From contig JAQGDQ010000622.1 in assembly GCA_030141605.1 (NCBI GenBank), positions 61,410 to 125,409 on the forward strand: a DNA stretch of 64,000 nt, given 5' to 3'. Of this stretch, positions 1 through 64,000 are shown piece by piece (the stretch's first letter is position 1; every line of letters starts with the position of its first letter). The notes beneath the pieces are model-generated. The model did not search any database, was not told the origin of the DNA, and was given only the letters and a program-made list of their open reading frames with translations. This DNA is from Tubiluchus corallicola. Its lineage: Eukaryota > Priapulida > Priapulimorpha > Priapulimorphida > Tubiluchidae. Made by a program: the position numbers and the translations under genes.

Positions 1-475
1 TGTATGATACTTGTAAGTTACAAGGGATACTGGCTGATTGCTGTACCTTTGCATCTTTGATTGTTAACTGACTAAGCGTGATTTGCAACGAGAGCTTTAA
101 AAGGAGCTTCCAGAAATTCTTGGGTAACAGGTTAACATATTCAAAGCAAAACCGCTACACTACCATATTTGCACATGATAAACATACCTGCTTACAAACA
201 AAACGGTACTTAACATGATTGTTTCTACATATATTATAGTGCACAAAAGCCGAACAAAGATGACATAAAAATAGGAAAGGCTCTTTGGGCACATACAAAT
301 GTTTTATTTTAAGGACGTGAAGGAAAAATATTGAGTTAATTACGCGGAGTCATTTGAGTCAATTACCGACATTTTTTGTGTACATCTGAATAGAAGTGGC
401 CCGTACCAGGCGTTTTTGAGTCAATTAAACGACTGAGCTTATTAACTGTGAGTCTATTAAGCGGCGCCTACTGTA
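1..475 (+). mobile_element. Pogo/Tigger-like MITE family A, copy 1 (cut by window edge)
   Basis: From about 60 to 475 this matches the copies at 50444-51212 (same strand) and 31875-32230 (opposite strand). It ends in CGGCGCCTACTG followed by TA, the same terminus as the complete copy. The left end is diverged or outside the window. It lies in or downstream of the tectonin gene. Confidence 0.7.
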
Positions 476-1732
476 ATATAAATGATCGGAATGCTTATCA
501 AAGCTTTCTCATTGGAAAATCGTTAGCGATAAATTCAGACGTAAAAAATCTGTTGCATTGTTTGTACTTAAATATTTTACATTTCTAAGCTATGAATAGG
601 TTGGCACAATATTAGTGCAGTAGCTATACAAGTTACAACAGATTAGATGCAATTCTGTCTTACAGTATGTCATAACATTAGTTAAATTTCAATCTAGTGT
701 GTCGACTACTGTTATGAACATTTCTGTTCTTTGCTAGTAGTTTATGCTCAATTGTCTTTCCAGTATTATAAATACAAAAGTAGTGATGAGTACATAGGGG
801 ATGTGGCCAGAAAAAATGGGCAGAGTTAGGCAAAATTGAGGCGAGGAATCTTTGCTTGGATGGGCCATTGCCTGTGAAATGTGAACAATGATTGCTGGAT
901 AGTCAGGTTTGGTCAATTTGGGGCTACAAGTCAAATCTCAGGTTTACCACACAGTTCATTTCCCGCATTTTTCGTCTACGCACCAGTTGCTATAGCAACA
1001 GCTTAACTCAATGTGCCTATTTTAGACACGCTGTCCTATGCTACAGCTAGCTATGTCCTACAGCATGGAAACGGGAAATTTTGTGTTGCAAAACCTGCTC
1101 AATTTAACATCTGGCAGCAGTAAATATCACATAATTAGCTTGATTATGACTAGTGTGTCAACAGCCATCAGTCTGCCAGGAAGTACCAGGTAGACTTACG
1201 TTGTAAATGACTTTTTCTTAGAATAAAACAGCACAATAAATAATCTTTTAGAGCATAAGAAAGGCAAAAAATTAGTGTTTAAGACAAAAAACAAGTATAT
1301 AGGACAAATTTAAATAGGTTTAAAATTTGTTAATTCTAAATTTACATTTGTAAAGACACTGTAATTTAATTTTCTTGTGTCTCGTGCATTTCTCAAATAG
1401 AAGCTAACATTAAATTGTCAGTTTGCCAAAAATTAGTAACTTGAAATGCTTTGAACCTATTTAATGTGATTAGTAGCGATTATGTTCTACTTAGGCAGAT
1501 GAATATAAAACGTGGAAAACGAGAAGAAAGTTGAATTTTCTGCTCAGAATAAACTTTTTGTTATAATTGTAAAAATATACCGTCGCTTGAATTTTAATAA
1601 ACTGAATGAGATGGAGAACACATCCGGCAAGCGTAGTCTTTTCCTTCAAATATACAATAAAATAAAGTGATATTGTATGCACTGCTGACCCATATGTGAT
1701 AAATCTAAACCTAAGTAAAACCTCTATAATAC
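476..1732. other. Probable intron of the tectonin gene, no gene seen
   Basis: AT-rich DNA between tectonin exon 4 and the family-A MITE. Short open frames here show no domain signature and I see no further tectonin exon. Confidence 0.5.
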
Positions 1733-1923
1733 CTGCAGTCAAGCCTCCATCTTCTGCTGTGCCAGAGCGATAATACACTTTATAATCATGATTTCTAGGT
1801 ACTGCCCATACACCCTGTTCTCCAACAGAAACCAAAGTCCAAGTATAACCAGAAATTTGTTCCCAATGTGTTCCAGCAAGGTCAGTGCCCGTCATTCCAG
1901 CTCTTCTGTACATGGTACCATCC
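1733..1923 (-). CDS. Tectonin gene exon 4: tectonin repeat
   Basis: 191 bp; acceptor TTCTAG|GG, donor CTGCAG|GTATTA, ending in phase 1. Encodes THWEQISG, WTLVSVGEQGVWAV and YYRSGTAEDGG, a textbook tectonin repeat. The following exon is not found between 476 and 1732 and is presumably left of the window. Confidence 0.75.
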
Positions 1924-4900
1924 CTAGAAGAAACAACAAATTTCACTAAGCATTAATTAAAAATTGATTATTATGCTAATATTTTTCAAAATGCTAAAAA
2001 TTTGAAAACGTTAATGCTTACAATTTTTTTTAAGAAAAAAGGTATAAAAATGTGATACCAGTCAGTAATATGTCGGTTACTTGAAATATTTTACAAGTTA
2101 TAGTGCTCATTGTCATTAGACTAGAGAAAAAAGAGAACACTAAAGAAGAAGAAGAGAATTCCAAACAGCCACCCATTTCAAAGGTATATTAGCCCCCCCC
2201 CCCCAAAAGAGGTCATCGCAAGAAGAAAAAAAATGAAATATAGCGTGAAAGAAACGGTGAACCAGAACTGAAAGACAGCTGTAAAAGGTACACAGAAAAG
2301 ATATTAACATAAAAATCCCCAAAGCCTCAGAAGCAAAATGTGTCACATGAGGAGAAACTTCAAAGGTGCAGCAGCAATAAGTGATCAGCTGCAAAGAAAA
2401 ATGTCACAGCGTACTCGTCAATTCCCCAAAGTGCCAGATCATTTGCATCGTTGACACTAATCATCTTCATGACAACCGCATCTTCCGAATGACTCGTTAC
2501 TTCACCTTGTGGTCTGTCCGCTGAAATATCTGTAAATAACAATATCAGACCAGTCCGAAAAGAGCAGCCAGACATCTACAAGCAAATATTTAATATAATT
2601 ATAATATATCTTTTGATAATATTATTTACTATCACTTAGTTATTATCCTCATGCATGAGGTGCTAGTAATAAACATCTACCTGCAGTTTTTAAAAATTCT
2701 GTGAAACTTAAAATAAAGAATTATAACATGCGGTTTACATGCATAATATGTCACCAATGCTGCAAGACATTTTATTCACTTTGTGAAATTAAACAGATTT
2801 CATAACCCTAACTCATTTAGAAAAGTACTTTATATGACTTATAAGTATAATGAAACGGTAAAACATTATAATAATGTTAACCACATACTAAGCGTACATG
2901 CTCTGTAACGTTATTATTGGTTAAATTAAGTTAGTCATTGCTTTTAGCATTCTTTGATTTTAACTCATTTGAGGGTTACCTTGTCTCTTTTTTCTTTTTA
3001 CACTATGTCACCTATGTGTCTACTCAAGTTATTTTCCTCATCGAAATAATTCTATAGTAATTTATTTACATTACCCAGTATAATAACTGCATATTCACCA
3101 GAACTGTAATTGTTGCAATATCCTGTTATCTGTACATTTCTTTTGCATGGTAACCGCTAAATTTTTGGATTTATATACTTTGGCCATTACAAATTTTATA
3201 GTGTTTGGAATGCAAAATTAAGCTAAACCAGGACAAAACAACACAAACCAAGCTGAATAATGGCAAACCGAACAAAACCAAGTATAACGGCTATAGTATA
3301 ACCAAGTATAAAACCAAGTATAACGAACAAAACCGTCGCATGGTTGCTATTTTGCACTAATGGTGATTGAATTCAACGGAGATTATAAAAATGTCATAAA
3401 TCTGACTTAATGTTTAACCACAGGAAATTTATTACGTAATTATCCATGTAACCACATCCAGCAGCGCTTCAGATCTCAGACCACAATATAATAATCAGAT
3501 TTTACAATCGCAAAAAGTAATAATCTCGTAAACTCGTATAACAAGTCACATTTTAACAGGCATCCATTTACGTCGTCTGCCCAGCAGTAGAACAATGCAT
3601 CATTCCCTACACAACCGCCAAAGAGGAGGGCAGTACAGTCCAATATAGGAATACATTGAGACAGAGCAGTTACACCAAGAATAAGCCAAACAAAATCAAG
3701 TTAAACTAATCCCAGCCAAATAAAACAAGGAATCAAAAAAGTGTGCTTAATTGCATGGTTGTCCACCTTCGACCCTTGTCACGAATTTACAAGAAAATCG
3801 GAACATTGGAATTTGCAAATACAACTTATTGCACCTGATGAGCATGTGTATGACTAGTTTTATAACCCAAAAGAGGAAGCAACAGTTGTACTGTGAGGCA
3901 TTATTGTTTTTGCAGAATTTGTAAAAAACTTTTCAGGCTAAATGCTCTGAAAGTAAATTTAAAAATTGAAATTTATTAATTTACAGAACATAATGTCACG
4001 ACTAATAAGCACTTTTAGAAGCACTTTACAATTTACATTAATAGTCATGAACATTTACAATAAAAACAGTGTGCACGTGGTATTATAGTCTGCATACAAG
4101 CTGAACTGATATACACAATAAATATTGTCAGAAATAAAAATAATATTATTAAAAATATATAATATTAATAATACATTTTGTAATAATATTATCATATAAT
4201 ATTAAAAATAAAACTACTCATTCATATAATAATAAAGCACAATTATAAGAAAAAAGACATGAAATGTAGTGTCAAAGTGAAAAATCACAGATAAAAGACT
4301 CGACAAAATAAATGTTTTTTAGGACTTCCTTAAACTTCTGTAAATTCGAACAATTTCTCAGCTAAACAGATAGCGAGTTCCAAAATTTAGGAGCAAGGGA
4401 CGAAAAAAAACCATCTGCTGGAAAGTGCGTTTTTTCATTGAGTGGTACATTGAGCTCAAAGTATTAGAATGAAGCTCTTGCTGCACCTATATTTCTTGGA
4501 TAGAGTCGCAGCTGTAATCTTTCCTGTAAATAAGCCAGTGCCTGACCATGAATCAATTGTAAAAACCAAGACTTCAAAGACCCAACTAAATTTTATTGTA
4601 ACCTCTGAATGTTAATAGAATCGAGTAAGAAAAACAAAAAAAATGGTTTACTTACACTTCAACACGTGAAATTGTAAAAAAACTGAAAAAACCGAAATAC
4701 AATTTGAGTGAAACAAACTTTTCCAAGATACATCAACACAAACCAGTAAACATTGTGCTTTGTGGAAAGAGGCGCCATTGTGGTACTGATACAGGGTACA
4801 GCCCATCATTGGAACAATCCAATACATTGCTAACGACACTACCCAACTGGTACATGGCAAAAATGGGAATTGAATAAACAATGCACCATGCAACAGAAAA

Positions 4901-5701
4901 TGTAACGCTTTACCGATTGGCATTACCTGTCATAACGTAGAATTCATTACCAGATGTGACATAAATAACATTTTCCCCGACTGCAGCCCTTTCGAACGCA
5001 GCATCTGCAGCTATGCTTATCCAATTCAAACCACCAGAGCCAACATTGTGATATGTGCCATTACGAAATAGCAAACCTCTTTCTTCAGTTTGTACCCAAA
5101 CACCAGCTCTGCCAACAAAAATATCTACTGCATCTCCAGCATCTGACAGCTGTTTCCATGACGAACCGATAAAGCCAGCTAAAACATTTCACCAACATCG
5201 TTAAAATGTAATGGTAAATAGCATGTTAGCACATAGTACAAAAAATTAAGTCTGAATTAAATTAGCTTCATTATTCAATCTCTGTGAAACAGAGAAATTA
5301 GGAAAAATAAAGAAATGAGAATCTTCCTAACAAAATTAAGCACTCAGTTTCGATCTGACATGTATATCATCAATGCACAACAAAATTATGCAATGCATAT
5401 GTAGGCCTATACATATTATAACAATGTGTATAATAACTGTATAATGCATATGCAAAGGCACCGATGTACACTCTCATTCAGGACCCATTCATTCTCTGGA
5501 CACAAAATTCCTTGGATAATAATAATTTAAATGACCAAGGAGAATTAGTTAATATATGAAAAAACATTTGAAAAAGTTGCATTGTTGGTGTGCTACTGTG
5601 ATTTGCTTATATATAATTAATAGCAATATAATATTATTAGATTATATGATTATTATGTTATATTATTATAACAAAACTATATAATTAGCAATACATATTT
5701 A

Positions 5702-5758
<57 letters not shown>

Positions 5759-6419
5759 TATATAGGTACACACTAACACATATAGCTTGGAGCTGGTATT
5801 ATAGTAAAAGCCCATGTGCACCAAAAATAGTATTCTTTGGCCAATACAAGCAAAATTAGTTATCACATAAAAAACTAGGTTTGAAAATCTTGCACTGGTT
5901 AATAAGCCAATTAGACTTGTTAATTAATGTTACTTTTTATGTTCATTAAAATCAAGTTGGGCGAAGTGTATATAACAGTCTAATAATGCCTATAAAACAC
6001 TGGATTTTTACTAGTATCTAATTGTGAAATTGGTGGCTCAAAACCAGACTCACATTCATTTTAAATTTCTTTATTTCAGGCAACATGTCGTTTCACAAAC
6101 TTTAAACTGCAGTTTTAACCCATTTTAAGGTAGTAACACTAAAACCAGGATAACAAAAATGCATGTGTAGTTGGCTATGTTGCTATAAATAATTAATACT
6201 ACCTGTTATGAAATCTAAAATTTTTAAGTGATTGATTAAGTAAATGATGGCTTACAAATTACAAATTAATAATCTAGCTCACTGTAGCACAAAATTTAAA
6301 ATAAAAACGCAAAATTATTTTAAATATTACCATTACTATGAAAATATAACAAGCTTACCATTTAAGTAATGCAAATCAACTAAAAATAAAAACAACGCCA
6401 GCGTAATTGTCGAACTCAT
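1733..6419 (-). CDS. Secreted tectonin-repeat (beta-propeller) protein, 3' end off window
   Basis: A four-exon model on the minus strand: 6359-6419, 4927-5178, 2415-2520 and 1733-1923, joined by GT-AG introns of phases 1, 1 and 2. The joined frame stays open for about 203 residues and then runs off the left side (last exon ends in phase 1). Exon 1 is a hydrophobic signal peptide. The rest shows tectonin-type motifs: W followed by a GxAGVWV strand, LALWGIDEDGTMYRRAG (created across the 2415/1923 junction), HWEQISG, and GVWAV followed by YYRSG. In known families (tectonins, tachylectin-1, fish-egg lectin, TECPR) such repeats build six-bladed propellers that bind carbohydrate or lipid A-type ligands. 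At least two to three repeats are visible. A role as secreted lectin is inferred from family and signal peptide only. No other family fits as well. Confidence 0.75.
2415..2520 (-). CDS. Tectonin gene exon 3
   Basis: 106 bp, entered in phase 1 (CAG|CG) and left in phase 2 (GACGA|GTACGC). It ends in LALWGIDE, which joins DGTMYRRAG of the next exon to make a canonical tectonin strand. This junction is the best internal proof of the model. Confidence 0.7.
2521..4264. other. Tectonin intron, AT-rich
   Basis: Noncoding by inspection. Holds low-complexity ACCAAGTATAA-type repeats around 3230-3330 and an ATAATATTA-rich patch around 4135-4225. No recognisable exon. Confidence 0.5.
4265..4546 (-). mobile_element. 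Decayed LINE fragment: reverse transcriptase C-terminal tail
   Basis: On the minus strand the frame reads YLQERLQLRLYPRN, then LNVPLNEKTHF, then SLAPKFWNSLS, then a stop, then SNLQKFKEVLKN. The order 'arginine-rich block, VP, AP-WNSL, FK-LK' is the conserved end of CR1/L2/Jockey-type reverse transcriptase ORFs. Two in-frame stops show it is dead. It sits in the same orientation as the tectonin gene, inside its second intron. Confidence 0.7.
4927..5178 (-). CDS. Tectonin gene exon 2: tectonin repeat
   Basis: 252 bp, phase 1 on both sides. The acceptor is TTTTAG|CT and the donor is ACAG|GTAATG. The translation has SSWKQLSD, VGRAGVWVQ, LLFRNGTYH and NWISIAAD, i.e. the alternating Trp and Gly-x-Trp/Val strands of a tectonin blade pair. 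Confidence 0.75.
5179..6358. other. First intron of the tectonin gene
   Basis: AT-rich intron, including the TA microsatellite. No second exon candidate or known repeat seen. Confidence 0.6.
5703..5756. repeat. (TA)n microsatellite
   Basis: About 27 uninterrupted TA dinucleotides in the first tectonin intron. Confidence 0.95.
6359..6419 (-). CDS. Tectonin gene exon 1: signal peptide
   Basis: ATG at 6419-6417 opens 20 codons rich in L, F, I and V, ending in phase 1 at a consensus donor (G|GTAAGC). Splicing to 5178 creates an Ala codon. This start is chosen because it gives a clean signal peptide; an upstream in-frame ATG would add a cytosolic-looking stretch. Confidence 0.7.
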
Positions 6420-6974
6420 GTCGCTTACGAAGTGCGTGCAGTAACACAAACCACAACTATGGTAAGCGAGAAATGATCTGACTTTGTTGACAAGAAAAAG
6501 CTGATTAAATGTGCAGAGCACTGAGAGTGTCATAGTGATGCTGACAATCCCATGGAAATAAGCTCATAAACAATTAACAAGCAACATCGCCAGTCAACAT
6601 GTTTATTTATTCAAGGCATTGCGATAATTACAATTACTGAACACAAGACAAATATGATATGCAGGTAATAAAGTGGCGTCAGACATCCGCAGACTGAAGC
6701 AGCATTCTCAAACTACAAGTATGCGGTAAGATTGCGAAACAGCCGTAGTCATAAAACAAGGCAAGACATGAATATATGTACACCATGTGTTTCAGGGTCC
6801 CGGTTATCAAGTTAAAACCACCAAACCAAATCTTGGTGATGCTAAACCTTAAACTATATGTTGACCTATAAGGCTAAAAGTAAAAACTAGAATGCTCAAT
6901 ACTGAATTACACATTCTGAGTTTGGAGTACTCCGCTCGAAAAAAGTGTTAGGGAAGAATTACTTTTTGCACACT

Positions 6975-7403
6975 CAGGGTTCCCACAGAATTTGAAAATA
7001 AATTTTCCTGACTCTTCCATGACTTTTCCTTGACCAAATATTGATTTTCCATGACCAGGATAAGCAGAAATTGCATTACTAGTATACACATATTCCAACA
7101 TTTTTGTGTATGACATTCATATATATATACTGATATATAATGTGTCAGGCTAATCATAATTTTTGGAACAGAAATTGAAACTGTGAGTCTGCCATAGCAA
7201 AATTTCATTTGAACACGAATCACTGAAAAATATGTTTGGAAAAACATCGGTTCACGGTGAATATTTTTGCAACCCTTTCTCATTTCCCTGGCTTTTTGCC
7301 CCATTTTCATCATTTTCCCTGACTTTTTAACAAATTATCTTTTTCGCTGACTTTGCAGGATAGCCTGTACTTTCAAGGATTTTCCCTGACAGTGGGAACC
7401 CTG
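6975..7403. mobile_element. hAT-like MITE with CAGGGTTCCCAC termini
   Basis: The element starts with CAGGGTTCCCAC and ends with its exact reverse complement, GTGGGAACCCTG; 429 bp. ACACT lies directly outside both ends (6970-6974 and 7404-7408). The interior is built of repeats of TTTTCCCTGACTTT. CAGGG-type termini are typical of hAT elements. An 8-bp target duplication is not intact, so the superfamily call is an inference. Confidence 0.75.
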
Positions 7404-7408
7404 ACACT

Positions 7409-9392
7409 GTAGTGCAGTCCTCGCTCTTCCGTGAGCTTGCTGATGGGAGAATGTTTAAAGCAAAGCAGGTTGAGACACTGATGTTAACAATAAATTACAA
7501 AAAATTAGTTTTTATTGTCCTATCAATATTATTCTAGGAATATCATCATCGTATCGAACATTGGTATTGCTGCATATCGTTCATCTTTATAAAAGCATTT
7601 CACTTTGCTTTTTCATTTATGCACTAGAATTATGAAATACCATCACACCAGTACGACAACATACACACTAATTCAGAATTCATATATCCACGGCCATATG
7701 AATTAAATCATAGTTTTTTCATTTGTGCATAGTTGTAAATATGTTTGATTTTATTCGTCGTTACTTTCCATTACTGCACAGTAGTTTAGATTGCACTGAC
7801 GCATTTGCCTTCAGCAGTGTAAGTTTTTATTAACTAACACTGATTGATTATCTCTGTAAAGTTTTTATCAGTGATTATCAATGTATTTTAATGGCAAATA
7901 AAGATTATATATATATATATTCTCAACAGACATGTAAAAACTTTCAAGTTTGCAACCTAGACAGTCCACTTTCATAAAAAGCAGTAAGTTAATTAAGTAA
8001 ATTTTTTGGACTCGAACAATAAAATTATCAGTGAAATTATTAGTATTGCTTCTTTCAAGTACAGTAGTTTGTATCTGAAATAAACTAAGAACCAGGGATT
8101 CAAAACGTGCATAATTATTACACGTATCTCACATAATGACAATGATATATACCAGTATAAGTATGTTACATTAGTAAGGTATAGATAGGGTTGGCCTACT
8201 GCATAATAACCTCTAACATACGGTCCAGTTGCATTTTAGTAATATTTAATCATTATACAATGATGGAGATGTGCAGGCTAGATTCTACATTGCCAAAATT
8301 TATGTTTGTGATAGTAAATAATACGAAAAATGAATTACAGACAAATCTCTTTATACAACCTGCTTTGGGATTGCAAAAAGATGGCATTATAATGAGGTAT
8401 ATTAATACATCATTACATGTATGGATATTTTGTTTTGCTAAAAGTTTGGGCATTAAACGAGGTTAGCATTGCAAAGGGTGGCACGTTGTAACAAGGTATG
8501 ACTGTATACTGTATGACTGTATGACTATACACTAGGACATCAGGATATCGTCAATAAAGAAGTCACTGGGAGATAACATAAGTCATATTTTCTTGATTAC
8601 AAAATGGTTTAATCAAAAACTCATGGACGTAAGCATTGTGCATTTTTTTTTCTATAAACGAAACTAGACTATATATTTCCACTAATTCATTTGACTAATT
8701 TCAATTGACAATAATAAAATCTAGAACCAGGCCAATATTTCTCCTGCTATAATTAATGAAAAGTTGAGCATTTTTTATAACAGCATTAGACAGAGCTGTA
8801 GCTAAATGTCCGAATGTACCTGCGTTAATTAAGCTCTGCAGGGGTGCGAAATAACTTGCACGCTGATTCAGCAGTCAACGAAACTGATTGACATTATGTT
8901 AAACGTCACTTGTCCTACTTCGACTAGTGACCTACTCCGCTCCCAACAACTACACCTTACATAATAATATGCTTCATTTGAATTTTGTAATATTTCTAAA
9001 AACTCGCGCATGTATAAAAAATGTTGATGGCATCGGGTTGCCTTGTTGACAACTGATGTGACTTATTTTTTCAGCTTTTATTCGCCTCAAAATGCCATTT
9101 TTTTGAAAGTTCACAGTTTTCAATAAGCTTCGCTAGGTGGCACGTCTGTTATACTGGTTACTATGGTGACTGCCCGCCAACATGCCACGCATGCGTATAT
9201 ATAACACGTGTTTTAGCGAGATGTGAGAGTGTAATTTTGAGTAAATTTTGAAAGTATTTAATGAAATGTGTTATTAATTGCTTGTGTGAGAGTAGGCCTA
9301 TTAACGTACAGAATCTTACAAACAGCTCTTGTGTAAAGGAGAGAGAATTTGTGTGAACATTTTGTCGATATTCATTCTGGGTGTTGTGTTCG
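7409..9392. other. Intergenic DNA with LINE-tail and hAT debris
   Basis: At 7508-7640 the DNA resembles part of the hAT-like element at 58018-58676 (shared ATCAATATTATTCTAGGAAT). Around 7800-7920 a segment ends in GGCAAATAAAGATTATATATAT, like the 3' end of the LINE at 60110. Short open frames at 8191-8466 on both strands have no recognisable motif and are not called. Confidence 0.45.
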
Positions 9393-10968
9393 TTACTTTT
9401 CAAAAGTAATCTGTCTTGATTACTATTTACGTTAGAAAATTGTAACGAAATTACTCATTACTGACTTTTAGCAAGGGTAATCACTTACTGATTACTCATT
9501 ACTTTTGGGTGGTAGTTTTAATAGTGCTCTAATGAAAAGTGTTCATCTGTTTTGCAGATATATTATATATATTAATTAGGCGCTATTACACTTTCGCACC
9601 GCCTAGCTTTTCTTGGCCTATTGGTTGTTTTCACGCCTGCAGGCCAGAAAGCAGACCAACAGGCGTAATATACACCATATTCCCATAATATTATTGCTTC
9701 TTACGCTTTATAAGTACAGATTAAAATCATGCATTACTTACCCACCGCCGCCATTAAAAGCTGCACGTGAATAACCGTGTTTACACCACTGATGCGCAAT
9801 CGCTCTCGCGCAGTGACGTGTTTGGCCCTTAACCTGTATTTGTAGTTTCTTCGCATAATTTATGATTATTAGGGTTGCAGCTACGGGAATTTGTATCGTA
9901 TCGCGGGTGGGCCTGGAACGGAACAGTTATTTATCATTAATTTTATTTATTACTGTAGTATTATTACTATTAGATTATAAAAAAGTAAAGGTTTTTTCTT
10001 TCTTTCGTAAATGCGGTGAAGATGAAAGTGTGTCACGTGCCTCTTAAGCTAGGCCCTGATAATGCATAAACTAGTACGAAATTTGTCACGTGACTACACA
10101 CACAAACAAGATGGCGATACGCCCTGTATAGGTGTAGAACTGTGAATACAGCGTAATTATTGGTAATTATACCTAAATATATTATTAAATTACAATTAGA
10201 TTAGCGGAAAGATTCACTGATGACGTAAGAATAATAGAATGATGACTTACGAGCCTACAAACGAGTAATAACCTATAAAAAGCTAGGCGGTGCGAAAGTG
10301 TAATAGCGCCTATTAATTATATTATAATAATTTTTAATATATTTAAGTTTACGCAAAAGGTGTACTGCATAGTGTTAAACTGTTATATTTACTTCTTCTG
10401 CCATTACAAAATTAAAATAAATGCTCTCTTGCCATTTGTCAAAAGCTCCTGCTTGCTAAGATCACCATGACGTCGGATCTTTGTCACTGATAGCGATTGC
10501 AAACAACTGTACACACAATAGTGTTCAGCAGTGTTACTTTACTGGGCCAGGGACTACTAAATATACACAGAGAAGTCCTTGACTGGTCCTGGGCCTTCAC
10601 TATACTATATTGGCCTATAGTATACGCACTGTGCATGACTAAGTATTGAGTGCATAAAACAATAGCTGCAGCTGTAAAAGTCAGTCAGTCTGAATGTCAA
10701 ATAATTAGGTCATTATTTGAGCAAAGTAATAAACCACCCCATGGAATTTGCGTGCAGGCGTTGCGTGTCAGAGATATACAAAAGAAAGGCAGCAAAACGA
10801 CCACAAAATAGCCTATGTTTAAAATGTCTTTCTATGGATATAAGTAATGCAAGTTTAGTAGCGTTATTGCCAAAGCAACGAGTCATCTGATTACAAGGGT
10901 AAGCAGATTAATTGCATTGTATTACTTGTTACTATGAAAAGTAAGCTGATTGCAGTAATGTGCTGCCA
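9393..10968. mobile_element. Possible outer inverted-repeat element split by an insertion
   Basis: 9393-9530 (AAAAGTAATC and TGATTACTCATTAC motifs) and 10858-10968 (ATCTGATTACAAGGG, TTACTTGTTACTATGAAAAG) look like diverged opposite ends of one GTAATC-rich inverted-repeat element. The 734-bp element at 9578-10311 sits inside it. The outer boundaries are not defined. Confidence 0.4.
9578..10311. mobile_element. 734-bp DNA transposon with 34-bp terminal inverted repeats
   Basis: The left end reads AGGCGCTATTACACTTTCGC and the right end is its exact inverse; the match runs about 34 bp to the AGCTTTT inner edge. ATTAATT flanks both ends (9571-9577 and 10312-10318) as a perfect 7-bp direct repeat. 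No transposase is encoded (one 61-codon frame only), so it is non-autonomous. Near-perfect termini suggest recent movement. Superfamily not recognised. Confidence 0.85.
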
Positions 10969-12847
10969 TCTAACATTGGTCATTCATTGCAAATGGCGAT
11001 ATCATATTATCATGATTAGCTCACCAGTTGCCACATCAATTTAAAAATAATAATACTGTTAGGTAAGCCTGGGTATTGTTTTTTTAGGTTTATGCCTTTT
11101 TCACAGCTAGCCCTTGTCATGCATTACCAAAATTTTGAACGTGTTATTCATCATAGTGAAAATTACACTGAGTGTCGGGAAACTAATAAGCTTTTGCATT
11201 TATGACTTAATATGTCATCATATCATTTGTTTTTATGCCTAACACCAAAATCGTGTTAGTTTTGCAAATTTTAACCATTCAAATAGGAAGGAGTGTCAAA
11301 AAACACATCATTGAGTTCACTACCCCAGCCAAATTTACTAGATGGATATAAGTTTTCTCTCTTTTAAAATCAAAATGGTGTTAAATCCCTGTAAGATAGT
11401 TAGCCAAATTACTTTCGAATTTTTTCCTGTATTTCCTTTTTATACTTTTTATTTATGTTTTTGACAGTTTCCCCAGAATAAGCCTTTCACATAATTGACA
11501 AAATGTATCCTTTATTGTAGATGAGAGCTGTTGCAGGATGTAGAATAATTTAGTGATTGGGCCGACCACAAAAAAAATTGTTTTTGTCTTACCTCATGAG
11601 CTCAAAAATATTATTAGGGAAGAAGGAAGATTTTTTAAGCTTTGTGAATGTTTAAAGCTGAATCGCTAAATCGTGGAATATTTAAGAACTGTTGAAATAA
11701 AGTTATTTTCCACTGGTTAGCAGTGATGTTCTACATTTTTTCAATGCACATTTTTCAAACTTTTTTTTACTTTTGCATCACTAAATTATCATATAATTAT
11801 CAATTATTGTATAGCCTCTTTTTATATCACGAACATGTACGTTCTAATAATTATGGAATAAGCAGCCACACTACTCGGCCATTAATACACCGATTTGGCG
11901 GAAAATCCCATACTTTTTAGCCTCTAATACAATGAGCAATCTACAAAATGGCAACTCTGGCCGAGAGTTAGCCATGGAAAAACATGGCCGCATCCTGCGT
12001 TCCCCTGAAAGACCAATGTTATAATAATTATTGCATTTTACATTTTAAATTAATAAAAATACGCTTTTATGTGACTGCATCAAGTAAGCATATAAACTTA
12101 CAAGAAAAAGTATGAATTTCCCAGGGAGGTTCGCAAAAAAATTTTACCCAGGCAATTAGACGGAAACAAAAGAATTTTGATTAGCACCCTTGTCATAGTG
12201 TCAGCAGTGCAATGAATCTGCTTTTGTGGCAAAAGGAGAAAAATGTGACTAAAAGAGGGACGGTCTGATACCTTGACGTTAAAAATAACACTTAATTGAC
12301 AACTTTATTAAAAATGAAGTATTGAAGTTGTATTTGAATGGAATTGTATAGACTAAGTGATGGCAGCTCAGCAGCGTTTAGAACTGATTCAACAACGTCA
12401 GTAATTTTTGCTTTTTGTATCCACTTGAAAGTTGAATGGGGGTGGTGCAGAGTAAAATGGAAATGGAAATTGCCAAATGTGAAACATTGATTGGTGCATG
12501 GGGAGACACTGCCTTCTTATTTCACATCCATTTAGCGTGATGTTTTATAAATCACACTATATGTGGGGCTGCATGCAGAATATTAGCAATGATACCAATA
12601 ATGCATTCAGTGGGGTACACTTGTAGTAAAATACCCAGTAATATTGTTTTTGTTATTTTTCTATAGAGAACATCAACAAATGCGCCTTTTTTGTTGAAAT
12701 CTGAGAAATCTAGACAACTGTGTACTTTTGTTGCCTATATAAGTCACCAGGGATGTGTGTTACTATGTTTATTGACAGCCTGAATATTGTTACATAAAGA
12801 GAATTGTAGTAATTCCTTTTTGGGACAAATTTCACTCTAATCCTGAT
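10969..12847. other. Upstream region of the WSC gene
   Basis: No gene or clear repeat recognised. This is the likely promoter region of the plus-strand WSC gene, but no core promoter motif could be assigned with confidence. Confidence 0.4.
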
Positions 12848-12914
12848 ATGACAGTCATCTCAGCTATCTTAAGCGTCACGTGTGCTACTTACTTCTTCGC
12901 CAGCTCGTATGCAG
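12848..12914 (+). CDS. WSC gene exon 1: signal peptide
   Basis: ATG at 12848 opens 22 codons with a hydrophobic core (ISAILSVTCATYFFA) and SSYA at a plausible cleavage site. Donor GCAG|GTAATT, phase 1. Joins exon 2 to form an Ala codon. Confidence 0.7.
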
Positions 12915-15900
12915 GTAATTTCAGCAGCGTAATTTTTGCTTGCATGTTAATTGTAATTGTTTGTTTATATATGTGGTTGTATACAATTGATGGTGTATCC
13001 ATTTACTTAGTTCAGGGCTTGTACTCGTCCTATAATTCCTACATTTTTTGAAAACATCCTAGAATTCTATATTTTGGGTTATGTCCTATAATTCCTATAA
13101 AACTTGATAAAACTATAAAAATGTCCTATAATTCCTATAAAATCATGAATACTCAATGAAGTGAGAATGTTTCTGGTATTTTTCGCGTGCCTTCGGTGTG
13201 CATAACCACAATTAAATATTATAAGTACATATCTTTATGATTTGGGCATTTTAGTGAATGTAAATAACAGTTGTCTGTTGCGAAGTATGTATGTTTTTAC
13301 AGAGTTGGTATTCTCATTGCGTGGTTAGAAAAAATTATTTACTTTTTCAAAGAAATTGTGAAAATCGTGGTCGTGTAAGGTTAGAAACTTTCGTTTTTAA
13401 ACAAAAATGTCCTATAATTCCTATATTTTTTTTCAAAAAATGTCCTATATCTTTATAGAATAATGTCCTATATTTTTGAGTAGAGTACAAGCCCTGTTAG
13501 TTTACTTGTTACATTTTTTGATGAAACATAGGAAGTGCAGGCTCCTTGTTTATAACTGCATCTTGTTTGTCGACAGTTATGTAGTTGGTACTTATTGTTT
13601 TCAAGTGAAATGAGTAGATTAGTAAGAATTAGGCTTATCATGCGCACACTGCTTTTTGCCTATGGATGGGCATTTGTGGTGAATTGGAGGTTGATAAGCA
13701 TTTCTGCACTGATTTTGTTTCTTGCTTTTAGTATTGACTTTGATTTGTAGTAAATGCATTTTAGACAAGCTTACTCCACTTTTTGGCCTACCCTGCTTTT
13801 GTTTAAGCTTTTTCTGTATTTGTCTGGTTTCAGCAAAGCCCTTCGGACATTACTATGGTTGCTACCTGCAGGGTAATCCAATGATTTATGATGAAGTAGA
13901 CCTTCCTGTTATTCTAAATGATGTAAATTCCACGAAAAAATGCCTCTTGGCCTGCTTAAATGAAAACTATCCGTATGCGGGGCTTGCCTTTTCTGATGAT
14001 GACATTTTAACATGTTCGTGTGGGAATAGCTATGGACGATATGGTGAAGAAACTGAAGGGTGTAGTAAATGTCCAGATGACGGAAAACTCAATTGCTCGA
14101 TTGATGGAAACACCAGTGCGGTATATGATACTGGATGTAGGTATTGCTATTTTAGTACAAATAGGTGAATGTTTGTTTATGTGTTTGTTTGTTCCTAATA
14201 ACCCAGCAAGCATTGTCTTTTTTCTTACTAAACTATTGCCTCTATTTGTACTCGCAGGTGGAATGAATAAACTAACCACAAGATGGCTGTTCAATTTTAG
14301 TATGTTTTTAGTACAGCCTACTAAATGTCTATATAGACGATGCAGTTCTACATGGTATCATTTGGTACATTACTATGTGATAGGTACCATTTTTAAATGG
14401 TTTTGAAACTAGGTATTTCAGCTAATTTTTGCACAATTGTCATCTAAACAATTTATTTAGCAAATACACTGACAAAATGTCAGGCTGTATGTATTGCAGC
14501 TAGGTGCAAAGCTCGAGGTCAAATTTATGCCAGTATACTTCTAAGCAAGCATTTTTCACAACTCGATGTTTAAGTAAATTACATAGACCACAGATTCATA
14601 CTTGAAAAAACTAATGTCAGTGAGCAAGCATGGCTACATTGAAACAAGCAGAAAGGCTTCATAACTATCTGTGTTCTCATATGGCGAATTAATTGAAGCC
14701 AATATTGAGAGTTTCAGACCCCCGAACTCATGGAGTTTACGGTCCGGAAGTGACATTTTCCAATTTCATCAAAACGAAATGCATTTCCTAGGTAATCAAG
14801 CTTGGAAAATTCAACAATTGCAAAATTTTGATTTTGAGGCAGAGTTGATGTCAGCACAAATTTTCTATTCAGCACTTGCAGTTTTGGTTATACTGCCAAA
14901 TCTTGAAGTTTATGACTTCATCATAAACAGCAGTCTATTTATATATACAATGCATACAGTTAGTTGGTACCTTGTTATTTCTGTCTTTTGCATTGGCTTT
15001 TGTGATTCTCTACTGTATCTAGAATGTTTACAACACGCTAGAAAAAAAGTAATGTAACAGCTATTCCTTCCCTAGCTATTTACCAAAAACAAATCTGGCT
15101 TCCTTCAATATATCAATGCTGTTGCTGGTAGTTACTTTAGCTAATGACTACCAGTCTACAACTGTCTGCTTTCAGTATGGTATAGGGAGAGACCAGAATT
15201 CCGTGGATGCTGGAAGATAGACGCATCCGGCAGAGATTTCAGGAATAATTTCACCGCTTCCTCGCCGTATGATTGTATCGCCGTGTGCAGGAAGTTTGCC
15301 AAGCAAAATAAGAACAACAAAGCAGACAGGAAAGCATACGTGAAAAGTCCGGAGTGGCTTTCGTACTTTTCGATTTTTGAACAGCCACAGTCCTGCTTCT
15401 GCGATGGCAGTTTGGGCACGTCAAAAGCATTAGAGCCTGCCAAAAACTCCTGTCCGAGGTGTGGTAATGAGGGTTTCTGCTCTGGGACAAATAAAACTTA
15501 TGCTGTATATGATACCGCAGGTAAGAATGGGTAACATGCTGTCTTTAGACCTCCATGTGCTCAGTAAAAGAACTATTATTTTTATCATTTATTTTAATTT
15601 CACAGTTTCGCAGAAGTCCTAGCATATATCCATAATAGCTTCGTATTTCAAAACCATGTATGCTCTCTGCTTTAGTTTTTGGATATTTTATCAAAGAAAA
15701 TCTTACTTAAAAATAATGGCTAGCTATAATTGCTAATCATTTTCTGTGTTGTGTAGCAAATGAGTTTTTTATGTAGCATTTTTGAAAACAAGTAACTGCT
15801 GCTAATTCTGCTTATAAATTTGCACATATTATTGTGTGCTAAAATTTTTAATGATTGGTTATTGGTGTATGCATTATTGCAATAAAAATGCAAAAATCAG

Positions 15901-18900
15901 TATTGCATCTAAAAACAGCCTTAATTATATACTCATTCAATTATTTAAGATCATTGCAAAGCAATTTTATAAAAGCTTGTAAATTACTAATAATCAAAGA
16001 CACTTTCAAGCATTTTTCTGTTTTCTGGCAGTATGCAATGCCACAGGGCTGTACTTTCTGTGGCACTGCATACTGAACGTTACTGTGCGTTGCACACCAT
16101 TCACCCCGTCCAGCGCCTGCTAAAATCATAATTTGATTTTTCTGGTAACTTATTTCTTACATGTGCTGGATAAAAATTCATGTTACATTTGTTTATCAAG
16201 TCATATTGATTTGTCATTTTACAACTTCTCTTCAGTTTCTTGAAAAATAGTGTTTTAAGCCTGCAAATGCATTGCTGGTTTGTTCCATGTGGTGAAGTAT
16301 AATAAAGAAGTAAGGCTCATTGCAAGATAAAAATGCATTGCCGTAAGACATAATGTTCTATGATTGTTGCAGTATTTTGCCATGTACAATGTCATTGCAT
16401 GCAGGATAGTCCGCAGCATTTGGTGTAATGCAAAAACTGAGGCTCTTATAATTTCAGCTCCTAAGTCGTGGTTTAATGATCTGGGATTTGCTATGGCAGA
16501 AACCATGCAGTTTCAATATTAGTTTTGACTGAACTGCTCAGTTAACTTTCTCGCAAAATGTCCTTGCGTTGAAGCAGTAGACAGGCTGATGCCATTATCA
16601 CTGAAATTTCACTAAAAATTATAACAAGTGGCAGAACATAATTAGTACGAAAATTCTTGTTTGGATTTATACGCATTAGAGAGTTTTGTTTCTGCGTGGC
16701 ATCGAGTCATCGAAGGGCAAGCATTGCATACAGTAACTGTGTACAGCATAATATCAACTCATGTAAAGGCAAGTATTGCATGCAGCAGTTATGTGCAGCA
16801 TGGCATCAAGTCACTCAAGGCAAGTATTGCATGCAGTAAAGATGTGCAACATGGCATCAAGTCACGCAAGGCAAGTATCGCATGCAGTAATTATGTGCAG
16901 CATGGTATCAAGTCACGCAAGACGAGTATTGCATGCAGTAAAGATGTGCAACATGGCATCAAGTCACGCAAGGCAAGTATCGCATGCAGTAATTATGTGC
17001 AGCATGGTATCAAGTCACGCAAGACGAGTATTGCATGCAGTAAAGATGTGCAACATGACATCAAGTCACGCAAGGCAAGTATTGCATGTAGTAATTATGT
17101 GCAGCATGGCATCAAGTCACGCAAGGCAGGTATTGCATGCAGTAAAGATGTGCAGCATGGCATCAAGTCACGCAAGACGAGTATTGCATGCAGTAATTAT
17201 GTGCAGTTTTGGGCAGTTTTATTTTTATTACCAGATTTTGTTGCGTTCTTGCAGAATCTCATGTGTGGTTCTTCGTGGGCTGTTTCATTTGGGATGATGC
17301 GTATTTCAAGAATAAGTATCCTCCCCAAACTGCTCCCACTCACATCAATTGCCGAATAAAATGTCTAAGAGAAGGCTTTTACTACGCCGCCATCCAAGGC
17401 AAAGACAATAACTGTTTATGTGGCAACACGTACAACTATCACCAGTTCTCAACCAACTGCAGACCGTGTGAGCCAGGTGGAACGTTTCTGTGCGCTGGAG
17501 CTAATGCCATTGCTGTCTATTATACAGAAAGTAAGATGTACATATTAAAGTAATAATTAAACAATTGTGGATTAGAAAATCTATTACTAAAAACAATTAT
17601 AAGTGAGAATGCAATTTCACTTGTTTGGATAATTGTTGCCTTCCTAGCTTGTACCACATTACGCTTACATTTGTTATATTGTTTGATACGTGAACGAAAT
17701 ACACGGATGAGTGCTATTCAATACATGAACGAAACAAACAAAATTTCAGACATTTGCTAGAATACAGGAACGAAACGAACAAAAATTTGGAAAAATAACT
17801 GCAATATACGAAAACCAACAGCACAAAAATTTAATAATAGTTTATTAAATAGTTTGTAATAATAAAATTTGGAATATTTTCTACTGACTGTACCAACTGA
17901 AAGACACCATTATTTTATCTAATTCGTACGAGAAATGTGGTCCCGCATTCTGAAACCAGACGTACACAGTAGGGGTGAACATCGAATGTCATATTCGATT
18001 TGAACGCATTTTTTAATTCAAATTTGATTCAAACATAAAATTGTAGATTTGAATAATTCAGCACTTCGGTCACATACGTTCTTTTGTCATTGAAACGTTT
18101 TAAACATCACGCAATTAGAACAATTTAGTAGCAATTTTTCCATGTTTAAACTAATTATTGGTGGATTTATTGCAGAACAAAATTGAGTAATGAGGTCTAT
18201 ATTTGCAGGATCTTTGTAAAACCTCTTTTTACTGAGAGTATGGAAAATTGTTCGAAAAGCTTTCAAACTCAATTCGAAATCGAAATGCTGAAATTCGGTT
18301 TGATTCGAATTCGAAATGCTGAAATTCGGTTTGGTTCGAATTCGAATGTCACACATTTGATTCGATTCGAATTCGATTTCTGGTATGAGAATGCTCACCT
18401 CTAGTACACAGACAGTTGGTCATAGATATCTTTGCATGCATGATGGCATAATCAGAAGCAAAATTTACATTGTAAGATACAAGAGCTAACAGAGTTTTTT
18501 AATAATATACTCACTGTTGTTTTTACTTATTTAAGTAGACGAAAGTAGATGTAAATACATATAGAAGCTGCAGAAAGTAGATGTAGATTTAAGGTAGATG
18601 TGATAGAAGTAGATGTTACAAACGCTGATTCGTTTTGAACTGATTTCAGATGCTATTTCTAGCTTCATGAAGCTAGGATGTTAGTTCACATAGTGTTTTG
18701 CTACCTACAATTCTCATTGATGTTGCATTTGCTAGATTGCTTGACACCTTTTACTGCTGAACTCAGGGGATTATTTGGTTGACTGACCCATCGTTTCGTG
18801 AAAAATGTCATGTAAACTACCTTGGGATGCATAGGTCCACCAACTGTATTAAACATGTATTAAAATGTTTTCTAAGATACTAATGCTACTGATCTTTTGT

Positions 18901-21900
18901 GTCAGTAGAACTTTCTCTTTTTTACCTCCACTTTCTACCTTTAATTGCCTTTAAAGGAATGATGGGAAATCATATTCATGAAATTGCGTCCTGTTACTTT
19001 GATGCGGACATTAATAAGGTGCTTGAAGTCACACTAGATGAGCTTTTGCTGTGTTTCTTGAACAAAGCCATGTTCTTAATTCATATTTATGCACAGTGTG
19101 ACATTCACTCTACTGTTTCAGTTTGAGACTACTGCTAATGAACACCTAGACAAAGCCTATGTAATAGCTTTTAATATGTATAAACTTCATATATTTTGAG
19201 TGGATTTACAATTTTTACTCATCACTGTAATTCCACTATGTGGAGTTATGAAGGATGTGGTACAGTTTAGTTAAAGACAGATATATACAACTACTTTGAG
19301 AATATAATTATGCAAATAGTTGATTAAAAATACAAGTAGTTTATTAAAATATGCAAAACCTGTATAACAGACTTCAGATACGATATCAAAAACAATTATC
19401 AATGTGCTTCAGCCCATAAGACCATATAAAAATATAAGTTGTTCAATAGCTGGTACTTATTTCAAGAATCCATTACAAACTGTTACAGAAATCCTTTGCA
19501 AATACAATGCACTAGTTGTTAGCATGCAAGGCTATGTGTGGCACAAAAGCCTACTCCAAAACTTCAGTCGTGTGGCATAAATAACAGTGCTCTCACTATT
19601 GTTTCACCGTATCTCAAAAATTGCAGTTTGCAAATTTTGTAGAAAGGACAGTTTTCTTCTGTTTGTGAAATAATACTGCATTTCTGAAGGCTCAGAAATA
19701 ACGTCACTTAGATTCTATTGTTCGTCAATGATCTACTACACTCTATATTCTTTAGCTCATTACCTGTGCTGATTATACTCCTCTGCAAGCATGGCATCTC
19801 ACACACTGTCTTGAACTGGTGCCAAAATTAACCTATTTTTAATGCAAAGAAGTTAAACTGTGCATCCTTTTTTCAGCAATGAAATGCTATGCTGCTCTTT
19901 AGAAATGCAGGTATAGTAAGTCCTCGCTTAGTGACTCTAATGCATTCCAGCAAAATGTGACAATATGCCAACATCGCTAAACGAAACTATGGTTTCCATA
20001 AGAAATAATGTAAAAGCATTCAGTTGCATTGCAGGGGCAAAAATCGGCTAAAGTTTGCAATTTCCCACACACAAGAAATTAGTTGGTGAACCACATTAAG
20101 GTTAAGGTTTGGGTTAGGGTTGGGGTTAGTGTGTTTAAATTGAGTGGGAATTCTAAGCTCTTTCCCAAAAGTCAATAGTGCTTGGCTTTGTAAAAGTGTC
20201 CACATATGTTGCAGGAGAAAATCAATAACACTTGGCTTACTAATTAAACACTTATAGCGTTTGTTGCTCACAGTTCTACTTTAAGTAGTTGTTTAATTAA
20301 AAAGCTAATGAGTAAGTAAAGTATGAAAACTAGAATCCAAACTTGAAACAGTCCTTCTTCATCTGGTTGCTCTTTTTAGCCATTTTTACTTCTTTTTCCT
20401 TCTCCTTAAGATTTTTTTGTAAGAAAATCTAGGGTTGGGTGCTTAGATTTTTTCCTTTTTTCAGTCAGCACTTATGACACTGCATTACTTTCAAGCTGTG
20501 TTTGCTCTCATGGTCATTTTCAGTGTTGTCTTTGTGACATTTAAAATGAGGTGAAGGCAACAATTAATTATGTAACACCAGAGAGTTTTGTCAACCAGAG
20601 GAATGTTGTTTAAGCCTGGAAAAGCTATGAATCATCATGATCTGCTTAGCTTTGTCTGATCGCTTGTTATATACTTAGAGTATGAATGTAGTAAACGAGA
20701 TTTAGTGCTTAAAAGTAAAGCTAAAAAGCCATTGTTAAAACCAAACATGCATTTTTAAGTTATTGTTACCAGTGGATACAATTTGTTAAAATCTTTGGTA
20801 AGCGGGAGACAGACATAGAAACTGTTGCAGATAAAAACAGGCAAATCTTCAAAACACTCGGTCAAGTTTTTAAAGTTTACTTGATGCTGCTTGTTACTTT
20901 AAATGCATATATGTAATCTTCATACAGATCTTACATAGATTATATCTAGATATGCAGCTGCAGAGATACACATTACCGATACAGATACAAATCTAGGTAG
21001 AAATTATGTTGAGAATTTTAGAATATATAAAACTTTTATGTGAACTTTTCATAGTTGCATACAAAAGCTTGGTTATTTTGTTTGTTAGCGTTTTACTTTG
21101 CATTTCCAGATTTTGGCCCGCAAGCATTCAAGTTGGGTTGTTGGAACGACATAACGTCGTGGAGTGGCAAAAGACCCCACCTTGCATTCTACAATCGAAA
21201 ACAGTCTCCAAATGGTTGTTCAAATCGTTGTCGAGTGAAAGGCTTCCCATACGCATCTTTGATGAACGACAATTTTTGCAACTGTGGCTACAGTTTTGGT
21301 CACAAGGGGCCGTCAAATTCTCCGTGTAATATAAGATGCCTTAACAACTATAAGGGTCGTGGAATCTGTTTCAGTAATAGGAGATTGAGGAAAGACAGCA
21401 CAGGGTGGTACTATAATGCGAAACCTTGTCCCACATGTGGAGGATGGAATAAAAGAGAAGTCTTACGGGCTATTGGTAACAAACCTTTTCACTGTTTCGT
21501 TGTGTGCACGCGCAGTTGCTGCAGGTCAAAAATTAAGTGTACCACAACAATGTGTTTTAAAGACAACTGTCACATGATGTGTGTAAAGCAAAGCTGTGAC
21601 TACACCAGTTCAGTAACTTCAACTGTTACACATGGACTTTGCTTAATTATGCATTAGTCTGCGCATAGAGTGATTTACTAGCAGGATCTTGCTTAGCAGC
21701 AAGAAAAAATGAACTAGGTAAGGTTCTAGCTAGCAGCTAAAACTGTTAACATTAAAATAGCATAGGCAGCAAAGCATTGTCTAACATACACAAATGCGTT
21801 GCCTAGTACACTTAATCTTTGACCTATTCATGATCATCATCAATTGCTGGAACTGTAAAAAGGCCTATTGCAGTTATTGCACAACTTGAACTGGAAGCTT

Positions 21901-24900
21901 CAACATTATTAAAACTTTATGTTTCGAATTTTATCAATATTAACTTATATTAATGTGAATTTTCTGCTGAATCCAAAATACTTGAGTTAAACTTGAATGG
22001 ACTATACCATTTATCCAAGCTTAGAGTCGTTTGCTATAATTTGTACTTGAAGTACAACTACACGGATAAGTACATTTTACGAAAAACAGGTACAAGTAAA
22101 TAACGACTTTTATACCAAATGTTATATTTATTCCAAATTCAAGATTATACTTTTATTTTTCGTTACACTCAATGCATATAAATTTTTCGAAATTTGTGTT
22201 CGTCAACCTGTAGCGATCAGCTGTAAATATATTTCCTGCAATTCTGAAGGCTCTTACTACGCCTGCAGAGAAAGTCATAATAGATAGATAATATTATGCC
22301 GGCTTTACCAGTGAGTTCCCAAAATTTTAATGGGTACTCTCTGCTACATGGTCGATTTAAGAATTTGCTGATTTCTAGTGAAACATAACGCATCAACAGT
22401 TGGAATTCTGTGTTGGGGTTGCTTTGTGTAAGTGCAATATAGAGTCTGCAAGTCTGGCTTACCCTGGTGCCAAAAAAATGAAAACTCGTTTTTTCAATAT
22501 AGTATTTCAGTGTTTTTTTAAGTAACTCTGTTTTTTTACTTCCTTGTGAAGCATGAGTACTTGTAAAGAACTTGAACAGTACTTGAGATTTCAAATACAA
22601 GTACTTTGTTTTAGAACAAGTACTCAGAAAATAGTACTTGAGTACCAAGTACAAGTACAGTTCGGGACACCAAGCTTGCAGTTATCGTGCAGGAAAAAAT
22701 TCTACATCGAGACCAAGAGCTATTTCAGTAGAAGATTATAGAAATTTATTTGAAAAAAAAACAAAACTACTACTAAAGCATCTTGACAGTTGATTATAAG
22801 TAATTCACAACTATCCAAATTGTAACTGACTGTTGCTACTGTGTCAAAACAAACCATCATTCATCGTCTGAATTAATAAACTTGTTCTGTTATAGCAGAA
22901 TGAGCAGGCGACTTCAGCATTTTCCCCATCATGAGAAATACATCTACTTAGCTTTTCGAACATATCTGCTAACTTTGCATATGTAAACACTTGAAATTTA
23001 TACTTTGCGAAGTAACTCTATAAAGTGGTCTGTTCTAATGCTTGTTCTCTTTGTTGTTCATGTAATAAATCTTTAGCCAATATTTACATTGTAACGTTGC
23101 ATTTTAAATTTTTATGAAAAATGGTTTTCCATAGCATTGGCATTCTAAATGACAAGTAGCAATTGTTTAGAAGAACACAATGCATGAGTAGTCCAATGCT
23201 TCACATTCTGGACTAGTTGCTAAATAAATTTCACCGAAAAGCCATCTAACGATGAGTTCAATGAAGTCTTGAATGGCATTATGTTCCAGTATCACTATTT
23301 ATCCATTCACAATTGCTATTTTTCTCCAAAAAAAAGAATAAAGTCATTTGAGCAATTCTAAGGGGTCATGCCGTCTGTGGTTGTTTGGTCAGTGTTTAGA
23401 TTTATTCTACTTTACCATAGCCAGGGTAACACTGATTCCTGAAACTTTTTATGGAGCTTGTAGGTCCGCTTCTGGTACTCATTTGAAGTCTTGTTCAGAA
23501 AAATACATTTTCATAAAAATGACAGATAGTACGTTTTTATTTCTTTAAAAGTTTGAATACACTTCAAGTTGAGTTTGAAAACAATAAAGAATTTTTTTCC
23601 AAATTACATGTAAATTAGAATGCAGTTTACTAATTTTTGCAATTTTATTGTTTTTGTATTACTTAAAGAGTTAAACCCGGGAGAAAAGTTGGGAACAGGA
23701 TGCTATCCAGCTAACGGTACTTATAATTTGGCTTTTAAGATTAAGACCCAGGCGATGACAGCAGACATGTGCGTTCATTACTGCTATATAAGAGGTAGGT
23801 TGTATTCTCATTTAAGCAAATTGAGTTACTTTAGTTGAATAAAATTCAATTTTTATTATTAAAACTTTCTGTTTTCCATTTAGTAGTGAATGAAATTGCT
23901 TTGTGCAGGACCCACTCAAATGATATAACTTTTAGTAGCCAAAAACTAAAGTTTAGTCAGAATGGCTCAAGAAAATATCAAGTAATTAAATTCTTGATGA
24001 TTGAATACCTCCTTACTCTAACCTGCTTTCATTGTACTGTGACTAATGTAACACAAAAATATAATATAAAAAAATTGGCTGTGTTTAAAATTTTCGCTAA
24101 AAAAATTGGGAGAGTGAGATGGCTCTGTTTATGTCACTTAAATTTGAGTAATTTAAAATTAGTTATGAAGAGTTAAGATATCATTCATGGTGGATGCTGT
24201 TGGCGATATGGGTCTCAAATTCTGAGGATTCGTACTTGGCTCAAACATGCAAGACTCAACAAACTACATTTAACGTGAACGGCTGATGTTACATGGCATG
24301 TTATCAAATGCTCATGAAACACAAATTACTTGTTGATGATCTTCTGAAATAGAAACTAAAGAAATGTTTGCTTTTATATTCTACTATGAAATGTTTATTG
24401 TAAAGTTATAAGCATTCATTGATTTTTTATCAGTCACATAACCTTGGTTATGGTGGTCGTTTTTAACCTGGATTCCACTAGCTATTTATTGACAATGCTG
24501 CATACAGGCAGTTATTAAAGAATCCTTCGTTTAAATTAACTTAAATTTCATCATTTAACAAAGTATTTAGCTTCATACAAGTATTTTTGTGCATTTCTTT
24601 GTTTACCATTATTGTTGCTTTGGTCACCAGCAAAACCCTGTCATATTCGAACATCCATTTGTTACTTCCTAACTGTCTAACCTGTTGTTCATGTTTATGC
24701 AGATGGGTTTGCGCACAGACGTACATTGTGTCAAAACACAGTGTGCAACTAGATTTTTTATGAAATTCTATGTTTTTGCATGTCCTGTAATTGCACTCGT
24801 TTATTATGGTTGTGCTCTTGTGATTTCTTTGTCATTGCCACTCTCCATGTTTCTCGCCCGATATTACTGCACACTGGTTTTTAGCCAAGAACACCACCCA

Positions 24901-27900
24901 CCCCCTTGTTATTGGCTTATCCTTTCTACTTGCTTGTTATTCATTTACAGGCCATAAGTATGCTGTCCTTACTGGATTTACTGAATGTCGGTGCACCAAT
25001 GACAACATTGAAGAACATGATGTTGCTGGGAGGTATTGCGACGTTGCGTGCGCCGGAACGTATTTGGGTAGAAACAATTTCTGGGGCTATTGCGGAGGTT
25101 ACTACAGCAGTCAAAACTATCCAGCTTACTACAGTATTTACCGAACATACCATGGTAGTTAAATTTTTTTAATTAGATGAGTAAGTACAGTAATTCCTCG
25201 CTTAATGACTCCCGCTTAGCAGTGTTTCGTTTTAATGACTCTGAACATTTTTCTATTCATCATTTTGGGATACATTTTTAAGCGAGGTCTTACTGTACAC
25301 TGTTTTTAGCCGACCAGGTATATGCTTTTAAGCAGCACATTAATGTGTTACAGTTTTCTTTTTAGTGAAACAGTGAATTCAACTCTATCCTTCTCCACAT
25401 AATTGCTAGTACTGCCATATTGTTAGAACTTTATGAGATAATAAGATTGTAATATTTTACATGTAACTGATACGTCTAAACACTCATACCCAGACTTCTT
25501 ATTTATCTTTAAATCATGTTCTGAATTTCCGTATTTTAGATTACAAAGGTAAGGAAATTTGCGGAATGTACATGGTCAAAGGATATTGTAAACAGAAAAT
25601 GGATAGGTTTTTTTATGACATTAAAGCAGAGAAGTGCATCCCATTTCGCTACAGTGGCTGCAAAGGAAATGCAAACAATTTCTTGACGTTTGACAATTGT
25701 ATTGATGCGTGTGCAGGTAAAGTAATAAAAAGCTGATGGTACCATTCAATTGTCTTGTGCCATACTTGTGAATTTATGAATTAACTATGAAACAGTTTTA
25801 AAAATATTTGTAAGAAAGTTGTTCTTAAATGAAGATCATCGGAAACTGCTTAAAGGAAAACTCAGAAATGATGTTAAAGAAATTTGCATATTTTGTCCTT
25901 GAGGCTTGTTTTTAAACTTGTCAAATTTCACTTTACACTCTTAGTTACGCCATCTTCATCTTTGTAAATTGGTTTCGTAATAATTATAGCCGCTTGGATA
26001 ACATTTATTTGAGCTCTTTTGATAAAAGCTGGTTCCACTGTTGTGATGAAGCCAGTCGCCGAGATTTTAATATTCCTTTTCTGGATATCTATGGATATCC
26101 TGCTAAACCCACTAATTAGATCAGACATGGCAAGTTTCAGTAATAGCGTTTGTTGTACTCAACAACACTAACTACACAATGCAACTGTAACATTTGAGTG
26201 TTTACGGTTTGTTAATCTGTTTTATTGACAGACGTTTTTGCTCTTTAGAAGTTATTGACTGCAAGTCCAGTCCATGCATGAACGGTGGCACTTGTGTTCA
26301 AGGCCAGAAATGTTTCTCATGTATCTGTCTACCTAGCTTTACTGGGGATGTTTGCCAGTCAGGTATGTAATTATTACACCTCAGTACATAATGTTACAGG
26401 CTTGGGTAGCATGTTGGTAGTTTCCACAGTGTTTTAAATCTAAGCCAAACATCTGGAGAAATGCTGCCTTAGACACAGTCTTCTAGTTCTTCACTGCTGG
26501 TTGTCAGTGACTTCAGGTCTAACAAGACTCCAAGTTGTTTCTAGGAAAAAAACTCAATGGCATTTATCACTGCTCGCTAACTTTCTATTTTTTGCTGACT
26601 TTTACTAACATTAATTTGTATTTTATACACCAGCATTTGCAGGCCCCATCTTTGACCATTAGACTCGCTACGCATGAACAAAACAGAATACAGAGTATTC
26701 ATTTATTGCGTAATGACTGTTTCCTAATATAACTTCAAACGTAGCTATCATAAACAATGCCCAGAAGTCAACATTTACAAAGACTGTTTGTGCGACAGGA
26801 AATGTAGACAGTGAATTTCAGCATAAGATCATATAGGCGAAAAGTTGATGGGGAGGAAAAAGACATACGGTGCAACAATCTTCATTCTGTAACTCTCGCG
26901 GGAGTGGCTTCCCGTGTGATTGGAGAGAGGGATGGAACGGAATGCGTAGCTAACTTGTAGGGTTAGGATGGGCAATGTCGCGAGGTTCGCCTTAATTACT
27001 TCGCATTGATTAACTTGACTTTTAAATATTACATTGTGTCTTCTTGCTCATTTCTTCATCTCATTCCCTCCCTTTTTTAGGCTTGTTATAGCATTGATAT
27101 AGCTTAAATTTCCCTCTAATCTTACTTGTATTTATTTACTTCTGAATGACCTTTTACATTAATAGTGCTCTAGTTTTCTGTATTTAAGCTGTGTACGACA
27201 GCTTTCTTCAACGGTAGTAATATGAGTCTCTGCTGCAGCATCACGAGATGCGAGAAATTAAGCCTCTACTTATACTTACTGTCATAATTACCACTCTGTA
27301 TTTATACAACATGCTGCTTCTCATACGTTATCTTATATTATTATTATGTTGTGTTATTTCATTTTGTTTTTTCTTTACTTGTCCCTTATGATATCGATAC
27401 TTTTTACGTTATTCTTTATTAAACTAAAATTAAACTTCATTGAAGAAATTTCAAAAAGCAATAATATTATAAACAAACTCTAAACCAGATATTTACAAAA
27501 TTAGGGCTGAATTTGTTGGCCGCATGGTCATTTGCCACCCTTTCTCCTTATAACTAACTTCTTTTAACACACCAAGTATGCTTTTAAGGAATAGTTGTTA
27601 AATTGTCAGAATTATTGTTATGTTTATTATGCACTGTCAAACTTAAAAGAGATAAATAAACAATCTTAATCTTAATGTTGATGTAGTTTTGAATAGAACT
27701 CAATATGTTTGGTTTTAGTCAAAGGATTTTTACAAGAGATTGTTACAAGGGTATGTAATCTCACGTAATATTTCGTCTGTTTACCAATTGATAATACTGC
27801 ATGTTTGACATCGTGTATAAGATGATATTTTATATGCTATGTTTTTGTACTATGACATAGGTGTGCCAGGTTGTAATTGTAACAAAGAATTGACCAGTAT

Positions 27901-30900
27901 TGATGATTTAAAAGTTCTGTTGTTTTTGTTTTTAGCGCAGACAGCAGTCTGGGAAGTTAATCACTGTAAGCAGGCAGGTGTATGCAGCACTGTGTACATA
28001 ACTAACAACTCTACTTACGAATGGAGTGAAATTCAAGATTCTAACTGTTCCACTGGTAACTAATTGTAGCTTGTAATTGATTGTAAAGGGTTAACCCAAA
28101 TCTGTGTACAACTGTTTAAACTTTCCCTGGGATGAGATATGGTTTTATTTCATTAACTTAATTCTGATAAGGCCGCTCAAAAATAGTTTGCCGTAAATTG
28201 AAACTGGGTAAAATAATAGTATAATGAATGCCATTAAATATTACTCACTATTGGCCAATGATGCTTGAATGCTTTGTGCGGTGTCTTGCTTATACAAAAA
28301 TAATATAACAGTAACAGGATGAACCCTAGTAGGCATCCTGTAATTTCTCGGTGCTAAATTGCACTCTTCTTGGTGGTAAATTGCACTCTTCTTATTCCAA
28401 TTCCAGATTTTTTCATACTAAATCTCTTGCTGCTTACAAGGAGTACCCTTATTCTCCTTGGAAGATCCCAAATAGTTTCAGAAGTCTCTTTTTCCCTAAC
28501 AACAGTTTGTGAAAGTTTTTGCACAGTTAAAAAACTTGTGGATTACTGTAAAATTACCATAAAGATCCCTGCATTCCGGAAGACAAAATTATGCCTGTGA
28601 CATACATTGCAGAATGCATTATCAAACCATATTTAGTTTGCAACCGCATGTGGTTTCGTACTGTATATTAGCGATTTATAATTTGTGCGAAAATGCCATG
28701 AATAGCAATTTCTTCTGCTTTTTTTGATACACATTTGGAAAAGTCCTTAATGAGACGATGGGAAGTTATTATGAATCATTTGATACTAAAATGTTAGCCA
28801 GATAGTTGAGAGAATGGCAAAAAGCAGCTACGCTGGCTTACCCTTATATCTTGGTTTGCTGGAAAAAGTGGGGAGACGGGCTGACTTTGCCAATTGTTCG
28901 TATTTACCTATACTAATCTAATACAGTAGGTACCGTGTATTAGTCGCACAGCAATGAAGAGAAACCGCTAGTACAGGCTGCTTCTGAGATACAAAGGCTT
29001 CTCGCGTCGTTACACCATGCTTGGTTACACCGATGTAGCGATGTAAACAAAGTGAGGGTCAATCAGCTCGCGAGACAACGGACTGTGTCCAACTGTCCGT
29101 AGTATGCGGGACTTTTAACAATCGAGATTTTATTCAATGTGTGTAAAAGTGAGGTCTGGCAAACCGAGATATGAGTGTATATGCACCTGTGCGACCACGC
29201 CACATATACAAATGTGCCAGCTAGCCTGACATATTAATACATCCGTTAATGTAACTGCAATATCTCGCAATCTTAACCTATAAGTAAGCAAAATTATTGC
29301 TCTAACATACAGTCATGCAATTTTTTAACTGTGTTAACTGTTATTTGACAGGAATAAGTATTATCATATTAATTTGTCTTTCTCTGGTTGTTTTGTTATA
29401 TCTATATTGTACTAAAGCGCTACTTTTTTGTTTCAGGTATGTTAGCTAATTGTGAGTGGACCAGTGGGTTAAATGTTACGTTTCCGGAATTGGCCGATGC
29501 AGCGTATCTGAAATACTTGATGCCGATCAAGAATATTACAGATTTTTCTGTCTGCATGGTAAAATGAAATTTTCCTTTCATGTCTAAACTTTTGAGTAAC
29601 TGTAAGAAACAAGGATAATTCAAATGAGCAGTTTAAAAGAACAGCAACATTTTTTTGTTGGATGTCCCACAATAAGCAACAATTTTTTGGCAGTTTTTTA
29701 AAAGCAATAACGTTTCTATTGTTCAACTAGCAGTCATCATCAGGTGATGGAAAAAAATTGTTTATTACCCGATTGCTTATGATGAATGTGTGCAGGAGAA
29801 ACGTTAATAAAAAAATTGATAAAAAACAGGTTGGTTATTATTAGATATTTAAGAAATTGATGCCATTTTTGCTATACTAAGAGTTTGAAAATTCTGTGTA
29901 CATAACTGATGTACAGGTGTACAGGTGTACTGATTGGCATGAAATTACCATTATCAGCATTTCTGGAACTGCAGGCATACTCTTTATACTTTACTTATAT
30001 TTGTGATTTTTGTTATTTCTACATAAAAAAATTACATGTAAAATTAAATGTAAAATCCATAATATTAAAACATTGGATCTTCTTTTGTTTAAATACAAAA
30101 TCTGCTCTTGGAGTGTCAGCAGAATTTAAATTTAAGTTTATTAGCATTTCTGTAGCATTCTAATGATATAGTTACGTTCGAATTTCATAAGGAAGAGCAT
30201 TCTAGTAAATGGAGTGCAATTTCTAAATCAACAATTTTGCATGATAGTTGAAACAGCTTGGTAAAGCAAGTTTTGTATAGTCTTATGTTTTTATACTCTT
30301 ATTGTACTGCGTTAATTGCCTAGCATTTGTTTTGTGCCCATGATATGAATAGTGACACAATTTTTTCTTTTATGTTTAGAATTGTCTTACTTTGCAGTTT
30401 ATTTATGTCATGCTTAGGTATATAGCTTTAACTGTAGACCAACAGCTGTCCAGCTCTGAACCATAACAACGTCTGGATTGAATTAGTCTACATAACAACA
30501 TTTAGAAGTGATGACTAAACGTGATTAAGGTGATAATTGCCAAAGCATCTGCTACGGATTGCAGTTTTTCTTTACCCAAGAGTTGCTCTTCGTGTACCTT
30601 CTGATATTGTCATGATTGCTTTTACATTGGCCTGGTGCCTTGCCATATATCCAGATCAGCTACCCGTTCACCATATATCTTATTTGTGTTGCACTTTTAC
30701 AATTCCTTGGATACCTTTCTGTCTTATCTTGCATGTCTTCTTTGCCTTGAAATAATATTGCTTTCATCCCATGTTCCACACTTGCTCACATCTGTGCTTA
30801 CTGTCAAATACGTGATTGTTGTAGTTTCTATGAATATGAAGCAGCAATATTTTAACTGTATAAACAAAATATTTGTCTTAAACATGATAGATAAAGCTGC

Positions 30901-33900
30901 TAACTTCTTGAATTTGTACTATATTCTTACCTACATAGTATACTCTTAGCTGTATGGCATAAAAAAAGTTTACGTTCATTATACCATGTTTTCAAGTTGA
31001 TGTTTGCAAACTAAAATATCATGTGACTACTTAGTAATGGTTAGTGAATGTCAGATAAATTTTTTCTGGAAATTTCTATGCAATTTTTGCAGAAGCTAAC
31101 CTGCTGCATGATGCATTAGTATAATTTTGCAAGCTTAAACTTTTAATATTTTGTGTTTGGATAAATAAACTTACCCTAAAAATTATCTGTAATTCTTAGT
31201 CAAATTTAAAAAAATGATGCTAGCCCTTTTTTGGCATCACTCACCAGGTCTATACGTTTATGAATTCATTAAATTCTATTATTTCAGTGGCTGCAGCCAA
31301 AAGTCGGAAGTGGACTTGATGTGAAGAATGTGACACTGCTTTCCTATGCAAGTTCAGACGGAAATAGCGAATTTACTTTGAAAATGCGGAACTGCACATT
31401 TTACTTTCTGAATCTGCTATCGGGGTCGATGTACGTATGAAAATAATGGAAAACAAAGTGAAGTTTAATACACTGTACTCTGCCTTCATATGTGATAAGT
31501 CATCGTTAGTTTATACTGTGTAAAGTTTTCATCATTTCACTTGAGATGGTTAGTGTTATAAATGTATCTTAGAAGAGAATATTCAACAGTTTAGAAGCTA
31601 TTCTATATGAATCAGTGCTTGCCTTATTGCACATAAATACAGAAAGATGTCCATTACAAGAATATAAAGTTCTAATGATACTGTTTTTTAAAGTAAAAGC
31701 ACAGCCTCACCAACAATTTTAGCAAAAGTTTAAGGAATGTGTTGAAATAATATTCCATTTGCTTTTGTAAAATAATTAAATAATTTATGGTTTTACTTAC
31801 ACCAATTACTGTATACACGCAATTCATCGATTGGGCGACCATTCACGGATGACGTCAATACAGGAATTATAATACAGTAGGCGTCGCTTAATATTCTCAA
31901 TCGCTTAATTGACTCAAATACTCCTGGTACAGGCTGCTTCTATTCAAATGTGCATAAAAACTGTCGGTAATTGACTCCGCATAATTGACTCAATATTTTT
32001 CTTTCGCATTCCTGAAATAAGACATTTGTATGTGTCCAAAAAGACTTTGATACTTTTATGTCATGTTTACTTTGCTTTTGTGCACTATAATTTATGTAAA
32101 AACTGAGAAACAATCATGTTAAGTGCCGTTTTGTATGTAAGCAGGTACGTTTATCATGCGCCAATATGCTAGCGTAGCAGTTTTGCCTTGAATCTGGTAC
32201 CCGCTCGTTCTTGCAGTTAACCTCGTAACCTAGGGTATTCGATTTATTTATTTCTTTTCTGCTTAAGTTGTTGGTTTTGATATTTATAAAACATGACTGG
32301 GCATTTACTCTAAACGAAGTACGTGGTTAAAATGATGCAAACTAGATGCTGCTAGAATTAGTTCTTCAGCTTTTTTTACATACACACAATTTATATATTT
32401 TATATGCTGATTTCAAGTATCTTGCATTTTTACCTACCGGGCAGTCTGTGTTGATTTCTTCATTGTTCTATAATCTCCTCCTAAGCTCATTAACAAACTC
32501 CTTCCCGATTGGTATGTTTTGCATGTTAGCCTCAGGGAAAGAAACTGCCTGTTTTAATTCTGTCACTTGTTATAGGTTTGACAGTTTTGAAGAAATTTCA
32601 TTGATTTAATTGCAACAGCCAATTTGTTCCAACAAAGTTAACCCATTTTTTTCTAAATAGGCGGATAGATTTCAACACAGTTTTCATTTCAGGGTGGTAT
32701 GACGTAAGCCTTTGGCATACTGACAACGAATTCTTGCAGTATTAGTTTGAAATTTCTTTAATGCTTTTTATTTCCTGTGCTTGAACTGTAGCTACATTTT
32801 ACAACTGTTCTTGAAATTAAACTAATGGCAAAGAGATAGAGATTGTCATCGCAAATTTGTAGTTATTCAGAACTACGATACATTTAAAAATTTGCAAATA
32901 TTGTGACCCAGTTATTTCATTTTAATAATTTGCAGTCATGTCGCATTTATGGCATTTGTACGCACAAAATAATTCACCTTTTCTGTTTGAGTTGTTTTTG
33001 GTGAATTTTGCAGGTATGTACTGTCACCTGAATGTGCAAACTTAACATTAGCAGATGGAGCCTTTCACTTCTTTTGTTTTGTTAAGAATGAATCAAATGT
33101 TGAGATGTGGATTGATGCTGCTACTTCAAGTAAGTACTTTCTAATATCATATGTTACTGTTGTACGTATTTTTATTATAAGCTTCAACAACGTGGTACGT
33201 ACTCAACAGAACAGAACTCACAACTTTCTTGTTTGTGTATTCTTCACGTTTACTTAAGTAATCCTACCTAATGTTACAGTATGCAAGAATGATCTTGATA
33301 GTGCACACCGATCTGTTGTGTAATAAATATCCCGTGTATCATGGGTGAAAAATATCCCTGTTATTTTGTCTAGGTGTATTTTTTACTTGAGTTGAGAAGC
33401 AGACTTTAGTTTGTGCTAGAACCACAAGAGCAGCTAGCTCAACTAAGATGCTAAATTCTAGCTGTATTGATATTTTACGAAAAGAAATAGAAGCTATCAG
33501 TCTATTGTATGGCTTTATCAGAACTTTTCTTTAAGATAAACTTAGCATCACTGTTAAAACAAAGTCATCTGATAGAGATTCACATTATTTTTTTCCACAA
33601 TTCGTAAATGCAGTTACGTTCAAGTAGTAGCCACACCACATTTCACATTAGAAGTTAAAATTGTACAAATTTACTAAAATTATTTTAAAATTAACTCTCT
33701 GATATATTTGCAAAGGAAAAATTATACAGAGTTTTGCATAAGCGTGGCAGTTTTTTTGGAAACATTTCCATTCTTTCAGTTGCCGTTTGTTAAGTGTCAA
33801 ATATTTTTTAAAGTCAGGATTCAGGGATATCAAAACATATTTATGAACTGTAGCAATTTACTTTTATTATTTGAGTTTTACACCAAGGTACACCAAGTTG

Positions 33901-36900
33901 TTAAGTTTATATTTGACAATTTTTCTTTACCATGTGCAACAATGCAACACCTGTGAGCTTTTTAATGCCCATGCAGCTAAAGAGACTAGCTTGTTATTTG
34001 GGATTGCATAAAAAGGTGGAATTTTTGTCTTAAAATCAATGTCATCTTATCGTGTTTGGGACTGGTAGTTTATATTACCCAATTTTAAGATTTGTGTTTT
34101 TTTTATTAGTGTTTGTGACATTCCTAACTGAATTTTCAAAGCGTCTCTAGTTTTCTTGGTATTTTTTGATAATATTGCACTATTTCTATGTAGCCATCGT
34201 AACTGAGAGGTTCTATATATACCCCTTTCATTTGACAGATTTGTTTCTTTTCACGCTGTTGATAACAAAAACATATAAATTTAAGTAATTTCACGAATTT
34301 CTAAAAAACTGTTTCAGGTTCTACCAAAGTGAATAATGTCACAGTGACATCCGGCGGGTCCTTGTTTTTTGCAAAGAGTGAACAGAACGCAAACGGTGGA
34401 TACGTGGGAACAGTTAGAGATATCCGATTTTTTGCGAGAGCTTTGGACACTAAAAACATTAGTGAGCAAATCTTTTTTCTTGTATTGATAACGCACCCCC
34501 TTTTGGGGTTACACTCTAATGAAACAATAATCCACATTAATATTTCAGACAACGATATTCAAGAATAGTTTTTAGTTAAGTGGTTTGCATAGAAACAGTG
34601 ATATGTCTATTTAGTGAAGACTTATAACTATGAGAACAAGATGTCTTCAATTTGGGTTTTGTTTCATTGCTTATATGTATACATTAATTTGCATGCTGTT
34701 TATTTGCCCTTTGTTTTTTATGTTCTCCCGTGGCTTAATAAGATATTGAAGTCATTCCAGGATCTTGTTGTTTTACGTACCATTCGTTACTATTGTTTAT
34801 TCTGTGCTAAGACTTTCATTACTCAAAGGTACACTACCTAGAGTCGCCATTTTTTCAATGTAGACACCTCGGACAACGGAATATAAGGATACCGAACAGG
34901 GACATTGGTCAGCTTTACAATTATTTCTCAACTCCTATAGAGCTTTGGACTAGTTTCAAAATTTATTTGACAACTATTTTGCTAGTGTATGTGGTAGATG
35001 TGCACTGAGTATTTTTCGGAAAGTGAGCTGGTGAAAATATAAAAATACGTTCATGTCAGTAGCGTAAAAAGTATGTCAGCTAGAGAGACGAGACTTGATT
35101 GGCACCTGGGATATCAGCTTAAGCTACCGCATAGTCACTGTGACCAAAACCAAAAAGTCAAGGTCAATGGGCATTTACAAATTCCTTCTATAGCTTCTAA
35201 TAATTCAAAAATTACAGTATTTATGTGGTTAATAATAGGCTTTTGATAAAAAGGGCTAAAGTCAGCAAACCTTTTTTGTTTGCTGGTGTAAACACTGTAC
35301 AGATTACACCAATTTTTATTGCAGTGTAATATAATGTAACTTAATGTAATATTGCTGTTTCATTTCATAGTACTGTTCATGTTGCAGTGAATTACGTTAA
35401 CTCACAATTCATCACTTGGCTCATTCGTCTTGCAGAATCTTCAGTTTACGACTTTGTCCTAAACTCTTTTCTGGTTCGCATTTTATTTCTTACATTGCGT
35501 CGTAGATTCGCCATAGAGTCATTTTATTCATTTTAACACAATTCAAATTCCTGCTGGGAGAAAATGAGTTACTGCTCATGAAAAAAAACCTAATCTTTAT
35601 AGAAACACTTATTCTTTTTTAATATCAGCTTTTATAATACATAGGTAAACAGTTTTTTTATTAAACAGTTTTGTATGTAACTAAGCAGCAAAAATTGTCA
35701 AAATTTAGTCAAAAAGACAAAAAGTGTCACCTTTTAGCTAAATGTTTTGTTATTGACAGCTGAGCTGTATGACACTGGAAGGAATGCAATATTTCCGAAA
35801 GCCATTCCATTGCCAGAAAAGTTTCTGCACCGAAAGGTTTTGATATGTAATGGTACGTGCCAGTATTGATTTTTTACTCTCTTAAATTTTATATGTAATT
35901 CCGTCATTACAATTAGCCTGCATGAATGAATAATAGTAGTAACTGGCCACTTTAATTATTCAAGTTATGGATGTTATGGATGTCAGAGTTACCCTGCAAA
36001 ATATTTTTTGCATAGTTATAATCATAATTATTAGGTTATTATTCATGATGGTACAAGCACACAAAGAGAAAGCATAAATGCTGATACTGGTTAACCAACT
36101 GTAAGGGATGAACTTTGGGCTGTCATGATCGCTGGGAAACATGATAATTTAGCATTTGCGACATCTGTCTTGCAAGCAGAGGATCCCTGTTGTGTTCCAG
36201 CTTTTCCTGTTTTTCAGAACTTTTCAAAATTCAATTTATTGTGGTTTTGTACCATCATACATTGCACTGTGTTTAATAATTATATACTCAGTTGTTAATT
36301 CTTTGTTTGCTAAACACGCCTTGAGTCGGCGATAGTAGAGAGTTTCCGCTACAATCGCAGAACGCTTCTTCGTAAAATCATTAGTACCGCAGAACTCGCT
36401 TTACAATCACAATTACAATTACAATCGCAAGCTAATTGTAAGCTTAGTAGACAGTCAGCATCGACAGTTTCTGCACAGTTTCCAGCTAGGTAGTATCATC
36501 TTTAGTTTGTAACTGTGTGTTTTATTTTGTCTCGCTGTGTCTAAAAAATATAAATCTTCTAAACTCTTCAAAAGTTAGTCACTATAGTCAGCGCAGTCAG
36601 AGCAGTATAACAAAACACACCAAACGTGATTCTGACTGTGGCTGTAGTGACGCCATTTCAGAATCGCAATTTTTTGCTGTTTGATAGTGGCGGAAACTCT
36701 GTAGTACTAGATAAGTCATTGAGCCTGTAACAGTGATGCTTTTAGCTCATCTATTTTTGTTATAGTTATAATATTTCTGTTTCTTAAGTACTATTTAATT
36801 TTTCATTCCTTCAGCTTTGGTTACTTCTATGTCTTATATTTTTTAGCCGTCGTGAATTTTATTCTGTTTATGCTTTTTTATCAGTAGTGTTCATCTTTGG

Positions 36901-39654
36901 ATGTTCCTGCTCACCGATTACTGTTGTCTGGTTTGATTTCGTACGTCTTGGAAATTTCACTCAGGAAACAGTGAATAACGGCTTGCTTCACTTTTTTTGG
37001 GATGGAGGGAATGTGCTTGTTGTTTCTCTCTTCTGTATTCTCTTTTTAATTTAGTTGACTTTTTTTGCTAATTGCTACCACTTTGCCCCTTTTTTCTGCT
37101 ATTCTGCCTTCTTTTCCTTTTCAATTATTATCCTTTTCTTTATTGATTTCCAGGTTTCTTTTCCTTTTGTCTATTCTCACCTGTTTTCCCCACCTTCTTT
37201 TGTGTTTCTTTTATTTCATTTTCCATTTTCATTTTTATATGCACCTTCTACTTTGACTTCCTTCCCATCCATAGTTTATACTTTGCTTCCCTCTACCTCC
37301 TCATTTACTTTTCTAACGTGCTACACAGAATAATAGAAATTTACCTCTCCATTGTAGGTGTTTTGACTAATTCAGGATTACTTTGTGTCATATTAAACAC
37401 ATGTAGTTCGAATTTCGATTCTTAGTTTGTCTTCATTTTCGTTATCTTATTCTTTGAGTTTTATTCTCATCTCTCGGAACGCTTGATTTTTCTTTACACA
37501 ATGCTTTGTTTCAATATTGGCCTTCTAAAACATCACTGGTTTTCAACTTTTTCGATGCACCACATAATCAAAATGTTAAACAAAGAAAGCTCCATAAATA
37601 TCTATCTCTTTATATTGTTTATAGAAACTGGTGCATGTGAAAGCTTTCCCTGTCAGAATGGCGGCACTTGCAACAACCACGGAAACTACTACAGCTGCAG
37701 CTGTCCTCTAGGATTTTTAGGAAATCAGTGCGAGAAGATGGTGGGAAATTGTAGCTCTGTTCCTTGTAAAAATGGAGGAACCTGCCTAGAAGAGTCGGGC
37801 GTCAAAACTGCTTATCGTTGCCTCTGTCCAGAAGGCATTTTGGGACCCACTTGTGCTGTTAAACCTGAAAGAGCTACAGGAAAAGAACGGAGAAGTTTCA
37901 GCGCACCATTTTCCATGCGAACCACCAACGATTGCAGTGCATGCCAGAAATATGAGAAATGCATTCGAAGTGGTGAAGGTTACGTTTGTGTTTGTCCTGA
38001 GGGGTACACAGGTGATAGGTGCGAAAGCAATCTTGTAAGAGTTGCCCCAGAATTACGAATGCTCAGAACTGACAATTTTACCACTGATAAGTGCCACCCT
38101 AACCCTTGTCAAAACAGTGGCAGTTGTGTTCAGCGTGGATCTCCGTATGGTAGACAATACAACTGCTTCTGCACAGAAGGTTATACTGGTTACAACTGCG
38201 AGTACATTTTTGACATCAATAATAAATGTTCTCCTAATCCATGCCTAAACAATGGAACATGTGTTCCAGACGATGAAAGTTTCAGTTGCTCTTGTACAGA
38301 GAGATACATTGGGTCTTATTGTGAAGTGGAGGCAAGCATTATATCTCCGAAGATACTGCCTCTTCACCGTTCTTGTTTTACTGATCCTTGTCAAAATGCT
38401 GGGACATGCGTACAAGGTGGACAGAATTACAGTTGCTTATGTCTGGAGGGGTACAGTGGACGTAACTGTGAAGACTTTGTGGGCCTTCCATCCTCCACAC
38501 AGACGATTGTCATTGACAAGTGTATTCCAAATCCTTGCCGGAATGCAGGGACCTGCAAACAAAGTGGACAAAATTACACTTGTTTATGTCTGGAGGGGTA
38601 CAGTGGACCTAACTGTAAAAACTTTGTGGGCTTTTCATCCTCCACACAGACGATTGTCATTGACAAGTGTATTCCAAATCCTTGCCGGAATGCAGGAACC
38701 TGCAAACAAAGTGGACAAAATTACACTTGTTTATGTCTGGAGGGGTACAGTGGACCTAACTGTAAAAACTTTGTGGGCTTTTCATCCTCCAAACAGACGA
38801 TTGTTTTTGACAAGTGTATTCCAAATCCTTGTCAGAATGCAGGGACCTGCAAACAAGGTGGACAAAATTACAGTTGTTTATGTCTGGAGGGGTATAGTGG
38901 ACCTAACTGTGAAGACTTTGTGGGCTTTTCATCCTCCAAACAGACGATTGTTTTTGACAAGTGTACTCCAAATCCTTGTCAGAATGCAGGGACATGTGTA
39001 CAAGGTGGACCAAATTACAATTGCTTATGTCTGGAGGGGTACAGTGGGCGTAACTGTGAAAACCTTGTGGGCTTTTCATCCTCCAAACAGACGATTGTTT
39101 TTGACAAGTGTACTCCAAATCCTTGCCAGAATGCAGGGACATGTGTACAAGGTGGACCAAATTACAATTGCTTATGTCTGGAGGGGTACAGTGGGCGTAA
39201 CTGTGAAGACTTTGTGGGCTTTCCATCCGCCACACAGACATTTGTCTTTAACATGTGTATTCCAAATCCTTGTCAGAATGGTGGGACGTGTGTTCTCCAC
39301 AACAATGGGTCATATACTTGTGATTGCAGACTAGAATATGATGGCGCCACCTGTGAAAATAAATACATGCCCTGTGGCATCAACGTGGAAGAAGTCTTTA
39401 GCGATATGAACCGCGAAATTTTGCCCTGCACTACAGATGCTGACTGTCCAGGGAAACAACAGTGCTGCCCCGAATATGGATGCTTGCCATTGGCATATCT
39501 TTACACGTGGGAACGGATCATCGGAAGCTGGCAGAATATCGTTTATGTTGCTCTCGGTTGTGCGACTGCTATTGTCATTATAGCCGTGATTTGTGGTGGT
39601 TTAGTTTGTTTGTTTGGTAAAGTGTCATCCATTGTTTCACCGTCATTTAATTAA
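12848..39654 (+). CDS. WSC-Kunitz-EGF-pentraxin-EGF(12)-WAP-like type I membrane protein
   Basis: A 17-exon model with frame-consistent GT-AG junctions: 12848-12914, 13834-14136, 15176-15520, 17255-17530, 21110-21475, 23421-23528, 23669-23794, 24951-25154, 25540-25716, 26249-26362, 27936-28055, 29437-29558, 31288-31430, 33014-33129, 34318-34461, 35760-35852, 37625-39654. Junctions are phase 1 except the three inside the pentraxin domain, of which the first two are phase 0 and 2. Domain order: signal peptide, five WSC-type modules, Kunitz, EGF, linker, pentraxin/LamG, 12 EGFs, WAP-like half, one TM helix, 12-residue cytoplasmic tail. About 1540 residues. WSC and pentraxin modules suggest carbohydrate binding; Kunitz modules inhibit serine proteases. 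A cell-surface recognition or adhesion role is inferred. I know no named family with this order. Exons 5, 6 and 11 are the least certain. Confidence 0.7.
13014..13496. mobile_element. MITE with CAGGGCTTGTACTC termini, in WSC intron 1
   Basis: CAGGGCTTGTACTC at the left and GAGTACAAGCCCTG at the right are exact inverse copies. TTAGTT flanks both sides (13008-13013, 13497-13502). The 483-bp interior is made of repeated TCCTATAATTCCTATA motifs. CAGGG ends suggest hAT; no coding capacity. Confidence 0.85.
13834..14136 (+). CDS. WSC gene exon 2: WSC domain 1
   Basis: 303 bp, phase 1-1, acceptor TTTCAG|CA, donor GGAT|GTAGGT (weak; chosen for phase). Encodes HYYGCY, then KKCLLACLN, YAGLAFSDDD, TCSCGNSYG, CSKCPDDG and a final AVYDTG: the eight-cysteine WSC layout with the terminal 'SVY' strand. 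WSC domains are putative carbohydrate-binding extracellular modules. Confidence 0.8.
15176..15520 (+). CDS. WSC gene exon 3: divergent WSC domain 2
   Basis: 345 bp, phase 1-1, acceptor TTTCAG|TA, donor CGCAG|GTAAG. Contains FRGCWKID, YDCIAVCRKF, SCFCDGS, CPRCGNEGFCSG and TYAVYDTA. Same cysteine order as WSC but with an Arg/Lys-rich insertion in the middle, so it is a divergent member. Confidence 0.75.
15521..16690. other. WSC intron 3, left part
   Basis: No exon recognised. The 51-bp minisatellite occupies the right part of this intron. Confidence 0.5.
16695..17208. repeat. 51-bp minisatellite, about 10 copies
   Basis: Unit of 51 bp beginning GCAAGTATTGCATGCAGTAA and ending CATCAAGTCACGCAAG. 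Central copies alternate between a TAATTATGTGCAGC and a TAAAGATGTGCAAC type, giving a 102-bp higher-order period; the first copies are degenerate. Because 51 is divisible by three, open frames of 173-232 codons arise, but none is in frame with the next WSC exon, so I treat the array as noncoding. It ends about 46 bp before the exon 4 acceptor. Confidence 0.9.
17255..17530 (+). CDS. WSC gene exon 4: WSC domain 3
   Basis: 276 bp, phase 1-1, acceptor TTGCAG|AA, donor CAGAAA|GTAAG. Encodes VGCFIWDDAY, HINCRIKCLREG, YYAAIQGKDNNCLCGNTY, CRPCEPGGTFLCAG and AIAVYYTE, a good WSC match with all eight cysteines. Confidence 0.85.
17970..18403. mobile_element. hAT MITE with perfect 8-bp target duplication
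   Basis: Ends TAGGGGTGAACAT and ATGCTCACCTCTA are inverse (two mismatches). GTACACAG is duplicated exactly at 17962-17969 and 18404-18411. TAGRGGTG termini with 8-bp duplications are diagnostic of hAT. The interior holds repeated TTCGAATTCGAAAT motifs; no coding capacity. Lies in WSC intron 4. Confidence 0.92.
18412..21109. other. WSC intron 4, right part
   Basis: Mostly unrecognised. At about 19914-20010 a stretch beginning ATAGTAAGTCCTCGCTTAGT resembles the left end of the pogo-like MITE at 25188; no matching right end was found. A GGTTAGGGTTGGGGTTAG patch at 20107-20128 is telomere-like but too short to mean much. Confidence 0.4.
21110..21475 (+). CDS. WSC gene exon 5: extended WSC-like domain 4
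   Basis: 366 bp, phase 1-1, acceptor TTCCAG|AT, donor ATTG|GTAACA. Encodes LGCWNDITSW, NGCSNRCRVKG, YASLMNDNFCNCGYSFG, CNIRC and CPTCGG. The cysteine order follows WSC up to the CNCG motif; the C-terminal half is longer and lysine/arginine-rich. The open frame continues past this donor, so the exact 3' end is uncertain. Confidence 0.65.
22022..22675 (-). mobile_element. hAT-type element keeping part of a transposase C-terminus
   Basis: TGTACTTG-type ends face each other (about 22040 and 22660). On the minus strand a frame reads EISKFLNRPC then YPLKFWELTG (about 22375-22290), and in a shifted frame IAGNIFTADRYRLTN ending in a stop near 22150. 'E-I--(F/Y)L--P---PL-(F/W)W' and 'AG-I-T--R-RL' are the hallmark blocks of the hAT dimerisation domain. 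The frame break shows the gene is dead. In the intron after WSC exon 5. Confidence 0.65.
23421..23528 (+). CDS. WSC gene exon 6: short cysteine-bearing linker
   Basis: 108 bp, phase 1-1, acceptor CCATAG|CC, donor AGATA|GTACG. Encodes 36 residues with two cysteines (FYGACRSASGTH and KSCSEKY). Supported only by splice signals and phase; it may be the diverged start of a WSC module. Confidence 0.45.
23669..23794 (+). CDS. WSC gene exon 7: WSC domain 5, N-terminal half
   Basis: 126 bp, phase 1-1, acceptor TTAAAG|AG, donor AGAG|GTAGG. Encodes LGTGCYPANG and MCVHYCYIRG, the first half of a WSC module completed by exon 8. Confidence 0.75.
24951..25154 (+). CDS. WSC gene exon 8: WSC domain 5, C-terminal half
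   Basis: 204 bp, phase 1-1, acceptor TTACAG|GC, donor CATG|GTAGTT. Encodes HKYAVLTGFTECRCTND, YCDVACAGTYLG and YCGGYYSS with terminal YYSIYR: the C-x-C, C-x3-C-x-G and CGG...S(I/V)Y signature of WSC. Confidence 0.8.
25188..25295. mobile_element. 108-bp pogo/Tigger-like MITE
   Basis: Left CAGTAATTCCTCGCTTAA and right inverse of CAGTAAGACCTCGCTTAA, flanked by TA on both sides (25186-25187, 25296-25297). CAGT...CGCTTAA ends with a TA duplication fit the pogo/Tigger branch of Tc1/mariner. It lies 33 bp after WSC exon 8. Confidence 0.85.
25540..25716 (+). CDS. WSC gene exon 9: Kunitz/BPTI domain
   Basis: 177 bp, phase 1-1, acceptor TTTTAG|AT, donor GCAG|GTAAAG. Shows EICGMYMVKGYCKQK, RFFYD, KCIPFRYSGCKGNANNF and NCIDACA: all six Kunitz cysteines, the F-x-Y strand and the GCxGNxN core. 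The residue after the second cysteine (P1) is Lys, as in trypsin-inhibiting Kunitz domains; inhibition is inferred. Confidence 0.92.
26249..26362 (+). CDS. WSC gene exon 10: EGF domain
   Basis: 114 bp, phase 1-1. Six cysteines in EGF order: DCKSSPCMNGGTC, then CFSCICLPSFTGDVC, with an extra Cys in the C3-C4 loop. Same length and phase as the downstream EGF array. Confidence 0.85.
26840..27676 (+). mobile_element. Probable truncated LINE 3' end
   Basis: A segment with no exon that ends in GAGATAAATAAACAATCTTAATCTTAATG-like sequence, i.e. a poly(A)-type signal followed by short tandem repeats of AATCTT, the way CR1/L2-type LINEs terminate. No reverse transcriptase motif remains, so the call rests on the tail. 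Confidence 0.4.
27936..28055 (+). CDS. WSC gene exon 11: linker
   Basis: 120 bp, phase 1-1, acceptor TTTTTAG|CG, donor CACTG|GTAACT. 40 residues with three cysteines and two N-glycosylation sequons (NNST, NCST). No domain recognised. Confidence 0.55.
28841..29177. mobile_element. TA-flanked MITE family B, copy 1
   Basis: Left CCCTTATATCTTGGTTTG and right inverse of CACTCATATCTCGGTTTG, flanked by TA both sides. The interior matches 47505-47853 (shared TAGTATG-GGGACTTTTAACA and GTGAGGTCTGGCAAACC). 337 bp, noncoding, in WSC intron 11. Tc1/mariner-type by its TA target. Confidence 0.8.
29437..29558 (+). CDS. WSC gene exon 12: pentraxin/LamG-like domain, part 1
   Basis: 122 bp, enters phase 1, leaves phase 0 (TGCATG|GTAAAA). 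Contains NVTFPELADAAYLKYL and FSVCM, which joins WLQPK of exon 13 to make the 'F(S/T)VC-W' strand of pentraxin-type folds. Confidence 0.7.
29559..31287. other. Intron 12 of the WSC gene
   Basis: AT-rich, no exon or defined repeat recognised. Confidence 0.5.
31288..31430 (+). CDS. WSC gene exon 13: pentraxin/LamG-like domain, part 2
   Basis: 143 bp, phase 0 in, phase 2 out (TCGAT|GTACGT). Contains WLQPKVGSG and TLLSYASSDGNSEFTLKM, the 'LLSYA' strand typical of pentraxin-like concanavalin-fold domains. Confidence 0.75.
31875..32230 (-). mobile_element. Pogo/Tigger-like MITE family A, copy 2 (inverted)
   Basis: Starts CAGTAGGCGTCGCTTAATA after TA at 31873-31874 and matches copies 1 and 3 in reverse orientation through the ACAAACAAAACGGTAC core. 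The right end is diverged near 32230. Lies in WSC intron 13. Confidence 0.8.
33014..33129 (+). CDS. WSC gene exon 14: pentraxin/LamG-like domain, part 3
   Basis: 116 bp, phase 2 in, phase 1 out. Contains YVLSPECANLTLADGAFHFFC and VEMWIDAAT, matching the 'WH--C--W---G----+-DG' segment of the fold, although the usual Trp before His is Phe here. Confidence 0.7.
33130..34317. other. Intron 14 of the WSC gene
   Basis: No exon or classified repeat seen. Confidence 0.5.
34318..34461 (+). CDS. WSC gene exon 15: pentraxin/LamG-like domain, part 4
   Basis: 144 bp, phase 1-1. Contains GGSLFFAKSEQNANGGYVGTV then IRFFARALDTKNI, the 'GG-L--G--Q---GG-F-G-+-D+R-+-R-L' end of a LamG/pentraxin domain. The best single match within the domain. 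Confidence 0.8.
35760..35852 (+). CDS. WSC gene exon 16: post-pentraxin linker
   Basis: 93 bp, phase 1-1, acceptor TGACAG|CT, donor AATG|GTACGT. Continues the fold (TELYDTG) then a basic linker ending LICNG. From here splicing can run, in phase, either to 37625 or to 40473. Confidence 0.65.
36338..36701. mobile_element. TA-flanked MITE with AGAGTTTCCGC termini
   Basis: Left GAGAGTTTCCGCTACAATC and right inverse of CAGAGTTTCCGCCACTATC, TA on both sides (36336-36337, 36702-36703). 364 bp, noncoding, in WSC intron 16. A Tc1/mariner-like MITE by target site. Confidence 0.8.
37040..37330. repeat. Pyrimidine-rich tract upstream of the large EGF exon
   Basis: About 290 bp dominated by TTTTCC/TTTCTT runs on the plus strand, ending about 295 bp before the acceptor at 37624. 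The open frames within it are low-complexity Phe/Ser/Leu and not coding. Confidence 0.6.
37625..39654 (+). CDS. WSC gene exon 17: 12 EGFs, WAP-like half, TM helix, stop
   Basis: 2030 bp of uninterrupted frame after the acceptor TTTATAG|AA; phase 1 in, TAA at 39652. Twelve EGF modules follow one another. The third is irregular (CSACQKYEKC). EGFs 6-11 form a tandem array. After EGF 12 comes MPCGIN ... CTTDADCPGKQQCCPEYGC, the C-terminal half of a WAP four-disulphide core (six of eight cysteines). Then WERIIGSWQ, a helix of about 27 hydrophobic residues (39534-39614) and the tail GKVSSIVSPSFN. Frame-opening ATGs before 37625 lie in the intron. An alternative donor TTTG|GTAAAG at 39616 would remove the stop, but would place later EGFs on the cytosolic side. 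Confidence 0.85.
38371..39252 (+). repeat. Six 147-bp tandem EGF units within exon 17
   Basis: Conserved points recur every 147 bp exactly (38371, 38518, 38665, 38812, 38959, 39106, next at 39253). Each unit is one EGF plus the linker FVGFSSS-QTIV-DK. Units 2 and 3 differ by about one base over most of their length; units 5 and 6 are almost as close. Recent tandem duplication or gene conversion is indicated. Confidence 0.95.
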
Positions 39655-40472
39655 TTAAGTGCTTTATTGCTGCACTGTTTACTCACATTTTAATTCCTAC
39701 ATCGCTGTGTTGTCATTAAGTGAAGTTATGATGTATAATTAATGAATTAGTGATTTTTTTCTTTGACAAATTTTACAATTCATGTTAGAGGATTATCAAT
39801 GTTTCTGATAAGTGCGGATTGTGTGAACAAACTGGACTAAATAATTTGTAACAGAATTGGGCGTTCTTGATTAAGTTAAATAAAATTAATAATTTTTTAT
39901 AACTTAACGTGTTGGTAATGCAAATTATCACTGGCTATGTTTTCACAAAAAGCATTTCAGAAAATGGTTTGGCTTATTTGAGTTTCGTGAGTCAGCCATT
40001 TTTAGAAGTGACTATTGAAACACTGCTTTTCCTCTCAAAAATTCATTCGAAGACGAAGATAAAGTCGGAGACAGTGTGGAACTCTGAGGAATACCGTCTG
40101 ACAAGAATATTATACAGCTGAATCTCAATCCTGCTCGGAAATTTATTCATTTGGAAGAGTTTTATTTATATAAAAAATAGGTGTTCTTGAGAACTTCTTC
40201 GAGTTATTGAACATTTAATTATGACTGTCATCAAGATAAATGTAATTATTGATAACTCATTATTTTAATTGACATGTTTGCTGTGTACAGCGTGTTGGTC
40301 TGCTGTCGCTTCCTACTTTGAAAAAGTAGGGTACACTTTGGTACAGGTACTAGGTTTTACTTCTAATTACTTCCTTAATACTCATGTTATCCCAGTTTTT
40401 TAGTGATAGCGGTAACGCTGCAAATGAACACATTCATTTGATGTTATGGAATCTAGTTGTTTTTAAATCTAG
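39655..40472. other. Gap between exon 17 and the EGF array
   Basis: Holds the probable 3' UTR of exon 17. Searched for a signal-peptide exon with a phase-1 donor to start the EGF array; none found. The ATG at 40276 meets a stop after 15 codons. Confidence 0.5.
39879..39884 (+). terminator. Polyadenylation signal AATAAA
   Basis: AATAAA 225 bp after the stop of exon 17, in an AT-rich context. Supports exon 17 as a genuine 3' terminal exon. Confidence 0.55.
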
Positions 40473-40583
40473 ATGAGGGTGCATGTCGCTCCAATCCATG
40501 CTTGAATAATGCAACTTGTGTACATGATTCGAATACGTACAACTGCTCCTGTACACCAGGTTTTTCAGGACAGTACTGCCAAG
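40473..40583 (+). CDS. EGF exon E1
   Basis: 111 bp, phase 1-1. Starts [10 protein letters not shown], so it lacks the D-x-D-E calcium motif; C3-C4 loop [10 protein letters not shown] also lacks Asp/Asn at the hydroxylation position. O-fucose and O-glucose consensus present. Confidence 0.85.
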
Positions 40584-43500
40584 GTGAGAGAACTCTCCAG
40601 ATGAATTGTTTGCTTATGTAATAAATGCAGAATTAATGCTATTAATGGCAATTTACATGGGCCTGATTTTATAGGTTACAAGGCCCAGTTCTTATAGACA
40701 TTTTCTTCATTTGTGAGCAGGCTGTGAATGTTATGAAATTAATGTTAAAAATGTTAAACTAAGATTGAGATTGTATTAATCTTTCATTTCACTTTCATAT
40801 ATATATATATATATATAGCATCTGCATTGTTAATCAAGTAATTAAAGTATGTAATATATATATATATATATATTACTTTAATTACTTGATTAACAATGTA
40901 GATTTATATATGCTCAAATATATTCGCTGCTAAGAATCATTTTATTTCCTAATAAAACTAATAGTACATGTTACTGCTCTTTTATATTCTATTTAGCTTA
41001 ACAGTATGCTACTTCTTGTATAACATAACTGTTGTATCAATATTTAGTTTATGATCATTGTGCGTCTAAACCATGTTTAAATGGTGCAACTTGTGTTGGC
41101 GGATTGGATGAGTTCAACTGTAGTTGTGCACAAGGTTTTTCTGGAACAAAGTGCGAGTTGGGTAAACTCATTTATTATTAATAATATTGTAGACTTATAA
41201 ACTTCAGTTCTATCTTACATGTCAATAATGTTAGGATTCTTCCTAGTAAAAATTAATTTCATTATTATAACCCGTAAATTATCATTTCCTTATGCTTTCA
41301 TTAAAACTCTAATTTTAATTGCGGTTGTTCTTGTGGTTTAGATATTGATGAATGCGAATCCAATCCCTGCTTGAACAATGCAACTTGTGTTGATTATGTG
41401 AACGGCTATATCTGCTCGTGTGCTGAAGGCTTTTCTGGGCTATATTGTGACATCGGTATGGTATTTCTTTTACTGAATGTTAATACATTATTAGTATGTT
41501 CCTAACTTATATCTTTTCCAGTAAGTTTATTCGTTACAGTTATTTTGTAGGGTTTGCCAAAGATAAGTAAGTTAAATTGAAATCACTATAAAATGCAGAA
41601 GTTTATTTCAAAATGAAAAATGTTGTACTTTAAATAAATTAGTAAGACTTAGAGTTATGTGATCAGTACAAATTATGATGCACACATTTTAACAACTAAG
41701 AAACTACTAACAACTTGTAGATATTGATGAATGTGAGTCAAATCCTTGTTTAAATGGTGCAACTTGTGATGATGGACTGAACTTTTATGAGTGCAAGTGC
41801 GTGGACGGTTTCTTGGGAGAATACTGTGAGATAGGTTTGTATCTTCGAATTAGATACATTTCTTGGGGTTTTTGTGCATTTCTTTCTACTGTATAGTATG
41901 TTTTCAAAATAGTTCTTATATGGTTTTATGCAAGATTTTCTGAATTTGTTTTCATTCAATATTGTGGAAAAGTCTTAATTAGAACCTTGGGATTTCGCAT
42001 AGCAATGTTGAGGACTACTGAAAAGCAATTGTTAAACTTTTTAAATTATAAGCTACTCATAAATTCTTGATATGGATGATTTAGCGATTTTATGATTCAG
42101 TGAGTACTTTGTGACACCAATCCCTAAAGCAGTGGATGCCTTTAGATTGACATCTTTCAACATAGTATAGTCTGCTCTTTTAACAAGAATGTGGCTATAG
42201 TAAGACACAACACAGCAATATTGGACATTTCAACAATAATTGTTCTTATTGTTTTTTTTTTAAATTCAACAACATTTAGAGCTACTGACCAGTTGCACTC
42301 TAAATTGAAATTAGTATATATGCAGCTGTGCTATTTATTCCTTTAATACTTAATATTGTTGTAATAAACTATGTATCTTACTTAGATTTCAACGAGTGCA
42401 AGTCTAACCCATGTTTAAATAAGGCAACGTGTGTTGATCAAGTCAATTCGTACAACTGCAGCTGTGCACAGGGCTTTCTAGGAATAAACTGTGGAATAGG
42501 TTCGTCTCATTTTATTTCAATTTTAGAAACTGAATCCCTAGATTAGTTCCATATGCAGGCACTCGTCCATCACTTAATTTTACTGACTTCGGTGTTTTTT
42601 ATGACATTTTCTAGATTTTGATGAATGTTCGTCTGAACCATGCTTAAATGGCGGCACCTGTGTCGATCGTTCGAATGCGTATGATTGCGTTTGTGCACAC
42701 GGCTTCACTGAAGAACATTGTGCAACGGGTATACTTCCTGCTGTAATTTGCCAAGTAAAATCTACGCATTACTAATTGCTTATCTTAGAGCTAGCAAAAT
42801 CATTCTTAGCTGTTGTCAAATTTTAAGTGAACTTCCTTCATGAGAAGAGGTAAGTTAATGATTGGTGTGGGTTCAGTACTAAGACTGGTCGATCTTTATC
42901 AGTATCCTCTGTCAATTCTTATAATTAATTCTCACAGAGACATTTCAGCTTTAACATGAAATCTTAAAATGCTGCACTAAATTAGTTACGTAAATTTCAC
43001 TCAAATTCATTTTAAATATATGACTGCAATTAAAGATTATCGATATTATTTTTGCTTGGAAATATAAACACATTCAAGTTAATAGAAAAAATCTGAATTG
43101 TCACTTCAGGGATTGAACCTATAGTTCGCTGACACTGAATCAGACTTCATAACATTTTCACTATTAGCTCACTTAGAGACCAAACTCTTTTGAGTCAAAC
43201 CTTTAGTTAATAATTAGAAAAACATCTCTCTTATTACAAGTGCTGAACAAACAAAATTGACTGCTCAAACAGTTGTGTGTTTTGTGCTATTAAACATCGT
43301 GGCAATGCAGCCATTCTATATGTTATCAACAGACCCATAGGGTCATCTCACTATTGAGTTAATAATGTGATGCATCACTTGAAGCAGAGTCCTTCAATGA
43401 TTCACTAATTTGTTGTTTACAGGTAGTCTGTGAATTATTTCTAGTGTTATTAATTGTTGTGTTTCTTGCGGGTTTGAATATTTTGCTCCGTTTCCTCTTT

Positions 43501-46500
43501 TAACTTGAATTCAAAATTGTTTTATGTGATTGTTTCAATATATTCATCGGATAATAACTCTTATAATACTTTTTACAAGCTTTTTTCAGCATACCCAGAG
43601 CAGGGAAGATCGCTTTAGTTGTACAAAAAATTCTCCATCCTTTTTGAACATTATGACAAGCACTAACGAATTCTTCTGAAATGGTCTTAAGTGAAATAGT
43701 TTTTACTGCATAGTCATTAGCAGCAACATTGCCCATCATCATCCACAATTATCAACATCATCAACACCTTTATTATTATTATTTTATGTGAGTAATTACT
43801 TTTGCCATACTTTAGAAATTAATGAATGTGATTCCTACCCTTGCTTAAATGATGCAGTTTGTGCCGATGGTGTAGACAAATATGTGTGCATGTGTCCTAA
43901 AGGTTTTTCTGGACTGCAGTGCGGAATAGGTACATGCTTTTCTTCTGTTAATTTATTGTTTTACAATATTGTTAACTTGTGCTCCAGGACAAAAAACCAA
44001 TAAAACCGTTTGGTCTAGTTTACTAGTTTTACTTCTGTTTTACTTATAAATATATTTATATAGATAATTATGACATAAACTAGGGTCGCAAAGAGAGCGC
44101 AAGTTATCAGGAAAGATGAATTTCATCCAGGTAATAAATACTTTGAAATGCCCCCTTTGCCCCCCAGCCATAGATACCACTCAATTTACTCTAAAAACTC
44201 AAGAACTTTAAATTCCTTTTATCCCATTGCAATTTGCACCTTCAGCAATAAATTTCAGTAAATCTCCAATATTAATTCTCTTTCCAATATTAAATCGCTG
44301 TCCAACTGATTGAATTATTTGTATTAATCGCTTTGTTATTTCCATAAGTTATGGCAGTACGTAAAACCACATAAATTTCATTGTATGTGTTATGCTCTAA
44401 TGACAGTAAATTGCTTGCTCACTTTTGACAGTACATCCTTGCTATTCTAATGCATTTAGTGTATTTTGTTGATTACTAGACCTTGATGAATGTGCTTCGG
44501 ACCCCTGTTTGAATGGTGCAGCTTGCCTTGATGGTATCAATGACTTCGAGTGCATCTGCACACACGGTTTTTATGGACTATTCTGCGAAGAAGGTATTCA
44601 GCCAGCCAGGTTGCTCTTTAAGAAATTTTTATTTCTTATTAGCCAAGTAATGAGTGGCTTTGTGTAACTGCAGCTGCCTTTTGTTCTAGCAATTTAATTA
44701 ACATTCACTTGTCACTGACACTAACACTTCTTTTCATTAATGTTTTTTCGAAGCTATATACATAATTCGTTATTTCAGCAAGTGCTACAAGTTTGACTAG
44801 GAATACATACGATTTTAGTGTAGAGTGTAATAGTAGCTGATTAGAAATGCTAAACCTGGTCAGAACAGATTGTTTAAATTTCTGGTTTTGTGTAGGGCAG
44901 GTGACATAATGTCCATGTTCAATGTTTGTCTGTTGAACTGAAGTTAATATCAGTGTCTTTTTAATCGCCACATGACAGTTAAATACATTTTCATTGTTGT
45001 TAATTTACAACCACATCGAATTCTAGAGGTGAACGAATGTGATTCCTTTCCATGTTTAAATGAAGCAATGTGCATTGATGCTTGGGATGACTACGAGTGC
45101 TTATGTTCTGATGGTTTTTATGGAAGAAACTGCGGGTTAGGTATAGCACATTTTTTACATTATTATCTGAATACTAAAAAAATAATTGAAAGAACAAGTT
45201 TACATAAAGTGTTCTTACTAAATTATTCCTCTGAATTTGCTTGAGTCGAATCTGCAGTCCAAGAGGCTAGAAACCCTATGAATTATTTTTATCTATGGCA
45301 CCATTAGTGATGTGAGACAGTGACAAAGCCATGCTACATTTTAGAAGCTTTTTCTGTACACGTTAGTAAACTGATCAATTTTTTTTATGACTGGTGTCAC
45401 AGCATTGATCTATATAATATAACTGTGTAAAAATTATCCTCAAATCAAAGCAGAATTGTTACGGAGGCACCTGTTGTTTGCTCATGTGTAGGCCCCTGCT
45501 CGCCCAATTTCCAGATCTCCCGCCTCTTTGTAATGTCACTGTAGATCCAAATGCTGTTTGGATTTATACACCATTTGACGTGGAATGCCAGTATAACGTG
45601 TGTACAGGTCTTTACAGCTTGAATTAGTAAGAAGTACCTCCATTTCTTTTTACTTTACCATATTAATTTCGTCTCACTGTATTTCTCGCTTTATCCTGAG
45701 GCAGCTCATTGCGTGTAAAAATGTTGTGAAAAAACATCTTGTTAATTTCGATATAGTTTTTGTCGAGCAACAATCTGTCTGTTGAGATAGTGTGCATTAA
45801 GATCGCTTTTGTTTTTAGCATTTTTTTAATCATTTTTCATACAAGGCCTTAATTTTCTTTAGATATTAACGAGTGTGAGTCAGTCCCCTGTTTAAATAGC
45901 GCAGTTTGTGTAGATGGCTTGAACAAGTACACCTGCATGTGCAAGCCAGGTTTTTCTGGACAACAATGTGAAATGGGTATAAACATGTCTTATTTGTTAT
46001 ATCTAAGGCAAAACCTTTGTAACTATCCTATCAGCTCTTTGCACTTCAATTTACTATTCTGTGCTATACTTTGTAACTATGTAATCAGTGTGCTACTATA
46101 AACTGTGATTGAACCATTGACAGGTGTCATCGGTAATACCGATAACATCACAATGAAAGATATGATTTGACATGTCACAAAGTTAACAAACGAAGATATT
46201 TGTTAAGATAGTTGAACTGAAAACCCGGAAGTTCAAAATCGCAACTATTTCGCTAACAACGATCCCGTTTTAAAAGTTCCTGTGAGAGAAGGAACAGTTG
46301 TTGTTGACTTGCTTGTCATGCATTTCTAAATGAATGTGATTGCTTCATGAAAAAGAGGAGTGTATTGATGGAGGATAGTCAAGGGCATGTAATTACAAGC
46401 AAATAATAATTTTATTCTGACTGCAAATTGAAAAATGAAGTGCAAAGTAGTCTTAAATCTCTTCTGTAAAATGCGTTCAAGGTAATTAATATTAATATTT

Positions 46501-49500
46501 TGCACTTGTTGAAACTTGAGTTAACCTGGTAAACTTGTGACACCATTTTTAAAAAGTACGGAGATTTCCTGATTTACCCTGTTTTAAATGTTACGTCAGT
46601 GGCATAGCTAGGGGTGGAGGAAGCTCGTCTTTCCTGGGCAGCACTTTTCATATGGTGACATTTTGAATAGGTGCACTAAAAAGTTGATTATGTTTGCGGG
46701 TAGAAAGGCAAAACACCTGTCCAAAATATCTATGTTTGTCCGAAATAGAATTGCCCAGCTGCCCTGCTAGACATCATCATTTTAAATTGTAGCACCTGGA
46801 ATTGGGATGCACAACTGCAGTTAGCGGGCCACAGTAATGGCAACGCTACAGATTAGAAACTTAATTAAGAACTTGGATAATGAAGCCATTAAAGTAGAAA
46901 CTTTCACTGTTTGAGATTCAAAGCTCACTCAGGATATGCCAAGCACCTGGTAAACTAATATGACAAGCTATTGGATAAGCAAAATTGGATAAGTTAGCTT
47001 ATCTGGACTTATCTATAATTTTTCGACCTTTCAAAGTTGGACTGTCCAAATAATCGAAGTACTAGCTACTGTAGTACTTTTTTATTTTATTAGTTTATCT
47101 CCTCAACTTATCACAACTACGAGGCAACACTGTTTTATTTTGGGAATCGTAAACCTTATGTAAGAATTTTTATCGAGGGAGGTGCAGCAACGTCAAGTGC
47201 CGCCCGGGGAGCCACAAGCTTTAGCTATGCTGCTGTGCAATGTCTAACATGTCGTGATAACCAAGTACTTATTGTTAATAAGGTGTTTTTGTTATATTTC
47301 TAACTTGTAGATATTGATGAATGTTCATCTAATCCCTGCATTAACGAAGAAGCTTGTATTGATGGTCTGAACTCATACAAATGCCTCTGCAAGCCAGGTT
47401 TCTATGGAACAAATTGTGCATTAGGTACGTGGTTGCAACTTCTTCCTTGTTCTTAAATGATAAAAAGTAAAAGAACCTCGAAAAAATGAACAAATTGATA
47501 AATACACTCATATCTCGGTTTGTCAGGCCGAATTTGCCGATTGCTCATATTTACCGACACTAAGCTAATGCAGTACATGTCGTTTATTAGACTCACGGCG
47601 ATGTAGACTCAATCAGCTAATTGTCTCAAAAACGTCTAATACAGGTCGCTCTTGACATACAACCTACACAAGTGTCATTACATGCTGCTTAGTTGTATTG
47701 ATGTAATGATGTAAACAAGGTGACGGCCCGCCAACTAATGGTTCGCTCACAAAACAACGGATTTTATTCGTAGTATGTGGGACTTTTAACAGTCCAAATT
47801 TTGTCCGATTTTTCCTATATCTGTAAAGGTGAGGTCTGGCAAACCAAGTGTTGATTCAGCTTTCATTTATTTCACTATTGTACTTTTGGAAATACAATAA
47901 ACATTGTTATTCTTACATATTTTGAATGGAATTCCAGATTATAACGAATGTGAATCCAGTCCCTGCTTAAATGGAGCAGTTTGCGTGGATGGCGTGGATG
48001 TTATTGACTGCATTTGTGCACCAGGTTTTTCTGGATCATATTGTGAAACAGGTATTTTAAGAATGGCATCTACTGTTCTATTAAAATTATATACCGTAGA
48101 TTTGTTTAACCTTGAGCTGACAGTGTTTTAAATTAGGCTATCAAAAATTGTGCACATTTCCAGCCAGTGTGCAAAACATTAATGTGTTAATATTCTGCTT
48201 TCTAATTTCACACGTATCTGATTGGAGTGGTTGTTGCTTGATGAGGCTGTAAATGCTGGCACATAGCACTAATTTTCAACATCAGGCTATATGTTCATTT
48301 ACAATAAAATATATTGAAGCTGGGAAAATGTCCTCGTTGTGCTTGTTTTCATGCCTGTAAGTTTTGTAATAACCTTAGGCTATAATGCAGGGTTTGTTAT
48401 AAGCTTATTTTGGATTTTGAAAAATTGTATTAATAACGAAATTTAGAGCTTTGTTAAATCCTAGTCATATTGTTACTATTCAACTGTAATTATTGTTCTA
48501 TTGTAGCGCGAGTACATTACTTACCATTACTTCAACTTAGATCGTACATTTCGTGAACATGTGTGTAAAATTTGTTGCTGTATACCTGCAGAAATTGATG
48601 AATGTGCATCCAGCCCATGCTTAAATGATGCAATATGTGTCGATAGTGTGAATGAGTACACCTGCAATTGTACTGAAGGTTTTTCCGGATTACATTGTTC
48701 AATAGGTACATGTTTTTCATAATTTTATTATCTAATAATTAATTTTGAGTTGCATTTAACTAAAAAGTCGTATGATACGGAAGTTAAGCTTAACAAAAAA
48801 TTTTTTACGTTTTTGGTAGAATGCATTCAAAATAAAGAAAACAGTTGAGTGATCAGGGTACCTGTTTAGCAACAGGATGGAAAACTGATTTTTGAAAAAC
48901 CACATGCTAGGTGGCATCATCAGAAATATTGCCTCCAACTATTAATGTCATTGGCGGAGGATCTAAAATCATAATATACCTAAGACTCTGCAAGCTTCAG
49001 GGTCTCATTTTTGTGGACTGTTCATTGAAATGAGGTAGATTTATTGTATGGTAAAAAAGTTTATGCGTTGACTTTGTCTCCACTTAGGTTTCTGTGTACT
49101 TTCTTTGCATCATATATTGGATGCATAGTTTTCCCCAATTTTTCGATATTAATTAATTTTCTTAGTTTTTTAATTAAAATTAGATATTGATGATTGTGAG
49201 TCCAGGCCATGCTCAAATAATGCAACTTGTATCGATGGTTTGAATGCCTACACTTGCATCTGTGCTAGAGGTTTTTCAGGACCACATTGTCAAGAAGGTA
49301 TGAAGACTTATCTAACACAATACACAAAGAAGTTTTAATTTCTATTTTTACATTTCTAGTCTTCCCCAGTAAGATTTACTTAGCACTAAGAACCTGAATA
49401 ATGTAAAAAATGTGATTTGAGGTAATTCAGACACACCTAAATTAGTAGTTAGGTTTTGTACAAAGCAAAACACTTTGGAGCACCTGTGAATATCTTTACT

Positions 49501-52500
49501 TAAAATGCTGATTGGCAGTCATTTAAAACAATATGATGATGTCAAGTTTTTACTCAAATGATAAAGCCTGAACTTAATGAAATTCCTTTTTTGTGTCACC
49601 AGTTTATTTTCAACAGTCCAACAAGTAAAAAATGTTTTCCACGCTATTAGCAAATTTTAAAAGAATGTTTTTTGGAATACACATAATTTTTTTCATCTCT
49701 AAGTGAAATGTTTCGTTGTTTTTTACAAAGTTATAAGATCTAAATATTGTTGATCGAATTTCAGATTTTGATGAATGCCAGTCGAATCCTTGTTTTAATG
49801 ATGGAACTTGTATTAACGGTTTGAATAAGCATGATTGCATATGTTTTGAAGGTTTTACTGGACTTTACTGTGAAACAGGTAATTATGCATACTGTGTTTT
49901 TTCCTGCAATGTCCTAATAAGAATGGAGAAAGGATTACAAAACAGTTAATAATTTATTAAACATAATAAAGCACATGTCTTTACAGAAATTAATATTATT
50001 TCATGACTACCACTTATGAATGTATAATAGTGAATCTGAATAGTTTTATCTGTTTGTGTATCGCACTTTAGACATTGATGAATGTGGATCCAATCCGTGC
50101 CTAAATGATGCAACATGTATTGATGTTTTAAATGGCTACAAATGTATATGTAAACCAGGATTTTCTGGAGAGAATTGTATAATTGGTATGTTTTTTCTTG
50201 TGTTTTTTTAGTTAAGGACGACTATGCATGTCTAACTAATAAATATTTGACTAATATACAAATTTAATGTACAAACGTACAAATTATCAGTAAACTGATA
50301 AATATTACTGCTACAATTGCAACTGTAATTTCGTTTTAAGGTTGAATGTGACAATAGCCTCTTGACTTATGTACTTGAAATCAATAATTGATACTCAGTA
50401 ATACTTGATTTGCTTTTGAGAGCTATATTAATGTTTTTTATACAGTAGACGCCGCTTAATAGACACACTTTGGGACCGAAGTGTCTGGACCCATTAACCT
50501 ATTAACCGATGGGTAGTATTACTGGTATAGAAAGTATGAGTCATCAGCTTAGTATACACTGCAAAGGTTTTTAATGAATTTTAGAAATGAAGTAGTGCCT
50601 AAATTCCTTGTGCAGTTAAAAATTTTAAAAAATATTTTAAATATTAATTCATATAAGTGAATTAGCAATTAATTAAAAAGTATACTTTTCTAAATTACAC
50701 AAGTCTGTTTATTTGCAAACGTCACCGTACCTGCATCAGTGACTGTTAACTGATTAAGCGTAAAAGGGTGATTTGCAACAAGAGATTCAAAAGGAAACTG
50801 CTAGACAACTGATTAAACGTTTAGCTTCCAGAAATTCTTGGGTAACGAAAGTTAATTGTTGTGGACGAGCGGGTAACACATTCAAAGCAAAAGTTACGTT
50901 AGCATATTAGCGCATGATAAACGTACCTGTTTACAAACAAAACGGTACTTAACGTGATTGTTTTTACATATATTATAGTGCAGAAAAGTGAAGTAAAGGT
51001 GACATAAAAGTAGGAAAGGCTTTTTGGGCACATACAAATGTCTTATTTTAAGTACGCTAAGGAAAAATATTGAATCAACTATGCTGAGTTATTTGAGTCA
51101 ATTACCGACAGTTTTTATGTATATTTGAATAGAAGCGGCCCGTACCAGGCGTTTTTGAGTCAATTAAACAATTGAGTTTATTAACTGTGAGTCTATTAAG
51201 CGGCACCTACTGTATTTAGATATTGGTGAATGCGGATCTAACCCCAGCTTAAATAATGTGTCATGCATTGATGGTTTGAATGGCAATGAATGCATTTGCA
51301 CAGAGGGCTTTTCAGGAATGTACTGCAGAATGGGTAGTGTTAGGTATAGGATATTGAGCGTGAAAACAAGACTAGCACATCTCTACATTGAAGTACCGGA
51401 TGGTGTAGCTCAATAGTAGCTTGCTTGCTTACCACCCGGGAGGTCGTGGGTTCAACTCTCGACTGAGACTTGAAAAATGGTATTGCTGGTTCTTCGACCA
51501 AGCACGCAGGTTAATCAAAGTGACGTGCGGGTAGTAATAGTCGGGACCACCTTGGAAATAAGTATTGAGTTACTTAAGGTGTTATCCTTGGTCTATGTCC
51601 TAAACGAAATTATTTATGTTATTGAGTCAGCACAGCATAATTTCTTAATGTGGTTCCAAAATCTAACAATATTTATGATATGTGTGAAAGTTAAAAGGGG
51701 AAGAATTAAAGTATATCTAAAAAACCTCCCGCACAAAGTTATATTACTTTGCATTACACTTACCTGTACCAATTTAAAATATTCGCACCATCTGGTAAAA
51801 CTGCTGGAATCGCTATCCCAAAGTGCACCAATCAGTCACCAAAAAAGACATTGATTTCATTGACAATATAATGTAATTTAAACTGTTTCTTAGTCGAGTG
51901 TGCTACAAATGCTTTGGTTATTTTTTCAAACTTTACACGATGTCATTTATACTTATTCCAAGTGACTTAATTACCCTCAAAATGGCTGCATCTAAGAGTC
52001 ATCGCGGGAGTTTAAATTTAAAAGTTTTATGCAGCCTTGCTTATAATGGTTGCACTATGGACGATGATACAGCCAGTAAGTGATACAAAATTTCAAGACC
52101 TGCTTTGACATGGTTTTTGTATTAATGGTGTGAATGAATACAAATGATATGTGCACAAGGGTTTACTGGACTATATTGTCAGATAGGTATTTATAACATT
52201 TTCTTTATTTTATATGTATTTATGCGAAATTGTATAAATGACTGAAAAAATTAATCATAAGCAATCTATTTGTTCACCTATATGTGGTTAAGCCAGAATA
52301 GATTGAACATGTGATCTAACTGTCAGTTTACTTCAGAGATTGACGAATGTGCATCTGACCCATGTCTAAACGGTGCAAGCTGTTTTGATGGTGTGAATGA
52401 GTACAGCTGCAATTGCACACAAGGTTTTTCCGGACCCCAGTGCTTAATAGGTACAGGTTTTTTGTTTTATATTTTTAAGTACGAGTTAAAAAAAGTTGTG

Positions 52501-55500
52501 TGTAATCAAAGTTAAATCCTAACAAAACAAAAAGCAAAACAAAGCATTAATCCCTCAAATTATTCTTCAGAATGTAAAAAACACAATAGGAACAGCTAAG
52601 CCATCACAGTGCAGGTCTAGCTAGCAAAGTAAGGCATCACTAAGCAGAGTGAGTTAGTGAATTTATGACTGCCATGGAAATTTAAACTGATTCAGTACAT
52701 TTTCATCTGCCCCTGACAAGGGTGTAGCATCAGTAGATAGTTAAGACAACGTTGTAAGTTCCATGTCTCGCTTTATGTATTTTGTATTTTTCTAGGTTTC
52801 ATTTACATTAAAAAAGTTTGGCCCTGAACTCATTTCCACTTTGGATTTTATTTATTTTGTTTGTGTCTTAATTGGGTGCATAATTAATGCATGTTCAAAT
52901 AAATTGTCTGATAATTCTGTGTTAATATTTACTCTTTATGTAAATGAAATCCAGATGTTGATGATTGTGAGTCAATGCCTTGTTCAAATGGTGCAACTTG
53001 TGTTGATAGTTTGAATGCCTACACCTGCTTCTGTGCACAAGGTTTTTCAGGACCACATTGTGAGAAAGGTATGAAGATTTGTGTAACACGATGATACATG
53101 TAAGAACTTCAACTTCTGCTGATTTTAACCAGTGGAGGATTTACATAGCAACAAGTAATTGAGCAATTAGTATGAAAGACTGAATTCAGATAAAAGAGGA
53201 TATAGTAAATCAGCGAATACTCTTTTGAATAAGATACTTGTTTTTGGTACACGTGAGCATTTGTAGTTAAAGGAAAACCAGACCCATTCTTAAACTATAA
53301 CTCAAAAACAATTTAGTCTATGAAATATTAAATGGGAACATGATATTTTTCACTTTTTTTCAAGAGTGAAAGAATTATTACCACAAAAACTAATTTTTAG
53401 TTTGTGTGACTCATTCTTCGCTGTTACATCTATATCGCCGTTTAAAAGCTTGTGTTTAACAATGGTAAACTTGAAATTTGAATTTTACAGTTAAAATTTG
53501 CTGTCTTTCATGTATCACACTGAATGTTGTACAGTAAAATTGTGCCTATTTTCGCTTTCGCAAACACGTGCAACACGTTCATGAAATGTTTGTGCTGTTA
53601 ACAATTATATTCAGTTGTGTTGTCATCACTAGCTGTGCACGCCTGCCATTAATTAGGGTTTTAACCTTTCACAACATTACCAGAAATGATTTGGCATTAT
53701 TATAGGTGTCAAAACGTATACTTTACCGTACTTTAAAATATACCCGGATATGAAGAATCTTCCTCTTTTCCTTTAAAATGTTGCTTAAGAAGACAGCCAG
53801 CAAATCAGTAGAAATAGAATGCTTTGAAATCGGTTGCAAAAATGTTACTAAAAATTCCTTGTCTGCTAATATAACCTTTTGGTCATCAAGACTTGTTGCT
53901 CAGTCGCTCTTGTTTTCCCATCCTGGTCCTGATAAGTTTGAAAATATCTACCGCTTTTTCAGTAAAATTTCTTTTTTCATGTCACAGTATTTTCAACTGT
54001 GCAGCAAATAAAACATGTTTCTAAAGTTAATTTTTGTAAAATGTCCATTTTAGTAGAAGTTTTCAGCACAGTTAAAAAATTAATCGTGTAAATAACAGAG
54101 AACAATATGAACTTTAATTTCTGCAGCTTATCGCTGTTGTTTGAATTTCAGATTTTGACGAATGCCAGTCGAATCCTTGTTTTAATAATGGAACTTGTAT
54201 TAACGGTTTGAATAAGTATGATTGCATATGTTTTGAAGGTTTTAGTGGACTTTACTGTGAAACAGGTAATTACGTACACTGTGTTGTTGTTAGTAAACAG
54301 AAAATGTAAAGCAAATAATAATCAAGCAAACCTGATTGTAAATGTCATTGTAGAAATAGACATTATTTTCTGACAATGATAGAATGTGTCTATGTAATGA
54401 CAAGCGTGCAGTACAGCAGAAGTCAGTTAATAAATCTAGCCACTTATTGTGGCCACTACAGCTGCAGTGGAGCAAGACAATATTTTAGGTTTGCAAAATT
54501 CGTTATTTTTAGAGCCAAACTCTGTTTTAGAAAAACCACATTAAGTATGGGTTTTAGACTTAAAGTAACTGTAACAACTTGACATATATACTGCTTGTTG
54601 CCAATTATTAGCTACGTAATTGCTAGTTAGTCAAGGCAAAGACTGTTTTCATAATACTTCAATTAAGTTATTTAACAGTTAGTTTCATTATGAGTCGAAT
54701 ATGTAATCCAAGAGGCTAGAAACCCTATGAATTATTTTTATCTGTGGCACCATTAGTGATGTGAGACAGTGACAAAGCCATGCTACATTTTAGAAGCTTT
54801 TTCTGTACATGTTAACAAAGTGCCAACAAATTAGCTCACAGTCTGTCATGTCGAAAAAGTATTATGTGGTATGTAACCTAGTAGATCCTCGGTTTTATAG
54901 AGCCAGGCACTTCATACCAAGGTGCATTTATTAATCAAGGTGTGTTGTAATAAATTTACATATCTTGTTTTTTTTATCTATTTCTGTATTGCACTTTAGA
55001 TATTGATGAATGTTGGTCTAATCCCTGCTTAAACGATGCAGCATGTATTGATGTTTTAAATGATTACAAATGTTTATGTAAACCAGGATTTTCTGGAAAA
55101 AACTGTTCTGTAGGTATGTATTTCTCTTGTATTTTAGCAAAGTCTGTTGTTCTACTGTAGCTGTTGCAAAAAGGTTTAGCAAAGCTAGTAAATTTGTTTT
55201 ATGGGTGTAATGTCCAAGCTTAATTATTCGTCAGTAAACTGACCAAATGTTTGAACTCTACATGTGAATCTCAGTTTGATGTTAAGGTTGAATGTGCCTA
55301 GTGAGCATTTTTATGCTAAAACAGCAAACTGACTGGTATCTGAAAATTTTAAATCTACCTCTTTACAGTCACTTCTTTGATGCTTGCAAAGTGTTTAATC
55401 AGATCAGTTATGTTTAGAAACTAACACAGTGTGACCTTGCTGCTTCAATTTCCTGCCATAGCTTGCTGTACCGTTGGTACACGAATAAAAAATTTGTGTT

Positions 55501-58500
55501 GTTTGTGAGGCCTGTATTTCTAAAGACATAAGCATTAGTGTAAAGGCATGAAACAAGGCAATATTTCTGTATATTATTTTAATATTGACATGATTGGTTT
55601 TATCTATAAGCCTTAATAGTCTTACTAGTGTTAGCGTGACATTAGAGGGCCGTTCATTCGTTCTTATCGTTGTCAAACGTACGTTAGTTATCCATGCAAA
55701 GCTTTTTGTTTAAATTTTTAGATACTGAAAAGCTCTGCATAATCTTAGAATCTGGCAGTGTTCATGGCTGAGTGGGCATGTGCATGTTTTGCATGAATCA
55801 CTTATAATAGCCTAGGTTCGATGCTCATCCTGAGTAGTTTTGTTCACCGTACTGATTCTGGCAGTTTATCTCGTAAAGCGAGGATGTATATAGATGTGAA
55901 CGTGACTCTCACTTTTAGTGCTTCATTTTAAAGAGAGAGAAAGATGCCCATGACAGTGGGTCAGGGTGTGGTCACACCACAAACATGCTGAAGAGGCTTT
56001 GCAGTTTAATTCTGGAATCCAGCTTATCATAATTTATGCTTGGCATTTCTCTAATTATTAACTATTAAACAACTATTAATGTAACTTCAGAAATTGATGA
56101 ATGTGAGTCCAAACCGTGTCTGAATGGTGCAACTTGTGTTGATGGTCTGAATGCATACCAATGCATCTGCCCGCAAAGTTTTTCTGGAATACATTGTGGA
56201 GTAGGTATAAGCTTTTTAGCTTTTCTTACTGATTGAAAACAGTTTTTTATTTGCAAGCTACGTTAACTCTTTTGTGGGCAAATTAATGTGGTTTTTCATA
56301 AAAAAATGGGCAAATAGAATTTTTGAAGATATGTATTGTTACAGAATCGTTAGAGCTTTACAGAATAGTGTCTAAAAGTACATAAAAAATTAAATTATGT
56401 TTACTATCACTTACCTGTCTATGTTTTGACCATATACACTAGACCCTTTTTCAACTAGGACTAGCGCTGGATCCAGTTACAGCTATGTCACCATCACTAA
56501 AGTGCTGACTATTATTACTGTTGCCTGTTTTGCCTATTTGTGCTCAGATGTATCAAGAACACTTACAATGCCTGCATCAGTCACGTTTCCAAGTGTGTTA
56601 ATAGATGAAGTACAATGTATGTGAAAATCATTAGTATTTACTATTGCCTGTTTTGCATATTTGTTCTTAGATGTATCAAGAACACTTACAGTGCCTGCGA
56701 CAGTCACGTTTCCAAATGTGTTAATAGATGAATGTCAGTCAAATCCTTGCTTCAATGGCGCTACCTGTGTAGATGTTTTCAATGCATACTATTGTGCATG
56801 CGCTGAAGGGTTTTCAGGGCTAAACTGTGAAATCGGTACGTGTGAGCTATTTTTAAAGCAAAAGTCAAGTCTCGTGGGAAGTCAAGCTTATTTTAATGTT
56901 TGAGAAAAATATTAGAAAGTTTCAGCAATAAAATTGTGATAAGCACCTCATGTAATTAGTAAAACCAAATTCAAGTCTCGATCACTTCACCCTTTGGTGC
57001 GCTGTTTTTAGACGAAAAATGGCGCCATCCGGTTTCCGTACAATATAAACACTTATCCTGACAGTTGCTTTAGAATGTTTTCTGGACTTATAGTGCGAAC
57101 TCTAGAAGCTAAGTAACCTGCCCGACATCTGCCTTGTGCTAGAAGCTAAGTAACCTGCCCGACATCTGCCTTGTGCTAGAAGCTAAGTAACCTGCCCGAC
57201 ATCTGCCTTGTGCTAGAAGCTAAGTAACCTGCCCGACATCTGCTTTGTGCTCGAAAGTTTTGATGCATATCTGAAAGTCAACAAAAATCTGTAAATTAAT
57301 TACTTACACAATTAATGTACACTACTTACACATTTTAAGATGTAATCCTGTAGATTAAGGCAATGTAATCACTTTAAATTTGATCATAATTGATCCAATG
57401 ACTAATTTCTGGATAAACACAGTTAAATGCAGGAATGTAGAAATTTTGCAATGCGTACCTTCAGACAACTTTCTTTCACGGTATTCATGCTGCCCAGCAG
57501 TCACTGCCTTACTTCATTTTTTTCAAATATGCCGGCAGTGGTATTCGTTTGGCGGGAAATAAGACGTAGTTATTGTAAATTTCCTTTACATTTTTAAATT
57601 TACGTTTTTAAACGAAGCATTCTATGCGCATATTTTGTGTATTGATTTCAATCTTTTTAGTTGTATATTGAAATGCAATAAATGTTGTACGAGGGTTGGT
57701 TCTTCCTTTAAGTCTTTCAAGCGATTATAAACACCCTTACTAACGCACTGTTTGAAGCAAAAATTTACGTTTTAATGCTATTATTCGTATGCTATGTAAT
57801 ATTTGTAATAGGTGACTATTGGGAGTGAGGAGTTTAAGTAGAATGGAAAAGTTTGGAAGTGGAATGCCGTGGAACTGAGTGGAGTGAAAAATTCCAGATA
57901 GTAGAATAGAATAGGGGTATAGTAGTAGATTACAGTAAAAAGCAGATCAGAGAAGAACTGCACAACATAAGAAGGTAAGGAAATTAGATTTGGTTAAAGG
58001 AAAAGAGCTAGAGGAAGTAGGGATGTGAACAATAATGATACAGATTGATAATTATCGATTATCGTATTGATGCATAAAATTTGTTTTTATCATTAGCGTA
58101 TCAATATTATTCTAGGAATATGGTTATTGTATTGAATTTGGCACGATTGCTTACGCTTACCTTTATATAAAGTTGCTTCACTTTTCTTTTCTACTTATTT
58201 ACAGTAATTACTCAAAGAAATGGATAAAAAGAATTATTTAATATTTGATAAGGTTATCAGACGCTGGAACATTTTCTTAGACTTTTGCCTGGCAATAATG
58301 GCTATCTTCATTCTGATTCATACCAAGACGGATAGAGACCCCTTTACACACTTAGATACTGATGCGCGGAAATCAAATACACTGTACCGAATTTTTAGCG
58401 TCACTTTCCCACTCATGTGCAGCTCGTTTGAATATATTACTTATATATTTATTTATGAATCATTATGACAAAAGAAACTTGCATTTTATACCTAGCAGCC

Positions 58501-60096
58501 ATTTAAGTATGCAGCACTGAATCCACTGAAGCACTTAATAATTTTAATTATTAATGATTCTACTTCTGTCTAACTTCACTATTGTTTTTATCGTTCGAAA
58601 TAATTTATCTTATTGCGTCATCTAAAAATAGTTTGTCGTTATCATATCTCCGAATTTGTATCGTTTAACATCCCTAAGAGGAGAATGGCGCAGAATAGAG
58701 TAGTTGGAAGAATAGAAAAGACTGCAACTTGAAAAGAAAAGCAGCAGATTAGAGTGAAATAGAGTTTAGTAGGAAATAAAGAACATGAATGAAGCGGAGT
58801 GAGAGAAAACAACAGAGATGAATTCCATACAGTGAATAGAATAGAGCAGCCACTATGCCAGACAGCATTCGTATTCGCAATGTACATTCGCATTTCTAAT
58901 TTGTTGTTGAATTCATTTTAGAAATCGACGAATGTAGGAGTAATCCGTGCTTAAACAACGCAGCTTGTGCTGATGGTTTAAATGCATACACTTGCTCTTG
59001 TTTGAAGGGGTACTCGGGAACACATTGTGGAGTAGGTATAAACTTTTTTATCTTTTGTTGATAATTAAATAACATGGAACATATTTGTTGTTAAATTTAA
59101 ACTTGCAATATTTTTTATTTGTTTCTGCTGTTTGCTATTAGTATTATTAGCGATTTCCTCGTTTTTAAAGGAAATTGATGAATGCGACTCTAATCCTTGC
59201 TTAAATGGGGCAACTTGCACTGATGGATTGAACAGGTATGACTGTACCTGCAGAGAAGGTTTTACTGGAATTGACTGTCATACAGGTAAGCGTTTCTCAT
59301 ACCGCACTTATTCAGAGAAGATTTGTTTGATGCTCATTAACTTAATGTGTCCAAAAAATTGAAGTTGTTAATAAACCTACTTATTTAGTATCAAAATCAA
59401 GAAAGCAATAATTATAGGTTCTGTTTCACTTGTTAGCATACATTCTATGTATCTTATTGTTAAAGGAAAACCGGATTCAGTTTAAACTATAGCTCAAAAC
59501 AATCTACACTGTAAAATATTGAAAAGGAACATGTTGCTCTTCTAATAATGACTTATGTGAAAGAATTATTACCACAGAATGGCAATTTTGCATTCGCACA
59601 GCTAGCTCGTTGCTGCTACATGCATTTTGCCATCTGCTAGTTAGATGGGCACTAAGGCGTGTATCTCGAAACAGTTTCAAATATCGATTTCAAACAAGCA
59701 GATTCAATCCATTCAAAAATATGATATGTGTGTATCTATAAATAAATATATCAGGAGAGTTAGTATATAGAGACGACAATCTTTCTTGATAAAATTTTTA
59801 CAACTCAGTGACTCATCACAAATATGGTGTCACACTTGCATCAAACTCATCGTAGACTAATTCAACAGAAATTAGCAGGCATTTTAGACAATAATTAACT
59901 ACTTATTAGCCCACCACAAACAGTTAAATTTGCTGGAATGTCATTATAGATTCTTTGATAAGATTGTTTTATTGAATAACAGAATTGAATGAATGCGGGT
60001 CCAACCCCTGCTTAAATAATGGAACTTGCACTGATCAATTGAATGGCTATGACTGTACATGTGCACAAGGCTTTACTGGAAAAGACTGTGATATTG
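40473..60096 (+). CDS. Array of 26 single-EGF exons (Notch/fibropellin-type ectodomain), partial
   Basis: 26 plus-strand exons each encode one EGF. All have an AG acceptor, a GT donor and phase 1 on both sides; 23 are exactly 114 bp (38 codons). The usual pattern is D-I-D-E-C-x-S-N-P-C-L-N-x-A-T-C-x-D-G-L-N-x-Y-x-C-x-C-x-x-G-F-S-G-x-x-C. Most therefore have the calcium-binding D-x-D-E and the C3-x-D/N-x4-Y/F-x-C4 hydroxylation site. All 25 six-cysteine copies have C1-x-S-x-P-C2 (POGLUT1 O-glucose consensus) and 16 have C2-x4-(S/T)-C3 (POFUT1 O-fucose consensus). No signal peptide, start, TM or stop is visible, so it is either an alternative 3' module of the WSC gene or a separate gene with an unseen start. 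Exons probably continue beyond the LINE. Confidence 0.8.
40820..40902. repeat. AT-rich palindrome (cruciform-forming)
   Basis: CATTGTTAATCAAGTAATTA at 40825 is matched by its inverse ending at 40898, with a TA-repeat centre; arms of about 38 bp with few mismatches. A further TA run precedes it at 40800-40817. In the intron after E1. Confidence 0.9.
41048..41161 (+). CDS. EGF exon E2
   Basis: 114 bp, phase 1-1. [15 protein letters not shown]: no D-x-D-E calcium motif and Gly at the hydroxylation position. With E1 it forms a non-calcium cap of the array. Confidence 0.88.
41342..41455 (+). CDS. EGF exon E3
   Basis: 114 bp, phase 1-1. [16 protein letters not shown] and [10 protein letters not shown]: calcium, O-glucose, O-fucose and hydroxylation motifs all present. 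First full Notch-type repeat. Confidence 0.92.
41721..41834 (+). CDS. EGF exon E4
   Basis: 114 bp, phase 1-1, acceptor TTGTAG|AT, donor [26 protein letters not shown] and [10 protein letters not shown]; all motifs present. Confidence 0.92.
42386..42499 (+). CDS. EGF exon E5
   Basis: 114 bp, phase 1-1. [16 protein letters not shown] and [10 protein letters not shown]; all motifs present. Confidence 0.92.
42615..42728 (+). CDS. EGF exon E6
   Basis: 114 bp, phase 1-1; only a 115-bp intron separates it from E5. [16 protein letters not shown]; the usual GFSG turn is GFTEEHC. Confidence 0.9.
43816..43929 (+). CDS. EGF exon E7
   Basis: 114 bp, phase 1-1. [16 protein letters not shown]: first of seven consecutive repeats lacking the O-fucose Ser/Thr before C3. 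Confidence 0.92.
44480..44593 (+). CDS. EGF exon E8
   Basis: 114 bp, phase 1-1. [16 protein letters not shown]; Ala replaces the O-fucose residue. Confidence 0.92.
45027..45140 (+). CDS. EGF exon E9
   Basis: 114 bp, phase 1-1, acceptor [24 protein letters not shown]; Met replaces the O-fucose residue. Confidence 0.92.
45241..45370. repeat. 130-bp repeat, copy 1
   Basis: Nearly identical to 54691-54822 in the same orientation (both begin GAGTCGAAT and share CCAAGAGGCTAGAAACCCTA and further). Either a mobile element or part of a segmental duplication. Confidence 0.85.
45863..45976 (+). CDS. EGF exon E10
   Basis: 114 bp, phase 1-1. [16 protein letters not shown] and [10 protein letters not shown]. 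Confidence 0.92.
46597..47235. mobile_element. Inverted-repeat element with CAGTGGCATAGCTAGG termini
   Basis: Left CAGTGGCATAGCTAGGGG and right inverse of CAGCAGCATAGCTAAAGC; 639 bp, noncoding, in the intron before E11. CAG-start ends suggest hAT; no clear target duplication, so older. Confidence 0.6.
47311..47424 (+). CDS. EGF exon E11
   Basis: 114 bp, phase 1-1. [16 protein letters not shown] and [10 protein letters not shown]. Confidence 0.92.
47505..47853. mobile_element. TA-flanked MITE family B, copy 2
   Basis: Left end CACTCATATCTCGGTTTG after TA; matches 28841-29177 along its length and ends in a degraded inverse (GGCAAACCAAGTGTTG). In the E11-E12 intron, about 85 bp before the E12 acceptor. 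Confidence 0.75.
47938..48051 (+). CDS. EGF exon E12
   Basis: 114 bp, phase 1-1. [16 protein letters not shown]; the hydroxylation-site aromatic is Ile ([10 protein letters not shown]). Confidence 0.92.
48592..48705 (+). CDS. EGF exon E13
   Basis: 114 bp, phase 1-1. [28 protein letters not shown]. Closest paralogue is E19; first exon of the duplicated block. Confidence 0.92.
49184..49297 (+). CDS. EGF exon E14
   Basis: 114 bp, phase 1-1. [16 protein letters not shown] and GFSGPHC. Paralogue of E20 (both have D-x-D-D-C and CSN). Confidence 0.92.
49765..49878 (+). CDS. EGF exon E15
   Basis: 114 bp, phase 1-1. [16 protein letters not shown] and [10 protein letters not shown]. Nearly identical to E21; flanking introns are also alike. 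Confidence 0.92.
50072..50185 (+). CDS. EGF exon E16
   Basis: 114 bp, phase 1-1. [16 protein letters not shown] and KPGFSGENC. Paralogue of E22. Confidence 0.92.
50444..51212 (+). mobile_element. Pogo/Tigger-like MITE family A, copy 3 (complete)
   Basis: CAGTAGACGCCGCTTAATAG at the left and the inverse of CAGTAGGTGCCGCTTAATAG at the right, with TA on both sides (right TA at 51213-51214). About 770 bp, noncoding; interior matches copies 1 and 2. Its right end stops 7 bp before the first base of EGF exon E17 and so forms most of the 3' splice region. Confidence 0.88.
51220..51333 (+). CDS. EGF exon E17 with a lost cysteine
   Basis: 114 bp, phase 1-1, still open. [13 protein letters not shown]2 is Ser (AGC where the other exons have TGC), so one disulphide cannot form and the O-glucose consensus is lost. 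The calcium motif is also changed (DIGEC). The acceptor region is supplied by a MITE end. It may be decaying or skipped. Confidence 0.7.
51400..51600 (+). mobile_element. tRNA-derived SINE candidate
   Basis: TGGTGTAGCTCAATAGTAG (51401, A box) and GGGTTCAACTC (51449, B box) are spaced as in tRNA genes, with an anticodon-like segment between. The acceptor ends do not pair and an unrelated body follows, so it reads as a SINE head rather than a tRNA gene. The 3' end is not defined. Confidence 0.55.
52098..52186 (+). pseudogene. Fossil EGF exon
   Basis: The DNA still spells the tail of an EGF exon: TTTTGTATTAATGGTGTGAA (cf. TGTATTAACGGTTTGAA of E15), then GTGCACAAGGGTTTACTGGA and TGTCAGATAG|GTATTT with an intact donor. 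One base is lost where C4 should be (AAATG-ATATG), giving a stop, and the first third (calcium motif, C1) is gone. No acceptor. Sits between E17 and E19. Confidence 0.85.
52337..52450 (+). CDS. EGF exon E19
   Basis: 114 bp, phase 1-1, acceptor [24 protein letters not shown] and [12 protein letters not shown]. Paralogue of E13. Confidence 0.92.
52955..53068 (+). CDS. EGF exon E20
   Basis: 114 bp, phase 1-1. [16 protein letters not shown] and GFSGPHC. Paralogue of E14. Confidence 0.92.
53277..53776. mobile_element. piggyBac-like element with TTAA ends
   Basis: Starts TTAAAGGAAAACC and ends GGAAAA-TTTCC type inverse (TTTTCCTTTAA), i.e. TTAA plus AGGAAAA inverted ends, 500 bp. The left part recurs at 59463-59640. 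TTAA target sites are typical of piggyBac; the ends are short so the call is tentative. Confidence 0.5.
54152..54265 (+). CDS. EGF exon E21
   Basis: 114 bp, phase 1-1. [16 protein letters not shown] and [10 protein letters not shown]; differs from E15 at only a few codons. Confidence 0.92.
54691..54822. repeat. 130-bp repeat, copy 2
   Basis: Copy of 45241-45370 with only scattered differences, in the E21-E22 intron. Confidence 0.85.
55000..55113 (+). CDS. EGF exon E22
   Basis: 114 bp, phase 1-1. [16 protein letters not shown] and KPGFSGKNC. Paralogue of E16 but has lost the O-fucose residue (T to A). Confidence 0.92.
55765..55990 (+). mobile_element. tRNA-derived SINE candidate
   Basis: TGGCTGAGTGGGC (55765, A box) and GGTTCGATGCTC (55815, B box) at tRNA-like spacing, followed by a non-tRNA body. 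Different head from the candidate at 51400. 3' end estimated. Confidence 0.55.
56091..56204 (+). CDS. EGF exon E23
   Basis: 114 bp, phase 1-1. [16 protein letters not shown]; the usual GFSG is SFSG ([10 protein letters not shown]). Confidence 0.92.
56548..56620 (+). pseudogene. Partial copy of the 5' part of EGF exon E24
   Basis: Repeats the acceptor context (TGCTCAG|ATGTATCAAGAACA) and the first 20 codons or so of E24, 123 bp upstream, then breaks down after ATAGATGAA into a stop. An incomplete tandem duplication; it cannot encode an EGF. Confidence 0.85.
56671..56835 (+). CDS. EGF exon E24 with N-terminal extension
   Basis: 165 bp, phase 1-1. An additional 17 residues ([17 protein letters not shown]) precede [15 protein letters not shown], giving a Thr/Val-rich spacer between EGFs; GFSGLNCEI end normal. 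Confidence 0.85.
57102..57249. repeat. 37-bp tandem repeat, 4 copies
   Basis: Four near-perfect units beginning CTAGAAGCTAAGTAACCTGC and ending GACATCTGCCTTGTG; only the last unit has a change (CTT to TTT). In the E24-E25 intron. Confidence 0.95.
57820..58017. repeat. Purine-rich degenerate repeat, left part
   Basis: G/A-rich tract of GAATAGA / GTGGAGTG-like motifs that resumes at 58677-58820 on the far side of the hAT-like element; together one tract split by insertion. Confidence 0.65.
58018..58676. mobile_element. hAT-like MITE with TAGGGATGT termini
   Basis: TAGGGATGTGAACAATAATG at the left, inverse of TAGGGATGTTAAACGATAC at the right. Flanks AGAGGAAG and AGAGGAGA agree at 6 of 8 positions, consistent with an old 8-bp duplication. 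659 bp. The 82-codon frame inside has no domain match. It interrupts the purine-rich tract. Confidence 0.8.
58922..59035 (+). CDS. EGF exon E25
   Basis: 114 bp, phase 1-1. [16 protein letters not shown] and LKGYSGTHC; no O-fucose residue. Confidence 0.92.
59151..59285 (+). CDS. EGF exon E26 with displaced acceptor
   Basis: The EGF ([23 protein letters not shown]) is intact and the donor is normal (ACAG|GTAAG). At the usual acceptor position the DNA reads AAAGG|AA, so the expected AG is gone and the nearest AG is out of phase. In-phase acceptors lie at TTATTAG|CG (59150) or CTATTAG|TA (59141), adding 7 or 10 residues (ISSFLK). Length 135 or 144 bp. Confidence 0.75.
59463..59640. repeat. Partial copy of the TTAAAGGAAAAC repeat
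   Basis: Begins TTAAAGGAAAACCGG and follows 53277 onward through GAAAGAATTATTACCACA. No right end found, so a truncated relative. Confidence 0.6.
59983..60096 (+). CDS. EGF exon E27
   Basis: 114 bp, phase 1-1. [16 protein letters not shown] and [10 protein letters not shown]. Last EGF exon in the window; its donor (ATTG|GTATAC) opens an intron holding the LINE, so further exons are expected to the right. Confidence 0.9.
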
Positions 60097-60452
60097 GTAT
60101 ACACTTTTGATTAACATTTATATATATATATATAAATTCTTTATTTGTCATTAAAAATGGCTCACTCATTACAATAAAATTGAGTAATACTCAGCGTAAT
60201 GTTAAAAACAACACTGTTCAAGACAAATGCGTCCAGTGCAGACTAAAAAAACTAAAGTGTAAAACTAAGGCCTAATTATATACAATAAATGAACATATTT
60301 ACAAACACAATATTAAAATATTTTTACAAAACAATATTACAAAAAAAACATTAAATTTTGCAAGACATATTTTACACTATATATACATTTAACATGACAC
60401 AACAGAAACATGTTTTACATTACATAATTTTTTTTTAATTTTACATTTTTAA

Positions 60453-62006
60453 TCATTTTATGGAGTTAGGGGCGGGGATAGATGAAAATTGAGTCTGTGT
60501 AATTAGTATCAGATATGCACAATGTGGAAGTTGAAACCTGTTATATTGATATTCTTTTAATTTCTTTTTAAAGTGGTGGAGAGATTCTATTAGTTTTATT
60601 TCACTGGGTAGTAAGTTCCATGAATGTATGGCCTGTTTTGATATAGAGTTATTTCCAAATTTGTTGTTTACTGTAATTTGCTTTAAATTGTATGTTCTAT
60701 TGTTTAAAGTGGTATCAGGAATGAATGCTAAGGGATTGTTTATAAATGGAATGCTCAGTTTGTTGATATATTTATAAAGAAATATCAGTGTTTTGTAATC
60801 TCGATAGGCTTCTAATATTGGTATTTTTGTGGACGTTCTTATGCTTGTTGCAGATGCAGCATGTTGTTTAGCAGTTTTATTAGAATAGCCATGAATTAAT
60901 CTAAGTGCGTAGTTTTGCATTGTATTTAGTTTTCTAAAGTTTTCATTCTTAACGTTTTGAAGTAAAGTGCAACCATACAGATAATGTGGTAATATTAGAC
61001 TTTTGTAGATGAGAATTTTTGTTTTCTTGGTCAGATGGCCTCTGGTTTGGCGTAAGAATGCCGTGCTTAATGCCATCTTGTTGTGTATTTGTTGAAACTG
61101 TTCATCCCAAGTGAGTTTATTATCGACAGTAATGCCTAAAAATTTTACATTTTTTGCTTGTTCTATGGAACAGTCACCTACTTTTAGTGTTGTATTAGAA
61201 GTAATGTCATTTGATTTGGGTGATATTACCATAAATTCTGTCTTATCATCATTCATTTTTAAACCAAAATAGTTAAATGCTGTATTTATATTTGTTATGT
61301 CTTTTTCTAGATTATTTTTTGATGTTAGAAAGTCTGCGTGTGCTGTATAGATAGTTGTATCATCGGCATATTGTGTTAAGTCTGAATTATGTAAAACTAA
61401 ATGAATTTTATTAACATATAAACAAAAGAGTAAAGGACCTAATATCGTACCGTGCGGGATGCCTCTCAGTGGTGTGTCCCATGCTGAAAAAGTGTGTTTG
61501 TTCAGCTTGACTCTTTGTTTTCTATTGTGTAGGTAATTATTAATTAGTTTGAGAGAAGTATAATCGAATCCTAGTTGGCGTAAGTTGTCTAGTAGTAAAT
61601 TGTGATCGAGGCTGTCAAAAGCTTTACTTAGATCTAAAAATGCTGCTGTTATATATTTGTTTTTATTTAAGTTGTAACGCCACTCTTCAGTGGCATCAAT
61701 TATTGCGTCTATTGTAGAATGTAGTTTTCTAAAACCGAATTGATGATTTGACAGTAACTTATTATTTTCAATGTAATGATTTATTTCGTTGTAGATAACT
61801 CTTTCAAATACTTTGGCTAGTACATGCACTACTGAAATTGGTCTGTAGTTTTTAGCGTCATCTTTAGCATCTTTCTTGTATATTGGAGTTATGTTTGCTT
61901 GTTTACACACTGCTTGAAATTCTGAGCGCATTAAGACTTGGTTTGTGATATATGTTAGATGAGGAGTAATGATGCTGGCACAGTCTTTTAAGATTTTTAT
62001 TGGCAT
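60453..62006 (-). CDS. LINE ORF2, reverse transcriptase part
   Basis: 517 codons. RT motifs in order: YKKDAKDDAKNYRPISV, LSNHQFGFRKLHST, AAFLDLSKAFDSLDHNLLL, GIPHGTILGPLLF, QYADDTTIY (YADD catalytic pair), GLKMNDDKTEFM, KFLGITVDNKLTW, and the C-terminal SWNLLPSEIK. The usual GxPQG is GIPHG (Gln to His), an uncommon change in the template-grip motif. The true frame starts before the annotated Met (KGSGPSDMP precedes it). Copies RNA by target-primed reverse transcription in its family. Confidence 0.9.
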   Translation of the reverse strand: MPIKILKDCASIITPHLTYITNQVLMRSEFQAVCKQANITPIYKKDAKDDAKNYRPISVVHVLAKVFERVIYNEINHYIENNKLLSNHQFGFRKLHSTIDAIIDATEEWRYNLNKNKYITAAFLDLSKAFDSLDHNLLLDNLRQLGFDYTSLKLINNYLHNRKQRVKLNKHTFSAWDTPLRGIPHGTILGPLLFCLYVNKIHLVLHNSDLTQYADDTTIYTAHADFLTSKNNLEKDITNINTAFNYFGLKMNDDKTEFMVISPKSNDITSNTTLKVGDCSIEQAKNVKFLGITVDNKLTWDEQFQQIHNKMALSTAFLRQTRGHLTKKTKILIYKSLILPHYLYGCTLLQNVKNENFRKLNTMQNYALRLIHGYSNKTAKQHAASATSIRTSTKIPILEAYRDYKTLIFLYKYINKLSIPFINNPLAFIPDTTLNNRTYNLKQITVNNKFGNNSISKQAIHSWNLLPSEIKLIESLHHFKKKLKEYQYNRFQLPHCAYLILITQTQFSSIPAPNSIK

Positions 62007-62324
62007 GTCTGAGGGTCCACTTCCTTTATTTATATTTAAACTGTTTAATATTCGGTGACGCTGGTAAATGAGAAAGTGGATTGTGTTACTGATTGGTTTT
62101 TGTATATATTGTGTATATTTGCATTATGTTGGCGTGGCAAGTTGTCAAATTTTCCGAGATTGCTAAATGTGGAATTTAATTTGTTAGCAATGTCAACTGG
62201 ATCAGATATCATACTGTCATTTTCTCGTAAGCTGTTTATTTGTAATTGATTGTTTCTGTATCTGTTAAGTACGTCATTAATTAATCGCCATTTTTGCTTA
62301 GGTGTAGTTGCATCATTGCATTTA
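62007..62324 (-). pseudogene. LINE ORF2 linker in a third frame
   Basis: The segment between the endonuclease and RT frames translates in another frame as a KQKWRLINDVLNRYR-type linker, then QSTFSFTSVTEY before a stop near 62050. So there are two frameshifts, near 62335 and near 62052, and this copy cannot make full ORF2. Confidence 0.75.
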
Positions 62325-63482
62325 TTAATATAATATAGAATAATCTCTGACTGTTTTCCAGACTGTGCCTGTATTGTTTTTGGTTGGTTCTTTTTTGTCT
62401 ACTAATATTATAAAATCATGATCAGAATAATCACACGAGAAGTTTTCTTGTACTTGGAAATTGTCTTTAGCGTTTGAGATAAAGTGGTCTATGGTAGTAG
62501 ATGATGTTTTAGTGATTCTTGTGGGTTTATTACTTACGTTTAGTATTTGTGTGTTATATTGGTCCAAGGCTTCTTTATACTTTTTGCACTGAGCAGTATT
62601 TGTTGAACTAATATCGATATTAAAATCCCCCATTAATAAAACTGGTTGATTTTCAAGCACAGCACGTTCGAGTTCAATTTCAAAATGTTCTAAAAAAGTT
62701 TTATATTTTTGATTTGGTGGCTTATAAATGACACCTACAATGTAGTTTTCAATATTACACCAAATTGATTCTATTTTGTTAGTTTTAATTCCTTTGGCTT
62801 CGTTAAATGTCATGTGTTTTGGGATGTACATTGCAACCCCTCCCCCACGTTTATGTGTGGGACGGTCTCGACGTATGAGTGTATGATGAGGCAGTTGTAT
62901 GGAGGCACTGGGTATTTGCTTGTGTAGCCAAGTTTCGGTCATTCCAACGACTAAATTTTCAGATGAACGAATTGTGTCTTTAAGCAATGCATGTTTTTTT
63001 GTCAGACTTTGTATATTGATACATAGAAATTTCAAATTCTTTTTATGTTTTTGCATAAAATCTGCCAGCTCTAAGTCAATGTGGTTTTGCGTGGGGGTTT
63101 GGTTTAAGGGACCTGGATTAGTTTCAGTACAACCAATTATAAGCAACATTTTTAATACTGTTAGAAAATAATCATGGTTACAATTATTTTTAATCCAGTT
63201 TAATAAAGTAGGGGAGTACTGAAACTTGTAATATAAATCTCTAGTATCTGAAAGTGTGCACTTTCTCACATATGAAAACTGTAAAATAGAAGCAGAATAG
63301 CAAAAATTTACGCACGAGTTATTTTCGATCCATTTTTGTGATATTATTACGCAGCAAGACGTGCATACACGTTTCAGTGTACCAGAGATTGGCACTGGAC
63401 ACATCTGTCTTGAGTTTGTACATTCTTTACACAATATTCGTTTATTTTCAGTAAAACTTAAAATTTTTCGTTTAAAATTCAT
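62325..63482 (-). CDS. LINE ORF2, N-terminal region and APE-type endonuclease
   Basis: 385 codons. Residues 1-110 are a cysteine-rich leader. Residues 112-125 read MLLIIGCTETNPGP. The endonuclease follows from about residue 150: LCINIQSL, TETWLH (catalytic Glu), RGGGVAMYIP, VIYKPPN, MGDFNIDI (catalytic Asp and Asn), TTIDHFI and YSDHDFI (catalytic Ser-Asp-His). All key APE residues are present. The frame stops at 62325 through a frameshift. Confidence 0.88.
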   Translation of the reverse strand: MNFKRKILSFTENKRILCKECTNSRQMCPVPISGTLKRVCTSCCVIISQKWIENNSCVNFCYSASILQFSYVRKCTLSDTRDLYYKFQYSPTLLNWIKNNCNHDYFLTVLKMLLIIGCTETNPGPLNQTPTQNHIDLELADFMQKHKKNLKFLCINIQSLTKKHALLKDTIRSSENLVVGMTETWLHKQIPSASIQLPHHTLIRRDRPTHKRGGGVAMYIPKHMTFNEAKGIKTNKIESIWCNIENYIVGVIYKPPNQKYKTFLEHFEIELERAVLENQPVLLMGDFNIDISSTNTAQCKKYKEALDQYNTQILNVSNKPTRITKTSSTTIDHFISNAKDNFQVQENFSCDYSDHDFIILVDKKEPTKNNTGTVWKTVRDYSILY

Positions 63483-63577
63483 GATTAAAATATATGTATA
63501 CTATATCACGCTTATTGCAGTTATTTACAGTTTAGTTCATTCGTGTCTTTAATAAACTGTTTAATAGTTTTTCAAGT

Positions 63578-64000
63578 TTACACAAACTTAGAAATGAATT
63601 CTTTTACTAATCCGGTAAACAGATTTTCAATTTCTGATTTTAATGCCTCTTTTTGAATAGGCTTAGTATCAGCTGAAGGTTTATCAGAGTCATTTGAATA
63701 ATTTACAGGAGTTGGTAATAATGGTAACCTTTTCACTGCATTTGCGTAACTAGCTGGTTTATAATTATACTGACTTTGTGTAAAGCCACGAGTAACTCTA
63801 TCTTTGTTTTGATTAGTCTTAACCCTATACCATCGATTTGGGTCATTAAACAAACATAGTTTAATGCATTCTCGCAGCTTTTGTACACCTAATCTACTCG
63901 GGTGTAATCCGTCTCTCGCAATTAAATTGTCATCTTCAAAATGACATTGCAAATTGCACAAAATGGTATTAGTTTTAGTTGTCAGAGTTTCAAGTTCACT
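63578..64000 (-). CDS. LINE ORF1, C-terminal end (esterase-like)
   Basis: An open frame running off the right edge (the first in-window Met is not the start). ARDGLHPSRLGVQKLRE matches the D-x-x-H block of SGNH/GDSL esterases, which occur in ORF1 of CR1-type LINEs. A lysine/serine-rich tail follows and the stop is at 63578-63580. The catalytic Ser block would be outside the window. Confidence 0.7.
   Translation of the reverse strand, partial: SELETLTTKTNTILCNLQCHFEDDNLIARDGLHPSRLGVQKLRECIKLCLFNDPNRWYRVKTNQNKDRVTRGFTQSQYNYKPASYANAVKRLPLLPTPVNYSNDSDKPSADTKPIQKEALKSEIENLFTGLVKEFISKFV

What the first reader, a model, noticed from the sequence alone, without database searches (positions are those of the whole stretch)
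12848..39654. Unusual surface-protein architecture: WSC(5)-Kunitz-EGF-pentraxin-EGF(12)-WAP-like-TM
The sequence shows each domain directly and the phases join. WSC and pentraxin modules are linked to carbohydrate recognition, and Kunitz and WAP to protease inhibition. Combining both kinds with a long EGF stalk and a transmembrane anchor suggests a receptor or adhesion molecule that senses surfaces while resisting proteases. I know no named family with this order. Function is inference.
Basis: partly seen in the sequence, partly recalled or inferred. Interest (0 to 1): 0.75.

Follow-up and report, generated by a model that had tools for sequence, protein, structure and literature searches.

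The report
Mosaic cell-surface protein, known modules
This stretch of animal DNA most likely encodes one large membrane-anchored protein built from familiar sticky and disulfide-rich modules joined in an order for which I found no precedent, a good example of exon shuffling rather than a new kind of molecule.

Summary
A 15-exon GT-AG model over 12848-39654 gives one open 1,550-residue protein: signal peptide, 5 WSC, Kunitz, EGF, a degenerate EGF-like module, a LamG domain of pentraxin type, 12 EGF, a WAP-like module, transmembrane helix and a 15-residue tail. All inter-module introns are phase 1. Each block recurs in the same genome: the five WSC types, mostly in order, in at least eight loci; EGF, degenerate EGF and the first LamG exon in order on contig C1449, which also carries EGF and WAP-TM exons on that strand. 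Joining WSC to Kunitz to the LamG block is unique to this locus as far as my searches reach. The gap at that joint is 532 bases with no start-exon candidate, so one gene is likelier than two. Caveats: the LamG domain fails the Pfam Pentaxin model and lacks much of the calcium site; the WAP-like module is below cut-off and lacks two cysteines; the Kunitz P1' residue is atypical, so protease inhibition is doubtful. Exon 15 might be an alternative end or a separate gene, because 24 phase-compatible EGF exons follow. No transcripts or other animal proteomes could be searched. A new combination of known modules; moderate interest.

The parts
12848..12914 (+). exon 1, signal peptide MTVISAILSVTCATYFFASSYA, phase 1 donor
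   Evidence: best first-exon candidate near the gene start; hydropathy peak at residue 1
13834..14136 (+). exon 2, WSC 1
   Evidence: PF01822 30.4 bits over cut-off 27.8; the locally best-scoring splice sites differ from the model here
15176..15520 (+). exon 3, WSC 2, variant with an insert
   Evidence: no Pfam hit itself; hhalign of its subtype to the WSC profile 97.3%; paralogs 26.8 and 18.7 bits
17255..17530 (+). exon 4, WSC 3
   Evidence: PF01822 24.8 bits, just under cut-off; paralogs in order
21110..21475 (+). exon 5, WSC 4 (donor weakly defined, at the edge of a dispersed repeat)
   Evidence: PF01822 36.7 bits; repeat from about 21471
23669..23794 (+). exon 6, WSC 5 first half
   Evidence: with exon 7: PF01822 36.3 bits
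24951..25154 (+). exon 7, WSC 5 second half
   Evidence: paralogs on C1811, C557/C911, C2025, C1789
25540..25716 (+). exon 8, Kunitz domain, six cysteines, P1 Lys, P1' Gln
   Evidence: PF00014 60.1 bits; alignment with BPTI
26249..26362 (+). exon 9, EGF
   Evidence: PF00008 28.3 bits; 53% identical to the C1449 exon that precedes the next module there
27936..28055 (+). exon 10, degenerate EGF-like module lacking cysteines 1 and 4 (completed by the start of exon 11)
   Evidence: conserved in two C1449 paralogs, alignment score 181 against shuffle maximum 50
29437..29558 (+). exon 11, LamG/pentraxin-like part 1 (FSVCMW motif with exon 12), ends phase 0
31288..31430 (+). exon 12, LamG part 2 (LLSYAS), phase 0 to 2
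33014..33129 (+). exon 13, LamG part 3, ends phase 1
34318..34461 (+). exon 14, LamG part 4
   Evidence: exons 11-14 together: Laminin_G_3 38.4 bits; in-genome pentraxin profile 27 bits over positions 1-177 of 192
37625..39654 (+). exon 15, 12 EGFs, WAP-like, transmembrane helix, 15-residue tail, stop
   Evidence: PF00008 12 stretches, 261 bits; paralogs C2317, C1449
38384..39287 (+). recent tandem duplication of EGF units, period 147 bp, 6.1 copies, 92% matches
39373..39492 (+). WAP-like module, 6 of 8 cysteines
   Evidence: PF00095 17.6 bits, cut-off 20.8; alignment of eight in-genome tails
39538..39609 (+). transmembrane helix
   Evidence: hydropathy maximum 2.78 at residue 1513

Best explanation
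One gene of 15 exons encodes a type I membrane protein of 1,550 residues: SP-WSC5-Kunitz-EGF-degenerate EGF-LamG(pentraxin type)-EGF12-WAP-like-TM-short tail. It arose by phase 1 exon shuffling that joined a five-WSC array and a Kunitz exon to an EGF-LamG-EGF-WAP-TM block; relatives of both blocks exist apart from each other, in several copies, in the same genome. Most likely it works as a tethered recognition or adhesion molecule: the WSC head and the LamG domain contact glycans or proteins, the EGF stalk holds them off the membrane, and the short tail means no signalling of its own. Shown: reading frame, splice-site consensus, domain homology, paralogs, predicted topology. Inferred: single transcript, ligand binding, adhesion role.
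For: Uninterrupted 1,550 aa with canonical splice sites and phase 1 at every inter-module junction. Best splice sites chosen without phase agree at 20 of 26 sites. Only two hydrophobic peaks, N-terminal and C-terminal. The five WSC types recur at other loci, mostly in order and on one strand. EGF, degenerate EGF and LamG exon 1 recur in order on C1449, and a LamG exon, EGFs and a WAP-TM exon follow on its minus strand. The Kunitz exon sits 385 bp from WSC5 and 532 bp from the EGF exon, with no signal-peptide exon candidate in the 532 bp. Exons are 36-48% GC; 4-kb bins of the region are 33-39%.
Against: No RNA. The WSC5-Kunitz-EGF joint has no paralog to support it. The donor of exon 5 is weak, and those of exons 2 and 7 were not the best-scoring local sites. 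Exon 15 has an in-frame ATG and hydrophobic stretch just upstream (37573), and 24 phase-compatible EGF exons follow it. Ligands and function are untested.
Confidence: 0.65

Rival explanations
1. Two adjacent genes read as one: a secreted WSC5-Kunitz protein and a membrane-bound EGF-LamG-EGF-WAP-TM protein, split in the 532-bp interval 25717-26248.
For: Relatives of each half exist without the other elsewhere in the genome, and the Kunitz-WSC pairing occurs only here. Reading through the Kunitz donor gives a stop within a few codons, and there is an AATAAA at 25724.
Against: 532 bp would have to hold a 3' end, a promoter and a signal-peptide exon ending in phase 1; none was found even with relaxed thresholds. 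The C half shows no signal peptide of its own at that place.
Confidence: 0.12
2. Exon 15 does not always follow exon 14: it is an alternative last exon, or a separate intronless gene starting at 37573 (MLNKESSINIYLFILFIETGA), and exon 14 is spliced to the downstream EGF array from 40473.
For: 24 EGF exons, nearly all 114 bp and all phase 1, follow at 40473-59285; no signal-peptide exon was found in 39655-40472 even with relaxed thresholds. Intronless EGF-WAP-TM open frames exist on C1816, C1845, C2111, C2299 and C1567.
Against: The closest tails, C2317 and C1449, lie in multi-exon genes, and on C1449 EGF and WAP-TM exons lie downstream of a LamG exon on the same strand. Six-cysteine WAP modules group with these, not with the intronless genes. 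The hydrophobic stretch is also the acceptor's T-rich tract.
Confidence: 0.18
3. The protein is mainly a membrane-tethered protease inhibitor through its Kunitz and WAP modules.
For: Complete Kunitz domain with P1 Lys, at 60 bits.
Against: P1' is Gln, not Ala or Gly. The WAP-like module lacks cysteines 2 and 7 and is under the Pfam cut-off. Two small modules in 1,550 residues.
Confidence: 0.08

Closest known systems
In-genome C1449 and C2317 genes (EGF, LamG, EGF, WAP, TM)
   Same: C1449: same EGF, degenerate EGF and first LamG exon in the same order, with EGFs and a WAP-TM exon on the same strand; C2317: same EGF-WAP-TM tail
   Different: no WSC or Kunitz found on those contigs
In-genome five-WSC family (C1811, C1765, C2110, C1714, C2025, C970, C2160 and others)
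   Same: same WSC subtypes, mostly in the same order
   Different: no Kunitz or LamG close by at the search thresholds; their ends were not read
Kremen 1 and 2
   Same: animal type I membrane protein with a WSC domain working together with other modules (PMC5014086)
   Different: Kringle-WSC-CUB, one WSC, no Kunitz, LamG, EGF or WAP
Fungal Wsc1-type sensors
   Same: N-terminal WSC and one transmembrane helix at the cell surface (PMC9024836, PMC7915640)
   Different: one WSC, fungal, feeds a signalling pathway; no animal modules
GASP/WFIKKN proteins
   Same: WAP and Kunitz in one mosaic protein (abstract of PMC3427181)
   Different: no WSC, EGF or LamG; [quoted passage not shown]

Membership tests
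WSC domain proteins | WSC domain at the curated cut-off | tested here: met
   WSC 1, 4, 5 over 27.8 bits; four stretches in the joined protein, 69.5 bits
Kunitz/BPTI | six cysteines and profile match | tested here: met
   60.1 bits, alignment with BPTI
Kunitz/BPTI protease inhibitors | P1' Ala or Gly next to the P1 residue | tested here: not met
   P1 Lys, P1' Gln; the expectation rests on general knowledge
Pentraxin | PF00354 match | tested here: not met
   no hit; Laminin_G_3 38.4 bits instead
Pentraxin | pentraxin disulfide and full-length alignment to pentraxins | tested here: met
   both cysteines kept; in-genome pentraxin profile aligned over 1-177 of 192
Pentraxin | calcium-binding residues | tested here: not met
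   by alignment with CRP the DN pair and the Gln-150 segment are not kept; EQD became EQN
WAP four-disulfide core | eight cysteines and PF00095 cut-off | tested here: not met
   six cysteines, 2 and 7 missing; 17.6 of 20.8 bits
EGF-like proteins | six-cysteine EGF units | tested here: met
   12 in exon 15 and one in exon 9
Type I membrane protein | signal peptide and one C-terminal transmembrane helix | tested here: met
   by hydropathy; localisation not tested
Class 1-1 exon-shuffled mosaic proteins | modules bounded by phase 1 introns | tested here: met
   rule described in PMC8001218
Same architecture in other animals | orthologue with the same module order | not testable with these tools
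   no animal proteome collection was available

The most novel reading that the evidence does not exclude
A lineage-specific recognition gene system in which five-WSC heads and EGF-LamG-EGF-WAP-TM bodies are recombined, this gene being a fusion of both, possibly with alternative membrane-bound and longer EGF forms.
Probability: 0.2. Interest if true: 0.6.

Novelty: new variant of a known kind. Interest (0 to 1): 0.36.

Why it matters
It is a clear case of a mosaic surface protein whose building blocks can still be traced, as separate multi-copy families, in the same genome. If the transcript is confirmed, it gives a datable domain fusion and a candidate adhesion or recognition molecule. It does not add a new fold or mechanism.

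Tried and rejected
Structure prediction without an alignment was too poor to use: WSC 4 pLDDT 34, WAP-like 64. The fold search of the latter gave only non-significant hits, two waprins among them. ShK domains are common, 81 matches, but do not settle the phylum, so I name no organism. The first local WSC and pentraxin profiles each contained one wrongly oriented seed; they were rebuilt for scanning other loci, but the quoted pentraxin alignment is. The PF00354 and Laminin_G_3 results do not depend on it.

Full report
Observation. The region codes on the + strand for all the modules listed. Single-exon scans found WSC, Kunitz and twelve EGFs at once. Joining exons by canonical splice sites gave a continuous frame, and a scan for phase 1 exons added the EGF exon between Kunitz and LamG. 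The final model has 15 exons and 1,550 residues with one stop, at 39654. All junctions between modules are phase 1; of the three introns inside the LamG domain one is phase 0, one phase 2 and one phase 1. To check that I had not forced this, I scored splice sites without regard to phase: the best site was the one in the model at 10 of 13 acceptors and 10 of 13 donors.

Domains. WSC 1, 4 and 5 pass the Pfam cut-off and WSC 3 is just below it. WSC 2 has no hit, but with two in-genome relatives it forms a subtype that matches the WSC profile at 97%. The Kunitz domain is complete. The LamG domain passes Laminin_G_3 and fails Pentaxin; its nearest in-genome relative is a pentraxin on C876, it keeps the two pentraxin cysteines, and it lacks most calcium-site residues in an alignment with CRP. 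The WAP-like module lacks cysteines 2 and 7, which pair in the standard WAP fold (general knowledge); the tails on C2317 and C1449 lack them too, while the intronless paralogs keep both. I read this as loss of one disulfide.

The unnamed module. Exons 10 and 11 begin with a pattern WExxHCKxxGxC...CxTG...C, conserved in two C1449 paralogs (37-38% identity, alignment score 181 against a shuffle maximum of 50). Its spacing fits an EGF that has lost cysteines 1 and 4. This is my interpretation; Pfam gives no hit for it.

Origin of the parts. The genome (343.5 Mb, 2,344 contigs) holds at least 85 WSC, 109 Kunitz, 110 pentraxin and 150 scored WAP matches. A query with the whole WSC5-Kunitz half found position-specific relatives of each WSC, mostly in the same order on one strand, on C1811, C1765, C2110, C1714, C2025, C970, C2160 and C557/C911. 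The degenerate EGF module has relatives on C1449, and LamG exon 1 has its best relatives there, where an EGF exon 53% identical to exon 9 lies just upstream and where EGFs and a WAP-TM exon lie on the same strand. No contig other than this one has Kunitz and WSC matches near each other. Neighbouring mosaics exist: WSC alternating with EGF on C2250, EGF with Kunitz on C1850 and C746. So the modules are shuffled widely in this genome and this gene is one such product.

One gene or more. The Kunitz exon lies 385 bp after WSC5 and 532 bp before the EGF exon. Those 532 bp hold no phase 1 signal-peptide exon candidate. Only the N-terminus and the C-terminal helix are hydrophobic. I put one transcription unit across that joint at about 85%. 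The link from exon 14 to exon 15 is less sure: 24 phase 1 EGF exons follow the stop, with no start exon found for them, so exon 15 may be an alternative end.

Function. Fungal and Kremen WSC domains sense the cell surface or bind protein partners (PMC9024836, PMC5014086). The model protein has 24 potential N-glycosylation sites, and twelve of its EGFs fit the O-fucose consensus. The 15-residue tail has no tyrosine. A tethered adhesion or recognition role is the best reading, by inference only. Protease inhibition is doubtful for the reasons above.

Novelty. No held paper contains all of WSC domain, Kunitz, pentraxin and EGF. A combination of trypsin with WSC was reported as found only in Nematostella (PMC6767649), and WSC is among the domains found with SRCR in the sea urchin (PMC10855680), so single-species WSC combinations are known. 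Chimeric sequences are a known hazard in such comparisons (PMC3927609), which is why transcripts matter. I rate it a new combination of known modules.

Noticed in passing
40473-59285 (+): 24 EGF exons, nearly all 114 bp and all phase 1, most of DxxEC type, running towards the contig end; no signal-peptide exon found before them.
   Followed up: partly
60453-63500 (-): Non-LTR retrotransposon remnant: reverse transcriptase (120.8 bits) and endonuclease (46.7 bits) in two frames.
   Followed up: partly
L044 and L045 (G000:C2051:41410-61409, minus strand): Divergent neighbour upstream of the window with two WSC exons (54.0 and 27.0 bits); other exons resemble complement-control and C-type lectin modules by eye only.
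   Followed up: partly
16697-17206 and 38384-39287: Two tandem arrays: a 51-bp repeat in an intron (10 copies) and a 147-bp repeat inside the EGF exon (6.1 copies, 92%), so EGF number may vary between individuals.
   Followed up: partly
13013-13499 and about 21471-21885: Dispersed repeats with dozens of copies at 74-85% identity elsewhere; the second starts at the edge of WSC exon 5.
   Followed up: no
G000:C2138:165491-174784 (-): Dozens of WAP matches in one open frame of 6,684 codons; similar giant WAP frames on C859, C2307, C1755.
   Followed up: no
G000:C1518:188-55762: Dense array of more than 40 Kunitz matches on both strands.
   Followed up: no
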